Assembly (NCBI RefSeq): GCF_014518425.1
Contig: NZ_JACVCU010000002.1
Location: 744,001 to 808,000, forward strand
DNA length: 64,000 nt
DNA from: Terrabacter sp. MAHUQ-38
GTDB lineage: Bacteria; Actinomycetota; Actinomycetes; Actinomycetales; Dermatophilaceae
Reading direction: 5' to 3'
The translations under genes were made by a program, and so were the position numbers. The notes below the pieces were generated by a model. It made no database searches, had not been told where the DNA came from, and saw only the letters and a program-made list of their open reading frames with translations. This document shows positions 1 through 64,000 of this stretch, piece after piece (within the stretch, counting starts at the first letter, position 1; each line of letters starts with the position of its first letter).

Positions 1-1134
1 GGGGTCGGCGCCACCGACGGCGACGACGAGGTCCGAGGCCCCAAGAGAGGTGAGCGTGGCCTCGTTGCGGCGTGGGGCCACCGTGTCGTAGCTCAGCTCT
101 TCGTCGTCCTCCAGGCAGAAGCCGCAGTCGACGACGACGACCTGGACCAGGGACCGGCTCAGCTCGAGCACGCGCTCGAGAGCGGCGGCGCGGACCTCGG
201 GCCAGCGCTCGGCCTTGGGCAGGCCGGTGAGCACACGGAGCCCGGACACCACCTCCGGGGCGATCCGCGAGAGGGCCGGCAGGTCGAGCAGGCCCTGCTG
301 TGCGGCGCGACAGGCCGCCGCGATGCCGGGCGCCTCGTCGAGCAGCCCCAGGGCCTGCGCGACGCAGCCACCATAGGTGTCGGCGTCGACGAGCAGGACC
401 TCGGTTCCGCGGCTGGCGAGCTCGGCGGCGAGGGTCGTGGCCATCGTCGTGCGGCCGGGAGCACCGGTCGGCCCCCAGACCGCGATGACTGGCGCGCGGG
501 ACGGGCGGCGCATGTGGCGCGCGGTGGCACCGAGGTCGCCCCTGTCGTCGGCGTCGTGCGGGTCCTCGGCGTCGCGAGGGTCGGATCGGTCGATCTCGAG
601 GTCGCCGACCGTCGTCGCCCGGGCCTGCGCCCCTCCGGCCGGGCGCCAGGAGGCGGCCTCCTCGTGAGCGGAGGCTTCGGCAGCCACGGGCGGGACGGCA
701 TACGCGTCGGACTGCGGACCGGCGTGGGCCGCCGGCTCGGGAGCGTCGGGGCCGGCCAGCGCAGCCTCGAGCTCGTCGACGGGCGTGGCAGTGGTGTCAA
801 CGAGGCGTTCGGCCCAGCGATCGGCCCCCGCGTCGGCAGCCAGTGTGGCCGTGACAGTCAGCTGCCGCAGCCGGCGCTCGGCGCCCTCGTCGTCCGGCGG
901 GTGCAGGCCGATGACTCGGATCCCGTTGCCGCGCAGTCGGGTCACCACAGTGAGGTCGAGCCCGCGAAGGTCGGAGGAGACGACGGCCGTGTCGCCGACT
1001 CCGGCATCGGCGAGGGACAGGAGCTCGGCCACGTCGGCGCAGCGGCGGCTCACGGTCACCCCGGGCACTTCCTCGAGGACCGTCGCGACGGCTGACTCCC
1101 AGTGGTGGCTGAGAGCGGTCAGGACCTCGGTCAT
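1..1134 (-). CDS. CpaE/MinD-like AAA ATPase of a Tad/Flp pilus locus (3' end cut by window)
   Basis: 378 residues are visible with no stop before the window edge. The N-terminal ~130 residues look like the receiver-like regulatory half of CpaE proteins, followed by a disordered acidic linker (about 150-205). The MinD-like ATPase domain starts near 214: a deviant Walker A (GPTGAPGRTT, residues 221-230), LLVDAD near 250 and a VVVVDCG strand near 333. The lysine of the canonical MinD motif KGGxGKT is replaced, so the P-loop is atypical. ATG at 1132-1134 overlaps the stop of the SAF-domain gene by ATGA, so the two are translationally coupled. In Tad systems CpaE localises the secretion apparatus; the CpaF/TadA ATPase would be expected further left. 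Alternative: a general ParA-like protein. Confidence 0.8.
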   Translation of the reverse strand, partial: MTEVLTALSHHWESAVATVLEEVPGVTVSRRCADVAELLSLADAGVGDTAVVSSDLRGLDLTVVTRLRGNGIRVIGLHPPDDEGAERRLRQLTVTATLAADAGADRWAERLVDTTATPVDELEAALAGPDAPEPAAHAGPQSDAYAVPPVAAEASAHEEAASWRPAGGAQARATTVGDLEIDRSDPRDAEDPHDADDRGDLGATARHMRRPSRAPVIAVWGPTGAPGRTTMATTLAAELASRGTEVLLVDADTYGGCVAQALGLLDEAPGIAAACRAAQQGLLDLPALSRIAPEVVSGLRVLTGLPKAERWPEVRAAALERVLELSRSLVQVVVVDCGFCLEDDEELSYDTVAPRRNEATLTSLGASDLVVAVGGADP

Positions 1135-1793
1135 GCTCCGCCGCCGGTCACGGCTCCGACTGACGGGACGAGCGTCAGCTTGGCCTCACCGTCGACGGCC
1201 TCGACGAGGGGTTGCACCTTGTCGGCGGGCACGTAGATCTGCACGGACGTCAGCGACCCTGAACCGAAACCACCCGAGCTCGTCAGCACACCGGCGACCG
1301 CGGCGGCCTCGAGCACCTTGGTCGTCGTGGCCTTGGCCTGCTCGCCCGTTGTCGCGGCCTTCGGCGTGACGAAGACGTCGACCCGGCTGCCGCGCGCCAG
1401 GCCTGACGTGGCCATGGCGTCGGCCCGGACGGTGACCCGCTGGACGCCCACGGCGTCGGCGTCGCCCAGGGCGGACACGGGCACGAGCTCGCCTGCGCGC
1501 ACGTCGCGAACCAGGAAGGAGCCGACCGGGGCCGGCGCGTCGGCGCCGAGGTAGGTGCTCATGCCGTCGGCGAGCCGCACGTCGGCGCGCACGAACGACC
1601 CCGGCTCGATCTCGTCGCCGGCCACGAGGTTGGTCGCAGCCACCCAGACGGGCAGGCGGTCGTCGGCGCTCGACACCGCCTTGGCGCCCAGGGTCGCGGC
1701 CACGATGACGAGAAGCACCCCCACGACCAGACGGCTGTCCCGCCAGGACGGCCGTTGCAGGCGTTTCGCCGTCGGTCTGGCCAGCTCGGTCAT
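1131..1793 (-). CDS. cpaB: SAF-domain protein, CpaB/RcpC-like pilus assembly factor
   Basis: 220 residues. A cytoplasmic basic N-terminus (to about 20) precedes one hydrophobic anchor (about 22-41, LVVGVLLVIVAATLGAKAV) and then a SAF fold (about 45-110) with the usual AGDEIEPGSFV segment. The C-terminal half resembles the RcpC/CpaB periplasmic domain, ending in a glycine-rich tail. CpaB proteins act in the envelope during Flp pilus assembly. The start at 1793 is preferred over an in-frame upstream start because AGGGGG lies just upstream and homologues begin close to the anchor. The downstream CpaE-like gene overlaps by 4 nt. Confidence 0.82.
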   Translation of the reverse strand: MTELARPTAKRLQRPSWRDSRLVVGVLLVIVAATLGAKAVSSADDRLPVWVAATNLVAGDEIEPGSFVRADVRLADGMSTYLGADAPAPVGSFLVRDVRAGELVPVSALGDADAVGVQRVTVRADAMATSGLARGSRVDVFVTPKAATTGEQAKATTTKVLEAAAVAGVLTSSGGFGSGSLTSVQIYVPADKVQPLVEAVDGEAKLTLVPSVGAVTGGGA

Positions 1794-1866
1794 GGTGGAC
1801 CCCCTGTGGTGCGATGTCGGTCTGGCGCGCAGCCCCGCCCGGGAACCGGACGACGCCGCAAACATC

Positions 1867-1885
1867 TTGCATCAGTGGGGTGCAA
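1867..1885. promoter_or_regulatory. Spaced inverted repeat TTGCA-N9-TGCAA
   Basis: Five-base perfect arms separated by nine bases in the 287-bp gap between the divergent pilus operon and the BldC-type gene. The size fits a dimeric repressor operator, but no regulator can be assigned. The rest of the gap holds the promoter at 1944 and no convincing gene. Confidence 0.3.
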
Positions 1886-1943
1886 AGCGCCCGTTCAGGC
1901 GCACACCTGGGGATAACGGACGCCAGTCGCCACACCGGCTCCA

Positions 1944-1949
1944 TAGGAT
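1944..1949 (+). promoter_or_regulatory. Probable -10 box for the BldC-type gene
   Basis: TAGGAT matches the actinobacterial TANNNT -10. Transcription would start near 1956, leaving a leader of about 125 nt before the GTG at 2081. A GTG lies at the predicted start itself and opens a 19-codon frame ending at 2015. Confidence 0.4.
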
Positions 1950-2080
1950 GGCCCGGTGTCTCCCGGCCGAGCACCCGGTGCAGGGCGGGTCGGCGGATGT
2001 CGTTTCGTGTGCTGACGCGCCCGGTCGGGTACGTGTGCGTCGAGGCCGTCATCGCGACGGTGCCAGAGGAGGAGTCAGAC

Positions 2081-2308
2081 GTGGCCCAGCGGTTCCTGCA
2101 GCTCGCCGAGGTGTCGGAGATCCTCAACATCTCCTCCGCCCAGGCCTACGCCCTCGTGCGCTCGGGCGAGCTGCCCGCCATCAAGATCGGCGGTCGCGGG
2201 CAATGGCGCGTCGAGGCGACCGAGCTGGAGAACTACATCCAGCGCATGTACGCCGAGACCAAGTCCTTCGTCCAGGCCCACCCGTTCGGCGGCGCCGTCG
2301 AGGAGTGA
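2081..2308 (+). CDS. bldC: BldC-type MerR-like helix-turn-helix regulator
   Basis: 75 residues, the normal size for the small BldC/excisionase-like family that is nearly universal in actinobacteria. It has a helix-turn-helix in LQLAEVSEILNIS.. followed by the recognition segment SSAQAYALVRSGELPAIKIG and a wing (GRGQWRV), with a short C-terminal helix. BldC of Streptomyces binds direct repeats cooperatively and controls the onset of development; in non-sporulating relatives the role is unclear. The GTG at 2081 is chosen because AGAGGAGGAG ends six bases upstream. Monocistronic. Confidence 0.85.
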   Translation: MAQRFLQLAEVSEILNISSAQAYALVRSGELPAIKIGGRGQWRVEATELENYIQRMYAETKSFVQAHPFGGAVEE

Positions 2309-2345
2309 CGCCGGGCGGCCGCCCAGGACCCGCCGACGCGTGAGG

Positions 2346-2894
2346 TCAGTGGATCCGGCGCACCGAGCCGAGTGACCAGAACGGCACGAGCAGCCGCCCT
2401 GTGAGGTTGGCCGTGCGCCGCACCTCGTCCGACGCGTGCTCAGCCAGCTCGAGGTGGTCGGCGCCGACGACGTCGATCGTGCCCGTCGCCGCGTGCCCGT
2501 CGAGGTCCGCGAGCTCGACGACCGCCCGGTCGCGGCTGACCGCGCGCAGCGCGGCACCGACTCCGAAGCGCTTGGCCACCACGGACGGGGTGCGCGCGCC
2601 GGGTCGGAGCCCGGTCACCCCCCGGACCGCTGCGAGCGCCACGAGCACGGGGCGCTGCGGGCCCGTCTCTACCAGTGCCCAGTCTGGGCCCACGTCGACC
2701 AGCGTGCCGGTGATGACCCGTCCGGCCAGCCGGAGGCTCACCCCCTGCACCTCGACGTTGGCGAGCATCCTGGTGTGCACGTCGAGCAGGGCCCGCTCAC
2801 GCCGCGTCCGGTCGGCCACCTCGGAGTCACGCTCACGAGCGTCCTCGCCCAGGAGCTGTGCCTCGAGGTCGTCGAAGAGGCGGTCCCATCGCAT
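2346..2894 (-). CDS. Conserved hypothetical protein (actinobacterial, Sm-like fold possible)
   Basis: 182 residues, not assigned to a characterised family. The N-terminal ~45 residues form a charged helix (RWDRLFDDLEAQLLGEDARERD). The rest is rich in short beta-strands (LAGRVITGTLVDVGPDWALVE and the repeat-like TGTIDVVGADHLELA), as expected of an SH3/Sm-like barrel. No signal peptide or membrane segment. The start at 2894 is preferred over an in-frame upstream start because homologues of this type begin MRWDxLFxDLE and an AAAGG lies upstream. Transcribed away from the LysM gene, whose promoter lies in the AT-rich gap at 2957-2990. Confidence 0.7.
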   Translation of the reverse strand: MRWDRLFDDLEAQLLGEDARERDSEVADRTRRERALLDVHTRMLANVEVQGVSLRLAGRVITGTLVDVGPDWALVETGPQRPVLVALAAVRGVTGLRPGARTPSVVAKRFGVGAALRAVSRDRAVVELADLDGHAATGTIDVVGADHLELAEHASDEVRRTANLTGRLLVPFWSLGSVRRIH

Positions 2895-2957
2895 GTGCAC
2901 ACCTTTCCCGGCTGGGTCTTGCATGGCCACCCAGACCTTCCTGAGCCATCACCATAC

Positions 2958-2987
2958 TTGACCAAACACATGCAAACTGCATTAAAT
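2958..2987 (+). promoter_or_regulatory. Promoter of the LysM-protein gene
   Basis: TTGACC (2958-2963) and TTAAAT (2982-2987) are 18 bases apart, with a TG two bases before the -10 region (2978-2979). The stretch is strikingly AT-rich for this genome. A start near 2994 rules out the ATG at 2986 as initiator. Confidence 0.5.
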
Positions 2988-3015
2988 GACGTCTATGCAC
3001 AGGGGACCGCGCGCC

Positions 3016-4032
3016 ATGGAGAGCTCATCCCGACCACCGGCCCGCTCGGGCGGCACGTCCTCGAGCCCGGCCCTGCCACCGCCCCCGACCCGTGCCAGGG
3101 TTCTCGCGGGCGAGCTCGTGGGCGGCCTTGTCGGACTCGGGGTCGCGGCGCTCGCGCTCGCCCTGCTGGGCACGGTCGCCCGCCGAGCACCCGTCGTCGC
3201 CGCACGTCCCGACGACATGGTCCTCGCCCTCCTGGCGTGGGCCGGCGTGGGGCTCGCTGCCTGGCTCGCGGTGGGTTCGCTCCTCGCCGTGCTCGCGCTC
3301 CTGCCCGGCGCAGCCGGCCGGGTCGCCGGGCAGGTTCGTGACCGGATCACGCCGTTGGCGGTCCGACGGTGCCTGACCCTCGTCCTCGGCGCCTCGGTGG
3401 GCTCAGTCGCGCTGCCATCAGCCCCCGTCTCCACGGCAGGGTCGGGTCCGATCGCCCGCGGCCCCGCCGGTGTGGCCGCGCCCGCCCATCTCGGGCGATC
3501 CGCAGCCCCGCTGACCGACCCCGGCGTGTCCCCCGCGTTCGTCCCGAGCCAAGCTGCCCTGGGCCCCTCGGGCTCCTTGGCCGCTGGCTCCGTGAGCCCC
3601 GGCTTCATGCCCACACCGCGGCGGCCCGGGCCGCCAGAGCCGCTGTCGGGTAGCACCGTCGGCCGCAGCCCGGAACGGATCGCCGGACCGGGCTACGTCC
3701 CGAGCGCTCCTGCACCCGTCCTCGACGCCGAGCGTTCACGTCTGCTGGCCCCGGCGCCCAGGGCCTCCGCGGCCACCCACGACCTCGTGACCGTGCGTCG
3801 TGGCGACAGCCTCTGGGCGCTGGCCGCCCGGCACCTCGGCGCGGGCGCGTCCGACGCGCAGGTCGCCCGCGAGTGGCCGCGATGGTACGCCGCCAACCGT
3901 TCCGTCATCGGTGACGACCCCGACCTGCTCGTGCCCGGCCAGCAGCTGCGGCCACCAGATCGAGCGGGCGCGACGGCCCCCACGACGCACCCGCCCACCG
4001 ACAGCCCACTCCGTCGAGGAGCACGACGATGA
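3016..4032 (+). CDS. LysM-domain membrane protein
   Basis: 338 residues from the ATG at 3016. Two hydrophobic segments near residues 30-55 and 70-100 are followed by a long Pro/Ala/Gly/Ser-rich region (about 130-250) and a C-terminal LysM module (VTVRRGDSLWALAARHLG ... ANRSVIGDDPDLLVPGQQLRPP). LysM binds peptidoglycan glycan chains, so the protein probably tethers the membrane to the wall. ATGs at 2986 and 2995 are in frame, but the promoter at 2958-2987 makes the first unlikely; the one at 3016 has AGGGGA ten bases upstream. A leaderless start at 2995 is possible. It overlaps the next gene by ATGA. Confidence 0.8.
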   Translation: MESSSRPPARSGGTSSSPALPPPPTRARVLAGELVGGLVGLGVAALALALLGTVARRAPVVAARPDDMVLALLAWAGVGLAAWLAVGSLLAVLALLPGAAGRVAGQVRDRITPLAVRRCLTLVLGASVGSVALPSAPVSTAGSGPIARGPAGVAAPAHLGRSAAPLTDPGVSPAFVPSQAALGPSGSLAAGSVSPGFMPTPRRPGPPEPLSGSTVGRSPERIAGPGYVPSAPAPVLDAERSRLLAPAPRASAATHDLVTVRRGDSLWALAARHLGAGASDAQVAREWPRWYAANRSVIGDDPDLLVPGQQLRPPDRAGATAPTTHPPTDSPLRRGARR

Positions 4033-4562
4033 CGCAGCAGGCGACGACCCGCACGAGCCCGACCCCTCCCGGAGGGTTCACGGTCCGCCGCATCCCGCAG
4101 ACCGCCCCACGTATCATCAGCGCAGACGAGGCCTGGCACGGCGAACAGCCGTATGCCCAGGACGCCCTCGCCCTCGACTTCTTCGGCGCCCGCGACGACG
4201 AGGACTTCGGCCGCCAACCAACACGCAGCCGGCTGCTCCCCGAGCCAGAGCCGTTCGTTGCGCGCCTCTCGCAGGCCATCATCGAGGTCGTGTCAGGGCA
4301 GCGCCCGGCGCCGCAGCTCATCCGGCACACGGCACCGACGATCTACTCCGTCATCGCACGACAGGCCATGGTCGCCGGCCGCCGACGGACTCCCGGACCA
4401 CGGCGCACCGCGGTGGTCCGTCGGGTCCGCGTGTGCGAGCCGGCCGACGGCATCGTCGAGGCCTGCGCGGTCGTCGTCGCGCACGGCCGCGTCCGTGCGC
4501 TGGCACTGCGTCTGGAGGGTCTCGACGGCCGCTGGCTCGTCACCGCACTGACCATCGGCTGA
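4029..4562 (+). CDS. Rv3235-family protein
   Basis: 177 residues. The N-terminal ~70 are disordered and variable; residues about 75-177 form the conserved domain (LSQAIIEVVSGQRPAPQLIRHTAPTIY... ending in LEGLDGRWLVTALTIG). The family is conserved next to secA in actinobacteria but has no known biochemical function. The fold looks like an alpha+beta SnoaL/NTF2-type domain (inference). Coupled by a 4-nt overlap to the LysM gene and convergent with secA. Confidence 0.8.
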   Translation: MTQQATTRTSPTPPGGFTVRRIPQTAPRIISADEAWHGEQPYAQDALALDFFGARDDEDFGRQPTRSRLLPEPEPFVARLSQAIIEVVSGQRPAPQLIRHTAPTIYSVIARQAMVAGRRRTPGPRRTAVVRRVRVCEPADGIVEACAVVVAHGRVRALALRLEGLDGRWLVTALTIG

Positions 4563-4616
4563 GACCATCCGCTGAGCCCGTCGAGGTCTCCCGGCAGCAC
4601 CGGTGGGAGCACAACA

Positions 4617-4643
4617 GCCCGGCCACCGCGCCGGTGGCCGGGC
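4617..4643. terminator. Bidirectional hairpin between the Rv3235-family gene and secA
   Basis: A perfect 12-bp stem with a 3-base loop (arms begin GCCCGGCCACCG) lies between two convergent genes. No U-tract on either side. Confidence 0.75.
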
Positions 4644-4674
4644 CGTTGCCCGTGTCGTTCGTGTCGTTTCGGGG

Positions 4675-7506
<2,832 letters not shown>

Positions 7507-7726
7507 CTGGTGATCTCACTCCCGACTGAACGTGTGGACTCGCCCGGTGGGCGGGCTCCATCGCCCGCGATGCGTCACGGGACCCGCCTAGGCTAGCCGC
7601 CTTCCGGACACAACGACCAACGCACCGGCAGGCGACGCGGTTCCGGCCCTGCCCCGGTCCACCGCACCGGAACACCACAGAGGCCGTATGCCGTGCGCCC
7701 GTGCCCTGCTGCCACTGTCCGGCAGC

Positions 7727-8929
7727 TCAGTCGGCGGCTACGACGACGTCCGCGAGACCGAGCCAAGCGGCCATCGACCGCAGGTTGGTGACCAGCGCCA
7801 CCCGTGCCTCCGGCGGCGCGCCCGGCTCCCAGGTGACGCGGTGGCAGCGCAGCACGCCGGCGGAACGGTCGGCCTTGAGGTCGCACCGTGCCACGAGCGC
7901 ATCGCCGTAGAGGAACGGCAGGACGTAGTAGCCGTGGACGCGCTTCTCGGCGGGCGTGTAGATCTCGATGCGGTAGTGGAAGTCCCAGAGCGCGTGGATG
8001 CGCTCGCGTTGCCAGACGAGCGAGTCGAACGGGCTCAGCAGCGCCTCGGCGTGCACCCGGCGCGGCAGCCGCGCCTCGGCGTGCAACCAGGCCGGCTTCC
8101 AGCCCGGGACGGTCACCGGGACGAGCTCGCCGGCCGCGACCAGGCGCGCGATCGCGGGTCGGGCGTCCTCGCGCTTGATCCGGAAGTAGTCGGCCAGGCA
8201 CAGCTCGGCGCCGACGCCGTGTGAGCGGGCTGCGATGCGGATCAGCTCGAGGTACCGGTCGGGATCGGCCTCCGGGCCCGGCCGGTCGGTCCATGCCGCG
8301 CGCTGTGCGGGGGGCGCGGTGGTCGTCAGGGCCGCATACCTCCGCTCGAACTGCGTCGTGCGCCCGGCCGAGCTGATCCGTCCGGCCCAGAAGAGGTACT
8401 CGAGCGCCCGTTTGACGTCTGACCAGTTCCAGCCCCAGTGGTCGTTGCGGCGCGGCTCGTCGTGCTCCAGAGCGAGCTCGACCTCGCGCGTCGTCATGGG
8501 GCCGCGGGCCTCGACCTCCGCGAGGACGAGGTCGACGAAGTCGGGGCGCTCCGCGAGGATCCGGCGCATCCCGCCCCAGGCCTTCTCGGCGGCAGCCCGC
8601 ATGCGGAAGTCGAGCAGCGGCCAGGTGGCGGGCGGCACGAGGCTCGCCTCGTGGGCCCAGTACTCGACAAGCCGCCGCGGCGCGCGGTCGCGGGCCCGGT
8701 CGAGCAGCGTCGTGTCGTAGGGGCCCAGGCGCGAGAAGAGCGGGAGGTACTGGCTGCGGGCGAGCACGTTGACGCTGTCGATCTGGATGACGCCGACGCG
8801 GTCGACGACGCGCTGGACGTGGCGCATCGTCGCCGCGAACGGCGCGGGGCGCGGGTCCAGGAAGCCCTGGGCCGCGATGGCGACCCGCCGGGCCTGGGCG
8901 CGCGTCATCGTGCGCGTGGCAGCGGTCAT
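7727..8929 (-). CDS. YcaQ/AlkX-type winged-helix DNA glycosylase
   Basis: 400 residues, normal for the HTH_42 (YcaQ/AlkZ) family. It has tandem winged-helix domains and the signature VIQIDSVNV (near 48-56), whose Q-x-D matches the catalytic motif of the YcaQ branch, which unhooks DNA interstrand crosslinks and removes bulky alkyl adducts (AlkZ has QxQ). Further features are RLVEYWAHEASLVP and the central GWNWSDVKRALEYLFWAGR helix pair. Stands alone between secA and the response regulator. The 130 bases before secA hold one CGGCATACG copy (7686) and nothing else recognisable. Confidence 0.85.
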   Translation of the reverse strand: MTAATRTMTRAQARRVAIAAQGFLDPRPAPFAATMRHVQRVVDRVGVIQIDSVNVLARSQYLPLFSRLGPYDTTLLDRARDRAPRRLVEYWAHEASLVPPATWPLLDFRMRAAAEKAWGGMRRILAERPDFVDLVLAEVEARGPMTTREVELALEHDEPRRNDHWGWNWSDVKRALEYLFWAGRISSAGRTTQFERRYAALTTTAPPAQRAAWTDRPGPEADPDRYLELIRIAARSHGVGAELCLADYFRIKREDARPAIARLVAAGELVPVTVPGWKPAWLHAEARLPRRVHAEALLSPFDSLVWQRERIHALWDFHYRIEIYTPAEKRVHGYYVLPFLYGDALVARCDLKADRSAGVLRCHRVTWEPGAPPEARVALVTNLRSMAAWLGLADVVVAAD

Positions 8930-8954
8930 GGGCGGCGCTCCTGGTCTCGACCGG

Positions 8955-9638
8955 TCAGTCGGGGTCGATGAGCCGCTGGCGCACGGCGTACATCGCCGCT
9001 TCCATGCGCGAGTGCATCTGGAGCTTGTCGAGGATGTTGCGGATGTGGTTGCGCACGGTGTTCTCGGAGATGAACAGCTCGCCCGCGATCTCGCGGTTGA
9101 GCCGTCCGCGCGCGACGAGCCTCAGGATGCCGAGCTCGCGGTCGGTCAGCCGCGGCAGCTCGAGGCCCGGCGTGGGAGCCGGCACGGACGCGCGCTGGCT
9201 GATCTGGGCGAACTCGGTGAGCAGCTTGGAGGCCATCATCGGCGACAACAGGGACTGGCCGTGGAAGACCCCGCGGATGCCGACCGCGACCTCTTCGGGC
9301 GGGACGTCCTTGAGGAGGTAGCCGTTGGCGCCGGCCCGGACCGCCTCGAAGAGGTTGGCCTCGTCGTCGGAGCTGGTGAGCATGAGGATGCGCGCCGAGG
9401 GGACTCGCTGCTTGATGACGCGGCAGGCGTCGATTCCGCCACGCTTCGGCATGCCGACGTCCATGACGATGACGTCGGGCAGGGTCTCCTCGGCCTGGTC
9501 GACCGCCTCAACCCCGTCGGCCGCCTCACCGACCACCTCGATGCCGTCTTCGGTCGCCAGGACCGTCTGCAGTCCGCGGCGGTAGAGGGCGTGGTCGTCG
9601 ACGATGAGGACACGGATGACATCGGGCGGCGGGTTCAC
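8955..9638 (-). CDS. NarL/LuxR-type response regulator
   Basis: 227 residues. Receiver domain 8-125 with the acidic pair VDDHALYRR, the phospho-acceptor Asp in VIVMDVGMP (about residue 60), Thr/Ser in MLTSS and Lys in GYLLKDVPP. C-terminal LuxR-type HTH (LTDRELGILRLVARGRLNREIAGELFISENTVRNHIRNI). GTG start with AGGA seven bases upstream. No histidine kinase is adjacent, so it is an orphan. This regulator next to hpf is a recurrent actinobacterial arrangement; its signal is not deducible here. Confidence 0.9.
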   Translation of the reverse strand: MNPPPDVIRVLIVDDHALYRRGLQTVLATEDGIEVVGEAADGVEAVDQAEETLPDVIVMDVGMPKRGGIDACRVIKQRVPSARILMLTSSDDEANLFEAVRAGANGYLLKDVPPEEVAVGIRGVFHGQSLLSPMMASKLLTEFAQISQRASVPAPTPGLELPRLTDRELGILRLVARGRLNREIAGELFISENTVRNHIRNILDKLQMHSRMEAAMYAVRQRLIDPD

Positions 9639-9717
9639 CGGTCCATCCTGTCAAAGACCACGGACGGCAGGCGTGCCGGACGCGCGGGCTCTTCGGCACG
9701 GACTCCTTCGGGGGCCC

Positions 9718-9762
9718 CGGCGACGGGGCGTCCCCTCCGAGGGAGGGGGCGCCCCGTCGCCG
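9718..9762 (-). terminator. 21-bp hairpin terminator after hpf
   Basis: The arms are complementary over 21 bases with one G-T wobble and a 3-base GAG loop. It lies 22 bases past the hpf stop, with no U-tract. Confidence 0.75.
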
Positions 9763-9783
9763 TCACCGCTCGGGAGACGGGGT

Positions 9784-10434
9784 TCAGCCCGTGGCGGCGA
9801 CGCCGGCGTCCACGTCGGTCTCGAGGTGCAGCACCCCGTAGCTCCAGCCGCGCCGCCGATAGACCACGCTCGGGCGGTCGGTGTCCGCGTCATGGAAGAG
9901 GAAGAAGTCGTGGCCGACGAGCTCCATCTGGTTCACGGCGTCCTCGAGCGACATGGGTGCGGCCGTGTGGATCTTCTCGCGGACCTCGATGGGCGAGTTG
10001 CCGAGCGCTCCGAAGCGCTCCAGGTCGTCGATCCGTCCCTCGCCGCCCTCGCGGTCTGACGCCCCGGGAGCCGACCCGTTGGTCGAGTTGTCGATGCGTG
10101 CGGTCGCCTGTGCGACCGACTCGGGAATCCGTCGTCCGCGGCTGACGCGCCGCTTGTCGTGCACCCGCCTGAGGCGTTCCATGAGCTTGTCAACGGCCGC
10201 GTCGAGGGCGGCGAACTTGTCGTCGAGACAAGCCTCCGCCCGGATCACGGGTCCCTTGGCGTGGCAGGTGATCTCGACCTTCTCCGATCCGCGGGCGACG
10301 CGTTCGTGTGTGACGACGACGTCGACGCGGTGCACCTTGGGGGCGAGCGCCGACACCTTGGCCATTCGCTCGTCCAGCTGCTCACGGAATCGGTCGGGGA
10401 TCTGGACATGACGTCCAGTGACGACGATCTCCAC
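9784..10434 (-). CDS. hpf: Long-form ribosome hibernation promoting factor
   Basis: 216 residues. The N-terminal HPF/RaiA domain (about 1-100, VEIVVTGRHVQIPDRFREQL ... KLMERLRR) binds the decoding centre of the 30S. The C-terminal domain (about 155-210, KIHTAAPMSLEDAVNQMELVGHDFFLF) dimerises to build 100S particles in stationary phase or stress. Start is the GTG at 10434, because AAGGAGGAACC immediately precedes it; an in-frame ATG seven codons upstream would bury that site. It has a long 5' leader with a candidate promoter at 10600. Confidence 0.95.
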   Translation of the reverse strand: MEIVVTGRHVQIPDRFREQLDERMAKVSALAPKVHRVDVVVTHERVARGSEKVEITCHAKGPVIRAEACLDDKFAALDAAVDKLMERLRRVHDKRRVSRGRRIPESVAQATARIDNSTNGSAPGASDREGGEGRIDDLERFGALGNSPIEVREKIHTAAPMSLEDAVNQMELVGHDFFLFHDADTDRPSVVYRRRGWSYGVLHLETDVDAGVAATG

Positions 10435-10599
10435 GGTTCCTCCTTGATCGCGCACGTCTTCTTCGTGCGTGCAGTGAGAGTGGTTCGGGGCCGTGTCGCC
10501 TGGGACAGGGCCCGATGGTCAGTTCGGTCCCCCTTCCGCTCGATCACGTCCCGGGGAGGCGCCGGAAGGCGACTCCGCAGGGACGGGGTCCATGCCTCG

Positions 10600-10605
10600 A
10601 CACTA
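10600..10605 (-). promoter_or_regulatory. Candidate -10 box for hpf
   Basis: TAGTGT (TANNNT) on the minus strand puts the start near 10593 and gives a leader of about 160 nt. The -35 region is weak. Confidence 0.35.
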
Positions 10606-10653
10606 CTTGGGCCGCGCGTCCGCTGGGAAGGCATCCGCGCGAACCCTTCCGAA

Positions 10654-10667
10654 CATCACAGGTGATG
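10654..10667. promoter_or_regulatory. Perfect 14-bp palindrome CATCAC-AG-GTGATG
   Basis: Two 6-bp arms around a 2-bp centre, about 50 bp upstream of the candidate hpf -10 and just after the comF stop. It looks like an operator for a dimeric HTH protein. The remaining bases between hpf and comF show only a GGAAGG/CCTTCC inverted repeat (10626-10650) that could be a weak comF terminator. Confidence 0.4.
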
Positions 10668-10698
10668 CACAGACGGGTCCACACCGACGACGTCGGAC

Positions 10699-11454
10699 TC
10701 ACCCGCGCGTGCGCTGCGTCGCAGCAATCGTGGCGGCCACGACACCCCGCGCACCGGCCTCGCGCAGAGCGCGAGCGGCCTCTGCGAGCGTCGCCCCGGT
10801 CGTGACGACGTCGTCGACCAGCACGCACCGTCGGTCGCGGATCGCGTTGCGCCACAATGGCTTCACTGCGACCGCGTCGCTCAGGTTGCCTCGCCGCTCC
10901 CCGGTGCCGAGCCCGGACTGGTCTGCAACCCGTCGCACGTGACGCAGGGCCGGCGCGACCCGGAGGGCCGGCCCCGCCCGGTCTGCGAGCTGCTCGAGGG
11001 ATGCCTCACAGAGCGCGACGATCGGCGTGTCCCCGCGTGCCCGCACCGCCCGCCCGGAGGAGGGTGCAGGAACCACGAGCACGACCCCGTCGCCCCAGCC
11101 CGCGCCGGCCACCGCGCCGGACACCGAGGCTGTGAGCAGGGGCGCGAGCACGCCCACGAGGTCGCGGCGACCGACGTCCTTCCACGCGGAGACGACCGCC
11201 CTGAGCGGGTCGGCATAGACACCCCAGGCGTGAACGGACGGAAGACCCGCGGGCACCGGATGCGGCACGACCCAGGGCCCTCCGCCGGTGTTGCCGGTCG
11301 CCGGGCCGAAGGAGAGTGTCGCGAGCGCCCGCCTGCAGCGCGCGCACCACGAGGAGCCGGCGCGGAGGCAGCCACCGCACTCCCGGGGAAGGACGAGGTC
11401 GGTGAGGGCGCCCATCGCCGCCAGCACGGGCGAGCCGCGGGAGTGGTCACGCAT
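10699..11454 (-). CDS. comF: ComF-family phosphoribosyltransferase-like protein
   Basis: 251 residues. An N-terminal zinc-finger segment (LPRECGGCLRAGSSWCARC) precedes a PRTase fold with the PRPP loop CVLVDDVVTTGATL near the C-terminus. In naturally competent bacteria ComF is needed for DNA uptake or processing after transport; in actinobacteria it often sits with hpf and lpqB without proven competence. The start at 11454 is chosen for homologue-like length; the next Met at 11415 is an alternative, and upstream residues are low-complexity Arg. Between this gene and lpqB there are about 190 bases with only a short hairpin at 11548-11564. Confidence 0.85.
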   Translation of the reverse strand: MRDHSRGSPVLAAMGALTDLVLPRECGGCLRAGSSWCARCRRALATLSFGPATGNTGGGPWVVPHPVPAGLPSVHAWGVYADPLRAVVSAWKDVGRRDLVGVLAPLLTASVSGAVAGAGWGDGVVLVVPAPSSGRAVRARGDTPIVALCEASLEQLADRAGPALRVAPALRHVRRVADQSGLGTGERRGNLSDAVAVKPLWRNAIRDRRCVLVDDVVTTGATLAEAARALREAGARGVVAATIAATQRTRG

Positions 11455-11644
11455 CGGGCCCCACGGCTCCGAGCGCGGCCAGGGGGAGGTCCGGCGCCGT
11501 GAGCCGCCTGCTGCGCGACCTTCCACTCACCCATCCCACCTGTCGCGACCGTGGGACGCACGGTGACGCGGGGGGCCTGTGGACGCCGTCGTCATGCTGC
11601 ACGGCGGGTGTGGACAGGCGGAGGCATGTGGTCCGGCCGGTCGG

Positions 11645-13444
11645 TCAGCCTCCGGGGACCAGGACGTCGCTGCCCTGGACGATGCGCCGCCACGTCGACC
11701 CGGCCCGCGCCAGGACCCGGTCGTCGCTCGTGACGATGATGATGCCGCGCGGTCCCCCTACGGTCGTGATCGACGCGGCGCCGGGCACCTCGCCGAGCCG
11801 ACCGGACTCACGCAGTGCACCGTCGACGCCGGCGCCCAGCGTGCCGAGCCACGGTCGCATCACGTCGCGCTCGCGCACCTTGCCGAGCACGGCGTAGTTG
11901 CTGGGGTCGAGCCACGTGACGTCCTGGATGACGCCGAGCGACTGTGCCTGGCGCAGCGGCTGCGCCAACGCGGTGGGCTCGCCGTTCGTGGCCCTGACGA
12001 TGCCGCACAGGCCGAGCTGGACGTCGCTGCCGTTCAGGGCGGTCGTCACGACCAGGGCCCTGGCCGCGTCGGCCGACACCGACAGCTCGACCACCCGGCG
12101 GCCCTCGAGCCAGGGTGCGTGAATGGCCTTCGGGGCGGCGTGCGGGTCGCTCGACACCGAGTCGAGGACGAACACGCGGTCGTCACCCTCGTCGGCCGCT
12201 CCCCCGATCCACAGGTAGCCGTCGGCGTCGTAGGCGGGCTTGGTGAGGCTCGTGGCGAAGGGGGCCAGCGTGCGGGTCGGCTCGGTGGCGCGCCAGATCG
12301 ACAGGTCGCGCAGGTCACGCGAGACGGCAGCGACCTGCTTGCCGTCGACGGACAGCGCGAGGCTGCGCCACATGTCGGGGATGCGCTCGACATCACCGTC
12401 CTTCGGGCCCAGGTCAGGGCGCCTCGATGCGCCGGTGTCGGGCACGTAGCGCGGGTCGATGCGGCGGAGCGTGTCGCCGCGCCGCACGAGGGCCGTGTCG
12501 AGGGTCGACCGGGGCACCACGTCGTAGCCGAGCTCGGACGAGGTGGCGACGGACGTGACACCACCGGACAGCTCGAGAGGCGTGTTGTCGACGGAGAGCG
12601 CGACGGCGCTGACCGACGAGACCTGCAGGAGCGTCTTGGTCAGCTGCGCCCACATCGCGGCGCGGTCCGCGGGGCCGGCCGAGAGCGCCTGGCCGCTGAG
12701 GTTGACCTGCGCGGTGCCGTTCTCGACCGGGACCGCGTTGACGGCGAGTCGCGTGGCCGGGGGCACCCCCGTGGTGACGGCACCTTTGAGGTGGTCGGGC
12801 ACGGCGCTCAGCTGTGCACGAGCCAAGGTCGTGGCGAGCCTGGAGCCGTTGGGGAACCACCGCGAGTCGGGCACGAGGTCGCGCCCGTTGGGCGTGACGT
12901 AGTAGACGAACCGGTTGGTGTAGACGCGGGAGAACTGGTCGCTGTCGAGCCACATCCCGAACCCGTTGCGCGGCAGCTCGATCCGCCACTCACCACCGAC
13001 CTTCGTCAGCCCGAGGGTCATCTCCTGACGGGCGCCGGGCTCCTGCTCGACGTAGCGCCCGTCATTGGTGAGGCGAGCCAGGACCTTGGCCGAGACCCTG
13101 ACGGTGTCGTCGTCGACCGGCCGGATGGTGAGGTCGCCGTCGTAGACCACGACCTCGTCGCTCGACCAGCGCCAGAGGTCCACCGACTGCGGCGCGAGGA
13201 AGAGCTTGCCGGTCGCGTGGGTGTCGTCGTTGTCCTCGCCCGCGCGCAGGAAGCCGCGGACGATCGCCTCCTGGCTCGACCCGTCGACGGGTCCCTGCGC
13301 CACCACCCGTACCTGCTCGCCCAGCACCTCGCTGAGAGCGCGGCCCTCGACGACGGGCCCCGACGCCGGAAGACCGCCCCAGCCGCACCCTGTGAGCAGC
13401 GTGGCCATCGCGACGGCGAGCCCCGCGACCAGACGGCGTGTCAC
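11645..13444 (-). CDS. lpqB: Lipoprotein LpqB
   Basis: 599 residues. Signal peptide with lipobox LLTGC (Cys20), then a GerMN-type domain (about 185-310) and a C-terminal beta-propeller-like half containing ATRxLAPFATSLTKPAYDADGYLW. LpqB binds the extracellular side of the MtrB kinase in actinobacteria and tunes MtrA activity and cell-wall homeostasis. The GTG start overlaps the mtrB stop by GTGA, with GGAG upstream, so it is translationally coupled in the mtrA-mtrB-lpqB operon. Confidence 0.95.
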   Translation of the reverse strand: MTRRLVAGLAVAMATLLTGCGWGGLPASGPVVEGRALSEVLGEQVRVVAQGPVDGSSQEAIVRGFLRAGEDNDDTHATGKLFLAPQSVDLWRWSSDEVVVYDGDLTIRPVDDDTVRVSAKVLARLTNDGRYVEQEPGARQEMTLGLTKVGGEWRIELPRNGFGMWLDSDQFSRVYTNRFVYYVTPNGRDLVPDSRWFPNGSRLATTLARAQLSAVPDHLKGAVTTGVPPATRLAVNAVPVENGTAQVNLSGQALSAGPADRAAMWAQLTKTLLQVSSVSAVALSVDNTPLELSGGVTSVATSSELGYDVVPRSTLDTALVRRGDTLRRIDPRYVPDTGASRRPDLGPKDGDVERIPDMWRSLALSVDGKQVAAVSRDLRDLSIWRATEPTRTLAPFATSLTKPAYDADGYLWIGGAADEGDDRVFVLDSVSSDPHAAPKAIHAPWLEGRRVVELSVSADAARALVVTTALNGSDVQLGLCGIVRATNGEPTALAQPLRQAQSLGVIQDVTWLDPSNYAVLGKVRERDVMRPWLGTLGAGVDGALRESGRLGEVPGAASITTVGGPRGIIIVTSDDRVLARAGSTWRRIVQGSDVLVPGG

Positions 13445-15177
13445 GGCGTGCGCTCCACGACGATGCGACGCAGCCGCACCGTCTCGTCATCGGCGCGCGA
13501 CGCGGCCCCGCCATCGTCACCTCCACGCCCGTCGGCGCTGCGCGCCCGCGCAGCCTCCGCGGCGAGCGGGCTGAGCGGCAGCGGGGAGCTGGTGATCGTC
13601 GCGTCGGCCTTGCGGGGCAGGGTCAGCCGGAAGCAGGAGCCCTCGCCGCGCGCGCCCCACGCCTCGAGGCGACCGGCATGCAGCCGGGCATCCTCGAGCG
13701 CGATGGCGAGGCCCAGGCCGGTGCCGCCCGTCGTGCGGGCCCGCGCGGGGTCGGCGCGCCAGAAGCGGGTGAAGACGAGGGCAGCCTCGCCGGGACGCAG
13801 TCCGACACCGTGGTCACGCACCGTGACGGCCACGGCCGTGTCGTTGGCTCCCACGGTCACCTCGACCGGCTTGCCCTCGCCGTGCTCGATGGCGTTGGAG
13901 ATCAGGTTGCGCAGGATGCGCTCGATGCGGCGGGAGTCCATGTCGGCGATGACCGGCTCTGCGGGCGCCTCGACGCGCAGCTGCGTGCCCTTGCGCGCCG
14001 CGAGGGTGCGGTGGGCGTCGACGGCGCGTTCGACCGAGGCGCACAGGTCGCTGGCCTCGACATCGAGCACCGCGGCGCCGGCGTCGAACCGCGAGATCTC
14101 GAGCAGGTCGGCGAGCAGCTCCTCGAACCGGTCGAGCTCTCCGCGCAACAGCTCGGCCGAGCGGGCCACGGTGGGCTCGAAGTCACCTCGCGAGTCGTGG
14201 ATGAGGTCGCCGGCCATGCGGATCGTCGTGAGCGGCGTGCGCAGCTCGTGCGACACATCCGACACGAAGCGTTGCTGGACCCGCGAGAGGTTCTCGAGCT
14301 GGGCGATCTGCTGCTGGATCGAGGCGGCCATCGCGTTGAAGGAGTTGCCGAGCCGGGCGAGGTCGTCCTCGCCCTTGGCCCGCATGCGCTCGTTGAGGTT
14401 GCCCTCGGCGAACTTCTCGGCGACGATGGCCGCGCGCCGGACGGGGTCGGCCACGAGGCGGGTGACGACGAAGGCGATGGCGCCGACGAGCAGGATGAGC
14501 GCGGCGCCGCCGATGAGGAAGGTCTGGCCGACGAACGAGATGATCTCGCGCTCGCGGTGCATCGGGTAGATGAAGTAGAGGCCGTAGTCCCCGGCCACAC
14601 CCGTGTCGATGCGCTGCCCGACGATGACGGCAGAGATCGTGTCGCTGCCCTCCTCGATCGTCGCCACCTGCAGGTGCTGGTGGTCCGGCTGGGCAGCCAC
14701 CTCGGCCCGTAGCTCGTCCGGGATGAAGCGCACGCCCACCGTGCCGCTCTCGATGGCGTTCATGATGACGCGGCCGTCGTTGTTGTTGGCGAGGCGCGAG
14801 AGGACCACGTAGCGGGTCTCGTTGCCGGCATCGCGGCGGTACTGCTTCACCAGGCTCGTCGCGAACTGGGTCAGTGCGCCCGTCGAGTCGTTCTGGTCGG
14901 TCGTGTCGAAGGCCCGCTGGGCGTCGCTCGCGTCACGCAGGCTGTCCTCCGCCGCGATGCGTTGCCGGCTGTCGACGAGACCCTGCGCGATCGAGCCGTA
15001 GAGGTAGGTGCCCACCGCGGTCAGCACGAGGATGCCGAGCAGCATCGTCACCATGACGACGCGGAAGCCGAGCGAGGCCCGCCACAGGTGCAGGACCCGG
15101 TGCCACGCACCGCGCAGCCATGACCCGACCCGCGAGGCCAGGCTCGCGAGTCCGCTCGTGGCCGCGCGCCCGTTCAT
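13441..15177 (-). CDS. mtrB: MtrB sensor histidine kinase
   Basis: 578 residues from the ATG at 15177. TM1 near 35-60 (VVMVTMLLGILVLTAVGTYLY), an extracellular sensor of about 160 residues, TM2 near 215-240, HAMP, then HisKA with phospho-acceptor His in FVSDVSHELRTPLTTIRM and a HATPase_c domain (NLISNAIEHGEG, HGVGLRPGEA, GGTGLGLAIA). It phosphorylates MtrA. The start is one base after the mtrA stop; a GTG ten codons earlier would overlap mtrA and has no better ribosome-binding site. Confidence 0.95.
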   Translation of the reverse strand: MNGRAATSGLASLASRVGSWLRGAWHRVLHLWRASLGFRVVMVTMLLGILVLTAVGTYLYGSIAQGLVDSRQRIAAEDSLRDASDAQRAFDTTDQNDSTGALTQFATSLVKQYRRDAGNETRYVVLSRLANNNDGRVIMNAIESGTVGVRFIPDELRAEVAAQPDHQHLQVATIEEGSDTISAVIVGQRIDTGVAGDYGLYFIYPMHREREIISFVGQTFLIGGAALILLVGAIAFVVTRLVADPVRRAAIVAEKFAEGNLNERMRAKGEDDLARLGNSFNAMAASIQQQIAQLENLSRVQQRFVSDVSHELRTPLTTIRMAGDLIHDSRGDFEPTVARSAELLRGELDRFEELLADLLEISRFDAGAAVLDVEASDLCASVERAVDAHRTLAARKGTQLRVEAPAEPVIADMDSRRIERILRNLISNAIEHGEGKPVEVTVGANDTAVAVTVRDHGVGLRPGEAALVFTRFWRADPARARTTGGTGLGLAIALEDARLHAGRLEAWGARGEGSCFRLTLPRKADATITSSPLPLSPLAAEAARARSADGRGGDDGGAASRADDETVRLRRIVVERTP

Positions 15178-15178
15178 C

Positions 15179-15856
15179 TCAGGACGGGCCGGCCTTGTAC
15201 CCGACACCGCGCACGGTCACGACGATCTCGGGACGCTCGGGGTCGTGCTCGATCTTCGAGCGCAGCCGCTGGACGTGGACGTTGACCAGGCGCGTGTCGC
15301 CCGCGTGGCGGTAGCCCCACACCTGCTCGAGCAGGACCTCGCGGGTGAACACCTGCCACGGCTTGCGCGCGAGCGCGACGAGGAGGTCGAACTCGAGGGG
15401 CGTGAGCGACAGGGACTGGCCGTCGCGCTTGACGGAGTGGCCTGCGACGTCGATCTCGAGGTCGCCGATCGAGAGCTTCTCGGGCGCGGGCTCGTCACCG
15501 CGGCGCAGGCGGGCCCGGACGCGCGCGATGAGCTCCTGCGGCTTGAACGGCTTCATGACGTAGTCGTCGGCACCGGACTCGAGGCCGACGACGACGTCGA
15601 CGGTGTCGGTGCGTGCCGTCAGCATGACGATCGGCACACCGCTCTCGGACCGGATACGGCGACACACCTCCATGCCGTCGAGACCCGGCAGCATGACGTC
15701 GAGCAGGACGAGGTCGGGCCGCGAGTCGCGGAACGCGCCCACCGCCTCGGAGCCGTCAGCCACGTGCGTGACCTCGAGCCCCTCGTTGCGCAGCACGATC
15801 CCGAGCATCTCGGCGAGTGCGAGGTCGTCGTCGACGACCAGTACCCGACCCTTCAC
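15179..15856 (-). CDS. mtrA: MtrA response regulator (OmpR/PhoB type)
   Basis: 225 residues. Receiver domain with VLVVDDDLALAEML, Asp in LVLLDVMLPGLDG, MLTART and YVMKPF; winged-helix output domain with TREVLLEQVWGYRHAGDTRLVNVHVQRLRSKIE. It is the essential actinobacterial regulator of cell division and wall genes. The GTG at 15856 is chosen because GGAAGGAG lies 7-14 bases upstream and the protein then begins (V)KGRVLVVDDD as in homologues. The 193-bp upstream gap is relatively AT-rich at 15895-15920 and carries the near-motif CCGCATACG at 15978. Confidence 0.96.
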   Translation of the reverse strand: MKGRVLVVDDDLALAEMLGIVLRNEGLEVTHVADGSEAVGAFRDSRPDLVLLDVMLPGLDGMEVCRRIRSESGVPIVMLTARTDTVDVVVGLESGADDYVMKPFKPQELIARVRARLRRGDEPAPEKLSIGDLEIDVAGHSVKRDGQSLSLTPLEFDLLVALARKPWQVFTREVLLEQVWGYRHAGDTRLVNVHVQRLRSKIEHDPERPEIVVTVRGVGYKAGPS

Positions 15857-16049
15857 GACACACTCCTTCCCGGGACCGCGAACAACGCGCCCCGTATGTC
15901 CTGACCAAATCATCACACACGCCCGACGGCGTGCCCGTGCACGAACGTGCGGCCGGCTCCGCCGGAAGGCGGGGACACCGCATACGGAGGACTGCTGGGC
16001 CTTCATGGCCACCGGCGGCCACTGGACGGCCTACGGCCTCAGGCGAGGG

Positions 16050-16586
16050 TCAGCCCTGCGTGACGTACCACTTGCCACCGATCTTGACCGCCTTGAAGCT
16101 GGCCACGACGTCGGCCGCGAGCGCCGGTTCGGTCGTGACGCTCTCGAAGGTGGCGGTGTTGCCCTTCACCGTGGCGCCGCTGATCTTGAGGCCCTGGAAG
16201 GCGGCACCGAGCTCCTTGATCTGGTCGAGCATCGGGGTGATCGTCTTGCCGCAGGCGTCCGCCGCACCGGGGATGCTCGAGATCGCCTTGCCCTGCGTCG
16301 CCATGAGCGAGCAGACGGTGTTGCCGTCGCCCGCCACCATCGCGCCGAGCCACGACGTCATGACGGCCTCGGGGGTGGTCTGGTCGACCGGACCCGCCGT
16401 GGCGCTACCGGTGCCGGTCCCGGTGTCATCGGACGTCGCCGAGGACATCGTGTCGGTCGGCGTCGTGCTGCTGGAGCTCGACCCGACCGACGTGGTCTGC
16501 GTGGGACCCTGGTCGACCGCCTTGGAGCAGGCGGCGAGTGAGACGGACAGGGCGACGGCGATCGCGCCGGTGACGAGCTTGTTCAT
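16050..16586 (-). CDS. Secreted lipoprotein, function unknown
   Basis: 178 residues. Signal peptide with lipobox SLAAC (Cys20), then about 45 residues of Ser/Thr/Gly-rich linker, then a compact domain of about 110 residues (TTPEAVMTSWLGAMVAGDGNTVCSLMA ... FKAVKIGGKWYVTQG). The domain has two Cys (CSLM and DACGKT) that could form a disulphide and the general look of DUF4878/NTF2-like lipoproteins. No operon partner; divergent from the membrane protein at 16768. Substrate unknown. Confidence 0.75.
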   Translation of the reverse strand: MNKLVTGAIAVALSVSLAACSKAVDQGPTQTTSVGSSSSSTTPTDTMSSATSDDTGTGTGSATAGPVDQTTPEAVMTSWLGAMVAGDGNTVCSLMATQGKAISSIPGAADACGKTITPMLDQIKELGAAFQGLKISGATVKGNTATFESVTTEPALAADVVASFKAVKIGGKWYVTQG

Positions 16587-16767
16587 GGAGGGTCCTGCCA
16601 GACATGGGTGGAGGTGAGTCGGGACGATCCTGCCACGGCGGGCGGCCCCCGACGCGCCGGGAGACCCGTCGCGTCGGGCGCCACGCGGGTGCGAGGACGG
16701 CCGCCACGCCCGTCGCCAATCCACCCAAAAGCGCGCGCTCGGCCCCTCGAGCGGGGATGATCTCCCG

Positions 16768-18282
16768 GTGACGAGCGACACGCGGGGGCGCGCAGGAGCC
16801 GAGGCGGCGACGGGGGCGGACGAGCCGACTCCGCGGCCCGGTGACGCGCACCGGAGCGACTCCTCGGACCCGGCTGAGCAGGCTGCCCCGCGTCGACGCG
16901 GCCCGCTGCCACTACGCATCCGGCAGGCCCTGCCCGGTGTCGTCCTCCTCGCCGCCGTCGTCCAGCTCGCGCGGCCGATAGGCGACCCGGACACCTTCTG
17001 GCACATCGCGGCCGGCGACTACCTCCGCGAGACCTGGACCTTCAACGGACCTGACCCCTGGAGCGCCTCCGCGACCCAGCCGTGGCGGCTGCACGAGTGG
17101 CTGCCCGAGCTCCTCATGAGCGTCGTCCAGCAGGCGCTGGGGCTCCCGGGGGTCGCGTGGCTGCTCCCCCTCGGCGGAGCCGTCATCGGCCTGACGCTGT
17201 GGCGCGCGACGCGAGCCAGTGGCTCGCTCCTCGCGTCGGCGGCCGTCACCGCGGTCGCGCTCGCCGCGATGAGCCAGAGCCTGTCCCTGCGACCGCACCT
17301 GCTCTCGTTCGCCTTCGCCGTGGCGTTCACCGTCGCCTGGCTGCGGTCCGCTCAGGACGGCCGGCCGCGGTGGTGGCTCATCGCGGCGACGTGGGTCTGG
17401 GCCTGCACCCACGGGATGTGGTTCTTCGGCGTCGTCATCGGCGTCGTGGCACTCGTCGGCATCGCCCTCGACCGTGCGGTCGCCCTGCGGCAGTGGGGCC
17501 GTCTCGCGCTCGTGCCCGTGGCCTCGCTCGCTGCGGCGGCGGTGACTCCGACGGGGCCCGAGCTGCTCCTGTCCCCGTTCGCAGTCAACGAGGTGACCCA
17601 GTTCATCGAGGAGTGGATGCCGCCCTCGCTCAAGCAGCCGGGCTTCCTCTTCCTCCTGCTCCTCGCAGCCGCCGTCGTGCTCATCTGGGCGCGGACCCGA
17701 CAGCGAACGCGCTGGACCGAGGTGCTCCTCGTAGGCCTCGCCATCGGGCTGGCGCTGCTCTACAGCCGCACCGTCGCGATGGGCGCGGCCGTCCTCGCCC
17801 CGGTCGCCGCGATGACGATCCAGCGGCTGCTCCCCGAGGATCCGGAGCCCAGGACGCGACGCGAGGCGGGTCTGACGGTCGGCCTGACCGCACTCGGGCT
17901 CGTCGTGGCCGCCCTCGTCGTCCCGTCGCGTGCCGCTGCACCGACGTGGGGGGCCAACGACCTCGACACGCGACTCGCGGCGCTGCCGCAGGACACCGTC
18001 GTGTGCAACGACTACGGCGTCGGCGGATGGCTCATCTGGCGCCACCCCAACATCCGTCCCACCGTCGACGGCCGCACCGAGGTCTACGACGCCGGCTACG
18101 TCAGGACGCACATCGACTTCGAGCGCGCGGCGCCCGGCTGGCAGGGCTACGTGACGAGGAACGGCTGCCGCTACGCCCTGCTCGGCAAGGACCAGCCCGT
18201 GGTCGAGGCCCTCGTCGCGCAGTCACGCTGGACCGTCGAGCAGCGCGGCGCGCAGTACGTCCTGCTCCGCGCCCCGCAGTGA
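16768..18282 (+). CDS. Polytopic membrane protein, GT-C glycosyltransferase-like
   Basis: 504 residues. The first ~50 are hydrophilic; about ten hydrophobic segments follow from LPGVVLLAAVVQLA to GLTALGLVVAALVVPS. After the first helix comes the motif IGDPDTFWHIAAGDYL with Asp and His in the first extracytoplasmic loop, typical of GT-C polyprenyl-phosphate-sugar transferases, and a C-terminal soluble domain of about 120 residues (VVCNDYGVGGWLIWRHPNIRPTVDGRTEVY). Acceptor and donor unknown. GTG start. Convergent with ahcY. Confidence 0.7.
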   Translation: MTSDTRGRAGAEAATGADEPTPRPGDAHRSDSSDPAEQAAPRRRGPLPLRIRQALPGVVLLAAVVQLARPIGDPDTFWHIAAGDYLRETWTFNGPDPWSASATQPWRLHEWLPELLMSVVQQALGLPGVAWLLPLGGAVIGLTLWRATRASGSLLASAAVTAVALAAMSQSLSLRPHLLSFAFAVAFTVAWLRSAQDGRPRWWLIAATWVWACTHGMWFFGVVIGVVALVGIALDRAVALRQWGRLALVPVASLAAAAVTPTGPELLLSPFAVNEVTQFIEEWMPPSLKQPGFLFLLLLAAAVVLIWARTRQRTRWTEVLLVGLAIGLALLYSRTVAMGAAVLAPVAAMTIQRLLPEDPEPRTRREAGLTVGLTALGLVVAALVVPSRAAAPTWGANDLDTRLAALPQDTVVCNDYGVGGWLIWRHPNIRPTVDGRTEVYDAGYVRTHIDFERAAPGWQGYVTRNGCRYALLGKDQPVVEALVAQSRWTVEQRGAQYVLLRAPQ

Positions 18283-18338
18283 CCTCCCGGACGGTCGCCC
18301 ACCGGGTCCGACCGGCATGACGACGCACTCCGGACGCA

Positions 18339-18374
18339 CGTATGCCGCCCGCCTTGCGAGGCGGACGGCATACG
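18339..18374. terminator. Bidirectional terminator built from an inverted pair of the CGGCATACG 9-mer
   Basis: CGTATGCCG and CGGCATACG form the outer 9 bp of a 15-bp stem with one mismatch and a 6-base loop (TTGCGA). It lies between the stops of two convergent genes. Confidence 0.75.
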
Positions 18375-18384
18375 TGAGCGGTCG

Positions 18385-18404
18385 GCTGGGCCGGAAGGCC
18401 CGGC
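18385..18404 (-). terminator. GGAA-loop hairpin after ahcY
   Basis: An 8-bp stem (GCTGGGCC/GGCCCGGC with one T-G wobble) closed by a GGAA loop, 11 bases past the ahcY stop. It adds to the larger hairpin at 18339. Confidence 0.55.
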
Positions 18405-18414
18405 GGGCGGACCG

Positions 18415-19851
18415 TCAGTAGCGGTAGTGGTCCGGCTTGTAGGGGCCGGCGACATCGACGCCGAGGTACTCGGCCTGGCCCTTCGTCAGCTGCGTCAGCC
18501 GGACGCCGAGGGCGTCGAGGTGCAGGCGCGCGACCTTCTCGTCGAGGTGCTTCGGCAGGGTGTAGACCTGCTTGGCGTAGTCGCCGGTCTTCGTGAACAG
18601 CTCGATCTGGGCGATCGTCTGGTTGCTGAACGAGTTGCTCATGACGAAGCTCGGGTGGCCCGTCGCGTTGCCGAGGTTCATCAGGCGGCCCTCGGACAGC
18701 ACGATGATCGAGCTGCCGCTCTCGAAGGTCCACTCGTGCACCTGCGGCTTGATCTGGGTCTTCGTGATGCCCGGGACGCGCGCGAGGCCGGCCATGTCGA
18801 TCTCGTTGTCGAAGTGGCCGATGTTGGCGACGATCGCCTTGTTCTTCATCTTCTGCATGTGGTCTGCGGTGATGACGTCGTAGCAGCCGGTCGTCGTGAC
18901 GAATATGTCGGCGGTCTCGACGACGTCCTCCATCCGGGCGACCTGGAAGCCCTCCATCGCGGCCTGGAGCGCGCAGATCGGGTCGATCTCGGTGACGATG
19001 ACGCGAGCGCCCTGGCCGCGGAGCGACTCCGCGCAGCCCTTGCCCACGTCCCCGTAGCCGGCCACGACCGTGACCTTGCCGCCGATGAGGACGTCGGTGG
19101 CGCGGTTGAGGCCGTCGATGAGCGAGTGACGGCAGCCGTAGGTGTTGTCGAACTTGCTCTTCGTGACCGCGTCGTTGACGTTGATGGCCGGGAAGAGCAG
19201 GTCACCGGACTCGGCGAGCTGGTAGAGGCGGTGGACGCCGGTCGTCGTCTCCTCGGTGACGCCCTTGATGCCGGCCGCGACCGTGGTCCACTTCCGGGGG
19301 TCGGTGGCCATCGTCTGGCGCACGAGCTCCTTGAAGACGCCGAACTCCTCGGAGTCCTCGTCGGTGGTGGGAGGCACCTGGCCCGCCGTCTCCCACTCGA
19401 GACCCTTGTGGACGAGCATCGTCGCGTCGCCGCCGTCGTCGAGGATCATGTTCGCGCCCTCGCCACCCGGCCACGTGAGGATCTGGTCGGTGCACCACCA
19501 GTACTCCGGGAGGGTCTCGCCCTTCCAGGCGAAGACGGGGACGCCCTGCAGGTCGTCTGCGGTGCCGTTGGGGCCCACGACCACCGCGGCGGCGGCCTCG
19601 TCCTGGGTCGAGTAGATGTTGCAGCTGGCCCAGCGGACCTCGGCGCCGAGGGCGGTGAGCGTCTCGATGAGGACGGCCGTCTGGACCGTCATGTGCAGCG
19701 AGCCGGCGATGCGGGCGCCCTTGAGGGGCTGGGCCTCGGCGTACTCCTCGCGGATCGCCATGAGGCCGGGCATCTCGTGCTCGGCGAGTCGGAGCTGGTG
19801 TCGGCCGGCCTCTGCGAGGCCCAGGTCGGCAACCTTGTAGTCGAAGGACAT
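18415..19851 (-). CDS. ahcY: Adenosylhomocysteinase
   Basis: 478 residues, full length for the bacterial enzyme with the internal insertion. It hydrolyses S-adenosyl-homocysteine to adenosine and homocysteine, recycling the product of methyltransferases. Visible: [14 protein letters not shown], the NAD-binding loop [28 protein letters not shown] and the C-terminal DHYRY that reaches the neighbouring subunit's NAD site. ATG with AAGGAAG upstream. Monocistronic, with a 248-bp upstream region holding a promoter and a hairpin leader. Confidence 0.97.
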
Positions 19852-19911
19852 GAGTGATCGCTTCCTTGGATTGTCGGTGTGCAGACCCGGCGCGCCCCTC
19901 TGGGCTCTTCT

Positions 19912-19931
19912 GGCGGGTCATCACCCACGCC
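19912..19931 (-). other. Hairpin in the ahcY 5' leader
   Basis: On the minus strand GGC-GT-GGGT pairs with ACCC-GCC around a GATG loop. A wider CTGGGC/GCCCAG pairing would enclose it, but it overlaps the candidate -10 box and might not be transcribed. It does not match the SAH or SAM-IV riboswitch consensus that I remember. Confidence 0.35.
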
Positions 19932-19942
19932 GGCAGTCGCCC

Positions 19943-19948
19943 AGTCTA
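19943..19948 (-). promoter_or_regulatory. -10 box of ahcY
   Basis: TAGACT with TTCGAG 18 bases upstream. Start predicted near 19936, giving a leader of about 85 nt. Confidence 0.5.
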
Positions 19949-20021
19949 GCGGCGGGAACTCGTCGGCTCGAACCGCGGCGTCGAGGTTTGCCTCGGCACG
20001 GAGCCACTTTCGGGGCACGCG

Positions 20022-20060
20022 GCCACCCGACGGGCCGCGAGCCAACGGTACGCGGGTGGC
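20022..20060 (-). terminator. Hairpin after the DUF808 gene
   Basis: Eight-base arms GCCACCCG/CGGGTGGC with a 23-base loop, 40 bases past the stop. Weak. Confidence 0.35.
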
Positions 20061-20099
20061 TCGACGCTGTGAGCGTGGCTGGGGGCCGAACGCCGCTCG

Positions 20100-21041
<942 letters not shown>

Positions 21042-21047
21042 GGCGTC

Positions 21048-21053
21048 ATCCTA
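21048..21053 (-). promoter_or_regulatory. -10 box, leaderless start of the DUF808 gene
   Basis: TAGGAT, six bases, then ATG (21041). Confidence 0.6.
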
Positions 21054-21083
21054 GGGCGGGTCTGGGAACGGGCTGGGAGCCGC

Positions 21084-22475
21084 TCACCCGGCTGCGTCGA
21101 GGGGCAGGCCGAGGAGCGCGTTCTCGACGACCTCGGCGAGCGCTGGGTGGATCCAGTACACCCCGCGCGCCAGGTCGCTCACGGACGTGCCGAAGGCCAG
21201 CGCCTGAACGACCGGCTGGATGAGCGACGTCGCCTGCGGCCCCATGAGGTGGGCGCCGAGCAGGAGCCCGGTCTCCGGGTCGGCGACGAGCTTGCACACG
21301 CTCGTCGTGTCCTCCATGGCCCAGCCGTATGCCGTGTCGCCGTACTCCTGGACGTACGCCACGTGGGCGCGGCCCTGCTCCACGCAGTCGTCCTCGGTCA
21401 GGCCGACCGTCGCGATCTGGGGGTGGCTGAAGATGCCGGAGGGGACGTGGTCGTGCGGCAGCGGGCGCAGGTCGTCGGGGTGCACGAGGTTGTGCGCGAT
21501 GGTCCTGGCCTCGGCGTTGGCGACGTGCTTGAGCTGGTAGTGCGAGCTGACGTCGCCGAGGGCCCAGACGCCGGGCGCGCTGGTGCGGCCGTACTCGTCG
21601 ACGTCGACCCGGCCGTCCTCGAGCACCTTGAGGCCTCCGGCGTCCGCGCCGAGACCGGCGCTGTTGGGCGCTCGACCCGTCGCGACGAGGAGCAGGTCGG
21701 CGTCGAGGTCGGAGCCGCTGTCGAGACGCAGCCGTACGCCGCGCCCGCCGCCTCCGGCCTCCACGGCGAGGACGGTGGTGCTGGTGCGCACGTCCCACTG
21801 CTCACGGGCCAGGTCGGTGAACCGCCGCGAGATCTCCGTGTCCAGGTGGCGCAGCAGCCGCGGGCCGCGAGCGACGATCGTGACGCGCACCCCGAACGAC
21901 GCGAAGACGTGCGCCATCTCGGCCGCGATGAAGCCGCCGCCGATGATCGCGAGCCGATCGGGCAGCTCGTCGATGCGCATGATCGTGTCGGACGTGTGGA
22001 AGCCGACTCCCGAGTCGGCCACGACGTCGGGGATCACGGGGTGGGCCCCCGCGGCGACGACGACCTGGTCGGCCGTGAGGGTCTCTGTGCGCCCCTCGCC
22101 GAGGTCGACGCACAGCGTGCGGTCGCCGGTGAAACGGGCGTGTCCGAGGTAGGCCGTCGTGTTGGGCCCCTCGACGCGGTAGCGGCGTCCGCCCTCGGAG
22201 ATCGGGTCGATGCGGCTGAAGATGCGGTCGCGGACGTCGGCCCACCGAACGCCCTCGAGCGTGGCGTCGACGCCGTACCGTCCGGCCTCGCGCACGTCGC
22301 GGACGACGTCCGCGGCGTAGACGAACATCTTCGTCGGGATGCAGCCGACGTTGAGGCAGGTGCCCCCGAAGGTGCCACCCTCGATGACGGCGACGCGCTT
22401 GTCGTCGAAGTCGGGGGTCACGAGCGAGTTGCCCGAACCGGTGCCGATGATGGCGAGGTCGTAGTGCTGCGTCAC
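21084..22475 (-). CDS. mtr: Mycothione reductase
   Basis: 463 residues. NADPH-dependent flavoprotein that reduces oxidised mycothiol (mycothione), the actinobacterial counterpart of glutathione reductase. FAD motif IIGTGSGNSL, redox-active disulphide GGTCLNVGCIPTK (Cys near 39 and 44), NADPH-binding GGGFIAAEMAHVF, WALGDVS and the C-terminal interface YWIHPALAEVVENALL with the catalytic His-Glu. GSGNSL instead of GGGPGG distinguishes it from lipoamide dehydrogenase. GTG start placed by the leaderless promoter. Fits the SigR/RsrA thiol-stress pair at 41.5 kb. Confidence 0.93.
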   Translation of the reverse strand: MTQHYDLAIIGTGSGNSLVTPDFDDKRVAVIEGGTFGGTCLNVGCIPTKMFVYAADVVRDVREAGRYGVDATLEGVRWADVRDRIFSRIDPISEGGRRYRVEGPNTTAYLGHARFTGDRTLCVDLGEGRTETLTADQVVVAAGAHPVIPDVVADSGVGFHTSDTIMRIDELPDRLAIIGGGFIAAEMAHVFASFGVRVTIVARGPRLLRHLDTEISRRFTDLAREQWDVRTSTTVLAVEAGGGGRGVRLRLDSGSDLDADLLLVATGRAPNSAGLGADAGGLKVLEDGRVDVDEYGRTSAPGVWALGDVSSHYQLKHVANAEARTIAHNLVHPDDLRPLPHDHVPSGIFSHPQIATVGLTEDDCVEQGRAHVAYVQEYGDTAYGWAMEDTTSVCKLVADPETGLLLGAHLMGPQATSLIQPVVQALAFGTSVSDLARGVYWIHPALAEVVENALLGLPLDAAG

Positions 22476-22481
22476 CGTGGC

Positions 22482-22487
22482 AGCCTA
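22482..22487 (-). promoter_or_regulatory. -10 box, leaderless start of mtr
   Basis: TAGGCT, six bases, then GTG (22475). Confidence 0.6.
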
Positions 22488-22502
22488 CGGGGCGGTCTCA
22501 GG

Positions 22503-23654
22503 TCAGAGCGCCCGGGCGCCGCGCAGCAGGCGCACGTGCGGTGACGTGGCTGGGTCGAATCCCAGGCCGAGCGCGAGGTAGGTGGCGGCGAAGTCGGTGA
22601 GCGCGACGTGGTGGGCCAGCCGCAGCAACGGGTCGGCGTCGGGCGCGTCGACGAGCGACACGCGTACGCCGGCGTCCTCGGCGACGGAGACGACGGTGTC
22701 GGCGACGCGCGGCCCGTCCCCCGCCCCCGAGGTGTCACGGAGCATGATCAGCCGCAGGGGGGCCCGGCTCGGCCCGTCGAGGAACGGGTCGGCGAAGATG
22801 TCGTCGGTGCCGCCGCCACCGGACTGGCCCGGGGCGAGAGGGCCGTCGAAGCACGCGACGATCTGGCTCGCGGCGTCGGGCAGGCAGCCGTGGGCCACCG
22901 GGACGCGCCCGGTGCGACCGAACATCGAGGCGGCCCGGCGCGCCGTCACCTCGCCGAAGGTGCCCTCCCCGAGGACGATCGGGGTGGACTCGGCGAGCTC
23001 GGTCGCGAGCACCTTGGCCGGGTTGACGAACGACTCCGAGCCCGGGCGGGCGTCGGTCGCGGCGCGGTCGAGGACGTCGGCGAGCTCGCCGAGCGTCTCG
23101 TGGCTCACGGTGGCGATCCCCAGCGCGTCGGCTGCGAGCAGGGCCGGCGTGGCCTGCGCCCACATCGACGTGCGCGACGACGACCCGACGACGGCGATCG
23201 GCACGTGGACGCCGTGGGCCCGGGCGCCCACCTCGGCGAGGGGCGAGTCGGCGGCGCCGACCGTGACGAGAAAGGCGCCGCGACGCGCGGCTTCGGCCGC
23301 GAGGGCCAGCGTTCCGGCGGCCCGGCCAGACTGCGAGACGGCGATGACCACGTCGAGCGTGCCGACCCAGCCCGGGAGCGAGCCCGACGAGCAGCTCTGG
23401 ACGGGCAGCGCGGACGCGCCTCGTGAGATCGCCTCGAAGAGGTCGGCGACGGCGACCGACCCGCCGGCCGCAGCTACGACGACACCGCGGGGCTCGACGT
23501 CACGCAGGCGGTCGAGCCCGGCCTCGCCGGCTGCGGCGACGGTGCGGCGCACCTGGGCACCGGCCCCGGCCAGGGCGCGCAGCGACTCGCTGCGGTCGAG
23601 GGACGCGATGGCGCCCTCGTCGTCCAGGCGGGCCTCGTCGAACACGGCGCCCAC
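22503..23654 (-). CDS. SIS-domain phosphoglucose/phosphomannose isomerase-like protein
   Basis: 383 residues. N-terminal SIS fold (VVVAAAGGSVAVADLFEAI; IAVSQSGRAAGTL) and a C-terminal PGI/PMI-type domain (VLGEGTFGEVTARRAASMFG ... HHVALTDFAATYLALGLG). Family members interconvert fructose-6-P with glucose-6-P or mannose-6-P. Here it lies directly behind a Trm112-like gene and manB, the same order as Rv3256c-Rv3257c, which points to mannose-phosphate supply. GTG start at 23654, five bases after the previous stop. The exact substrate cannot be read from the sequence. Confidence 0.8.
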   Translation of the reverse strand: MGAVFDEARLDDEGAIASLDRSESLRALAGAGAQVRRTVAAAGEAGLDRLRDVEPRGVVVAAAGGSVAVADLFEAISRGASALPVQSCSSGSLPGWVGTLDVVIAVSQSGRAAGTLALAAEAARRGAFLVTVGAADSPLAEVGARAHGVHVPIAVVGSSSRTSMWAQATPALLAADALGIATVSHETLGELADVLDRAATDARPGSESFVNPAKVLATELAESTPIVLGEGTFGEVTARRAASMFGRTGRVPVAHGCLPDAASQIVACFDGPLAPGQSGGGGTDDIFADPFLDGPSRAPLRLIMLRDTSGAGDGPRVADTVVSVAEDAGVRVSLVDAPDADPLLRLAHHVALTDFAATYLALGLGFDPATSPHVRLLRGARAL

Positions 23655-23659
23655 GGGCC

Positions 23660-23914
23660 TCAGCCGTCGGTGCGGCGCGCGAGGTCGACGAGCAGGACGG
23701 GCACGCCGCCCTCGACGGGGTAGGCCAGGTGGCAGGTGCCGCACCGCAGCTCGACCACCTCCGTGTCGCCCCCTGTATCGCCCGCCGTGTCGCGCGCCGC
23801 GTCGTCCGCCGCGTCGTCCGCGGTGTGGACCGCGTCGGTCACCTCACCCTTGCACTGCGGACACCGGATGATCTCCCGCAGCCACGGCTCGATCGTCTGC
23901 TGGCTCTGGCTCAC
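23660..23914 (-). CDS. Trm112-like zinc-ribbon protein with an acidic repeat insertion
   Basis: 84 residues, against about 60 for typical Trm112/YcaR proteins. The two CxxC knuckles (RCPQCKG near 17 and RCGTCHLAYPV near 57) and GGVPVLLV tail are intact. Between them is an extra Ala/Asp/Thr repeat (ADDAADDAARDTAGDTGGD) encoded by near-identical GTCGTCCGC-type units on the plus strand. Trm112 activates methyltransferases; in this operon, between manB and the SIS isomerase, its role is unknown. It overlaps manB by ATGA. Confidence 0.82.
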   Translation of the reverse strand: MSQSQQTIEPWLREIIRCPQCKGEVTDAVHTADDAADDAARDTAGDTGGDTEVVELRCGTCHLAYPVEGGVPVLLVDLARRTDG

Positions 23915-25392
23915 GAAGCGTCTCCTGCGTCCTGGGCGGCGGTTGACCCGATCTCGTCGCGCGCGGTGCCGCTGGACCTGATGAGGGCGAGCAGCTCGTC
24001 GCGCACGTTTTGCATCGTCTCACGGTCGCCGGCCTCGACGTTGAGGCGCAGGAGCGGCTCGGTGTTGGACGCGCGCACGTTGAACCACCACATGGGCGAG
24101 GTCCCGTCGGGACAGTTGACGGTGAGGCCGTCGAGCTCGTCGGTGACGGCCCCGCGCACCTGCGCCCACGCTCGCACCTGTTCGACGACGGCCGCCGAGT
24201 CATTCACCGTCGAGTTGATCTCGCCGGACGCGACATAGCGTTCGTAGTCGTCGGTGAGCGCCGACAGCGGCCCGTCCTGCTCTCCGAGGGCGGCCAGCAC
24301 GTGCATCGCGGCCAGCATGCCGGTGTCGGCGAACCAGAAGTCGCGGAAGTAGTAGTGGGCGGAGTGCTCGCCGCCGAAAACCGCTCCCGCACGGGCCATC
24401 TCGGCCTTGATGAAGGAATGGCCGACGCGGGTGCGGACCGGGGTCGCGTCGGACTCGAGGACGATCTCGCGGACCGCGGCGCTCGAGATGACGTTGTGGA
24501 CGATCGCTACGTCGGTGTCTCCTGCCTCGCGGGCCCGGTTGATCTCGCGCACGGCGACCAGACCGGTGACGGCGCTCGGGGAGACGGGCTCACCGTCGGC
24601 GTCGACGACGAAGCATCGGTCGGCATCACCGTCGAACGCGAGCCCGAGGTCGGCGCCGTGCTCGCGCACCGCGGCCTGAAGGTCCACGAGGTTGGCCGGG
24701 TCGAGCGGGTTTGCCTCGTGGTTCGGGAAGGTGCCGTCGAGCTCGAAGTAGAGCGGCACGACCTCGAGGGGAAGCTCGGGCAGGCCGGCGCCGGTTCCGA
24801 GAACGGCGGGCACCGTGTGCCCGCCCATGCCGTTGCCGGCGTCGACGACGACCTTGAGCGGTCGCGAGCCGGAGAGGTCGACGAGCCCGCGCAGGAACCC
24901 GGCGTAGTCGGCGAGCAGGTCGCGCGTCGTCACCGATCCCGGCCCGCCGGCAGGGTGCGCCAGGCCCGTGCCACCGTCGAGCAGCCATTGCGCGAGGTCG
25001 CGGATCTCCGCGAGGCCGGAGTCCTGGCCGACGGGTCGCGCGGCAGAGCGGCACAGCTTGATGCCGTTGTACTGCGCCGGGTTGTGGCTCGCCGTGAACA
25101 TCGCGCCGGGAAGGTCGAGCGCACCGCTCGCGTAGTAGAGGCCGTCGGTGGAGCAGAGTCCGATGAGCGTGACGTCGACACCGCGCGAGGTCACGCCCGC
25201 GGCGAAGGCCGACGAGAGCTCGGGCGAGCTCGGGCGCATGTCGTGGCCGACGACGACGCCGCTCGCACCGTCGGGGACGGCGACCACCTCGGCGAAGGCG
25301 ACGCCGAGGGCGTGAGCCACCTCGGGCGAGAGCTGGTCGGGGACGATCCCACGAACGTCATAGGCCTTGACGAAGTCTGCGAGGTGCGGCAC
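23911..25392 (-). CDS. manB: Phosphomannomutase/phosphoglucomutase
   Basis: 493 residues. It interconverts mannose-6-P and mannose-1-P for GDP-mannose and glycolipid synthesis. Motifs of the alpha-D-phosphohexomutase family: VKAYDVRGIVPDQL, catalytic phosphoserine loop TASHNPAQYNGIK, metal loop DGDADRCFVVD, sugar loop GGEHSAHYYF and phosphate loop RASNTEPLLRLN. The reading frame is open far upstream, but a TAGGGT -10 seven bases before the GTG at 25392 sets the start there; a GTG nine bases upstream lies inside the -10 region. Confidence 0.93.
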   Translation of the reverse strand: MPHLADFVKAYDVRGIVPDQLSPEVAHALGVAFAEVVAVPDGASGVVVGHDMRPSSPELSSAFAAGVTSRGVDVTLIGLCSTDGLYYASGALDLPGAMFTASHNPAQYNGIKLCRSAARPVGQDSGLAEIRDLAQWLLDGGTGLAHPAGGPGSVTTRDLLADYAGFLRGLVDLSGSRPLKVVVDAGNGMGGHTVPAVLGTGAGLPELPLEVVPLYFELDGTFPNHEANPLDPANLVDLQAAVREHGADLGLAFDGDADRCFVVDADGEPVSPSAVTGLVAVREINRAREAGDTDVAIVHNVISSAAVREIVLESDATPVRTRVGHSFIKAEMARAGAVFGGEHSAHYYFRDFWFADTGMLAAMHVLAALGEQDGPLSALTDDYERYVASGEINSTVNDSAAVVEQVRAWAQVRGAVTDELDGLTVNCPDGTSPMWWFNVRASNTEPLLRLNVEAGDRETMQNVRDELLALIRSSGTARDEIGSTAAQDAGDAS

Positions 25393-25399
25393 GCCGAAC

Positions 25400-25405
25400 A
25401 CCCTA
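25400..25405 (-). promoter_or_regulatory. -10 box, leaderless start of manB
   Basis: TAGGGT, seven bases, then GTG (25392). It sits between the DUF3499 stop and manB. Confidence 0.55.
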
Positions 25406-25409
25406 GTGG

Positions 25410-25802
25410 TCAGGAGTCCTTGAGGATGCGTAGGTGTCCGCGGCGCCTCGACTCGACGGCCCCGGAGTCGGCCTCGGCGTTGGCCTGTCCGCGCGAGGCG
25501 GTACGCGCGTCTGCCGGGCGGCTCGTGCGGGGTCGCCCGGCCTCCCGCACGGCGTCGGCGAGGGCGAGCAGGTCGTCTGCAGCGAGTGCGGGCTCGGGGA
25601 ACTCGCCCCCCACACGCACGACCTCCCACCCCCGGGGCGCCGTCATCCGCTCGGCGTGCTCGAGGCACAGGTCGTAGGTGTGCGGTTCGGCGTACGTCGC
25701 GAGCGGGCCGACGACGACGGCGCGGTCGGCGTACGCGTAGGTCAGGGTCGCGACGGCCGGGCGAGCGCATCCCGTCTTCGAGCAACCACGTGTCAGACCC
25801 AC
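25410..25802 (-). CDS. DUF3499 family protein
   Basis: 130 residues. Conserved core RGCSKTGCARPAVATLTYAYADRAVVVGP followed by YDLCLEHAERMTAPRGWEVVRV; four Cys/His positions suggest a small zinc-binding domain. The C-terminal third is Arg-rich and ends in RRRGHLRILKDS. Homologue of Rv3258c, always found beside pmmA/manB and whiB2; function unknown. The GTG at 25802 is eight bases after a TAGAGT -10, so probably leaderless. Confidence 0.88.
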   Translation of the reverse strand: MGLTRGCSKTGCARPAVATLTYAYADRAVVVGPLATYAEPHTYDLCLEHAERMTAPRGWEVVRVGGEFPEPALAADDLLALADAVREAGRPRTSRPADARTASRGQANAEADSGAVESRRRGHLRILKDS

Positions 25803-25810
25803 GATCCGGG

Positions 25811-25816
25811 ACTCTA
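25811..25816 (-). promoter_or_regulatory. -10 box of the DUF3499 gene
   Basis: TAGAGT within the near-palindrome GGACTCTAGTCC; eight bases to the GTG. Divergent from the promoter at 25959. Confidence 0.45.
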
Positions 25817-25958
25817 GTCCGCGCCCCCGACGAGGACGAATCACCACGCCGTCCGAGGCGGGATCCGCCCTGCGTACGCCGTCCCACCTCCGCCCGCCCT
25901 GCGACTGGTCTCGCGCCCGCGAGCCTCGAGAGGTCCGTGCGAGGGCGCTCCCCCGATC

Positions 25959-25964
25959 TACAGT
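25959..25964 (+). promoter_or_regulatory. -10 box, leaderless start of the zincin-like gene
   Basis: TACAGT, six bases, then GTG (25971). Confidence 0.6.
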
Positions 25965-25970
25965 GGAGCC

Positions 25971-26405
25971 GTGGACACCCTCGAGCCCCGCACTCCCGGG
26001 CGTCGCCGTCGACGCGACCGACATGGCCGTGGACGACGCGGGCCCCTGGCCTGGCCGCCGGTCCCGGCGATGACCTCGCGTCGCGACGAGTTCGACGACT
26101 TCGTGCTCGACGCCGCCGCCCGGCTCGAGGCCACGTGCGGGCGCGCCTTTCCCGCAGTCGAGTTCGCGGTCGAGGACGTCCCGCGAGGGCCCGCCCCGTG
26201 GGACCACCGCGAGGTGCCGCTCGGCCGTCTCTACCCCGCGACGAACGCCCGCCCGGCCCGCATCGTCGTCTACCGCCGCCCCGTCGAGACTCGCGTGACG
26301 GACCGCCGGGACGTGGCGGCACTCGTCGCCGACATCGTCACCGAGCAGGTCGCGGGCCTGCTCGGAGTCTCCCCCGAGGAGCTCGACCCCGGCTTCGGCG
26401 AGTGA
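25971..26405 (+). CDS. Zincin_1-family protein lacking the HExxH motif
   Basis: 144 residues. Basic N-terminus with RRRRRDRHGRGRRGPLAWP, then FDDFVLDAAARLE, the strand VPLGRLYPATNARPARIVVYRRPVE and a final helix ALVADIVTEQVAGLLGVSPEELDP. This is the actinobacterial relative of the metallopeptidase family PF06262 found next to DUF3499/whiB2 (Rv3259). In typical members the last helix carries HExxH; here the equivalent reads ADIVT, so no zinc site remains and peptidase activity is unlikely. The GTG start is placed by the leaderless promoter. Confidence 0.85.
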   Translation: MDTLEPRTPGRRRRRDRHGRGRRGPLAWPPVPAMTSRRDEFDDFVLDAAARLEATCGRAFPAVEFAVEDVPRGPAPWDHREVPLGRLYPATNARPARIVVYRRPVETRVTDRRDVAALVADIVTEQVAGLLGVSPEELDPGFGE

Positions 26406-26433
26406 CCTCGCGCCGCGCCCGCTCGCGTCGTCG

Positions 26434-27897
26434 CTAGTTGCGGACCTGGCGCACGGGCACCGACAGCGCGCGCACCGGAGCATCGGTGATCGGTGCGACG
26501 GAGAAGTAGGGCACGCTCCCGTCGACGCCGGCGACGGAGACCGCTGCCCTGACGGCGCCGCTGCCGGGAACGACCCACACGCTGTCGGCGTCACCGGCCG
26601 CCACGACGGTCGTCGAGTCTGCGGGGACCGTGACGGTCGACACCTTGGCGGCGCTGCCCGTGCCGAGCCGGACCTGGACGCTCGCGTCGGCCGGCCCCGC
26701 GGTCAGGACTAGGCGTTTCGTCGTGCCCGGCAGGCCGGGGAGCATGACGCCTCCGACACCGCGCAGCGGCGGGGTGGCGGGGCTCCACGCGAAGTCACCC
26801 ATCTTGTCGGCGACGCTGGCGCGCCGCTCGGTCCAGGCGGCGGCGACGAGCGGCTGGTCGGACCGTACGCCGAGGCCCATGGCCGTCGCGTTCGGTGGCA
26901 TCGCCACGTCGAGGGTCGTGCCGGCGGGCACGCGGACGGCCCGGAGGTCGTCGGGCTGGACGGCCCCCTTGTCGGTGAGCAGCCGTACCTGGGCCAGCGA
27001 CTCGGTGTCGCCGGGGTTGGCGAGGCGAAGCCAGACGGAGCCGCCCGTCTCGACGCCCGGCACCACGAGGTCGGTGCTCGGCGCGGCGGCGCGCGTCGAG
27101 TCGTCGATGCCGCGGCCGGTGGCGCCGAGGATCCACTGCTCGTCGAGCACGGCCGACATGACGCCACCCGTGGCGGTGACGTGCACGACGGGCCCGCCCT
27201 CGTCGGGTGCGATGGCATCGAGCGAGACGACCTCTCGCGAGAGCGGCGGGACGGAGATGCTCCGGTCGTCGGCGGCGTCGATGCGGCCCGCCCGGCCGAA
27301 GACCTCGAACGACACCGACACGGCATTCGCCCCGGGGTTGCTCACGACGATCCGCTCGGTGCGCGACGGTCCCTCCCCGCCCCCGACGAGCCACGCGTCG
27401 GACGACGGCTGCTGACACGGGGTCACTGCAAGACCACGGTCGTCGTCGCCCTTGTGCTGCCAGACCTGGGTGGCCACGAGACCCGGAGCGAGTGCGCCCG
27501 ATGCCCGGGCCATCACGACCTCGGGTGTGGCGACACCCGTCGTGGCGACCTCGCCGCGCGAGGACGTCTGAGCCAGGCCGGTGGACGCCGGCCCGCTGAG
27601 CAGCTGCACGCTGCCGCCACCGGAGGGAGCGCCGTTGACGACGCCCTCGTCAGGGGCCGAGGCCGCGACGGTGACCGTGCCCTCGACGTCGCGCAGACCC
27701 ACGGCACCGAGGCGCTGCTGACCGGGACAGACGAGCGACGCCTCGTCGACGAGCACGCTCGACGACTCGGGCAGGCCCGCTCGCTCCCCCGGGGTCGCGA
27801 GGGTGACCGAGCCGCTGACACGGGTCGCCCCGACCGCGAGACCGGTCGCGACGAGTGCCACCGCCCCGACCCGGACGATCCCGGACACGTTCCTCAT
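26434..27897 (-). CDS. DUF5719 secreted/anchored protein
   Basis: 487 residues. One N-terminal hydrophobic segment (VRVGAVALVATGLAVGA, about 8-25) acts as signal or anchor; the rest is beta-rich and extracytoplasmic with repeated strands such as RIVVSNPGANAVSVSFEVFG and WLRLANPGDTESLAQVRLL. DUF5719 proteins accompany the large GT2 membrane protein in actinobacteria, and its ATG overlaps that gene's stop by ATGA. Likely a structural partner in envelope glycan assembly (inference). Confidence 0.82.
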   Translation of the reverse strand: MRNVSGIVRVGAVALVATGLAVGATRVSGSVTLATPGERAGLPESSSVLVDEASLVCPGQQRLGAVGLRDVEGTVTVAASAPDEGVVNGAPSGGGSVQLLSGPASTGLAQTSSRGEVATTGVATPEVVMARASGALAPGLVATQVWQHKGDDDRGLAVTPCQQPSSDAWLVGGGEGPSRTERIVVSNPGANAVSVSFEVFGRAGRIDAADDRSISVPPLSREVVSLDAIAPDEGGPVVHVTATGGVMSAVLDEQWILGATGRGIDDSTRAAAPSTDLVVPGVETGGSVWLRLANPGDTESLAQVRLLTDKGAVQPDDLRAVRVPAGTTLDVAMPPNATAMGLGVRSDQPLVAAAWTERRASVADKMGDFAWSPATPPLRGVGGVMLPGLPGTTKRLVLTAGPADASVQVRLGTGSAAKVSTVTVPADSTTVVAAGDADSVWVVPGSGAVRAAVSVAGVDGSVPYFSVAPITDAPVRALSVPVRQVRN

Positions 27898-30800
27898 GCG
27901 CGCCTCCTCGAGCGTCGGTTTCCGAAGGGCACGGCCAGGAAGACGACGAGACCGAGGAGCACTGCCTGCCCGAGCCGCCACCAGGGCTGCGCCGCGGCTA
28001 GGTCGATGCGCAGCACGCCGGCGGTCGGGGGCACGGCATACGTCGGCTGGGCGGCGCCGGCGACGGGCTCGAGGCGCCGCCCGTCGAAGGTGACGAGCGC
28101 CTGCTGGGACCACTCGGAGGGTTCGGCGAGCACGAGGGAGCGGGCTCCGGTGCCGGCCGGCAGGGTCGTGTCGACCGCGGCGTGCGGACCGCTCGTGGGG
28201 ACGACCTGAAGCAGTCCGCCGTCGGCGTCGACGAGCCGGGCTCGCGACGGTGCGGTCGCGGGCGTCCCGCCGTCGGCCGCCGGGAGCGGCTGGACCTTCC
28301 AGAGGATGCCCCGCTCGCTCGTGCCGAGACGGCTCAGCCCCTCGGACGAGTCGAGGCGGCGGGCGAGCGCGGAGTCCGCGGTGGCGCGCACCTGCACGAA
28401 ACCGATGCCGAGCCGGGCGAGAGCCGTCGAGTCGAGGGAGTCGGCCCCCCGGCCGCCGACGATGTTGGCGACTGCGTCGACGAGGGGAGCGTCGTCGGCG
28501 TCCGGCGTGCGGTCGAGGTCGCGCAGCACCTCGCCCGGCTCCTGCCCGGCGAGCACGAAGTCCACGACGTCGTCGGACGGGCGCAGCAGGAGCAGCCGGT
28601 TGGCGAGGGCGCCACTGCCCTGCTCCGTTGCGACCGCGGGCAGGGTGGCCTGCCCCACGGACAGGGTGCGCCCGATCCCCTCGATGCCCCACAGCGCGGC
28701 CCCCGCGAGGGTCGGGACGACGGCGAGCACGGCCGCGGCCACAGCCGCCGCGAAGCCCCACCTGCGGCCGGGACGACCGAGCGACGCGAGCACCGGACGG
28801 CTGCCGGCGAGGAGGCCGACGAGGAGACCGGCGAGCCAGAGCTGCAGGCCGAGGCCGGCCCAGAGATGGGCGGCGGCCGACTGCCCGACGCCCGTCTCGG
28901 CGGAGCCGAGCAGCACCCGCTGCGAGACCACAGCCCCGGCGAGGCCGACCACGGCGACCAGCGCGCCGACGGCGAGGCCGACGGACTCGGCGCGGCTGCG
29001 GCTCCGGGAGGCGAGGCCGAGCACCCCGAGCAGGACGAGCGGCGCACCGAGCCACACAGCCCACGTCGTGCCACCCGGTTCGCCGAGGACGAGAGCGAGG
29101 ACGCCCCACGGACCACCGTCGTCGGAGGTCGAGAGCAGTCCCGGACCGGACAGGAGCAACCGCCAGTCCTCGACGAAGCGCGCCGCCCACGGCCCGAGCA
29201 GTGCTGCCGGTGCGACGAGCAACACCAGGGCCCGGGCGCGGCGCAGACCGGGGCCCAGGACGAGCAGGAGGAGGGCCGCGACCGCCGCCAGAGCGAGGAG
29301 CGGCGGCGCGAAGGCGCCGACCAGGGCGGTGGCGAGGGCGGTCGCGAACGTCGCCGTGAACGTGCCGTCGCGGCGGGCCGCGAGGCAGTAGCCGGCGAGG
29401 ACGAACGGCAGCAGGACGTGGACGACGGCGACGGTGACGCGGCCCTGTGACACGCCCGCAGCGGCCACACCGGCCGTGCCCCACGCCAGTGCCCCGACCG
29501 CCCGCGCGAGGCGGGACGAGGTGACGACGCGCCCGGCGAGATAGGTGGACCACGCGCCGAGCGCCGGGGCCAGGAACAGCAGCCAGGCGATGGTCACGCC
29601 GGCGCTCGAGCGACTCTCGGCCACGCCGGGAACCCGCTCCGCGAGCCAGGTCAGGGCCGACAGCACCGCGAGGTGCGGTCCGGACTCCGAGCCCGAACCC
29701 AGGCCGGCGCCGTGCCAGGCGTCGCGGAACGCGTGCCAGAGTCCCGCCGAACCCGTCGTGACGGGGCGCAGCTCGCCGCCGGCCACACCGGTGTTGGTCG
29801 GGGACAGCGCGCCGGAGCGGATGGGGCTGCGCCAGGCAGCCAGCGACGCGGCGAGAACACCTGCCACGGCGAGGAATCCCGGGTGCGTGACGATACGTCG
29901 CGGCAACGATGCCGGGAGGTTGTCGAGCGACTCGGACTCGTCGGCGACGGGCCCGGTCTCGGTCGTCAGGGCTGCCTCACGGCGCGCGCGCGTGCGCTCC
30001 GGGGTGATGGCGTCCTGGATGTGGTCGATGGTCGTGCGCGCAGCCACCGTGGGGGCGACGAACAGCGTGCCGAGGTGGTCACGGCGCAGCCGCTTCGTGG
30101 CCCGTCCCCGCCACCGTGCGCCGAAGGTGGCGAAGGGGTGCAGCAGGGCGGTGATGTCCGTCAGCTCGCGCCAGGCCTGCCGTGGACGCTTGGCCACGAG
30201 CAGCGTCAGCGACGCGACGACGGCCGAGAGCGCCATCCAGATCGCCAGGAACGGCGCCGCGAGCGGCGAGCACCTGGCGAGCGTCACCTGTCGGGCCGCG
30301 CGACGTCCGCGGCGCTCGAGCTCGCGGGGCCGTGCACCACCGGGGCGCTCTCCGTCGAGGCCCGCGGCGGCGTCGCGGACAACGGCCCCGGGCACGACGA
30401 TGACGCGGTGGCCGGCGAGCTGGGCCCGCCAGCCGAAGTCGAGATCGGCCCCGTGCTCGACGAACACGGGGTCGAACCCGCCGATGTCGTCGTACACGGA
30501 GCGCCGGACGAGCATGCCGCTCGTGCTCACGGCGAGCACGTCGGCACGGTTGTCGTACTGGCCCTGGTCGGCCTCGCCGCGGGCCGGTGACGCGAGGCGC
30601 CGACCGGTGCGGGTGATCTGGATGCCCATCTCGACGAGTCGGCGGGGGTCCGCCCAGTCGACGATCTTCGGGCCGGCCACGCCCACGGACTTCGAGCGCA
30701 TGCCGGCGTGCAGCAGCTGCGCCAGGGCGTTGCCGCGCGGCACCGAGTCGTCGTGCAGCACCCAGACCCAGCTCGACGACGGGTCGTCCGGGACGGGCAG

Positions 30801-31163
30801 GGCCTCGACGCCACGCTCGATGGCATCGCCGATCGGCACACGCGCGTCGAGGCGTACGACCTCGACGGACGGGATCACGCGGCGTACGCCGGAGTGGGCG
30901 CGCGCGATGGCGTTCGACGTGTCGCTGCTCGCGACGTCGACGACGACGAGCCGCGCTGGCGGCAGTGTCTGGGCGGCGAGACCGTCGAGACACTGCGCCA
31001 GCCACGCAGCTCCGTTGTGCACGACGACGATCGCGTCGACCTCGGCGTTCGGTCGCGGCCCGGTGGAGGGAGGGGCGGACAACGACACGGACGACGCACG
31101 CTCCGCGTCAGCGGAGGTGTTCTGGTCTTCTGCGAGCTCGTCGGGCACAGCGGCTACCTTCAC
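27894..31163 (-). CDS. Giant GT2-family membrane glycosyltransferase
   Basis: 1089 residues. A GT-A domain (about 45-300) with VDAIVVVHNGAAWLAQCLDGLAAQTLPPARLVVVDVAS, the metal-binding-type VLHDDS and EHGADLDFGWRAQLAGHRVIVVPGAVV. From about residue 310 a membrane portion with a dozen or more hydrophobic segments (for example ALSAVVASLTLLVAK and VWLGAPLVLLGVLGLA) is interrupted by an extracytoplasmic region near the end, with a final TM (LGQAVLLGLVVFLAV). GTG start 37 bases after whiB2. It probably transfers a sugar to an envelope polymer; donor and acceptor unknown. Followed by DUF5719. Confidence 0.85.
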   Translation of the reverse strand: MKVAAVPDELAEDQNTSADAERASSVSLSAPPSTGPRPNAEVDAIVVVHNGAAWLAQCLDGLAAQTLPPARLVVVDVASSDTSNAIARAHSGVRRVIPSVEVVRLDARVPIGDAIERGVEALPVPDDPSSSWVWVLHDDSVPRGNALAQLLHAGMRSKSVGVAGPKIVDWADPRRLVEMGIQITRTGRRLASPARGEADQGQYDNRADVLAVSTSGMLVRRSVYDDIGGFDPVFVEHGADLDFGWRAQLAGHRVIVVPGAVVRDAAAGLDGERPGGARPRELERRGRRAARQVTLARCSPLAAPFLAIWMALSAVVASLTLLVAKRPRQAWRELTDITALLHPFATFGARWRGRATKRLRRDHLGTLFVAPTVAARTTIDHIQDAITPERTRARREAALTTETGPVADESESLDNLPASLPRRIVTHPGFLAVAGVLAASLAAWRSPIRSGALSPTNTGVAGGELRPVTTGSAGLWHAFRDAWHGAGLGSGSESGPHLAVLSALTWLAERVPGVAESRSSAGVTIAWLLFLAPALGAWSTYLAGRVVTSSRLARAVGALAWGTAGVAAAGVSQGRVTVAVVHVLLPFVLAGYCLAARRDGTFTATFATALATALVGAFAPPLLALAAVAALLLLVLGPGLRRARALVLLVAPAALLGPWAARFVEDWRLLLSGPGLLSTSDDGGPWGVLALVLGEPGGTTWAVWLGAPLVLLGVLGLASRSRSRAESVGLAVGALVAVVGLAGAVVSQRVLLGSAETGVGQSAAAHLWAGLGLQLWLAGLLVGLLAGSRPVLASLGRPGRRWGFAAAVAAAVLAVVPTLAGAALWGIEGIGRTLSVGQATLPAVATEQGSGALANRLLLLRPSDDVVDFVLAGQEPGEVLRDLDRTPDADDAPLVDAVANIVGGRGADSLDSTALARLGIGFVQVRATADSALARRLDSSEGLSRLGTSERGILWKVQPLPAADGGTPATAPSRARLVDADGGLLQVVPTSGPHAAVDTTLPAGTGARSLVLAEPSEWSQQALVTFDGRRLEPVAGAAQPTYAVPPTAGVLRIDLAAAQPWWRLGQAVLLGLVVFLAVPFGNRRSRRRA

Positions 31164-31200
31164 CCGGACGCCTGCGAGGCGCCGGGTTCGAACCTCACGA

Positions 31201-31467
31201 TCAGACCGCGCGCTTCTTCAGCTTGCGGCGCTCTCGCTCGGACAGCCCGCCCCAGATGCCGAACCTCTCGTCATTGGAAAGGGCGTACTCGAGGCACTCT
31301 GCCCGTACCTCGCAACCAACGCAGACCTTCTTGGCCTCGCGTGTGGAGCCGCCCTTCTCCGGGAAGAACGCCTCCGGGTCGGTCTGGGCGCAGAGCGAGC
31401 GCTCCTGCCAGGAGAGCTCACCCTCCTGTTCTCCCGTATCCGACCAAACCACCTTCAGCTCGTGCAT
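31201..31467 (-). CDS. whiB2: WhiB2/WhmD iron-sulfur transcription factor
   Basis: 88 residues. Four cluster-ligating Cys: LCAQTD, VCVGCEVRAEC; the WhiB glycine-rich turn GIWGGLSERERRKLKKR and basic tail AV. WhiB2 of Streptomyces (WhiB) and Mycobacterium (WhmD) controls septation together with WhiA. Strong SD (GAGGAGGGG) before the ATG. A long, structured 5' leader with inverted repeat and a strong sigma-A promoter precede it. Confidence 0.96.
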   Translation of the reverse strand: MHELKVVWSDTGEQEGELSWQERSLCAQTDPEAFFPEKGGSTREAKKVCVGCEVRAECLEYALSNDERFGIWGGLSERERRKLKKRAV

Positions 31468-31530
31468 GACCCCTCCTCGACCCTGACTCCACTTGTGTCA
31501 GCACTTGCTGCACCCGGCGACACCGTTCCC

Positions 31531-31563
31531 CGGAGGGGATGGACAAAACGTCCATTCCTCCCG
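31531..31563 (-). promoter_or_regulatory. 33-bp imperfect palindrome in the whiB2 leader
   Basis: The inner arms ATGGAC/GTCCAT are perfect around AAAAC; the outer part extends to 14-base arms with 11 matches. It lies downstream of the predicted start, so it could be an operator or an RNA hairpin. Confidence 0.45.
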
Positions 31564-31594
31564 ATGACGCGACCCCGACGAATACAACAATGAA

Positions 31595-31624
31595 ATTACA
31601 TGCGTGTCATACGCCCTACGTCAA
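31595..31624 (-). promoter_or_regulatory. Sigma-A promoter of whiB2
   Basis: TTGACG (31624-31619) and TGTAAT (31600-31595) with an 18-base spacer in a very AT-rich stretch for this genome. Predicted leader about 120 nt. fbiA, divergent, probably also starts from this region. Confidence 0.6.
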
Positions 31625-31708
31625 GCCGGTTGGTGATATTCGCTGCAGGAATTCGCGACGGTCACCCCGAGCGACTCGGCCCAGCGGCACGGCTGAGAGG
31701 ATCGGCAC

Positions 31709-32704
31709 ATGCGCATCACCGCCCTGGCCGGAGGAGTCGGCGGCGCCCGGTTCCTCCGGGGCCTGCTCCACCACGCCCGACAGTCCTACCCGCTCGGCTC
31801 CGATCACGACCAGCTCGATCTCACGGTCATCGGCAACACCGGCGACGACATCACGCTCTTCGGCCTTCGGGTGTGCCCCGACATCGACACGCTCCTCTAC
31901 ACCCTCGGCGGAGGCATCCACGAGGGGCAGGGCTGGGGGCGCGCCGACGAGTCGCACCACCTCGCGGCCGAGCTGGCCGCCCTCGGCGCCGAGCCGCAGT
32001 GGTTCACGCTGGGCGACAAGGACTTCGCCACGCACGTCTACCGCTCGCAGCTGCTCGGCCGGGGTATGCCGCTCAGTGCGGTCGTCGAGCGGCTCTCCGC
32101 ACGGTGGGGGCTGGCCGAGCTGGGTGTCACGCTGCTGCCGATGACCGATACCCCCGTCGAGACGCACGTCGTGGTCGAGGAGCAGGGCGAGCAGCGCGCG
32201 ATCCACTTCCAGGAGTGGTGGGTCCGCCACCGGGCCGAGCTGCCTGCCGACCGGTTCGTCGTCGCGGGGCTCGACCGTGCGACCGCCGCGCCAGGTGTGC
32301 TCGACGCGATCCGCGGCGCGGACGTCGTCATCCTGCCCCCGAGCAACCCGGTCGTCTCCATCGGGATCATCCTCGGCGTGCCCGGCGTCCGCGACGCCCT
32401 GCGCGGCACGCGCGCCCCCGTCATCGGCGTGTCCCCCCTCGTCGGCGGACGCCCGGTGCGCGGCCACGCCGACGTGTGCCTCCGGACCATCGGGGTCGAG
32501 GAGACGAGCGCCGGCGTGGCGGGGCTCTACGCCGACTTCCTCGACGGGTGGCTCGTCGACGAGGACGACCCGATAGAAGGCCGCCCCGGGCTCGAGGTCG
32601 TGCGCCGGCCGCTGCTGATGAGCTCGGTCGAGGCCGCCGCCGACATGGCGGGAGCCGCCCTGGAGCTCGGCCTGCGGCTGCGCGCGGAGCGGGCGCCGGC
32701 GTGA
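31709..32704 (+). CDS. fbiA: 2-phospho-L-lactate (phosphoenolpyruvyl) transferase FbiA/CofD
   Basis: 331 residues. Joins the activated phosphoenolpyruvyl/lactyl-GDP moiety to the deazaflavin Fo, giving (dehydro-)F420-0. N-terminus RITALAGGVGGARFLRGL, then VIGNTGDDITLFGLRVCPDIDTLLYTLGG, NPVVSIGIILGVPGVRDAL and SPLVGGRPVRGHADVCL, all CofD signatures. GAGAGGA upstream of the ATG. It overlaps fbiB by GTGA, so the two F420 genes form one operon. Confidence 0.96.
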   Translation: MRITALAGGVGGARFLRGLLHHARQSYPLGSDHDQLDLTVIGNTGDDITLFGLRVCPDIDTLLYTLGGGIHEGQGWGRADESHHLAAELAALGAEPQWFTLGDKDFATHVYRSQLLGRGMPLSAVVERLSARWGLAELGVTLLPMTDTPVETHVVVEEQGEQRAIHFQEWWVRHRAELPADRFVVAGLDRATAAPGVLDAIRGADVVILPPSNPVVSIGIILGVPGVRDALRGTRAPVIGVSPLVGGRPVRGHADVCLRTIGVEETSAGVAGLYADFLDGWLVDEDDPIEGRPGLEVVRRPLLMSSVEAAADMAGAALELGLRLRAERAPA

Positions 32705-33759
32705 CCGCGCCGATCACGATCACCCCGCTCACCGGCATCCCGGAGGTCCGCGAGGGCGACGACCTGGCCGACGTCCTCCAGCTCGGCCTCGACCATGCCG
32801 GCGTGCGCTTCGAGGACGGCGACGTGCTCGTCGTGTCGAGCAAGATCGCGAGCAAGGCGCTCGGGCTCGTCACCCACGACCCCGACAAGGACCGCGTGGT
32901 GCGCGGTGAGACCGAGCACGTCGTGGCCGAGCGGGCGGTCGGTGACCGGGTCACGCGCATCGTCCGGGCCAAGGCGGGCCCGATCATGGCGGCGGCCGGC
33001 GTCGACGGGTCCAACACCGGCGGCCGCGGCGGGTGGCTGCTGCTCCCCCACGACCCAGACGCGGTGTGCGAACAGATCCAGGACGCAGTCCTCACCCGGC
33101 ACGGCGCGCGCATCGGCGTCATCCTCAGCGACACGGCCGGCCGTCCGTGGCGGGTCGGGCAGGTCGACTTCGCCCTCGGCGCCCACGGGCTGCGCGTCCT
33201 CGACGACCTGCGCGGCGGCTCGGACGCCGACGGCAGACCGCTCGAGGTGACGGCACGGGCGCTCGCCGACGAGATCGCGGCGGCCGCGGACCTCGCCAAG
33301 GGCAAGGTGTCCGCGGTACCTGCAGCCGTGCTGCGCGGCCTCTCCGGGGTGCTCGTCGACGAGCCGCTCGAGGCGCACCCGCGCGGGCGCGACCTCGTGC
33401 GGACCGGCCCCGGCGACTGGTTCGGCTACGGTCGGGTCGAGGCGGTCCGCGCGGCGCTCGGCATCGAGCCGGGCAGCCCGGAGGCCGCCGCAGTCGGGGT
33501 CGCGCCCGCGGGTTCCGACACGAGGCTCGAGGCCGTCGCGAGGGCAGTCCGCGTGGCGCTCCACGGCGTCGAGTCGGGGACGGCCGATGTCGGACGGCTC
33601 ACGGTCACAGTGGGCGCCGACACGGCATACGAGCTGGGGGTCCTGGTCACACGACTACGCGCGGCGTTGTGGTGCGAGTGGCTCGAGGGGCGCGCCGACC
33701 CGCCGTCGGCCGATGGGGTGTCGGCGGTCGTGCACGTCAGCGCCGCCCACACGGGCTGA
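32701..33759 (+). CDS. fbiB: Coenzyme F420-0:L-glutamate ligase, short form of FbiB
   Basis: 352 residues. Residues 1-245 are the CofE ligase domain that adds the glutamate tail (ITPLTGIPEVREGDDLADVL; VVSSKIASKALGLV; NTGGRGGWLLLPHDPD; GVILSDTAGRPWRVGQVDFALG). Mycobacterial FbiB (about 450 residues) has a second nitroreductase-like FMN domain that reduces dehydro-F420-0; here the C-terminal ~105 residues are too short and do not resemble it (LEAVARAVRVALHGVESGTADVG ... CEWLEGRADPPSADG). The GTG start overlaps fbiA. The reductase step must be done elsewhere. Confidence 0.9.
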   Translation: MTAPITITPLTGIPEVREGDDLADVLQLGLDHAGVRFEDGDVLVVSSKIASKALGLVTHDPDKDRVVRGETEHVVAERAVGDRVTRIVRAKAGPIMAAAGVDGSNTGGRGGWLLLPHDPDAVCEQIQDAVLTRHGARIGVILSDTAGRPWRVGQVDFALGAHGLRVLDDLRGGSDADGRPLEVTARALADEIAAAADLAKGKVSAVPAAVLRGLSGVLVDEPLEAHPRGRDLVRTGPGDWFGYGRVEAVRAALGIEPGSPEAAAVGVAPAGSDTRLEAVARAVRVALHGVESGTADVGRLTVTVGADTAYELGVLVTRLRAALWCEWLEGRADPPSADGVSAVVHVSAAHTG

Positions 33760-33780
33760 CCCGCTCAGGCTGACCGCGGG
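33752..33780. terminator. Weak hairpins between fbiB and the convergent dehydrogenase
   Basis: CGGG-CTGA-CCCG at the fbiB stop overlaps CCCGC...GCGGG; either could terminate transcription. Confidence 0.35.
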
Positions 33781-33793
33781 ACGGCAACCCTCG

Positions 33794-34762
33794 TCAGACG
33801 GTGAAGACGACCTTGCCGAAGACGTCGCCGTCGACCATGCGGGCGAAGCCGTCTCGTGCCTGCGCGAGCGGCAGCACCGAGTCGATGGCCGGCTCGATCC
33901 GGCGCTGCTCGACCAGGCGAGCCAGCTGCGCCAGCTCCTCACGGGTGCCCATCGTCGAGCCGACGACCCGCAGCTGCTTGAAGAAGATCTTCGTCAGCTC
34001 GGCCCTGGACGGGGCGTCGCCCGACGTGGCGCCGGAGATGACGACCGTGCCGCCCGGGCGCAGCGAGTTGACCGAGTGCGACCAGGTTGCGGCGCCGACG
34101 GTCTCCATGACGGCGTCGACGCGGTCGGGCAGGCGCTCCCCCGAGGTGAAGACGCGGTCGGCGCCGATCTCGAGCGCCCGTTGCCCTCGGACCTCGTCCC
34201 GCGAGGTGACCCACATCCGGTAGCCGGCGGCCGAGCCGAGCTGGACGAGGGCCGTCGAGACGCCGCCACCCGCTCCCTGGACGAGGACGGTGCCGCCCGG
34301 TTGCACCCCGGAGTTGGTGAACAGCATCCGGTAGGCCGTGAGCCACGCCGTCGAGAGGCATGCCGCGGTCTCCCACGACAGCGGCTCGGGCTTGGGCACG
34401 ACGTTGCCCGCGGGTACGAGCACCTTCTCGGCGAGCGTGCCGTCGTGCAGCTCCGACAGGAGGGTGCGACGCGGGTCCAGGGTCTCGTCGCCGCGCCAAC
34501 CGTCGGAGGCGACGACCGCGTGGACGATGACCTCGTTTCCGTCGGGGTCCAGGCCTGCGCCGTCGCAACCCAGGACCATGGGCAGACGGTCGGGCGCGAG
34601 ACCCACCCCGCGCAGCGACCACACGTCGTGGTGGTTCAGCGCTGCGGCCTTGAGGTCGACGACCACCCAGCCGTCTCGCGGCTCCGGGTCCGGGCGCTCG
34701 TCGACGACGAGGCCGGACAGCGGGTCGGACGCGGACTGACTGGCGGCGTAGGCAGCGAGCAT
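33794..34762 (-). CDS. Zinc-type alcohol dehydrogenase-like (MDR) oxidoreductase
   Basis: 322 residues. Medium-chain dehydrogenase/reductase with GroES-like N-terminus (LKAAALNHHDVWSLRGVG; LGCDGAG) and Rossmann half with VLVQGAGGGVSTALVQLGSAAGYRMWVTSR. The usual catalytic-zinc Cys before NHHD and the four-Cys structural zinc lobe are absent, so it groups with quinone-oxidoreductase/YhdH-like zinc-free members. NAD(P)H-dependent; substrate unknown. ATG set by a leaderless promoter; divergent from bioY. Confidence 0.82.
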   Translation of the reverse strand: MLAAYAASQSASDPLSGLVVDERPDPEPRDGWVVVDLKAAALNHHDVWSLRGVGLAPDRLPMVLGCDGAGLDPDGNEVIVHAVVASDGWRGDETLDPRRTLLSELHDGTLAEKVLVPAGNVVPKPEPLSWETAACLSTAWLTAYRMLFTNSGVQPGGTVLVQGAGGGVSTALVQLGSAAGYRMWVTSRDEVRGQRALEIGADRVFTSGERLPDRVDAVMETVGAATWSHSVNSLRPGGTVVISGATSGDAPSRAELTKIFFKQLRVVGSTMGTREELAQLARLVEQRRIEPAIDSVLPLAQARDGFARMVDGDVFGKVVFTV

Positions 34763-34768
34763 CACAGC

Positions 34769-34774
34769 ACCATA
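34769..34774 (-). promoter_or_regulatory. -10 box, leaderless start of the MDR oxidoreductase
   Basis: TATGGT, six bases, then ATG (34762). Confidence 0.6.
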
Positions 34775-34801
34775 GTGACCGGCGGCTCCCGGACACCCCG
34801 G

Positions 34802-34807
34802 TAGGGT
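34802..34807 (+). promoter_or_regulatory. -10 box, leaderless start of bioY
   Basis: TAGGGT, seven bases, then GTG (34815). Back-to-back with the promoter at 34769. Confidence 0.6.
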
Positions 34808-34814
34808 CCTGCCC

Positions 34815-35492
34815 GTGACCGACAACACCCACGCGCGGGGCACGGCCCCGGGCGCCCCGTCGACGGCCCAGGCCGGTGCCGCTGGAGGGATCGGCCTCCC
34901 CGCCTCGCCGAGAGGGGTCGACGCCCAGTCCGTCGCCCTCGTGGCCGTCTTCACGGCCCTGCTCGTTGCCGCCGCGGTCGTGCCGGGCATCCCGGTCGGC
35001 GGCTTCGGCGTGCCCATCACGCTGCAGACACTCGCGGTCATGCTCACCGGCCTGGTCCTCGGCCCCGTTCGCGCAGGTCTGGCGGTGCTGCTCTACCTCG
35101 TCCTCGGCTTCGTCGGGCTGCCCGTCTTCAGCCGGGGGCAGTCCGGTCTCCAGGTGCTGACCGGTCCGACTGCCGGCTACCTCGTGTCGTTCCTCGTCGC
35201 GGCGGTCGTCCTCGGGCTGGCCGCGCGCCACACCGTCCGGCGCGCCCGGCCCGGGCTCTGGGTGCCGCTGCTGCTCGCCGGGTCGGTCGTCACGACGGTC
35301 GTCGTCGTGCACGCTCTCGGCGTCGCCGGCCTCATGGTCAACCTCGACCTCCCCTTCTCAGCGGCCGTCAGCGCCGACCTGCCCTTCCTGCCGGGCGACC
35401 TCGTGAAGGACGTCGTGGCCGTCGTCGCCGCCGTCGCCGTGCACCGTGCGTTCCCCGACGTGCTGGTCCGCCCGGGTCGCCGGCGTGCCTGA
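34815..35492 (+). CDS. bioY: Biotin-specific S component BioY
   Basis: 225 residues. A hydrophilic ~35-residue N-terminus, then six hydrophobic segments with BioY signatures: GGFGVPITLQTLAVMLTGLVLGPVRAGLAVLLYLVLGFVGLPVFSRG is split over the first loop, GPTAGYLVSF, and PFLPGDLVKDVVAVVAAVAVHRAFP at the end. It binds biotin in the membrane. It is the first gene of a complete bioY-bioM-bioN set, so high-affinity biotin uptake is expected rather than de novo synthesis. Leaderless GTG. Confidence 0.93.
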   Translation: MTDNTHARGTAPGAPSTAQAGAAGGIGLPASPRGVDAQSVALVAVFTALLVAAAVVPGIPVGGFGVPITLQTLAVMLTGLVLGPVRAGLAVLLYLVLGFVGLPVFSRGQSGLQVLTGPTAGYLVSFLVAAVVLGLAARHTVRRARPGLWVPLLLAGSVVTTVVVVHALGVAGLMVNLDLPFSAAVSADLPFLPGDLVKDVVAVVAAVAVHRAFPDVLVRPGRRRA

Positions 35493-35509
35493 CGTCCCGT
35501 GACGCACTC

Positions 35510-36220
35510 GTGACGTCGGTCCGGGTCCAAGGGGCCACCGTCACCCTGCCCGCCGACGGGTCGCCGGACGGCCGCAGCCGGACCATCCTCGGGCCGGTCG
35601 ACCTCACGCTCGACGAGGCCAGGGTCAGCGTCATCGGGGCCAACGGGTCGGGCAAGTCGACGCTGCTGCGCCTGCTCAACGGCCTCGTGGCCCCGACCTC
35701 GGGGACGGTCACGGTCGACGGCCTCGACACCGTGCGCCACGGCGCCAGGGTGCGACGCCGCGTCGCGTTCGGCTTCACCGACCCCTTGTCGCAGCTCGTC
35801 ATGCCGACTGGACGCGAGGACGTCGAGCTGTCCCTCCGGCGCCGGCACCGCGCCCGTAGCGACCGTCGTGCAGCGGCCGAGGACGTCCTCGCACGTTTCG
35901 GCCTGAGCCACCTCGGCGACCAGAGCGTCTACGAGCTGTCAGGCGGCGAACGCCAGCTCATGGCGCTCGCTGTCGTGCTCGCGACCGACCCTGCCCTGCT
36001 CGTCCTCGACGAGCCGACGACCCTCCTCGACCGCCGGAACACCTCAGGGTTCACGCGACTTCTGGAGACGCTGCCGCAGACGGTCGTCCTGGCGACCCAC
36101 GACCTCGAGCTCGCCCTTCTCGCCGACCGCACGATCGTCGTCGACGCCGGACGGGTCGTCTTCGACGGCGAGCCGGCCGTGGCCGTGGAGCGTTACCGGA
36201 ACCTCGTGGACGAGCCGTGA
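35510..36220 (+). CDS. bioM: Biotin ECF transporter ATPase BioM (EcfA)
   Basis: 236 residues, one ABC nucleotide-binding domain. Walker A GANGSGKST (about residues 44-52), Q-loop region in FGFTDPLSQLVMPTGREDVE (with the ECF-type DPxxQ motif), signature LSGGERQL, Walker B LLVLDEPTT and H-loop LATHD. It powers BioY/BioN uptake. GTG start 17 bases after bioY; its stop overlaps bioN by GTGA. Confidence 0.92.
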   Translation: MTSVRVQGATVTLPADGSPDGRSRTILGPVDLTLDEARVSVIGANGSGKSTLLRLLNGLVAPTSGTVTVDGLDTVRHGARVRRRVAFGFTDPLSQLVMPTGREDVELSLRRRHRARSDRRAAAEDVLARFGLSHLGDQSVYELSGGERQLMALAVVLATDPALLVLDEPTTLLDRRNTSGFTRLLETLPQTVVLATHDLELALLADRTIVVDAGRVVFDGEPAVAVERYRNLVDEP

Positions 36221-36876
36221 CCAGTCCGGGGTTGTTCACGGCGCACGTGCCCGGGACGTCGCTGCTGCACCGGATGCCGTTGTGGCCCAAGCTCGCCGGA
36301 GTCATCGCAGTGGGCGCGATGGCCTGGCTCGTGGGGTCGCCGTGGCCGTTCGCGGCCGTGACCCTCGTCCTCTGGGCACTCGCCGTGGCCGCAGCGTTGC
36401 CGCTGCGCCGGCTCCTCCGGTCGATCCGGACGCTGCTCCCCGTCCTCGTCGTGCTGCTCGCCTTCCAGTGGTGGTCGCACGACCTCGCGTATGCCGTCCA
36501 CGTCGTCCTCGGCATCGCCAACGCGTTCGTCGCGGCCGGCATCCTCACCGCGACGACTCCCGTCACCGACCTGCTCGACGCCGTCGTGCGGGCGGCGCGT
36601 CCGCTGCGCCGCGTCGTCGACCCCGAGGTCGTCGCGCTGACGCTCGGGATCGTCGTGCGCTCGGTGCCGTGGGTCGCCGGATCCTTCGCCGCGGTGCGCC
36701 AGTCGGCCCGTGCCCGAGGGCTCGACCGCGACCCACGCGCGGTCGTCGTCCCCACGGTCGTGCACGTCGTCGCCTATGCGCGGGCAACCGGCGAGGCGCT
36801 CGCGGCCCGGGGCCTGACCGACCCACCGGACGACGAGCCGGACCCCGACATCGGCAGCGGCGGGCGCCGCTCCTGA
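36217..36876 (+). CDS. bioN: Biotin ECF transporter transmembrane coupling protein BioN (EcfT)
   Basis: 219 residues with four to five hydrophobic segments starting SLLHRMPLWPKLAGVIAVGAMAWLV. The coupling-helix motif AxG of EcfT proteins is seen as SARARGLDRDP near the C-terminus. It couples the ATPase to BioY. The last codons include a GC hairpin that may help termination. Start overlaps bioM by 4 nt. Confidence 0.9.
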   Translation: MTSPGLFTAHVPGTSLLHRMPLWPKLAGVIAVGAMAWLVGSPWPFAAVTLVLWALAVAAALPLRRLLRSIRTLLPVLVVLLAFQWWSHDLAYAVHVVLGIANAFVAAGILTATTPVTDLLDAVVRAARPLRRVVDPEVVALTLGIVVRSVPWVAGSFAAVRQSARARGLDRDPRAVVVPTVVHVVAYARATGEALAARGLTDPPDDEPDPDIGSGGRRS

Positions 36877-36884
36877 GGAGGGCG

Positions 36885-36900
36885 CCCGCCGTCTCGCGGG
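36885..36900. terminator. Short hairpin between bioN and malic enzyme
   Basis: CCCGC/GCGGG with a 6-base loop between convergent genes; a second hairpin (AGCGGC/GCCGCT) overlaps the bioN stop region. Confidence 0.4.
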
Positions 36901-36909
36901 AGGGGCGCG

Positions 36910-38082
36910 CTAGCGCGACGCGGTCAGCGCGAGCGCCGAGACGGCCTCGGCGACCGCGGGCGCCACGCGGTCGTCGAACACGCTGGGCACGACGCGGTCC
37001 GCGGTCGGCGCCTCGACGAGGCCGGCGATCGCTCGTGCGGCCGCGAGCTTCATCTCCTCGGACACCCGCCGCGCCCCGGAGTCGAGAGCGCCGCGGAAGA
37101 TTCCGGGAAACGCGAGCACGTTGTTGATCTGGTTCGGGAAGTCCGACCGTCCCGTCGCGACGACCTCGGCGAACCGTGCCGCGACGACGGGGTGCACCTC
37201 GGGGTCAGGGTTGGCGAGCGCGAAGATGACCGCCCGCGGTGCCATGCGCATGAGGTCGCGCTCGGCGACGGTGCCGCCCGAGACCCCGATCAGGACGTCG
37301 GCCCCATCCAGGGCGTCACCGATCGTCCCGGTGACGCCGCGCGGGTTCGTGACGCCACGCAGCTCCTCCTTGTGCGTGACGAGGTCGTCCCGGCCGGGGC
37401 CGAGGACGCCCCGCGAGTCGACGACGACGACATCCGCCACGCCGGCGGCCACGAGGATGCGGCTCACGGCGACGCCCGCCGCGCCGGCCCCGGAGACGAC
37501 CACGGTGAGCTCGGACAGCTCCTTGTCGACCACCTGCACGGCGTTGAGCAGGGCCGCGAGCGCGACGATGGCCGTTCCGTGCTGGTCGTCGTGGAACACC
37601 GGGATGTCCAGCCGGTCCTGCAGCCGCCGCTCGATCTCGAAGCAGCGCGGGGCCGAGATGTCCTCGAGGTTGATGCCGCCGTAGGTCGGGGCGATGCGCG
37701 CCACCGCGTCGACGATCTCCTCGACGGTGCCGGTCTCCATGCACACCGGGACGGCGTCGACGTCGGCGAAGTGCTTGAAGAGGACGGCCTTGCCCTCCAT
37801 GACGGGCATGGCGGCGAGCGGGCCGACGGCGCCGAGCCCGAGAACCGCCGTGCCGTCGCTGACGACGGCGACGGTGTTGCGGCGTGAGGTGTACACCCCC
37901 GCGAGCGTCGGGTCGGCCGCGATGGCGCGGGACACCTGGGCGACGCCTGGCGTGTAGAGCAGGGACAGGTCCTCTGCATCCCGCAACGGCGACGTGGCGT
38001 GTACCCCGAGCTTTCCGCCCACGTGGACGCGGAAGACCGGGTCACTCGGGTCGAAGAGCTGGCTGGTGGGCAACGCACTCAT
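36910..38082 (-). CDS. NAD(P)-dependent malic enzyme
   Basis: 390 residues, the short bacterial form without a phosphotransacetylase tail. It decarboxylates malate to pyruvate. Conserved [40 protein letters not shown], metal/substrate [23 protein letters not shown] and the Rossmann [23 protein letters not shown] with GAGGTG upstream. The 172 bases upstream hold an unmapped promoter and no gene. Confidence 0.93.
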
Positions 38083-38254
38083 GCTGGAACACCTCGTTCG
38101 CATCGAGAAAAAGAGGGCAGGCGCCCTCACTGGTGGAACAGTGCCGGGGGTCTGGCCTGCAAGCTCGTTCTCGCGACGGGGGTTGCCCGAAGGCGCCATT
38201 CTGGCACGCCGGGAGTTGCCGACCAAGGATGGGAGACCCGGTGTGATGGCCGTC

Positions 38255-39565
38255 TCAGGCGTCGGCGCGCGCGTTGTCGATCGACTTGAGCAGCGCATCG
38301 ACGACGCGTGGGTCGTACTCGTAGCCGAGCCCGAGGTAGATGCGCTCCACGGCGGCCTCACGGGCCCGGACGCTGCGAGCACCAGCGGTGAGGTCCTCGT
38401 AGGCGTTGACGACCTTGACGATCCGGCTCGTCAGCGGGATCTCCTCGCCGAGCTCGCGCACCTGGCGATAGGGCGTCGTCTGGTGCTCGAGGATCTGGGC
38501 CACCCCCTCGAAGACGCCGGTCTCGCGCACGATCGCGACCGTGTCGGCCTCGATGCGCCGCTGGTCGGCCGGGGCCGCCAGCACGGTCGCCCCGCCGGGG
38601 ATCGGCTCGACGAGTGCGACCTGGCCGATGTCGTGCAGCAGCGCGGCGTACTCGAGGTCCAGCAGCTCACGCTCGGACAGGCCGAGCTCACGGCCCACCC
38701 GCACGGACAGGGCGGCCACGCGCTCGGAGTGACCCGAGGGGGTGTACCCGGCCGCGTCGGTGAGACGAGACAGGGTCCGGATGCTCTGGAGGTAGGTCGC
38801 GCGGATGCTGACATAGCGACGGAACGCGAAGAGGGTCAGCACGAGCGGCATGAGGAAGAGCGGGAGGGCCGCCACTCCGAGCGGCGGGGCAGCGAGCGCG
38901 ATGAGGACACCGGTGACCGTGACGGCCATCGAGAGGGCGAACGAGGAGCGGAACTCCTCGACGAAGGTGCGGCGCAGGTTCACGGTCACGGTGACGGCCC
39001 GGAGCACCGACGTGAAGAGGGCGTCCGTCACGAGTGCCACCATGCAGATGCCGAGCATCAGGGCCGCGCGCTGCCAGGGCACCGGCGCGTCATCGGGCAC
39101 GCCGTTGCCCGGTGCCTGACCCAGCACCGCGACGCGGTAGACCACCGTCACGAAGGCGATCGCGACGAAGCGCCCGGTCGTCTCCACGATGCTCGTCTCG
39201 CGGCCGGCCACGACGCGCACGGTCGTGCCGAGGACCATCGCCACCGACGTCACGGCGAGCACGAAGGGCGCGCCGTACGGGACCTTGGTACCACCGGGGA
39301 GCTCGGTCGTCAGGGCGAGGCCGAAGGCGGAGGCCATCGCGATGGGCGCCGCCCCGCGGAAGCCGGGCGCCGACAGGTGGAACCACTCACCGAGCACGAT
39401 GGTCACCGCGAACGCCGCCACGAGTCCGAGCACGGCCTGGTCGTCGATCGGTGGGAGGTCGCGGGTCTGGATGGTCGCGACGAACGAGACGACGAGGCCC
39501 AGCAGCCCGAGCACGGCGGCCACGGGCTCGCGGCGCACTGCGCCGTTCACGCGGTCACGTCGCAT
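38255..39565 (-). CDS. Membrane HD-domain protein (second of a tandem pair)
   Basis: 436 residues. Residues about 10-245 contain six or more hydrophobic segments with charged loops; a short helical linker (FRRYVSIRATYLQSIRTLSRLTDAA) leads into an HD phosphohydrolase domain: SGHSERVAALSVRVGRELGL, LLHDIGQVAL (HD pair intact) and ILEHQTTPYRQVRELGEEIPLTSRIVKVVNAYEDLTAG, which resembles the HD-GYP helix but lacks GYP. Possible role: turnover of cyclic di-nucleotides or (p)ppGpp-like signals (inference). It overlaps the preceding paralogue by 11 nt; a GTG at 39550 would avoid the overlap. Confidence 0.78.
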   Translation of the reverse strand: MRRDRVNGAVRREPVAAVLGLLGLVVSFVATIQTRDLPPIDDQAVLGLVAAFAVTIVLGEWFHLSAPGFRGAAPIAMASAFGLALTTELPGGTKVPYGAPFVLAVTSVAMVLGTTVRVVAGRETSIVETTGRFVAIAFVTVVYRVAVLGQAPGNGVPDDAPVPWQRAALMLGICMVALVTDALFTSVLRAVTVTVNLRRTFVEEFRSSFALSMAVTVTGVLIALAAPPLGVAALPLFLMPLVLTLFAFRRYVSIRATYLQSIRTLSRLTDAAGYTPSGHSERVAALSVRVGRELGLSERELLDLEYAALLHDIGQVALVEPIPGGATVLAAPADQRRIEADTVAIVRETGVFEGVAQILEHQTTPYRQVRELGEEIPLTSRIVKVVNAYEDLTAGARSVRAREAAVERIYLGLGYEYDPRVVDALLKSIDNARADA

Positions 39566-40856
39566 CCGAGGTCGCGGGCCAACCGTGCTTGTCGAGGGCA
39601 ACGGCGGTGGCCGCAACGACGTCAGGGTCGAAGCGCCCGGCGTCTGAGCGCAGCCGACGCGTCACGTCGGCGACGGACACGGGGGGGCCGCCCTCGAGGT
39701 CCTGCATGACGCCCTCGACGGCCGCCACGACGGCCACGATGCGCGCCGCGACGGGGATGCCCTCGCCCTCGAGGCCGTCCGGACGCCCGCCCCCGTCGAA
39801 GCGTTCGTGCTGGTGCCGGATGCCGGATCGCGCGTCCTCGAGGAAGTCGATGCCCTCGATCATCCGGGCTCCCATGACGCAGTGCCGGTCGATGACGCGA
39901 CGCTCTGCGGGTGTCAGCGTCTCGACGGGACGACGTAGCAGTCGCGTCGCGACCCCGAGGTGGCCGATCTCGTGCAGCGTGGCGGCGTAGCGCACGGTGC
40001 CGATCTGTCCCGGCGGCAGGCCGAGCTCCTCGGCGACCCATTCGGCAAGGGCTGCTGCCCGGCGGCTGCGTTCGACGGCCGGCGGCTCCTTGGTGCCGAG
40101 AGCGGTCACGAGGGTGTCGATGGTCCGTTCGTGCGAGCGGAGCTCCTCGCCGTACTGGATGAAGGCCCACCTCGCTGCCAGTAGGGGCGCCATCACGAGG
40201 AGCGCGCTGAACGCCTCGAGCCCGGCGGGAAACCAGAGGATGACGAAGAGCAGGCCGATGATGCCGTAGCCGATGTAGGCCACGCCGGAGCCACTCAGCA
40301 CCCGACGCACCTGGACGCCGAAGGGGATTCCCTGGTCGAGGTGGATGACGCCGGAGAGCAGCACGGCGTTGACGAGGCATCCGACGACATCGGCGGCGAT
40401 GAGCGGCAGGCCCACCTGCGTGCCCAGCTCGGCCGTGCTCATTCGCAGCATGCCGTCGCCGGATTCACCACCGAGCAGCCGGTAGGTCATGGCGGCCGCC
40501 GCACCGAGCAGCCCGCTCATGGCGGCGTTGAACATCGTGGCGGTCCAGCGCGGTTGGCGTCGGTCGATGAGCATCGAGAGCGTGCCGACGACCCAGGCCC
40601 CGAAGACGCCCACGATCGCGGCGGACGCGACGAGGATGATCGACAGGAACGAGAAGCTGATCCGCAGGCCGACGTCGGGCTCGCGGATCTGGTAGCTGAC
40701 GAGACCCATGATGCACAGCAGCACGAGGGGCCCGAAGTCCGGCCGCGGTAGGAAGAGCCACGACAGGACACCGACAGCGAGCGAGGTCGCGAGAACGAGC
40801 GCGAGGTAGCCCGGCAACCACTTTGACCGCAGGGTGACGGTGGCTGCCTGACTCAC
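39555..40856 (-). CDS. Membrane HD-GYP-like protein with altered catalytic motif (first of a tandem pair)
   Basis: 433 residues. About seven hydrophobic segments to residue 215, then an HD-GYP-like domain: RSRRAAALAEWVAEELGL, LHEIGHLGVA, VIDRHCVMGARMIEGI, QHERFDGGGRPDGLEGEGIPVAARIVAVV. Compared with active HD-GYP enzymes, HD is HE and GYP is GRP, but the second His cluster is kept. Either a weak or altered phosphodiesterase or a sensor. The GTG at 40856 is chosen because TACCGT ends seven bases before it; the GTG at 40865 lies inside that -10 box. Confidence 0.78.
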   Translation of the reverse strand: MSQAATVTLRSKWLPGYLALVLATSLAVGVLSWLFLPRPDFGPLVLLCIMGLVSYQIREPDVGLRISFSFLSIILVASAAIVGVFGAWVVGTLSMLIDRRQPRWTATMFNAAMSGLLGAAAAMTYRLLGGESGDGMLRMSTAELGTQVGLPLIAADVVGCLVNAVLLSGVIHLDQGIPFGVQVRRVLSGSGVAYIGYGIIGLLFVILWFPAGLEAFSALLVMAPLLAARWAFIQYGEELRSHERTIDTLVTALGTKEPPAVERSRRAAALAEWVAEELGLPPGQIGTVRYAATLHEIGHLGVATRLLRRPVETLTPAERRVIDRHCVMGARMIEGIDFLEDARSGIRHQHERFDGGGRPDGLEGEGIPVAARIVAVVAAVEGVMQDLEGGPPVSVADVTRRLRSDAGRFDPDVVAATAVALDKHGWPATSDAT

Positions 40857-40863
40857 ATCAGTC

Positions 40864-40869
40864 ACGGTA
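40864..40869 (-). promoter_or_regulatory. -10 box, leaderless start of the tandem HD genes
   Basis: TACCGT, seven bases, then GTG (40856). It follows immediately after the terminator of the small peptide gene. Confidence 0.55.
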
Positions 40870-40874
40870 GCGCG

Positions 40875-40909
40875 ACGGCACCGGGGCCCTCAGAAGACCC
40901 CGGTGCCGT
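40875..40909 (-). terminator. Terminator of the 30-residue peptide gene
   Basis: Perfect 12-bp arms (ACGGCACCGGGG/CCCCGGTGCCGT) with an 11-base loop, 20 bases past the peptide stop. Confidence 0.7.
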
Positions 40910-40928
40910 GCAGCGGCGTCCGGCTTGG

Positions 40929-41021
40929 TCAGCCGCCCCAGCCCCAGACGCTGGCGATGGAGATGATGGCGCGGGTGGCGAAGTCGGTGCTGGCGATGGC
41001 CGACAGAAGGGCAGCGAACAT
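40929..41021 (-). CDS. 30-residue hydrophobic peptide, unrecognised
   Basis: 30 codons: it begins MFAALLSAIAS, contains TDFATRAIIS and ends SVWGWGG. Twenty-six of 28 internal third positions are G or C, the signature of a translated frame here. AAGGAG lies seven bases before the ATG, and a 12-bp terminator follows, so it is a complete gene. One Asp and one Arg, net charge near zero, otherwise Ala/Ile/Ser-rich: a short amphipathic or membrane helix. An in-frame ATG 15 codons upstream exists but would ignore the ribosome-binding site. Could be a signal peptide, a PSM-like or toxin-like peptide, or a membrane regulator; function unknown. Confidence 0.7.
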   Translation of the reverse strand: MFAALLSAIASTDFATRAIISIASVWGWGG

Positions 41022-41161
41022 TTGGGGGCTCCTTGAATGCGTTGATGTTCCGGATGCGTGCGCCATGGAGGGGCGTTGTGCGGCAGCACAGAACAACTGA
41101 GGTTTCCCTCGATGATCACAGTGCCAAAGACATGGGGCGCACAGAAGTAGACCCGACCAAC

Positions 41162-41184
41162 TCTTGGGCGGATCTATACCAAGA
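41162..41184. promoter_or_regulatory. Inverted repeat TCTTGG-N11-CCAAGA in a divergent promoter region
   Basis: Perfect 6-bp arms in the most AT-rich part (41100-41200) of the gap between the peptide gene and bL37. Operator-sized; abuts the candidate peptide promoter. Confidence 0.4.
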
Positions 41185-41189
41185 TTTTA
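41184..41189 (-). promoter_or_regulatory. Candidate -10 box of the peptide gene
   Basis: TAAAAT on the minus strand; start near 41177 and a leader of about 155 nt. TAAGGT at 41188-41193 on the plus strand could serve bL37. No clear -35 for either. Confidence 0.35.
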
Positions 41190-41301
41190 AGGTTTGAAGG
41201 GGAACCCCGCCACCGAATTGGGTGGCTCCGGGCCGATGTGGAAGAATCATGTCTTCGTGCCCGCATGGGCACGATACCTGATGCACCTAGGAGAGCCGAC
41301 G

Positions 41302-41376
41302 ATGAGCAAGCGCGCCCGCAAGCGCCGCTCCCGCAAGGGCAACGCCGCCAACCACGGCCGCAAGCCCAACGCCTGA
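41302..41376 (+). CDS. Ribosomal protein bL37 (AURKAIP1/COX24-type)
   Basis: 24 residues, extremely basic: MSKRARKRRSRKG followed by NAANHGRKPNA. It matches the tiny actinobacterial 50S protein bL37 first seen in mycobacterial ribosome structures and annotated elsewhere as an AURKAIP1/COX24-domain protein. AGGAGA is placed eight to thirteen bases upstream of the ATG. Followed by a perfect intrinsic terminator; monocistronic. Confidence 0.88.
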   Translation: MSKRARKRRSRKGNAANHGRKPNA

Positions 41377-41388
41377 GCCGCAGACGTC

Positions 41389-41424
41389 AAAGGCCCGCAC
41401 CCGACGATGTCGGGGCGGGCCTTT
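41389..41424 (+). terminator. Intrinsic terminator of the bL37 gene
   Basis: AAAGGCCCGC pairs with GCGGGCCTTT and the inner CCCGAC with GTCGGG, leaving a short GAT loop and one bulged A; a T-rich stretch follows. Confidence 0.85.
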
Positions 41425-41503
41425 CGTCCTTTCCGGCGCCAGACCAGCGCAAGACGAGCACCTGACCTGCACGTGACCAGCGCGTCACTTCGCGGGTGGG
41501 CCG

Positions 41504-41794
41504 TCAGTCGCGGTGCACCTGGATGACGGTCATCGAGATGCGCGACATGATCGTCATCCGCAGCGCCTCCGGCGCCTGCTCGCACTCGCACGAGCGCTTG
41601 ATCAGCGACTTGAGCGTCGTGTCGAGGTCGTACTCCTTGAGGCACGGGCCGCACTCGTCGAGATGGGCCTGGATCTTCGCGCACTCCTCGGGGCCGAGCT
41701 CGCCGTCGAGGTACTCGTAGATGCGCAGCAGCGCCTCGGAGCAGTCGGTGCGCGACTCACCGCCGCCCGACGCGCTCGCCGTGTGCTCGTTCAT
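41504..41794 (-). CDS. rsrA: Zinc-binding anti-sigma factor RsrA
   Basis: 96 residues. ZAS-type anti-sigma factor with the redox-sensing zinc motif AHLDECGPC (H-x3-C-x2-C) preceded by [25 protein letters not shown]. Oxidation of the two Cys releases zinc and the sigma factor SigR. It overlaps sigR by ATGA, the conserved arrangement, and mycothiol produced by the SigR regulon resets it. Four further Cys/His near the C-terminus (RSCECEQ). Confidence 0.93.
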
Positions 41795-42522
41795 GCCCGG
41801 GTTCCTTCCGTGCCCGCGCCGCCGGTCGTGCCCGCTGCGACGAAACCGCGCTCGGCGGCATACTCCGAGAGGAGCTCTCGCAGCTGGCGCCGCCCGCGAT
41901 GCAGGCGGCTCATCACGGTGCCGATCGGCGTCTCCATGATCTCGGCGATCTCCTTGTAGGAGTAGCCCTCGACATCGGCGAAGTACACCGCGAGGCGGAA
42001 CTCCTCGGGAATGGCCTGGAGCGCCCGCTTGACGTCGCTGTCGGGCAGGTGGTCGAGCGCCTCCGCCTCCGCGGAGCGCAGCCCCACCGACGTGTGCGAC
42101 TCGGCGCGCGCCAGCTGGTAGTCCTCGATCTCGGCCGAGTCGGACTCGAGGGGCTGGCGCTGCTTCTTGCGGTAGCTGTTGATGTAGGTGTTGGTGAGGA
42201 TGCGGTACATCCACGCCTTGAGGTTCGTGCCGGGGCGGTACTGGTGGAAGGCGGCGTACGCCTTCGCGAACGTCTCCTGGACGAGGTCCTCGGCGTCGCT
42301 GGGGTTGCGAGTCGTGCGCAGGGCGGCGCTGTAGAGCTGGTCGAGCAGCGGCATCGCCTCGCGCTCGAAGCGCGACCGGCGTTCGGCGTCGCTCTCGCCG
42401 GCGACGTCGACCGTCGCGTCGGCGACCTCCTGCGAGGTGCGCACTGGCGTGCCGGGGTCGTCGGTGCTCGGGTCGGCGAGCCGGAGGGCAGCGCTCGGGT
42501 CGGTCTTCTTGTCCTTTGCCAT
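41791..42522 (-). CDS. sigR: ECF sigma factor SigR (SigH)
   Basis: 243 residues. A ~55-residue N-terminal extension, then sigma-70 region 2 ([30 protein letters not shown] split by loop, [18 protein letters not shown]) and region 4 ([44 protein letters not shown]). It directs transcription of thioredoxin and mycothiol genes under thiol oxidation. The ATG at 42522 has GGGAGGCG upstream. A second initiator further inside, closer to SDAERRSRF, could give a shorter form as described in Streptomyces. Confidence 0.95.
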
Positions 42523-42627
42523 CGCCTCCCAGCCTAGACCGGCGGGCAGCGTCGACCGACCGCGCTCCGCGGAGGTGGCCGTGAGGCCTTCGGGCGCACG
42601 GGTGGGGCAGGTGACCATGCCTCGTGC

Positions 42628-42654
42628 AACGACACCTAGCCGGGGAGCATTCCC
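42628..42654 (-). promoter_or_regulatory. SigR-dependent promoter of sigR
   Basis: GGGAAT (42654-42649), exactly 18 bases, then GTT (42630-42628): the SigR/SigH consensus. It lies across the stop codon of the upstream hydrolase gene and gives a leader of about 100 nt. Confidence 0.75.
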
Positions 42655-43277
42655 GCGATCGAGGTGAGCGCCTCGGTCAGGGCGCTGCGTGAGCTCCTGG
42701 GGTAGCTGTGCGCGCCGGGGACCTCGAGGAGGGTGGCGCCGGGAGGCAGGTGGGGGCGCACCTCGTCGGGCGTGCCGAAGGTGTCGTTGGTGCCCTGCAC
42801 GACCCAGGTCGGGTCGGGGGCGAGCGCAAGCTCGTGGGCACGCAGCTTGTCCGGTTGGCCCGGCAGGTGGAGCGGGAAGCTGAGCAGCAGTGCGGCATCG
42901 GCCTCGAGCGGCCCGGCGGTGCGGCAGGCCACGCGGGCGCCGGCGCTGCGGCCGCCCAGGACGAGGGGGCGCGGCAGCCTCCCGCGTCCGGTGACGAGTG
43001 CCTCGACGATGGGCACCCAGGCGGCGTCGAGGGTCGGAGGCCGACCGGCGACCTTGCGGCCGGCGACGAGCCACGGCTGCTCGACGAGCACCACGGCCCA
43101 GCCGGCGCCGACGAGGACCTCGCGCGCGATGGCGAGGTCGATGGCGCCCAGCCCTCCCCCGGCGCCGTGGCCGAGCACGACGGTGCCGCGGGACCGGGGT
43201 GGCCGTTGCACGTGCGCGCGCCCCGGACCGCCCGGAGTCTCGATGAGGCGGACGGTCGTGCGGATGGGTGCGCTCAC
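42636..43277 (-). CDS. Alpha/beta hydrolase of the KANL3/Tex30 (dienelactone-hydrolase-like) group
   Basis: 213 residues. Catalytic triad recognisable: Ser in [11 protein letters not shown], Asp in VQGTNDTFG and His in VPGAHSYP. The oxyanion loop is VLGHGAGGG. Such proteins are small cytosolic esterases of unknown substrate. The GTG start overlaps the SRAP stop by GTGA. The sigR promoter is embedded in its last codons. Confidence 0.85.
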
Positions 43278-44116
43278 GCGCCGATCACCTCACCGGTCAT
43301 GGGGTCGACCACTCCCTCGAGCTCGTGCGCCGGCAGCGGCTCGACGAGCGCAGGCCCGTTGTTGCGGGTCGCGCCCACGGCGCGGCTGACCGGGTGCGCA
43401 ACGAAGCGGCCCGGCTGCGCGAACTCGAGGACGCCCTGGACGTATGCGGGGTCCTTCTCGTCGGGGTCGACCCACCGCTGCCACTGCTCGGGCTCGAGGA
43501 CGAGCGGCTGACGGTCGTGGATGCGGTCCATGCCGGGATCGGCGGCCGTCGTGATGATCGTGAACGTCGTGAGCCACGCGCCCGGGTCACCGTCGGGCAG
43601 CCCGGGGTCTCGCCAGAACTCGTAGAGCCCCGCGAACGCGACCGGCGCGCCGTCGGCGCGGTGGATGAAGAACGGTTGCTTGCGCGGCTTGCCCTTGGCG
43701 TCCACGGCCGTCGGCGAGACCTGCCACTCGTACCAGCCGTCGGCGGGCACGATGCAACGCCGGGAGAGGGCCGCCTTGGCGAAGGCGCCCTTGCCGAGCA
43801 CCGACTCGGCGCGTGCGTTGGTCATGCGCAACCCCATGGTCACGTCCTTGGACCACGCCGGGACGAGGCCCCAGGTCAGCAGCCTCAGCTGACGCGTGGG
43901 CTCTGCGTCGGCCTCGTCGTCGCTCGAGCGGGGCCGGCGCGTCAGCACGACCGGCGCCTGCTTCGAGGGGGCCATGTTCCAGTCGGGCTCACCGGCGGGC
44001 GGGGCCTGCGGGTTCTTCAGCACGCTGCGGGCCGGCTCGCCGGTGTGGTCCTCGTCGACGTCGAAGGCCTCGATGAGCTCGTCAGGCCGCGCGCTCGCGG
44101 CGTACCTCCCGCACAT
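43274..44116 (-). CDS. SRAP (HMCES/YedK) DNA-protein crosslink peptidase
   Basis: 280 residues. Cys2 of [11 protein letters not shown] is the residue that traps abasic sites in single-stranded [36 protein letters not shown] (active-site Glu) and AHPVSRAVG (active-site His) are all present. It shields abasic sites during replication. The start must be the ATG at 44116 because Cys2 has to become N-terminal; TACGCT seven bases upstream makes it leaderless. An Arg/Asp insertion ([14 protein letters not shown]) enlarges one loop. Confidence 0.94.
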
Positions 44117-44123
44117 GCGCCAC

Positions 44124-44129
44124 AGCGTA
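44124..44129 (-). promoter_or_regulatory. -10 box, leaderless start of the SRAP gene
   Basis: TACGCT, seven bases, then ATG. The -10 overlaps a CGGCATACG copy (GGCA-TACG). Confidence 0.55.
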
Positions 44130-44270
44130 TGCCGTGTCGCCGACGCCGAGGGCGGCTCACAGGTGGGGCACGGGCTCCCGTACCGCGGGTATGTCGATAC
44201 CGTAGGTGTCCACTGGTCCACGATGGCCACGGTCCGCTCCGGTGGACCGCCGGCCGGAGGAGGAAGTCCC

Positions 44271-44801
44271 ATGATCGTCCGCCGACTCGCCCGCCCGCTG
44301 CTCGCCTCCGTGTTCGTCGCTGCAGGCGTCGAGGCGCTGCGCAACCCGGCCGCGCGCACCGACCAGGCCGCCCACCTGCTCCAGAAGGTGCCCGACCAGG
44401 TCCCCGGCGTGGAGGTGGCCGCGAAGGACCCGGACCTCTTCGTCCGTGTCAACGGTGCGGCCTTGCTCGGCGGCGGCATCCTGCTGGCCACCGGACGCAT
44501 GCCGCGGCTCGCGTCGACCGTGCTGGCCGCGTCCGTCGTGCCGACGACGGCGATCGAGCACGCCTTCTGGGAGGAGACCGACCCGGCGCGCAAGGCGCAG
44601 AGCCGCAGCCTCTTCCTCAAGAACGTCGGCCTGCTCGGTGGTCTGCTGCTCGCTGCGGTCGACACCGAGGGCAAGCCGGGCCTCGCCTGGCGCGCCCAGC
44701 ACGCCACGAAGACGACGCGCCGCGAGGCCCGTCACGCCAGGCAGGCCGCGAAGCGTGAGGCGCGCCTGCTCGCCCACCGAGCCCAGGACATCGTGAGCTG
44801 A
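44271..44801 (+). CDS. DoxX-family membrane protein
   Basis: 176 residues. DoxX fold with four hydrophobic segments: [71 protein letters not shown] and [22 protein letters not shown]. The C-terminal 30 residues form a strongly basic amphipathic helix ([20 protein letters not shown]). DoxX proteins associate with oxidative-stress systems, but the role here is unknown. GGAGGAGGAAG precedes the ATG. Confidence 0.85.
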
Positions 44802-44853
44802 GTTGAGTCCCACTGATCCATCGACCCATCCGGCACCCGCAGGGGTGTCACCC

Positions 44854-46212
44854 GTGACCACCGGTGCGCCCGATGGCGACACCCTGACGGCAGAGGCCGA
44901 CTGGGCCGCCCCCCTCGCCCGGGGCCCGCTCGACGCGACGGTCGTCCTGCCCGGCAGCAAGTCGCTGACCAACCGCTACCTGGTGCTCGCCGCGCTGGCG
45001 AGCGAGCGCTCGCGCCTGCGGTCCCCGTTGCGCTCGCGCGACACGCTCCTCATGGCCGATGCGCTGCGCTCGCTCGGGGTGCAGATCGACGACGTCTCCC
45101 CCGACGGCGACGTCACTTCCGACTCCGTCGACGACTGGCTCGTGACCCCGCCCGAGTCACTGCGCGGCGACGTCACCGTCGACTGCGGCCTGGCGGGCAC
45201 CGTCATGCGCTTCCTGCCCGCCGTGGCCGCGCTCGCCGACGGGCCGGTGCGCCTCGACGGCGACCCGCAGGCACGGGTCCGCCCGATGGGCCCGGTCATC
45301 GACGCCCTTCGCGTACTGGGTGTCGACGTCGACGACGACGGCGGGCATCTGCCCATCACCGTCAAAGGTCGCGGGCGCGTGCCGGGCGGCTCGGTCACGA
45401 TGGACGCGTCCGCGTCCTCGCAGTTCATCTCGGCCCTGCTCCTGGCGGGTGCGCGCTACGACGACGGGGTCACCGTCCACCACGACGGCAAGCCGGTCCC
45501 GAGCGAACCGCACATCCTCATGACGGTGGAGACCCTGCGCGACGCGGGTGCGATCGTCGACGACAGCGAGCCCAACACGTGGCGGGTCGAACCCTCGGAG
45601 ATCAACGCGCTCGACGTCTCCGTCGAGCCCGACCTGTCCAACGCCGGCCCGTTCGTCGCGGCGGCTCTCGTCGCGGGCGGCACCGTTCGCGTGCCGGGGT
45701 GGCCGCAGCACACGACCCAGGCGGGCGACCTGCTCCGCGAGATCCTCGACACCATGGGCGCCGACGTGCGACTCGACCGCTCGGGGCTCACGGTGGTCGG
45801 CGGTGACGAGCTCGTCGGCATCGACATCGACCTGCACGACGCGGCGGAGCTGACGCCGACGGTCGCGGCCCTCGCCGCGCTCGCGTCGACGCCGTCGTGG
45901 ATCCGCGGCGTCGGCCACATCCGGGGCCACGAGACCGACCGGCTCGCGGCCCTCACGGCCGAGCTGGGGCGCATCGGCTCCGACGTCACCGAGACCGAGG
46001 ACAGCTTGCGCATAGCCCCGGCGCCCTTGCGCGGTGCGCGTTTCCGCAGCTACCACGACCACCGGATGGCCACCGCCGGGGCCATCGTCGGCCTGCGTGT
46101 GCCCGGCGTGCACGTCGAGGACATCGGGACCACACGCAAGACGCTCCCCGACTTCGTGGGCCTGTGGCAGGGCATGCTCGCGGGCACGGCGCCGGTGGTG
46201 CTGCCCCGATGA
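44854..46212 (+). CDS. aroA: 3-phosphoshikimate 1-carboxyvinyltransferase (EPSP synthase)
   Basis: 452 residues. Sixth step of the shikimate pathway. Conserved [61 protein letters not shown] and [13 protein letters not shown]. The GTG at 44854 is used because AGGGG ends eight bases upstream; an in-frame GTG three codons earlier and a TTG at 44803 lack this. Coupled to rsgA by ATGA; aroA-rsgA-hisN is a common actinobacterial order. Confidence 0.94.
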
Positions 46213-47252
46213 GCTGGCGGGACCTCGACGAGGGCGACGTGCGCGTCCGCCCCACCCGCAAGGGCTCGAGGCCCCGCACCAAGGAACGGCCGGCACATTC
46301 TGACGCCGTCGTGGCGATGGTCATCGGTGTCGACCGCGGCCGTTACACCTGCCTCGTGCCCAAAGGCGCGCTCGGCAAGAAGGAGCCCGAGCGGGTGGTC
46401 ACGGCGATGAAGGCCCGCGACATCGGCCGCACTCGGGTCGTCGTCGGTGACGACGTCGCCCTCGTCGGTGACCTCGCCGGCGGGCCCGACGCCCTGGCCC
46501 GCATCGTGCGCATCGAGGAGCGGCGCTCGGTGCTGCGGCGCACCGCCGACGACACCGACCCCTTCGAGCGGATCATCGTGGCGAACGCCGACCAGCTCGT
46601 CATCGTCACGGCCCTCGCCGACCCCGAGCCTCGACCCCGGATGGTCGACCGCTGCCTCGTCGCGGCATACGACGCCGACCTCGAGCCGCTCCTGGCCCTC
46701 ACGAAGGCCGACCTCGTCGACCCGGCGCCCTTCCTCGCCAGCTACGCCCCCCTCGAGGTCGCCCACGTGGTCACCTCGCGCACCGACCGCGACTTCTCCG
46801 GCCTCGAGGACCTCCGCGCCAAGCTCTCCGGCAAGGTGTCCGTTCTCGTCGGGCACTCGGGCGTGGGCAAGAGCACCCTCGTCAACGGCCTCGTGCCGGG
46901 CGCGCTGCGGGCCACCGGGTCGGTCAACGACACGACGGGGCGGGGTCGGCACACGTCGACGAATGCCGTGGCGCTGCGCCTGCACGGAGCCCACGGGGCC
47001 GACGACGGCTGGGTCATCGACACGCCGGGCATCCGGTCCTTCGGTCTCGCGCACATCGACGTCGACCGCATCATCGACCATTTCCCCGACCTCGCCGCGG
47101 GCACCGAGAACTGCCCGCGCGGTTGCACGCATGACGAGGAGGAGTGTGCTCTCGACGCGTGGGTGACCGAGGGGCACGCCGGACCGGCGGGGCCCTCGCG
47201 TCTGGCCTCGCTTCGACGACTGCTGGCGAGCCGCGCCGGCGAGGACCACTGA
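46209..47252 (+). CDS. rsgA: Ribosome small-subunit maturation GTPase RsgA
   Basis: 347 residues. Circularly permuted GTPase: G4 (LTKAD) precedes G1 ([10 protein letters not shown]) and G3 (DTPGIRSF). N-terminal OB fold and a C-terminal zinc knuckle ([16 protein letters not shown]). It checks late 30S assembly. Overlaps aroA by 4 nt. A CGGCATACG copy at 46664 encodes Ala-Ala-Tyr-Asp. The 139-bp gap after it carries another copy at 47295 and the hisN promoter. Confidence 0.95.
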
Positions 47253-47379
47253 CCCGGCCAGGCCCCACTCGGCCGACGGGCGCTCTGCCGCAACGGCATA
47301 CGGTCTCCGGCAGGTCACGGTCGCGTGACGTCGCCGGTGGGAGCGCGGGTGCTCCCACCGCTCCGCGGGGCGATGCCGC

Positions 47380-47385
47380 TAGGTT
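47380..47385 (+). promoter_or_regulatory. -10 box, leaderless start of hisN
   Basis: TAGGTT, six bases, then GTG (47392). Confidence 0.6.
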
Positions 47386-47391
47386 GACTCG

Positions 47392-48183
47392 GTGACCTCC
47401 TACGACGACGACCTTCGACTGGCCCATGTCCTCGCGGATGCCGTCGAGCGCGTGACCATCGCTCGTTTCCGCGCGGCCGACCTCGTCGTCGAGAGCAAGC
47501 CCGACCTGACGCCCGTGACCGATGCCGACCGCGCCGCCGAGGAGCTCGTGCGCTCGCAGCTGAAGCGGACCCGCCCGCGCGACGCCGTCGAGGGCGAGGA
47601 GTTCGAGACCACCGGGCACGGCCCGCGTCGCTGGATCATCGACCCCATCGACGGCACGAAGAACTTCGTCCGCGGTGTGCCCGTCTGGGCCACGCTCATC
47701 GCACTCGTCGTCGACAACGAGCCGGTGCTCGGGCTCGTGGCCGCGCCTGCCCTGCAGCGGCGTTGGTGGGCGGCGCAGGGGTCGGGCGCGTGGACCGGTC
47801 GCTCCCTGTCGTCGGCCAAGCGGATCTCCGTCTCGCAGGTGGGTCGGCTCGGCGACGCGTCGCTGTCGTACTCCTCGCTCGCCGGGTGGCGGGTGCGAGG
47901 ACGCCGCGACGACTTCCTCGACCTCATGGACGACTGCTGGCGCACCCGCGCCTACGGCGACTTCTGGTCCTACATGCTCGTGGCCGAGGGCGCGGCCGAC
48001 ATCGCCGCCGAACCGGAGCTGGCCGTGCACGACATGGCCGCGCTCGTCGCGATCGTCGAGGAGGCCGGTGGCCGTTTCACGGGGCTGGACGGCAGACCCG
48101 GATGCTGGAGCGGCAACGCCCTGGCGACCAACCGCCTGCTGCACGACGAGGTGCTCTCCCGCATCGGAACTCCCTCGGCCTGA
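47392..48183 (+). CDS. hisN: Histidinol-phosphatase HisN (inositol monophosphatase family)
   Basis: 263 residues. Metal-binding motifs KPDLTPVTDADRAAEE, VEGEEFE, WIIDPIDGTKNFVRG and the final VHDMAALVAIVEEAGGRFT are those of the IMPase-type histidinol-phosphatase that replaces HisB-N in actinobacteria. Placement after aroA-rsgA favours HisN over a true inositol phosphatase. Leaderless GTG. The GNAT gene starts 10 bases after the stop. Confidence 0.88.
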   Translation: MTSYDDDLRLAHVLADAVERVTIARFRAADLVVESKPDLTPVTDADRAAEELVRSQLKRTRPRDAVEGEEFETTGHGPRRWIIDPIDGTKNFVRGVPVWATLIALVVDNEPVLGLVAAPALQRRWWAAQGSGAWTGRSLSSAKRISVSQVGRLGDASLSYSSLAGWRVRGRRDDFLDLMDDCWRTRAYGDFWSYMLVAEGAADIAAEPELAVHDMAALVAIVEEAGGRFTGLDGRPGCWSGNALATNRLLHDEVLSRIGTPSA

Positions 48184-48193
48184 GGCGCAACGC

Positions 48194-48745
48194 ATGAGCG
48201 CGAGCGATCCCGCTGCTGTTGTCCGGTCGGCCACCGGCCAGGACGTGCCCGCCCTCGCCGCGGTCGCGGCGGCGACCTTCGAGCTCGCCTGCCCGCCCTC
48301 GATGACCCGCGAGCGCGTCGAGGCGTTCGTCTCCGAGGTGCTCTCCGCGGCACGCTTCACCGAGTACACCGCCGACCCTGCACGCCACCTGCTCCTCGCG
48401 GAGCGGAGAGGTGAGACGCTCGGCTACGCGATGCTCGTGGCGGGCGAGCCCTCGGACGACGACGTCCGGGCCGCGATCCGGCACCGCCCGACCGTCGAGC
48501 TGTCCAAGATCTATGTCCTGCCCCGGGCTCACGGCACCGGTGCCGCGACCCTGCTCATGAACCGGTCGCTGGCCTGGGCGCGGGACCGTGGCGCAGCGGG
48601 CGTGTGGCTCGGCGTCAACCAGGAGAACGAGCGGGCGCAGCGCTTCTACGCCAAGAGCGGTTTCGAGCGGGTGGGCAAGAAACGATTCCTCGTCGGCGGG
48701 ACCTACGAGGACGACTTCGTCATGGAGCAGTCGCTTCGGCCCTGA
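48194..48745 (+). CDS. GNAT-family N-acetyltransferase
   Basis: 183 residues. Acetyl-CoA-binding loop in ELSKIYVLPRAHGTGAATLLMNRSL, then GVWLGVNQENERAQRFYAKSGFERVGKKRFLVGG, the usual GNAT C-terminal pattern. Substrate unknown. ATG with GAGGCG upstream; in the same transcript as hisN. Confidence 0.86.
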   Translation: MSASDPAAVVRSATGQDVPALAAVAAATFELACPPSMTRERVEAFVSEVLSAARFTEYTADPARHLLLAERRGETLGYAMLVAGEPSDDDVRAAIRHRPTVELSKIYVLPRAHGTGAATLLMNRSLAWARDRGAAGVWLGVNQENERAQRFYAKSGFERVGKKRFLVGGTYEDDFVMEQSLRP

Positions 48746-48767
48746 CGTCGACAGGCGCCGTTCGCCG

Positions 48768-48792
48768 TGACCCGGACATGACGACCGGGTCA
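48768..48792. terminator. Hairpin between the GNAT gene and the convergent M16 gene
   Basis: Perfect 8-bp arms TGACCCGG/CCGGGTCA with a 9-base loop; the right arm contains the M16 stop codon. Confidence 0.6.
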
Positions 48793-50178
48793 GGCGTCCC
48801 TGACGACCGTGACGTCACCGAGGCCCAGGGACTGGACCGCGTCGAGGTGCTCCGACGCGTCACCGACCATCACGATCGTCCAGCCGGCGCCGGGAGCCCC
48901 GCTGCCGACGCCCGCCTCCCCCGCGAAGCGGGCGTACGCCGCATCGACCCGGGCGCGGTCGACCGTCGCGAGGTCGCGCAGGTTGGCCGTCGTGAACGCC
49001 GTGGTGCGCGCGTCGAGCGCCATGCCGACTGCTTCGTCGGCGATCGTGTCGGCGGTCGCGTAGCGTCCCGGTGCGGTCTTCGAGATGAAGTCGACGCCCG
49101 AGCGGATCTCCTTGTCGCTGAAGCCGTCTCGTCCGCTCTCGAGGATCTCGACGAGCAGTCTCAGGGACTCGGCCGTGGAGTCTGCCCGTACCGAACCGGA
49201 GGTCAGGAACACACCACCACGCCGACGCGGTCGGAAGCTCGAGCGGATGCCGTACGTGTAGCCCTTCTCCTCGCGCAGCACGGCATCGATCCGCGCATTC
49301 GGGGAGCCTCCGAGGACGAAGCCGAGCACCGGGTACGGCGCCCAGCCGCCCTCGACCGAGCGGTCCGGCCCCGGTGCACCGATGACGAACTCGGTCTGAA
49401 CCGATCCTGGTCGTGAGACGAGGACGATGCGGTCCCGGTCGTGGGCGAGCTCGGCGGCGTGCTGCAGGGCACGGCCCCGGTCGCGTGGCCCGCCGGCCCA
49501 GCCACCGAGTGCCGACTCGACGAGCGCGGGGACGTAGAGGCCCCCGAGGTCACCGGCGACGACGATCGTGACGCCGGCGGCGACGACGTGCTCGGCGTGG
49601 AACGCGACCACGTCGTCGCGGGTGATCGCCGCGACGGTCTCCCGGGCGCCACCGGTGGGGCGCGACGAGCGGTCCTCCGGCGCGTAGAAGGTCCGCACGA
49701 ACTCGAGGCCGGCACGGTGTGCGGCGACGGAGCGCTCCTGCTCGATCTCAGCCAGGCGCGTGCGCACCTGACGGGCCACCTCCGCGTGCGGGAACGCGGG
49801 CTCGGTGAGGATCTGCCGCAGCAGGTCGAGGGCAGGCTCGAGGTTGCCCTTGACGACGTCCAGGTCGATCGACAAGCCGGCGTCGGCCATCCCGGCGCCG
49901 AAGCTGACGCCCTTGCGCTCGAGCAGGCGCGCGAACTCCTCGGCCGTGTGGTTCTCGGTGCCCTCGTCGAGCGTGCGCGCCATGATCGAGGCGACGCCCT
50001 CGCGATCGCGGGGCTCGTCGCGCAGCGACACCGGAAGCCCGAGCCGGACCGACAGGACGTACTGCCCGGGCACGTCGTAGGTGATGAGGCGCAGGCCGTT
50101 GGGAAGGTCGTGCGTGCTGGCCTCGGGGAAGACCCACGGCTGCGGCGGCGTGACGGCGGGGCGGGCGGCGGTGCTCAT
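48790..50178 (-). CDS. M16 peptidase-like protein, inactive-type subunit
   Basis: 462 residues. Two M16 half-domains (THDLPNGLRLITYDVPGQ; YPVLGFVLGGSPNARIDAVLREEKGYTYGIRSSFRPRR) but no HxxEH zinc motif: the equivalent stretch reads GVASIMARTLDEGTENHT. The C-terminal R/Y element that contacts substrate is kept. In two-subunit M16B proteases such a partner pairs with an active HxxEH subunit, which is the gene immediately upstream, overlapping by ATGA. Confidence 0.88.
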   Translation of the reverse strand: MSTAARPAVTPPQPWVFPEASTHDLPNGLRLITYDVPGQYVLSVRLGLPVSLRDEPRDREGVASIMARTLDEGTENHTAEEFARLLERKGVSFGAGMADAGLSIDLDVVKGNLEPALDLLRQILTEPAFPHAEVARQVRTRLAEIEQERSVAAHRAGLEFVRTFYAPEDRSSRPTGGARETVAAITRDDVVAFHAEHVVAAGVTIVVAGDLGGLYVPALVESALGGWAGGPRDRGRALQHAAELAHDRDRIVLVSRPGSVQTEFVIGAPGPDRSVEGGWAPYPVLGFVLGGSPNARIDAVLREEKGYTYGIRSSFRPRRRGGVFLTSGSVRADSTAESLRLLVEILESGRDGFSDKEIRSGVDFISKTAPGRYATADTIADEAVGMALDARTTAFTTANLRDLATVDRARVDAAYARFAGEAGVGSGAPGAGWTIVMVGDASEHLDAVQSLGLGDVTVVRDA

Positions 50179-51509
50179 GCGGCCTCCTCCGAGTCCTTGT
50201 CGGCGTCCGTGTCGGTGTCGGACTGGTCGGCGTCCTTGCTCGTGTCGGCGAGATAGCGCACGACCGCGCGCGAGCCCGGGTCGAGCCACGTCTGCGCGGC
50301 AGCGCGCGCCTGCTCTGCGGTCACGGCGCGGATCCGGTCGACGAACGTGTTGACGTATGCCGGGTCGCCCGTGAGCAGGGCGTGGTGGCTGATGTGGTCG
50401 GCGCGCTCCTCGATGCTCGCGAGGGCGCTCAGCCACGACCGCTCCGTGTCGGCGATGACCGACTCGAGCTCGGCGGCATCTGGCCCCTCCGCGATGAAGC
50501 GGGCGATCTCCTCGCACACCGCGCCCTCGACCTGCTCCACGTCGGCGCCCGCAGACACGTCCACCGTGATCGTGCCGAGCCCGACCCCGTCCACGAGGCC
50601 CATCGTCCAGCCACCCACGGCGACGGCCGTCTCGTCGGTGCGCACGAGACGGCGCACGAGACGCGAGCTCGCCAGACCACCGAGGACGTCGACGGCGACC
50701 TGGCACGCAAGGTAGTCGGGTGTCGTGTCGACGGGGAGGCGGAACGAGACGTAGATGCGGTCGTTGGGCACGTCCCCGATGCGGTCGAGGCGGACCGGCT
50801 CGCTGATGGGGGGCAGCTGGGGCAGCCGCTCGCGCGGGTTCAGCTGGATCGGGGGCAGGTGGCCGAAGTAGGTCTCGGCCGCGGCGAAGCCCGCCTCCGG
50901 GGTCACGTCCCCGACGAGGGTGAGGACGGTGTTGTTGGGGCCGTAGTGGGCCCGGAAGAAGGCGTGGACGTCCTCGAGCGTCGCGGCGTCGAGGTCCTCC
51001 ATCGAGCCGATCGTCGGGTGGTGGTAGGGATGGTCCTCGGGGAAGACGGTCGCGTAGATGTCGATGAGCGCCGAGCCGTAGGGCACGTTGTCGTAGCGCT
51101 GGCGCTTCTCCTCCTTGACGACGTCGCGCTGGTTGTCGAGGTTTTCCTGGGTGACGGCGTCGAGCAGGTGCGCATGCCGGTCGGCCTCGAGCCACAGGGC
51201 CAGCTCGAGCGCACCGGTCGGCACGGTCTCGAAGTAGTTCGTGCGGTCGAACCAGGTCGTCGCGTTGAGCCGGGCGCCCTCGTCCATGAGCGCCGAGAAG
51301 TGCTCCCCCGAGGCCACGTTGCGGCTCCCCTGGAACATCAGGTGCTCGAAGAGGTGCGCGAAGCCGGTGCGGCCGGGTGTCTCGTGCCGGGAGCCGACAC
51401 CGACCCAGAGGTTCACCGCGACGTTGGGCACCGTGTGGTCCTCGCTGACGATGACACGCAGGCCGTTGTCGAGCGTCCGCTCGACGAGGGGGTACGAGAT
51501 CGCTGTCAC
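50175..51509 (-). CDS. M16 zinc peptidase, catalytic subunit
   Basis: 444 residues. Zinc motif GFAHLFEHLMFQGS (HxxEH near residues 52-56), followed by the distal Glu helix (TQENLDNQRDVVKEEKRQRYDNVPYG). The second half-domain lacks this motif. The C-terminus is an Asp-rich tail (TSKDADQSDTDTDADKDSEEA). Together with the downstream subunit it should form a clam-shell peptidase for short peptides. GTG start placed by a leaderless promoter. Confidence 0.9.
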   Translation of the reverse strand: MTAISYPLVERTLDNGLRVIVSEDHTVPNVAVNLWVGVGSRHETPGRTGFAHLFEHLMFQGSRNVASGEHFSALMDEGARLNATTWFDRTNYFETVPTGALELALWLEADRHAHLLDAVTQENLDNQRDVVKEEKRQRYDNVPYGSALIDIYATVFPEDHPYHHPTIGSMEDLDAATLEDVHAFFRAHYGPNNTVLTLVGDVTPEAGFAAAETYFGHLPPIQLNPRERLPQLPPISEPVRLDRIGDVPNDRIYVSFRLPVDTTPDYLACQVAVDVLGGLASSRLVRRLVRTDETAVAVGGWTMGLVDGVGLGTITVDVSAGADVEQVEGAVCEEIARFIAEGPDAAELESVIADTERSWLSALASIEERADHISHHALLTGDPAYVNTFVDRIRAVTAEQARAAAQTWLDPGSRAVVRYLADTSKDADQSDTDTDADKDSEEAA

Positions 51510-51516
51510 GGGCTCG

Positions 51517-51522
51517 ACCCTA
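51517..51522 (-). promoter_or_regulatory. -10 box, leaderless start of the M16 operon
   Basis: TAGGGT, seven bases, then GTG (51509). Confidence 0.6.
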
Positions 51523-51595
51523 ATCGAAGTCCGGGAGTCGTCGGCGGCAACCTCCTCCTACGGGCATCGATAACATCACATTATGCTCTTCTTGT

Positions 51596-51615
51596 ATAGC
51601 ATCACCACACGCTAT
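51596..51615. promoter_or_regulatory. Inverted repeat ATAGC-N10-GCTAT over the aminotransferase promoter
   Basis: The right arm overlaps the -10 box at 51613. The surrounding 51570-51620 is unusually AT-rich, as if under specific control. Confidence 0.4.
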
Positions 51616-51618
51616 GAT
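51613..51618 (+). promoter_or_regulatory. -10 box, leaderless start of the aminotransferase
   Basis: TATGAT, seven bases, then ATG (51626). TTGTAT at 51592 could be the -35, with a short 15-base spacer. Confidence 0.6.
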
Positions 51619-51625
51619 GGGACCC

Positions 51626-53326
51626 ATGGCGACGAGTCCCCGCGAAGAGCTGCTCTCCACGATCCGCGCGAGCGTCATCGGCGACGACCAGGTGATGCAC
51701 GGGCCCTACGGCCCGCGGCGCGTCACGTACGCCGACTACACGGCATCCGGCCGCGGGCTGAGCTTCATCGAGGACTTCATCCGCGACGAGGTCCTCCCCC
51801 GGTACGCCAACACCCACACCGAAAGCTCCGGCACCGGTCTGCAGACGACGCGGCTGCGCGAGGACGCGCGCCGCACCATCCGCGACGGGGTCGGAGGCGA
51901 CGACGAGACGGTCGTCGTCTTCGCCGGGTCGGGTTGCACCGGAGCCATCGACAAGCTCGTGGGGATCTTGGGGCTTCGAGTGCCCTCCAACTTCGAGGAT
52001 CGTTGGCACGCAAGCGATCTCGTCCCCACCGGCCAGCGTCCGGTGGTCTTCATCGGTCCCTACGAGCACCACTCCAACGAGGTCATGTGGCGCGAGTGCG
52101 TCGCCGACGTCGTCGTCATCCCGCAGGACCTCGACGGCCATGTGGACGTCGCCGTCCTCCGCGAGCGTCTGTGCGAGCACGCCGACCGGCCGCTCCTCAT
52201 CGGGTCGTTCTCGGCGGCCAGCAACGTCACCGGCATCGTCACCGACACGGACGCCATCTCGACGGTGCTCCACGAGCACGGTGCGCTCGCCTTCTGGGAC
52301 TACGCCGCCGCGGCTCCGTACGTCGACATCGAGATGTACGGCAGTGGCGGGCGCGGTGTCGCCGGCCCCCAGGCCTACAAGGACGCCGTCTTCATCAGCC
52401 CGCACAAGTTCATCGGCGGACCGAGCACCCCCGGGGTCCTGGTCCTGCGACGCGAGCTGATGACCAACCGCGTGCCCGATGTGCCGGGCGGCGGCACCGT
52501 GGCCTACGTCAACCCCGACGACCACGACTATCTGACCGACCCGGCCCACCGCGAGGAGGGCGGCACACCGGCGATCATCGAGGCGATCCGCGCCGGTCTC
52601 GTCTTCAAGCTCAAGGAGGCGGTCGGCGTCGAGACGATACGGGCGCGCGAGGACCGCTTCCTCCAGCGCGCCGTCGAGGGGTGGCGCGCGGAGCCGGCGA
52701 TCGAGATCCTCGGCAACCTCGCCGCCGAACGCCTCTCGATCGTCTCGTTCGTCGTGCACGCCCAGAGCGGCCGCTACCTGCACCACAACTTCGTCGTCGC
52801 CGTCCTCAACGACCTCTTCGGCATCCAGGCACGTGGGGGTTGCTCGTGCGCCGGACCCTACGGCCACTACCTGCTCGGCATCGACCTCGACCGGTCGCAC
52901 GAGTTCGAGCGGGAGATCGGGCGCGGCTGCGAGGGCATCAAGCCCGGGTGGGTGCGGGTCAACTTCAACTACTTCATCTCCGACGTCGTCGCCGACTACG
53001 TCATCGAGGCGGTCCGCCTCGTCGCGCGCGACGGGTGGCGCCTGCTCGGCGACTACGACTTCGACCCGGCGACTGGTCGTTGGCGGCACAAGAACGGCCC
53101 CGTCGAGCCTCCGCTGCGACTGCACCAGGTCGGCTTCGAGGGCGGGCGCCTGCACTACCCCGTGCAGCACGAGCGGGCCGGCGAGGACGCGCTCTCCGGC
53201 TACCTCGACGAGGCGCGCGCCCTCCTCGCCGCAGCCGCACCCCAGCCCTGCGACGAGGCGCACGTGAGCCTCGACTTCGACCACCTTCGGTGGTTCGAGC
53301 TGCCGGTGACGAGCCTGTCGCGCTGA
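51626..53326 (+). CDS. Class V aminotransferase / cysteine-desulfurase-like PLP enzyme
   Basis: 566 residues, longer than SufS/IscS (about 400). PLP Lys in FISPHKFIGGPSTPG, His in GPYEHHSNE, Asp in AFWDYAAAAPYVD, and a Cys pair in the mobile-loop region GGCSCAGPYGHYLLG. N-terminus GPRRVTYADYTASGRGLSFIEDFI is typical of this fold. The ~120-residue C-terminal extension is unassigned. Whether it acts on cysteine or another amino compound is not decidable. ATGs at 51614 and 51617 overlap the -10 box; the one at 51626 fits a leaderless transcript. Confidence 0.85.
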   Translation: MATSPREELLSTIRASVIGDDQVMHGPYGPRRVTYADYTASGRGLSFIEDFIRDEVLPRYANTHTESSGTGLQTTRLREDARRTIRDGVGGDDETVVVFAGSGCTGAIDKLVGILGLRVPSNFEDRWHASDLVPTGQRPVVFIGPYEHHSNEVMWRECVADVVVIPQDLDGHVDVAVLRERLCEHADRPLLIGSFSAASNVTGIVTDTDAISTVLHEHGALAFWDYAAAAPYVDIEMYGSGGRGVAGPQAYKDAVFISPHKFIGGPSTPGVLVLRRELMTNRVPDVPGGGTVAYVNPDDHDYLTDPAHREEGGTPAIIEAIRAGLVFKLKEAVGVETIRAREDRFLQRAVEGWRAEPAIEILGNLAAERLSIVSFVVHAQSGRYLHHNFVVAVLNDLFGIQARGGCSCAGPYGHYLLGIDLDRSHEFEREIGRGCEGIKPGWVRVNFNYFISDVVADYVIEAVRLVARDGWRLLGDYDFDPATGRWRHKNGPVEPPLRLHQVGFEGGRLHYPVQHERAGEDALSGYLDEARALLAAAAPQPCDEAHVSLDFDHLRWFELPVTSLSR

Positions 53327-53350
53327 CTCCGCGCTGACTCCGCGCTGACC
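53319..53350 (+). repeat. 11-bp tandem repeat CGCGCTGACTC, about 2.9 copies
   Basis: It begins in the last codons of the aminotransferase gene. Because the unit is 11 bases, the TGA in each copy (53324, 53335, 53346) falls in a different frame. Confidence 0.8.
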
Positions 53351-53379
53351 GTGCGCCGACTTCGCCTGAGGCGCGGTCA
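53346..53379. terminator. Hairpin between aminotransferase and oxidoreductase
   Basis: TGACCG..CGCC pairs with GGCGCGGTCA with a 2-base bulge and 12-base loop; the right arm includes the stop codon of the convergent gene. Confidence 0.5.
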
Positions 53380-54276
53380 GGGCACGAGGACGAGCTTGCC
53401 GCCCGCGCGCCCGCTGGCGCTGAGCTCCTGGGCCGCCCCGACCTCGTCGAGGCGGAACACGCGCCCGATCGTGGTCGTCAGCTCACCCGCAGCTCGCCGC
53501 TCCACGAGGTCCGCTAGCGCCGCCGCCGACCTCTCGGCCTGTGAGCTGAAGGTGATGCCCTTGTCGAAGGCGGCCGGGTCGGCGAGGGTCACCAGGCGCT
53601 CGCTGCCGCCGAGCAGCTCGACGGAGGCGTCGAGGACGCCCCTGCCGGTCGTGTCGAGCACTGCGTCGACCCCGCCGGGGGCGAGCGCGCGCACCCGGTC
53701 GAGCCACCCGTCGCCGTAGACCGTCGGGGTAGCCCCGAGACTCGCCACACGCTCCTGGTTGGCCGGGGAGGCCGTCCCGATGACGCCCGCTCCGGCAGCG
53801 ACGGCGAGCTGGGTGGCCAGCTCGCCGACGGCTCCGCTCGCGCCGTGCACGAGCAGCGTCTCCCCCGGTCTCACGTCGAGCTGCCGCAGGACCCGCTGGG
53901 CGGCCTCGCCTGCCACCGGCAGCGAGACGGCCACCGAGGGTTCGAGACCTTCGGGGACGACGGCATACGTGCTGAGCACGGCGAGCTCTGCGTAGGCACC
54001 GCCTTCGGTGAAGCCGACGACACGGTCCCCCTCGGACACGTCGGCGACGCCGTCGCCGAGCCTGTCGACGATCCCGGCCGCCTCGATGCCCAGCAGCAGC
54101 GGCATGGGCGTGTCGGGCGAGGCGAATGCGCCGCTGCGCAGCTTGCCGTCGAACGGGTTGACCCCGACGGCCTCGACGCGGACCCGCACCTGGCCCGGTC
54201 CGGGCCGCGGGTCGGGCAGCTGCACCGCATGCAGCTCCTCGGGTCCGCCGAAGCGGTCGATGACGATGGCCTTCAC
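53377..54276 (-). CDS. NADP-dependent quinone-oxidoreductase-like MDR protein
   Basis: 299 residues. Zinc-free medium-chain reductase: VKAIVIDRFGGPEELHAVQLPDP, VGVNPFDGKLRSG, LLGIEAAGIV, and Rossmann LLVHGASGAVGELATQLAVAAGAGVIGTAS. The C-terminus GKLVLVP is typical of quinone-oxidoreductase-like members. The GTG at 54276 is chosen for GGAGGACCC immediately upstream; the frame stays open upstream without homology. A CGGCATACG copy at 53962 encodes Thr-Tyr-Ala. Confidence 0.88.
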   Translation of the reverse strand: MKAIVIDRFGGPEELHAVQLPDPRPGPGQVRVRVEAVGVNPFDGKLRSGAFASPDTPMPLLLGIEAAGIVDRLGDGVADVSEGDRVVGFTEGGAYAELAVLSTYAVVPEGLEPSVAVSLPVAGEAAQRVLRQLDVRPGETLLVHGASGAVGELATQLAVAAGAGVIGTASPANQERVASLGATPTVYGDGWLDRVRALAPGGVDAVLDTTGRGVLDASVELLGGSERLVTLADPAAFDKGITFSSQAERSAAALADLVERRAAGELTTTIGRVFRLDEVGAAQELSASGRAGGKLVLVP

Positions 54277-54350
54277 GGGTCCTCCAGCAGCCGGGGCGCC
54301 CGGGTCGGGCGACGTCGTCAGGTCAACCACGGCCACCGCGGCGGTATGCC

Positions 54351-55220
54351 CTACGGCGCGAGGGCCGCGTAGCCGGTGTAGTCGTGCACGGCTGTCCCCG
54401 CATAGCTCGGGCTGGCCGCGGCAGCGGCGTCCACCCGTGCAAGCTCGGCATGCATCTGGGTCACGGTGTACCCGTAGAAGGTCTGCTTGACGTCGGTGGG
54501 GTCGGGGCCGAGGTAGTTCGTCTCCTGGCCGATGCGAACCGGTTTGCCGAGCGCCGCCCCGGAAGCCAGCTCGGCCTGCGAGATCGCGATCGTCCCGTCG
54601 ACGCCGGCCGCCGTGTTGCGGTAGGCCATGATCGTGACCGCCGAGACACGCCGCATCGTCTCCCTGTCGAGCGTCGACTTCTTGCCCGCCTTGACCTCGT
54701 CGAACCAGAACGGGATGTCGGCCTCGACCGGCATGCCGCCGCCCGCCGCGACGAGCCGGTCGAGCATCATCAGGTACTTCGTGACGGTCGTCGACTGGCT
54801 GCTCGTCCACGCCGGAGTGGTCCACGGCTCGACGTCGACGTGAAGACCCGTGAACAGCCCGGTGGCGAGCGTCGGCCTGACCCAGTGGTCCACGGCCCAC
54901 GTCGGGTCGTCCACCCACCCGGGGTCGCCACCGAGCGCGTCGACGCGCAGGCCCGCCGCCCGGGCCCGGGTCACGACATCGCGCAGCCTCGTCAGCTGTG
55001 AGCTCGACGTGACGTCGGGCGGCACCCCGACGAACAGCTGCTGCACACCGCGGGCCTGTGCGAGCTGCACGACCGAGTCGGCGTCCTGCCATACCCACAC
55101 CCACATGGCTCTGGACGGCGTCGTGGCCGCGGCCGAGGGCAGTGCGGAGAGCACGACGGAGCCGACCATGGCCACGAGCATCGCAGCCGCGGCCGCCAGG
55201 CCGTCACGTCTGGGCTTCAT
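54351..55220 (-). CDS. Secreted TIM-barrel-like protein, unassigned
   Basis: 289 residues. Signal peptide (GLAAAAAMLVAMVGSVVLSALPSAAA) then a domain suggesting a (beta/alpha)8 barrel: AMWVWVW, QLFVGV, LRVDALGGDPGWVDD, LHVDVEPWTTPAW, PVEADIPFWFDEV and VTIMAYRN, which resembles glycoside-hydrolase-like barrels with acidic residues at strand ends (DVEPW). No known family assigned with confidence. The ATG at 55220 has GGAGG upstream. A motif copy (54344) abuts its stop codon. Confidence 0.7.
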   Translation of the reverse strand: MKPRRDGLAAAAAMLVAMVGSVVLSALPSAAATTPSRAMWVWVWQDADSVVQLAQARGVQQLFVGVPPDVTSSSQLTRLRDVVTRARAAGLRVDALGGDPGWVDDPTWAVDHWVRPTLATGLFTGLHVDVEPWTTPAWTSSQSTTVTKYLMMLDRLVAAGGGMPVEADIPFWFDEVKAGKKSTLDRETMRRVSAVTIMAYRNTAAGVDGTIAISQAELASGAALGKPVRIGQETNYLGPDPTDVKQTFYGYTVTQMHAELARVDAAAAASPSYAGTAVHDYTGYAALAP

Positions 55221-55348
55221 GTGAACCTCCACCGGTCTCGATCAGAGACAGCGACTGTTCCAGATGACGATCGGACGTGAGACCCGAATGGCCGAGCTGG
55301 CTCGATCTCGCGCCGGCGTCCTGAGGTGGCGCTGGAGCCGCACACGCC

Positions 55349-55376
55349 GAAGGGCCCGGATCTCTCCGGGCCCTTC
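55349..55376 (-). terminator. Terminator after tRNA-fMet
   Basis: Perfect 12-bp arms GAAGGGCCCGGA/TCCGGGCCCTTC with a 4-base loop, 16 bases past the tRNA 3' end. Confidence 0.85.
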
Positions 55377-55392
55377 GTGTCGCTGACGCGAT

Positions 55393-55469
55393 TGGTAGCG
55401 GGGGCAGGATTTGAACCTGCGACCTCCGGGTTATGAGCCCGGCGAGCTACCGAGCTGCTCCACCCCGCG
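55393..55469 (-). tRNA. Initiator tRNA-fMet (CAT)
   Basis: 77 nt including encoded CCA. All arms fold: acceptor with C1 opposite U72 unpaired, the initiator hallmark; D-arm GAGCAGCTCGGTAGCTC; anticodon arm CCGGG-CTCATAA-CCCGG with the three consecutive G-C pairs needed for initiation; T-arm GCAGG-TTCAAAT-CCTGC. This is the start tRNA rather than an elongator. Followed by a terminator. The remaining gap to 55606 holds only the long hairpin at 55546. Confidence 0.97.
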
Positions 55470-55545
55470 TCGGCAAGAGCAACGTTACGCGAATCCGGCG
55501 TCAGCACCAAATCGGGGTGACCCACGGAGGGGACGTGCGCCCGGA

Positions 55546-55588
55546 ACGGCCTGCGGCAGCACGCGATTCGCGTGCTGCCGCAGGCCGT
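55546..55588 (-). terminator. 20-bp perfect hairpin after the UPF0182 gene
   Basis: Arms of 20 bases (left 55546-55565, right 55569-55588) are fully complementary around an ATT loop, 18 bases past the stop. No U-tract. Confidence 0.75.
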
Positions 55589-55606
55589 GGCCGAGCTGTC
55601 GATGCG

Positions 55607-58600
55607 TCAGGGCTTGGCCGTCGGCGTGGACTGCGGTGAGGCCTCGACGGCTCGCTTCAGGGCGTCCTTGAGCTTCCCCTGCGCCTGGCCGTACGCCGCG
55701 AAGTCGCCGCGCTTGAGGGCGGCCTCGCCCTCGGCGTACGCCGCCTCGGCATCCTTGAGCGCCTGGGCCAGGGCCCCGGAGCTCGGGGTCCCGGTCTGCG
55801 TCGGCGTCGGGCCCGACGTCTGCGACGGCGTCGGTGTCGCTGTGCCGCCCGGCGTCGGAGTGGCACCGGGTGCGGGCGTGGGCGGCGTACCGGTGCCGTT
55901 GTCGCCGGCGGACGCGCCCGAGGAGCCGCCGAAGAGCTCGTTGAGAGCGTTGTCGAGCGAGCCTGCCCAGGCGATCTTGTCGCCGAAGGCGACGGCGACC
56001 GCGGACAGGCGTGGGTACGTGCCGGAGCCGCTCGAGCGCGCCTGGACGTAGATCGGTTGGACGTAGAGCAGCCCACCGCCGACGGGCAGCGTCAGCTGGT
56101 TGCCGAACATCACGACGGCGCCGGTCGACGACGTCGTCGAGATGAACTGCGCCAGGGTGAGCTGCCGGCCCAGGCTCGCGTCGTTCGACGTCACCGCGGA
56201 GGTGCGCATGTCGTTGAAGACCTGCCCCGGCCCGTTGACGGACCCGCCCGTGGTCTCGAGCAGGCGCATGCTCCCGTAGCTCGATGACCGCTTGCCGTCC
56301 TCGGAGCCGGCGTCCCCGTCGACCGCGAGGAAGCCCGACAGGACGTTGCGGTCACCCGTCGGCATGAACGTCGAGGTCAGCGAGAAGGCCGGCGCCGACT
56401 GACCGGGCATGGCCAGCGACAGGTAGTAGGGCGGCTGCAGGAAGTCCTGGCCGGAGGACGTCGGGTCGTCGGGCACACGCCAGAAGTTCTGGCCACCGTA
56501 GAACGACGCGGCGTCGGTGTCGTGGTACCTCTGCAGCAGCTGGCGCTGGACCTTGAAGAGGTCCTCCGGGTAGCGCAGGTGCTCCATGAGGCTGCCCTTG
56601 ATGTCGGTCAGAGGCTTGACCGTGCCGGGGAAGATCGACATCCACGCCTTGAGGATGGGGTCCGTCTCGTCCCACTGGTAGAGCGTGACCGTGCCGTCGT
56701 AGGCGTCGACCGTGGCCTTGACGGAGTTGCGGACGTAGTTGACCTGGCCTGCCTGCACGGCCCGCACCGACTGCCGCGTGCTCGTCACGGCATCCTCGGT
56801 GGCGGTGTCGAGCGTCGTCATCTCGGAGTACGGGTAGTTCGCCGACGTCGTGTAGCCGTCGAGGACCCACAGCACCCTGCCGTCGACGACGGCGGGGTAC
56901 GCGTTGCCGTCGAGCGTCAGCCACGGCGCCACCCGCGCGACGCGGTCGCGGGGCGTGCGGTGGTCGAGGATGCGCGAGTCGTTGGTCACCGCGTCGGAGA
57001 GCAGGAAGTTGATCTCGCGGTACTTCACGGCGTACGCGAGCCTCCTGACCGCGTCGAGCGCGACCCCGCCGGTGCCCGAGTAGGCGTAGTTGATCTGCCC
57101 CGTGCCCTGCGGGTCGGGGTAGTCGAACTCGCGCTTCTCACCCCCGACGATGGAGTACTCGGGCGAGCTCTCGCCGAAGTAGATCCGCGGCTCGTACTTG
57201 CCGAGGGCGCCCTCCGTGCCGATCTGCGACTCGAAGAACGTCGGCCGGCCGTCGTCCTCGCGGGTGTTGCCCTTGGCCGCGACGACGCCGTAGCCGTGGG
57301 TGTAGACCGTGTGGTCGTTGAGCCAGTTGCGTTGTCCTTCGGGCACGCCCGTGAGGTCGAGCTCTCGCGCGGCGATGACGGTGTCGGTCGTCTTGCCTTC
57401 GATGTCGTAACGGTCGACGTCGAGCACGTCGGCGAACTGGTAGTAGCCCTTGCTCGCCTCGAGCTGCTTGAACGTCGGGCTGACGATGTTCGGGTCGATG
57501 AGCCGGATGCCGGGCACCGTCGCGGCGTCGCCGCGCAGCTGGCCGGGTGCGGCGACCGTCTTCGTGTCGTAGGGCTTGACCTGGATCTTGTCGAAGCCGT
57601 AGGCCGCCCGGGTGGCGTTGATGTTGCGCTGGATGTAGGGGACCTCCAGCGACTTCTCCGACGGGCGCACCTTGAGCGACTGCACCAGAGCCGGGTAGAT
57701 GCCGCCCACCGCGACGACGATGACGGCGAGGACCGCCACGCCGACGAGCGGCAGACGCCACGACCGCGTCCAGATCGTCGTGATGAACATGACGGCGCAC
57801 ATGACGGCCGCGAGTGCCAGGATGCCCTTGGTCGGGATGATCGCGTGCGACTCGGTGTACTGGATACCGGTGATCTTCGTCGACTCGGCGGTCGCGAGGT
57901 TGTAGCGGTCGACCCAGAAGGCCACGGCGCGCACGAGCACGAGCGCCGCGGCGATGACGGACAGGTGCACCCGGGCGGCCTGCGTGGAGCGCATCTTGCT
58001 GCCCGCGACGATACCGCCGTAGAGGTAGTGCGTGAACGCGGCCGTGATGAAGCCGATGACCAGGATCATCGTCAGGAATGCCACGACGAAGTTGATCCAC
58101 GGCAGGTCGAAGACGAAGAAGCCGATGTCCAGGCCGAACTCGGCGTCGTTGCTGCCGAAGGGAGTTCCGTTGCGCCACAGCAGGAACGTGTCCCACTGGG
58201 TCGCGGCCGACAGGCCCGCGAAGAGGCCGACCGCGAGCGGCGCGGCGACGGTCGCGGTGCGGCGCATCGGCTCGACGAGCTGGCGGTAGTGCTCCATCGC
58301 CTGTGTGTCGGGCGACGGCGCGTAGATGGGCCGGCTGCGGAACGCGAAGTGGATGCTGGACCACACCATCGCCGCGGTCAGCAGGCCTCCGGCGAGGCCG
58401 AGGACGACCTTCGTCACGATCTGCCTGCTGAAGACCCCGGTGAAGTCGACCGACTGGTACCACAGCACCTCGGTCCAGAACTGCGCCGCGATCGCGATGA
58501 CGACCATCAGGGCGGACGCCACGACGAGGGCCGTGACGAGCGGCCGCCGCTGGGGCGGGAGCACCACGGTGTCGGGTCGTCGGGGCGGGCCCGAGTCGTC

Positions 58601-58645
58601 GGCGTTGAAGTTGCCCGGCGGGGGGCCGAAGTTGCTGTCGCTCAC
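55607..58645 (-). CDS. UPF0182 family large membrane protein
   Basis: 1012 residues, usual for the family. A disordered Pro-rich N-terminus, seven hydrophobic segments between about 40 and 330 (VTALVVASALMVVIAIAA; WINFVVAFLTMILVIGFITAAF; LVGVAVLAVIVVAVGGIYPALVQ), then a ~550-residue extracytoplasmic domain with VPYIQRNINATRAAYG and YPEDLFKVQRQLLQRYH. A Pro/Thr/Gly linker (about 905-950) ends in a helical tail (KDAEAAYAEGEAALKRGDF). Homologue of Rv3193c; function unknown. GTG start at 58645. Confidence 0.92.
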   Translation of the reverse strand: MSDSNFGPPPGNFNADDSGPPRRPDTVVLPPQRRPLVTALVVASALMVVIAIAAQFWTEVLWYQSVDFTGVFSRQIVTKVVLGLAGGLLTAAMVWSSIHFAFRSRPIYAPSPDTQAMEHYRQLVEPMRRTATVAAPLAVGLFAGLSAATQWDTFLLWRNGTPFGSNDAEFGLDIGFFVFDLPWINFVVAFLTMILVIGFITAAFTHYLYGGIVAGSKMRSTQAARVHLSVIAAALVLVRAVAFWVDRYNLATAESTKITGIQYTESHAIIPTKGILALAAVMCAVMFITTIWTRSWRLPLVGVAVLAVIVVAVGGIYPALVQSLKVRPSEKSLEVPYIQRNINATRAAYGFDKIQVKPYDTKTVAAPGQLRGDAATVPGIRLIDPNIVSPTFKQLEASKGYYQFADVLDVDRYDIEGKTTDTVIAARELDLTGVPEGQRNWLNDHTVYTHGYGVVAAKGNTREDDGRPTFFESQIGTEGALGKYEPRIYFGESSPEYSIVGGEKREFDYPDPQGTGQINYAYSGTGGVALDAVRRLAYAVKYREINFLLSDAVTNDSRILDHRTPRDRVARVAPWLTLDGNAYPAVVDGRVLWVLDGYTTSANYPYSEMTTLDTATEDAVTSTRQSVRAVQAGQVNYVRNSVKATVDAYDGTVTLYQWDETDPILKAWMSIFPGTVKPLTDIKGSLMEHLRYPEDLFKVQRQLLQRYHDTDAASFYGGQNFWRVPDDPTSSGQDFLQPPYYLSLAMPGQSAPAFSLTSTFMPTGDRNVLSGFLAVDGDAGSEDGKRSSSYGSMRLLETTGGSVNGPGQVFNDMRTSAVTSNDASLGRQLTLAQFISTTSSTGAVVMFGNQLTLPVGGGLLYVQPIYVQARSSGSGTYPRLSAVAVAFGDKIAWAGSLDNALNELFGGSSGASAGDNGTGTPPTPAPGATPTPGGTATPTPSQTSGPTPTQTGTPSSGALAQALKDAEAAYAEGEAALKRGDFAAYGQAQGKLKDALKRAVEASPQSTPTAKP

Positions 58646-58831
58646 GTGGAGTGCCTTGGGTGCTGGAACGGGCAGGTGGTCGGGCGGACCCGGGGGCGGT
58701 CTGCTCCGGCCGCCTGCGGCAACCATAACCCGGCCCCGCACGGACCCAACCGGCCGACACCGCACCGTGACCCGCGCGAGACCCAGCGGGGTGAGCAGGG
58801 CCGGCCGGGCGGCATACGGCAGCATGGGGGC

Positions 58832-59362
58832 GTGAAGCCGCAGCCCGTCATCGACCCTCTCGCCGTCGCCGCCCTCGACACGGAGCGCCACGTCGCGGCC
58901 GCCGGGTGGGACCAGCCGGCCCGGCTCTTCGCCCTCGTGCGGACGGCCGACCTGCTCGAGCGCGAGCCGCAGCTGCGCGACCAGATGGGTCCGGCGGATC
59001 TGGCCGACGGCGCGCTCACCGCGATCGAGCAGGAAGGCCTGCCCGCGACGAGCTCGGTCGAGACACTGCTCGGCCGGCTCGCCTGGCCCGCCGAGGTCGA
59101 CGGCTGCGCGTTCGCGATCGAGCGGATGGTCGTGCCACCGGAGGCGGAGCGGGAGCTGCCCGCACGCGGTGACGACGCCGTCGACCAGCTCGCGGCGCAT
59201 CCCGACCGCAAGGACGTCCGCCTCCTCGTCGCGGTCCTGCGCGACGGGGCATCGATCTGCCTGCTGCGTCAGCGCGACCACGACTCCGACGACGCCGTGG
59301 CGACCGGCAAGGACATCGCGCCAGGACTCGTCGCGGCGCTCAGGGCGACGTTCGAGGACTAG
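58832..59362 (+). CDS. PPA1309 family protein
   Basis: 176 residues. Matches the small actinobacterial PPA1309 family: GWDQPARLFALVRTADLLEREPQL, ALTAIEQEGLP, LGRLAWPAEVDGCAFAIERMVVPPEAE and RLLVAVLRDGASICLLRQRDHDS. Function unknown; usually next to the PDZ protease gene, as here. GTG start at 58832; a CGGCATACG copy lies 14 bases upstream. Its TAG and the convergent gene's TAG share the tetramer CTAG. Confidence 0.85.
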   Translation: MKPQPVIDPLAVAALDTERHVAAAGWDQPARLFALVRTADLLEREPQLRDQMGPADLADGALTAIEQEGLPATSSVETLLGRLAWPAEVDGCAFAIERMVVPPEAERELPARGDDAVDQLAAHPDRKDVRLLVAVLRDGASICLLRQRDHDSDDAVATGKDIAPGLVAALRATFED

Positions 59363-60516
59363 CAGCGTGGCAGCGAGCCGGTCTGGTTCCTCGCGATGGC
59401 CTCGACGGCCGTGCGCGCGTCGTCGAAGTTCGCGACCTTGAAGACCTCGAGCCCGTCGGGCACGTGCCCGACGACCTCGTCGCAGTTGCCCGCCGGGGCG
59501 AGGAAGTACGCGGCGCCGTCGGACCGGGCGCCGGCCAGCTTCTGGCGGATGCCGCCGATCTTGCCGACCTGACCGTCGTCGTCGATGGTGCCCGTGCCGG
59601 CGATCTCGTGGCCCCCTGCGAGCGGGCCGGGCGTCAGCTTGTCGTAGATGCCCAGCGAGAACATCAGTCCCGCGGAGGGTCCGCCGATGGCGCCCGCGTC
59701 GATGGTCACCTTCGCCGGGAAGTCGTGGTCGAGCCCCAGGAGCACCCCGAGCGCGGTGCGCCCACCCTGACCCTCGACGGTCGGCATGTCGACGGTGACC
59801 TCCCTGCCGTCCCGGGTGACGGTCAGCGTGACGGTGTCACCCGGGTTCGACTTCTGGAGAACGTCGCGCACGCTCTGCGCCGTCGTGATGGGTTGGTCGT
59901 CGATGGACTCGAGGCGGTCGCGGACCTTGAGCAGCCCCTTGGCCTTCGAGGTGTCGGTGATGCTCGCGATGGCGATGTGCGTCGGCACGTCCTTGCCGAT
60001 GGCCCGCAGCGCGACCGCGGTGGCCTCCTCCTGCGAGCCCTCCATCTGGATGGCGTTCTCCTCGGCGACCTCCTCCTGAGTCACCTGCGGGTCGAAGACG
60101 TCGTCGACGGGGAAGACGTCCTGGCCGGGGTCGATCCAGGCCTGGAGCACGTCCCACGCGTCGACGGGGTAGCCGGGGCCGCCCTCGACACGCACCGTCG
60201 TGAATCGCAGCGAACCGTCGGTCGGGTAGGTGGGCAGCCCCGAGACCGCGATGATGGGGGTCTTCTTGCCGTCGTCGGACACCCCGAGGGTGTCCTCCGT
60301 GGGCCCGGGGCTCATGACGGCGTACGGCAGGTGGACGACGGAGCCGATCACCATGACCGCGAGGAAGAGGAAGAACGCCGCCAGCACCGCCTTGTTGCCG
60401 CGGGTCAGACGGCCGCGACCCTCGTCGTCGAGCACCTCGGCCCGCGTCGGCAGGCTCGAGTCGGCGTGGCCGGCGAGCGCCGTGGGCTGCTCGGGGACGC
60501 GCTTGATCGTCCTCAC
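59359..60516 (-). CDS. PDZ-domain Lon-like (S16) membrane protease
   Basis: 385 residues. Cytoplasmic N-terminus, one TM (AVLAAFFLFLAVMVIGSVVHLP, about 45-66), a PDZ domain (KVRDRLESIDDQPITTAQSVRDVLQKSNPG) and a Lon-type proteolytic domain with catalytic Ser in GGPSAGLMFSL and Lys in VGKIGGIRQKLAGA (Ser-Lys dyad). Homologue of YlbL and Rv3194c, an extracytoplasmic protease. Start GTG at 60516 overlaps moaE's stop by GTGA. Confidence 0.92.
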   Translation of the reverse strand: MRTIKRVPEQPTALAGHADSSLPTRAEVLDDEGRGRLTRGNKAVLAAFFLFLAVMVIGSVVHLPYAVMSPGPTEDTLGVSDDGKKTPIIAVSGLPTYPTDGSLRFTTVRVEGGPGYPVDAWDVLQAWIDPGQDVFPVDDVFDPQVTQEEVAEENAIQMEGSQEEATAVALRAIGKDVPTHIAIASITDTSKAKGLLKVRDRLESIDDQPITTAQSVRDVLQKSNPGDTVTLTVTRDGREVTVDMPTVEGQGGRTALGVLLGLDHDFPAKVTIDAGAIGGPSAGLMFSLGIYDKLTPGPLAGGHEIAGTGTIDDDGQVGKIGGIRQKLAGARSDGAAYFLAPAGNCDEVVGHVPDGLEVFKVANFDDARTAVEAIARNQTGSLPRC

Positions 60517-60977
60517 GGCAGCCCGACCCACTCGTCGGCGCCGTCGGTGAACCGTTGGTGCTTCCAGATCGGGATCGTCGCCTTGAACTCGTCGATGAGC
60601 TCACGGCACACCTCGAAGGCCTCTGCGCGGTGCTCGGCACTGACCCCGACGACGACGGCGATGTCGCCGACCTCGAGGTGGCCGACGCGGTGGACGACGG
60701 CGAGGCGCACGGCGCGGCCGTCGCCCGCCAGGCGGTCGGCGAGCGCACGCGCGGCCTCGGTCGCCTGCGGGTGGGCGGAGTAGTCGAGGGCGACGACCTC
60801 GCGGTCGCTGCCCTCGTCGGCGCCTTCGTGGGCGCCCTCGGCCCCGTCCGGCCCGTCATGGTCTCGCACGGTGCCCACGAAGAGGCACAGTCCCCCGGCC
60901 CGGGGCGACGAGACGCTCGCGAGCACCTCGTCGACAGACAGGGGCGTCTCGCGGATCTCGGCAAGGGTGACCGTCAC
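60513..60977 (-). CDS. moaE: Molybdopterin synthase catalytic subunit
   Basis: 154 residues. Converts precursor Z to molybdopterin with sulfur from MoaD. Catalytic Lys region AEHRAEAFEVCRELIDEFKATIPIWKHQ split over two helices, and FVGTVRDHD at the start. An acidic insertion (GPDGAEGAHEGADEGSD) follows the first strand. No moaD in the window. Leaderless GTG: TACGAT ends seven bases upstream. Confidence 0.93.
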   Translation of the reverse strand: MTVTLAEIRETPLSVDEVLASVSSPRAGGLCLFVGTVRDHDGPDGAEGAHEGADEGSDREVVALDYSAHPQATEAARALADRLAGDGRAVRLAVVHRVGHLEVGDIAVVVGVSAEHRAEAFEVCRELIDEFKATIPIWKHQRFTDGADEWVGLP

Positions 60978-60984
60978 GCCCGCA

Positions 60985-60990
60985 ATCGTA
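60985..60990 (-). promoter_or_regulatory. -10 box, leaderless start of moaE
   Basis: TACGAT, seven bases, then GTG; the -10 overlaps a CGGCATACG copy (GGCA-TACG), as at the SRAP gene. Confidence 0.55.
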
Positions 60991-61120
60991 TGCCGCCGCG
61001 CGGGCCCCCGCGTCCCGTGTGCATCCCGTCCCGCCGGGGAACCAACGCGGCCGATCCGTGGTTGTCTTGGTGTACGGCCGAGTGGCCGTCACTGACCAGT
61101 TCGAGTGGGGATGAGCAGGC

Positions 61121-62812
61121 ATGGCCGACGACCGCGGGCGCGGTGACGACAGCACCAACGACCGGGACGACGAGCCCGGCGACGACGTGGAGGAGCAGGG
61201 CGGCCGCACGCCCGGCGAGTCCCCCTTCGGGCTGCCCCTGAACAGGCCCGGTTCGGGCTCGCCCGGCAGCGGCTCCGGCCCCGCCGGGTTCGGGGGCGGC
61301 ATCCCGGGTCTGCCGGACCTCGGCGGCATGGACCCCGGCGACCTCGGAGCGATGCTCGAGAAGGTCCTCGGGGAGGCGGCCGACAACCCCGAGCTTGCCG
61401 AGGCGATGCGCAGCATGGGTGTCGACCCCCGCGACCCGCAGACGCAGGCGGCGATGCGTGCCCAGCTCGGCACCTTCATGGCGGCTCAGCAGTCGCCCAC
61501 CGGCTCGCGCGACCTGGCCACCGACGTCGCCCGCCGGCACGTGCTCGCGGTCGAGGGCAACGACGTGCACGACGCGGCGGCCGCGCGGGCCGTCTCCGAT
61601 GCGGTGGCCGTCGCGACCCTGTGGCTCGACGAGCACACCGTCCTCGCCTCTCCGGCCTGGCGAGCAACCGGCCTCAGCCGGGCCGAGTGGGTGGAGGCGA
61701 CGATGCCCCGGTGGTTCGAGCTCATCGAACCCGTCTCCGACGGCGTCACGGCGGCGACCTCCGACGCCATGCGCAAGCAGGTCGGCGAGCTGGGACCGGA
61801 GGCGTTCGGCGAAGCGTTGCCCGAAGGCCTGCCGGAGGGCTTCGACCCGAGCGCCATGATCGAGCAGTGGGCGCCGATGCTCGGCAACCTCAGCCGGCAG
61901 ATGTTCGCGGCACAGCTCGGCCAGGCCGTCGGCACCCTCGCGACCGAGGTCGTGAGCGGCACCGAGGTGGGGCTACCGCTCACCGAGCCCGGCGTGGTCG
62001 CCCTCCTGCCCGGCAACGTCGCACAGCTCGCGGCGTCACTGGAGATCGACGTCGCCCAGGTGCGGCTCTACCTCGCGGTGCGCGAGGCGGCCCGGGTGCG
62101 CCTCTTCTCCGAGGTGCCCTGGCTCGGTCCGCAGCTGCTGTCGGCGGTGTCCGACTACGCCCGCAACATCACGATCGACACCGAGGCCATCGAGTCTGCG
62201 CTGTCGACGATCGACCCGTCGGATCCGGAGGCGCTGCGCTCGGCGCTGCAGGGCAACCTGTTCCGCCCCCAGCCCACCCCCGCCCAGCGGGCCGCGCTCG
62301 ACCGGCTCGAGACGCTGCTCGCGCTCGCCGAGGGCTGGGTCGACCACGTCACGGATCGTGCGACGGCCCGGCACCTGCCGCAGTCGGCGGCCCTCGCCGA
62401 GACGATCCGACGGCGGCGCGTGGGCGGGGCGGCCCAGAAGACCTTTGCCGGTCTCGTCGGGCTCGAGCTGCGGCCACGTCGCCTCCGCGACGCGGCAAAC
62501 CTGTGGGCGGCTCTCGAGAGCGCCGGTGGCTCCGCCCTCCGCGACGGCCGGTGGGCCCACCCCGACCTCGCGCCGACGTCGGCCGACCTCGACGACCTCA
62601 TCGGCTACGTCGAGCGCGCGACAGGCGGCGGCACCGGGGACGACCTGCCCGAGGCCGCGGGCGAGTTCGGGGCCGACCTGGACTCCGTGCTGCAGGGCAT
62701 CCTCGAGGAGGCCGACCGAGCTCGAGGGCAGGTCGACGGGCCCACCGCCGAGGAGGCGGGAGAGACACCTGACGCAGGTCGCGAGGACGGCGACCCCGGC
62801 CAGACCCGGTGA
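61121..62812 (+). CDS. Zincin_2 (DUF2342, F420-associated) protein with degenerate zinc motif
   Basis: 563 residues. A Gly/Pro-rich N-terminus (to about 85), then the conserved zincin_2 core: RHVLAVEGNDVHDAAAARAVSDAVAVATLWLDE, FAAQLGQAVGTLATEVVSGTEVGLPL and VRLYLAVREAARVRLFSEVPWLG. The family usually has a His in the REAAHxRLF element; here it is Arg, so metallopeptidase activity is doubtful. Homologue of Rv3195, next to the PDZ protease. ATG at 61121; GTGA overlap with the Nudix gene. Confidence 0.88.
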   Translation: MADDRGRGDDSTNDRDDEPGDDVEEQGGRTPGESPFGLPLNRPGSGSPGSGSGPAGFGGGIPGLPDLGGMDPGDLGAMLEKVLGEAADNPELAEAMRSMGVDPRDPQTQAAMRAQLGTFMAAQQSPTGSRDLATDVARRHVLAVEGNDVHDAAAARAVSDAVAVATLWLDEHTVLASPAWRATGLSRAEWVEATMPRWFELIEPVSDGVTAATSDAMRKQVGELGPEAFGEALPEGLPEGFDPSAMIEQWAPMLGNLSRQMFAAQLGQAVGTLATEVVSGTEVGLPLTEPGVVALLPGNVAQLAASLEIDVAQVRLYLAVREAARVRLFSEVPWLGPQLLSAVSDYARNITIDTEAIESALSTIDPSDPEALRSALQGNLFRPQPTPAQRAALDRLETLLALAEGWVDHVTDRATARHLPQSAALAETIRRRRVGGAAQKTFAGLVGLELRPRRLRDAANLWAALESAGGSALRDGRWAHPDLAPTSADLDDLIGYVERATGGGTGDDLPEAAGEFGADLDSVLQGILEEADRARGQVDGPTAEEAGETPDAGREDGDPGQTR

Positions 62813-63384
62813 CCGCGCGCTCCGCGTCCGCTGCCTGGCAGCGGCTCCACACCGATGCCGTCGAACGGCTCGAGTCCTGGCGCGCCCCCGACGAGGGGCA
62901 GGAACGCTTACGTGTCGAGTTCCTCCACCACCTGCGCTCCCATCCCGACGCCCTGAGCAAGGCCGGTCCCCCGGCCCACCTCACCGGAAGCGTCATCGTG
63001 CTGGACGAGACCGGCCGGTCGGCGCTGCTGACCCTGCACAAGCGGGCACGGCAGTGGTTCCAGTTCGGCGGCCACTACGAGCAGGGCGACGAGTCGGTGT
63101 GGCACGCGGCGACCCGGGAGGCCCGCGAGGAGTCCGGCATCCCGGCCGTCACGGCGCTGCCCGACATCGTCCAGCTCGACCGGCACGTCCTCGTCGGCGA
63201 CTTCGGCACCTGCCGCGAGCACCTCGACATCCGCTTCGCCGCGGTCACGTCGGGCGCGACGACCACGGCAGTGAGCACCGAGTCGATCGACGTGCGGTGG
63301 TGGCCGGTGGACGCGCTGCCGCAGGGCACGCGCGACGAGCTCCGCACGCTCGTGGACGCCGCGCTGCCACACCTGCGGGCCTGA
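62809..63384 (+). CDS. Nudix hydrolase
   Basis: 191 residues. Nudix box GGHYEQGDESVWHAATREAREESGI split by one extra residue before the first Glu (REAREESGI conserved). An N-terminal helical extension (HTDAVERLESW) precedes the fold. It hydrolyses a nucleoside diphosphate linked to an unknown moiety. Coupled to the upstream gene by a 4-nt overlap. Confidence 0.88.
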   Translation: MTARSASAAWQRLHTDAVERLESWRAPDEGQERLRVEFLHHLRSHPDALSKAGPPAHLTGSVIVLDETGRSALLTLHKRARQWFQFGGHYEQGDESVWHAATREAREESGIPAVTALPDIVQLDRHVLVGDFGTCREHLDIRFAAVTSGATTTAVSTESIDVRWWPVDALPQGTRDELRTLVDAALPHLRA

Positions 63385-63482
63385 GCCTTCGCCACGGCCC
63401 GAGAGGGCGCACCAGGCGCCTGCCCGCGCACGTCGGCGAGCTCCCCACCCGACAGAAACGGACATTCCATCGCGCTCGCGGG

Positions 63483-63498
63483 TGTGATCCACGTCACT
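63483..63498 (+). promoter_or_regulatory. CRP/GlxR-type operator TGTGA-N6-TCACT
   Basis: One mismatch to the CRP consensus TGTGA-N6-TCACA, in the 470-bp region between the Nudix gene and the M48 peptidase. Target gene uncertain. Confidence 0.5.
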
Positions 63499-63753
63499 TT
63501 ACGCACGTGGTCGTCGTCGCAGGACGGGTCGAGCAGGGGGCCGCCACGCTCGACTCGGCTGCTCGCACCGGCGGCTGCGGCGGCCGCCGATGCACCCACC
63601 GCCCTTCCCGCTCCCGGCCGGGCCGAACGGGCTCGCGCCGTGACCCGTCCGGTGCGCGAGGCTGCGGCCGGCGCCCTGCGAAGGAACGCTGTCGCGTGGT
63701 CCCGCGCCGTGGGTGTCATCGTGCGGCGGGTGAGGGGTGGCGGGCTCACATGA
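63484..63753 (+). CDS. Doubtful small protein, Ala/Arg-rich
   Basis: An 89-codon frame whose nominal GTG lies inside the CRP-like site, so the true start, if any, is later (for example GTG 63642). About 79% of third positions are G or C, lower than in clear genes here. The C-terminal part (AAAGALRRNAVAWSRAVGVIVRRVRGGGLT) could be an amphipathic helix. Its stop overlaps the next ATG by ATGA, the only argument for a real pair. The bases from 63385 to 63480 hold nothing I recognise. Confidence 0.25.
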   Translation: MIHVTLRTWSSSQDGSSRGPPRSTRLLAPAAAAAADAPTALPAPGRAERARAVTRPVREAAAGALRRNAVAWSRAVGVIVRRVRGGGLT

Positions 63754-63848
63754 GCAGTCGCGTGCGGAGCCGACGGGCTCCACGGCATACGGGCTCGGGC
63801 GACGGCGGACAGTGCGGACCGTGTCGTCGTTGCGCGGGAGCGCGGTGA
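63750..63848 (+). CDS. Doubtful 32-residue Cys-containing peptide
   Basis: MSSRVRSRRAP start and QCGPCRRCAGAR end: a CxxCxxC cluster in a basic peptide. Third positions are only about 66% G or C, and a CGGCATACG copy lies inside, so it may be chance. Coupled by ATGA to the preceding frame. Confidence 0.25.
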   Translation: MSSRVRSRRAPRHTGSGDGGQCGPCRRCAGAR

Positions 63849-63854
63849 GCGCGG

Positions 63855-64000
63855 TCAGTCGTCGCTGAGGTCCAGGCCCGCCGCGGCCGACACGCCCTGC
63901 AGGTAGCCGCGGGCCCGCTCGAGGCGGGGGTAGTCGCGCAGCAGCTCCCAGAACTCGGGACCGTGGCCGGGCTGGAGCAGGTGCGCGAGCTCGTGCAGCA
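63855..64000 (-). CDS. M48/YgjP-SprT-like metallopeptidase (5' end beyond window)
   Basis: Only the last 48 residues are visible. They include LHELAHLLQPGHGPEFWELLRDYP, that is the HExxH zinc motif and the downstream His of the YgjP/SprT-like (DUF45) group, and end GLDLSDD. The rest lies beyond the right edge. Confidence 0.8.
   Translation of the reverse strand, partial: LHELAHLLQPGHGPEFWELLRDYPRLERARGYLQGVSAAAGLDLSDD

Follow-up and report, generated by a model that had tools for sequence, protein, structure and literature searches.

To our knowledge, DNA uptake that depends on a sequence tag is known from two Gram-negative families. ComP is the receptor for the DUS in Neisseria. The DUS of the Neisseriaceae has been described as an abundant short word, conserved within species and occurring as eight dialects distributed by lineage around a common CTG core (PMC3630211), and the USS of the Pasteurellaceae as a 9-base word with lineage dialects, for which the minor pilin ComN/PpdA has been proposed as the receptor (PMC1626085, PMC12616744). 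A literature search found no earlier report of such uptake-sequence-like words in Actinobacteria. Here, Terrabacter and many of its relatives carry one 9-mer, CGGCATACG, in hundreds to thousands of copies per genome.

The window, a 64-kb stretch of the genome of Terrabacter sp. MAHUQ-38, contains 16 exact copies of CGGCATACG, nine forward and seven reverse, and 20 copies of the core GGCATAC, which reproduces the counts and orientations given in an earlier note on this DNA. The coordinates quoted there, 697..63790, are correct for the 7-base core, the exact 9-mer spanning 696..63791 (first copy 696-704, last copy 63783-63791). Over 100 shuffles of the window, CGGCATACG was found 0.34 times on average (maximum 2) and the core 1.76 times (maximum 6). 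With an order-3 Markov model, CGGCATACG is the highest-ranked 9-mer of the window, with 16 copies vs 0.64 expected.

Genes in the window were defined with a simple gene caller made for this analysis, leaving 10.4% of the window intergenic. Exact copies within genes lie at 696..704 (+, in gene 1-1134(-)), 21326..21334 (-, in 21084-22475(-), as codons ACG GCA TAC GGC), 28034..28042 (+, in 27894-31148(-), as codons ACG TAT GCC GTG), 33623..33631 (+, in 32701-33759(+)), 36488..36496 (-, in 36217-36876(+)), 46663..46671 (+, in 46209-47252(+)), 50354..50362 (-, in 50175-51509(-)), 53961..53969 (+, in 53377-54276(-)) and 58810..58818 (+, in 55607-59281(-)). Intergenic exact copies are found at 7685..7693 (-), 44126..44134 (-), 47294..47302 (+), 60987..60995 (-) and 63783..63791 (+), the last scored as intergenic close to the window edge with no further gene called, and as an inverted pair at 18339..18347 (-) and 18366..18374 (+). 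Copies of the core with an inexact 9-mer lie at 4150..4158 (-, in gene 4029-4562(+)), 32063..32071 (-, in 31709-32704(+)), 41856..41864 (+, in 41791-42522(-)) and 54343..54351 (-), which touches the end of gene 54351-55220(-) and was scored as intergenic. Intergenic DNA thus holds 8 of the 20 core copies and 7 of the 16 9-mers, with the copies at 63783 and 54343 included.

The excess extends to the whole genome of 5.16 Mb, which contains 1,233 copies of CGGCATACG vs 289 of the reversed word. In a 464-kb sample of this genome, window included, 103 copies were counted vs 5.1 expected, together with 170 of the core CGGCATAC, and the final base appears looser, since CGGCATACC (47 vs 3.4) and CGGCATACA (15 vs 1.5) are also in excess. 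The reversed word GCATACGGC, which itself rides on the motif, occurs 28 times in the sample and CGGCATACGGC 24 times. No long homology was found in the flanks of the CGGCATACG copies of the sample, indicating that the word is not a piece of a longer repeat; with flat flanks, a longer repeat or REP element was ruled out. Spacing of the copies is near random (gap CV 0.72-1.02). As a test for scarcity of the word in recently acquired DNA, copies per 20 kb were compared with G+C; they rise with it in the Terrabacter genome (rho 0.81, 20 stretches) and show no significant correlation in a relative, G009. G+C is 69.5 and 68.3% in the two largest gaps free of the word (30.5 and 20.1 kb of 200 kb). 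Between related loci, 17 of 30 copy positions were kept vs 12-61% for control 9-mers (7 non-independent locus pairs), which is only suggestive of positional conservation. Separately, GGCGTAC is in excess in the sample (158 vs 72.8); with 15 of its 158 copies intergenic it is mostly genic, and its excess may be partly coding.

The intergenic bias claimed for the window recurs in the sample, where 32 of 103 copies of CGGCATACG are intergenic vs 13% of the bases. Relative to expectation, coding and intergenic DNA of the sample are both enriched roughly 20-fold (70 vs 3.5 and 32 vs 1.5 copies), and in G009 the corresponding numbers are 96 vs 4.0 and 53 vs 1.35. Furthermore, the word overrides codon preference in both genomes, in agreement with the earlier note, which held that it imposes the rare codons TAT and GCA. 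Tyrosine is written as TAT in 36 of 58 cases in motif context vs 146 of 2,368 elsewhere in the Terrabacter genome, and in 47 of 49 vs 188 of 2,351 in G009; alanine is written as GCA in 36 of 76 vs 1,169 of 17,712 and in 29 of 71 vs 342 of 15,986 cases, respectively. In the called genes of the window, 6 of all 24 TAT codons lie inside CGTATGCC. Because intergenic DNA is equally enriched and rare codons are used, a codon or protein motif was ruled out as the source, and selection acts on the word at the level of DNA.

Across 186 genomes of the family the distribution of CGGCATACG is near-bimodal, close to all-or-none: 91 genomes have at least 50 copies/Mb, 69 have 15 or fewer and 26 are intermediate, with a highest number of 3,218 (G100). 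In the genus holding Ornithinimicrobium (g42), the numbers form a gradient rather than two classes. Outside the family, no genome reached 50 copies/Mb among 362 from other families of the order or 195 from the phylum, a restriction to one family.

In some members of the family the word has been replaced by another. All 19 genomes of g27 and g36, one genus of which holds Janibacter melonis, contain 797-1,939 copies of CGAAGGGGG and only 1-13 of CGGCATACG, whereas CGAAGGGGG has 11-80 copies in the remaining 167 family genomes. Two lone species within CGGCATACG-rich genera carry still other words instead of CGGCATACG: copies of ACGCCGTACG number 698 in G084, against 9 and 65 for its two congeners, and those of ACGGTCTACG number 205 in G008, against 11-20 for its four. 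The weakest of the words is that of G008, whose shorter form GGTCTACG occurs 108 times vs 29.9, with 12 copies intergenic, which is not above the 13.4% intergenic share of bases. In 40-128 kb samples, no clear substitute word was found in the word-poor G184, G096 and G038, and weak or repeat-like candidates only in G154, G022, G083, G011, G014 and G090. Beyond the family, CGAAGGGGG stands at 3-5 times the reversed control in some of the genomes of two further families, with at most 101 copies. By analogy, sister lineages with different words match the dialects of uptake sequences, an argument absent from the earlier note.

A Tad cluster of the Rv3654c-3660c type, comEA and comEC are present in the same genomes, and the Flp/tad cluster of Micrococcus luteus is presumably of this type. 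Transformation of M. luteus is described as needing its Flp/tad genes (PMC4322843). Of the competence and pilus genes claimed within the window, the putative comF, 10699..11454 (-), encodes a ComF-like phosphoribosyltransferase, possibly competence-related, whose domain scores above cut-off (Pfam Pribosyltran, 36.3 bits vs 26.3), whereas the match to TIGR00201 comF (47.8 bits) is under the cut-off of 233.6. Of the claimed Tad/Flp genes, a CpaE/Ssd-like ATPase gene truncated by the window edge (1..1134, -) reaches 59.8 bits with TIGR03815 (cut-off about 154), AAA/ParA-type folds scoring just under cut-off, and a SAF-domain protein (1131..1724, -) is CpaB-like at most (TIGR03177, 21.5 bits, under the cut-off of 71). 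No pilus cluster was found among the genes called in the 20 kb left of the window; other parts of the genome carry comEA-comEC and the complete Tad clusters.

ComEC was detected in 180 of the 186 family genomes and TadE_Rv3655c in 179, with 170 above the curated cut-off. Being near-universal, in word-poor relatives too, they cannot separate word-rich from word-poor genomes, and presence or absence of competence genes was ruled out as the cause of word-poor genomes. Candidate pilins are present at the Tad clusters. A small, unsystematic comparison by eye of Flp, TadE and TadF-like proteins at 32 loci, with several TadF entries misframed and no Flp recovered at six of the loci, found no pilin near the cluster that sorts by word, a result from which we draw no conclusion. 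An early-ending TadE match was rejected as a mark of the CGAAGGGGG lineage: of the 17 g27/g36 rows compared (G065 and G092 not among them), 14 have a match that stops at 85-95 of the 101-position profile, yet G052, G053 and G055 reach 98-100, and several word-rich genomes also show an early end, e.g. G165 at 86 and G079 at 94.

We consider it likely that CGGCATACG serves as the word for self-recognition in a system of DNA uptake, with a receptor, a drive and dialects. The uptake function proposed in the earlier note is partly supported. In its favour are the genome-wide excess, the bias towards intergenic DNA, the override of codon preference, the balanced strands, the restriction to one family and the presence of competence genes; against it, the word does not track those genes. 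We infer that a sequence-specific receptor, a pilin of the Tad/Flp competence pilus or another competence protein acting with it, would bind the word and favour DNA that bears it. Alleles bearing the word would be taken up and recombined time after time, a process that would act as a drive resembling biased gene conversion and which, together with mutation towards the word, could maintain hundreds to thousands of copies. A shift in receptor specificity would let the old word decay and a new one accumulate. Lineages would in this way come to have dialects of their own, CGGCATACG for roughly half of the family genomes, CGAAGGGGG for two genera, and CGCCGTACG and CGGTCTACG for single species. With somewhat less assurance, we favour a system of the family's own, independent of the Neisseriaceae and Pasteurellaceae systems, that would use a Tad-type pilus in a Gram-positive cell and comprise four or more dialects, with two of them having arisen by switches within single genera.

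Alternatively, the word could be a Chi-like signal that halts a nuclease-helicase of the RecBCD/AddAB/AdnAB type and starts recombination. Its copy number is of a similar order to that of E. coli Chi, and Chi words vary among distant taxa as the present words vary by lineage. Chi sequences are strand-biased. The orientations of CGGCATACG are balanced, as had been claimed for the window, both genome-wide (626/607) and over the 91 word-rich genomes (39,070/38,834), as well as in contiguous 200-kb stretches of the Terrabacter genome (14/11 and 36/26) and of G009 (32/40 and 37/44), although with the chromosome arms unassigned (GC skew unclear) a weak bias would be compatible with these counts. This balance ruled out a polar motif of the Chi or KOPS type as the main reading. 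Moreover, intergenic DNA is enriched, and near-total loss and replacement inside single genera would require the enzyme to switch its recognition at the species level. Taken together, we regard a Chi-like role as unlikely.

It likewise seems improbable that the word is a target of some DNA-modifying or chromosome-organising protein whose specificity drifts, such as a methyltransferase or a nucleoid protein, or a HIP1-like word as in cyanobacteria. HIP1 is the cyanobacterial palindrome GGCGATCGCC. This palindrome is described as similarly frequent and as containing a methyltransferase site (PMC1939737). The words found here, in contrast, are ungapped, non-palindromic 9-mers, and restriction sites are generally avoided rather than enriched. 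Furthermore, overriding of codon preference points to strong selection or drive within genes, which a binding site lacking a drive would not readily give.

Selection on gene expression could in principle have spread the word as a terminator or regulatory element. The inverted pair noted earlier as a terminator does form a strong hairpin, at 18338..18375 between convergent gene ends 18282(+) and 18415(-), with the copies at 18339 and 18366 as left and right arms (MFE -39.4 kcal/mol, z -4.06 for the 66-base stretch 18325-18390), and in the Terrabacter genome convergent intergenic DNA holds 1.25 copies/kb (10 copies) vs 0.38-0.39/kb in other classes. However, 70 of the 103 copies in the sample are genic, on coding and opposite strands alike (31 and 39), and tandem intergenic DNA of G009 is almost as word-rich as convergent. 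Paired copies are few and inverted pairs overall lack a clear excess, with two inverted and two direct close pairs vs 1.8 expected for both kinds together, and six inverted and no direct vs 4.7 in G009, making this explanation very unlikely. An artefact, whether adapter contamination (Illumina P7, which contains ACGGCATACGA, and P7 primers in published papers include the word) or codon or mutational bias, has a negligible probability and was refuted, since P7 and its inner 15 or 17 bases have 0 copies in the window and sampled loci that hold 440 of CGGCATACG, the flanks are random, coding and intergenic copies are alike enriched and codon use is overridden rather than followed.

If CGGCATACG is indeed an uptake word, it would represent an unrelated Gram-positive case with a different pilus, implying that DNA-uptake systems repeatedly evolve self-recognition. 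The co-evolution of word and receptor could then be followed. The species-level switches of G008 and G084 would provide natural pairs for finding the receptor. Natural transformability would also be predicted in many genera of the family, with the words as a guide to tagging transforming DNA.

Among known systems, Chi resembles the present words in being short, frequent and non-palindromic and differs in its strand bias, unseen here with the arms unmapped. HIP1 shares the very high abundance of a short word but is a palindrome with a methyltransferase site, whereas the words here are non-palindromic and form mutually exclusive sets. The Pasteurellaceae USS is likewise a 9-base word with dialects among lineages; hosts, pilus type and word differ, and the present case is known from sequence evidence. 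The Neisseriaceae DUS is similar in its many copies, lineage-wise variants and shared core, which is CTG there and CG---TACG here in three of the four words (CGGCATACG, ACGCCGTACG and ACGGTCTACG); it differs from the present words, drawn from genome sequences of Gram-positive actinobacteria with a Tad-type pilus, where one pair of genera uses the wholly unrelated CGAAGGGGG. As with DUS and USS, the words in this family combine abundance, equal orientation, intergenic over-representation and dialects that replace one another with competence machinery in the same genomes.

The earlier note had described a 9-mer, CGGCATACG, as dispersed, enriched in the window and nearly equal in its orientations, and this description held. 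Sixteen copies are present (9 on one strand, 7 on the other) against a dinucleotide-shuffle mean of 0.34 and maximum of 2, and an order-3 model (0.64 expected) ranks it as the top-scoring 9-mer of the window. GGCGTACGCC is also over-represented there (8 vs. 0.38). The window covers 744001–808000 of contig C11 (G000:C11), and its whole genome (5,156,829 bases, 18 contigs) carries 1,233 copies, 626 forward and 607 reverse, against 289 of the control, the same word read backwards; the control count is inflated, because most backward-word copies in a 464-kb sample (the window and 20 further stretches, each 20 kb long) sit inside the 11-mer CGGCATACGGC (24 copies of the 11-mer, 28 of the backward word). 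The sample holds 103 copies of CGGCATACG, with 5.1 expected, and 170 of its core, CGGCATAC. A precedes the core above expectation, mostly G and less often C follows it, and the flanks farther out show codon periodicity only. Single-base neighbours are in excess in the same sample, namely CGGCATACC (47 vs. 3.4), CGGCATACA (15 vs. 1.5), CGGCGTACG (44 vs. 15.4; 17 vs. 2.0 in the window), CGGCATCCG (44 vs. 18.4), besides a few less frequent neighbours. Three overlapping copies of the word form a period-7 tandem (CGGCATACGGCATACGGCATACG) at 114144–114166 of contig C1 (G000:C1; 14144–14166 of locus L019).

CGGCATACG acts at the level of DNA. It is enriched 20-fold over expectation in the coding part of our genome (70 vs. 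3.5) and 21-fold in the intergenic part (32 vs. 1.49), and in G009, a relative from another genus, the counts are 96 vs. 3.95 and 53 vs. 1.35, respectively. The proposed intergenic excess was borne out, with 32 of the 103 sampled copies lying in the 13% of bases that are intergenic, although genes were called by a simple custom script rather than a standard program and the intergenic counts carry that uncertainty. Likewise, where the amino-acid context permits the word, a normally rare codon is often taken, as had been claimed. Tyrosine is encoded by TAT in 36 of 58 word-permitting contexts vs. 146 of 2,368 elsewhere (G009, 47/49 vs. 188/2,351), and alanine by GCA in 36 of 76 vs. 1,169 of 17,712 (G009, 29/71 vs. 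342/15,986).

No strand is strongly preferred. Summed by strand over 91 word-rich genomes, the copies number 39,070 vs. 38,834; two contiguous 200-kb stretches per genome, each mostly within one replichore, gave 14/11 and 36/26 in our genome and 32/40 and 37/44 in G009, and genic copies of the 464-kb sample lie 31 times on the coding and 39 times on the opposite strand. Density per kb of intergenic DNA is 1.25 between convergent genes (10 copies), 0.39 between divergent (7 copies) and 0.38 between tandem genes (13 copies); the corresponding values in G009 are 1.49, 0.86 and 1.26. The inverted pair at 18339/18366, suggested as a terminator, forms a strong hairpin between two convergent genes, but pairs less than 80 bases apart occur in near-chance numbers; all six such pairs in G009 are inverted. 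Copies per 20 kb climb with G+C in our genome (rho 0.81, 20 stretches), where two word-free stretches have 68.4 and 68.8% G+C, and no significant correlation of copy number with G+C was seen in G009.

Repeats of other kinds were also encountered. A mostly intergenic, REP-like palindromic repeat in our sample contains AGTGACCACTCG (10 vs. 0.06 expected) and ACCACTCGA (20 vs. 1.25 in intergenic DNA); G090 has a REP-like family with GGTCTCGATA(CG) and CTACTCGACC (L113–L114, 11–13 copies in 40 kb), and G084 an intergenic repeat with ACTGCTGCG/CAGCAGTCC (L037–L040 and L249–L258; 14 vs. 0.46 and 12 vs. 0.47). The Illumina P7 adapter includes ACGGCATACGA. An adapter origin of the word was rejected, the adapter being absent from the fetched sequences searched; the overlap means that adapter removal or screening for contamination could cut away real sequence from word-bearing genomes.

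Within the family, which we take to be Dermatophilaceae in the GTDB sense, 91 of 186 genomes have at least 50 copies of CGGCATACG per Mb, 69 have at most 15 and 26 are intermediate, and of 53 genera 24 are all rich, 19 all poor and 10 mixed or intermediate. The highest count is 3,218 in 4.2 Mb (G100), and the 31 genomes of g42, the genus to which Ornithinimicrobium belongs, span 4.8 to 180 per Mb, one member (G124) having the variant C(G/C)GCATACC. Equal counts suggest that the family includes Intrasporangium (G043, G045), Flexivirga (G030, G031), Lapillicoccus (G085), Ornithinimicrobium (G132), Phycicoccus (G144), Luteipulveratus (G088), Mobilicoccus (G097) and Janibacter melonis (G093). In an order set of 396 genomes (34 from the family), none of the 362 from other families had more than 64 copies, and none went beyond about 28 per Mb. 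Among 195 other-family genomes of a 198-genome phylum set (2 of the 195 overlapping with the order set), the top count was 132 in 9.7 Mb, with 115 control words in that genome, and named outgroups (Aeromicrobium, Streptomyces, Actinacidiphila, Actinomadura, Nonomuraea) had 6–134 copies against 1–140 for the control.

Several word-poor lineages carry a different word. The top 9-mer in an 80-kb k-mer census of word-poor G052 was CGAAGGGGG (34 vs. 1.96), of which all 16 genomes of genus g27 and all three of g36 have 797–1,939 copies, balanced between strands, with 1–13 of CGGCATACG; the other 167 family genomes have 11–80. Across the 362 other-family genomes of the order CGAAGGGGG never exceeded 101 copies, some (e.g., G315, G485, G551) standing 3–5 times above the reversed control. 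By equal counts, g36 includes Janibacter melonis (L151, 9 copies in a 21-kb locus). Candidatus Janibacter merdipullorum (L158) has 7 copies in 13 kb, and g27 is likely the rest of Janibacter.

Two single species have switched too. G084 has 4 copies of CGGCATACG vs. 1,361 and 527 in its congeners G085 and G086; in 280 kb it shows CGCCGTACG at 97 vs. 16.9 (intergenic, 18 vs. 1.54) and genome-wide it has 698 copies of ACGCCGTACG vs. 9 and 65 in the two congeners. ACGCCGTACG is moderately raised in G013 (357), genus g35 (G088–G090, 146–212) and G002, G003, G015, G012, G144 and G014 (105–166), in all of which CGGCATACG is scarce or at middling numbers. In G008 there are 10 copies of CGGCATACG vs. 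456–1,176 in its four congeners, and 205 of ACGGTCTACG vs. 11–20, with none above 24 in the other 16 genomes tested. CG---TACG is common to CGGCATACG, ACGCCGTACG and ACGGTCTACG, three of the four words. Samples of 40–128 kb gave no clear substitute in word-poor G184, G096 and G038, and only weak or repeat-like candidates in G154, G022, G083, G011, G014 and G090; CACCGCATCG in G083 (L121–L122, 13 vs. 0.9) and ACCCTCTTCC in G011 (L127–L128, 8 vs. 0.12), each in 40 kb, are possible further dialects or repeats.

Our genome encodes comEA–comEC (L049), below NCBIfam cut-offs and above those of Pfam HHH_3, SLBB and Competence, and both genes were matched in 19 of 19 com loci examined. Cluster L069 holds Ssd-, TadA-, TadB- (by position only) and TadC-like genes, the Ssd match being below cut-off, with a DUF4244 pilin, TadE_Rv3655c and an Rv3654c-type TadE-like protein; L070 is a classical Flp cluster. 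At 7229–8302 of L071 (G000:C13) a TadA-like ATPase gene lacks called TadB, TadC or pilin neighbours, and this locus looks decayed; at the matching place in G009 lies a complete second Tad cluster (L073, 7145–11974). With TadA of the competence-type cluster as query, 80 named loci matched, the nearest in Terracoccus sp. 273MFTsu3.1 (81% identity) and Terrabacter sp. Ter38 (83%), whose genome-wide strand counts of CGGCATACG (708/726 and 654/649) equal those of G171 and G176 in our genus, which suggests that the window comes from a Terrabacter-like genus. The tad cluster of Micrococcus luteus is presumably of the same competence type. Transformation of that species is described as needing Flp/tad genes (PMC4322843). 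The suggested link to competence and Tad genes thus stood in part: the machinery fits uptake but does not sort rich from poor genomes, because ComEC is present in 180 of 186 family genomes and TadE_Rv3655c in 179 (170 over cut-off).

A system of receptor and word is the best reading of these data. Uptake selective for word-bearing DNA would let the word accumulate, a receptor change would replace one word by another, and word-poor lineages would either recognize a different word or be unselective in uptake. Readings of a Chi-like, methylation-related or HIP1-like kind are less likely and account for fewer of the facts. Among the matches listed from the open-access literature, outside which lie most subscription papers and all preprints, there was no report of uptake sequences from this family or from Actinobacteria at large, nor was there one among those listed for Janibacter and transformation or for CGGCATACG itself, the last of which brought up the P7 adapter. 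The pattern resembles the dialects described for Neisseriaceae, in which one word takes the place of another between related genomes (PMC3630211), with positions shared in three of the four words here.
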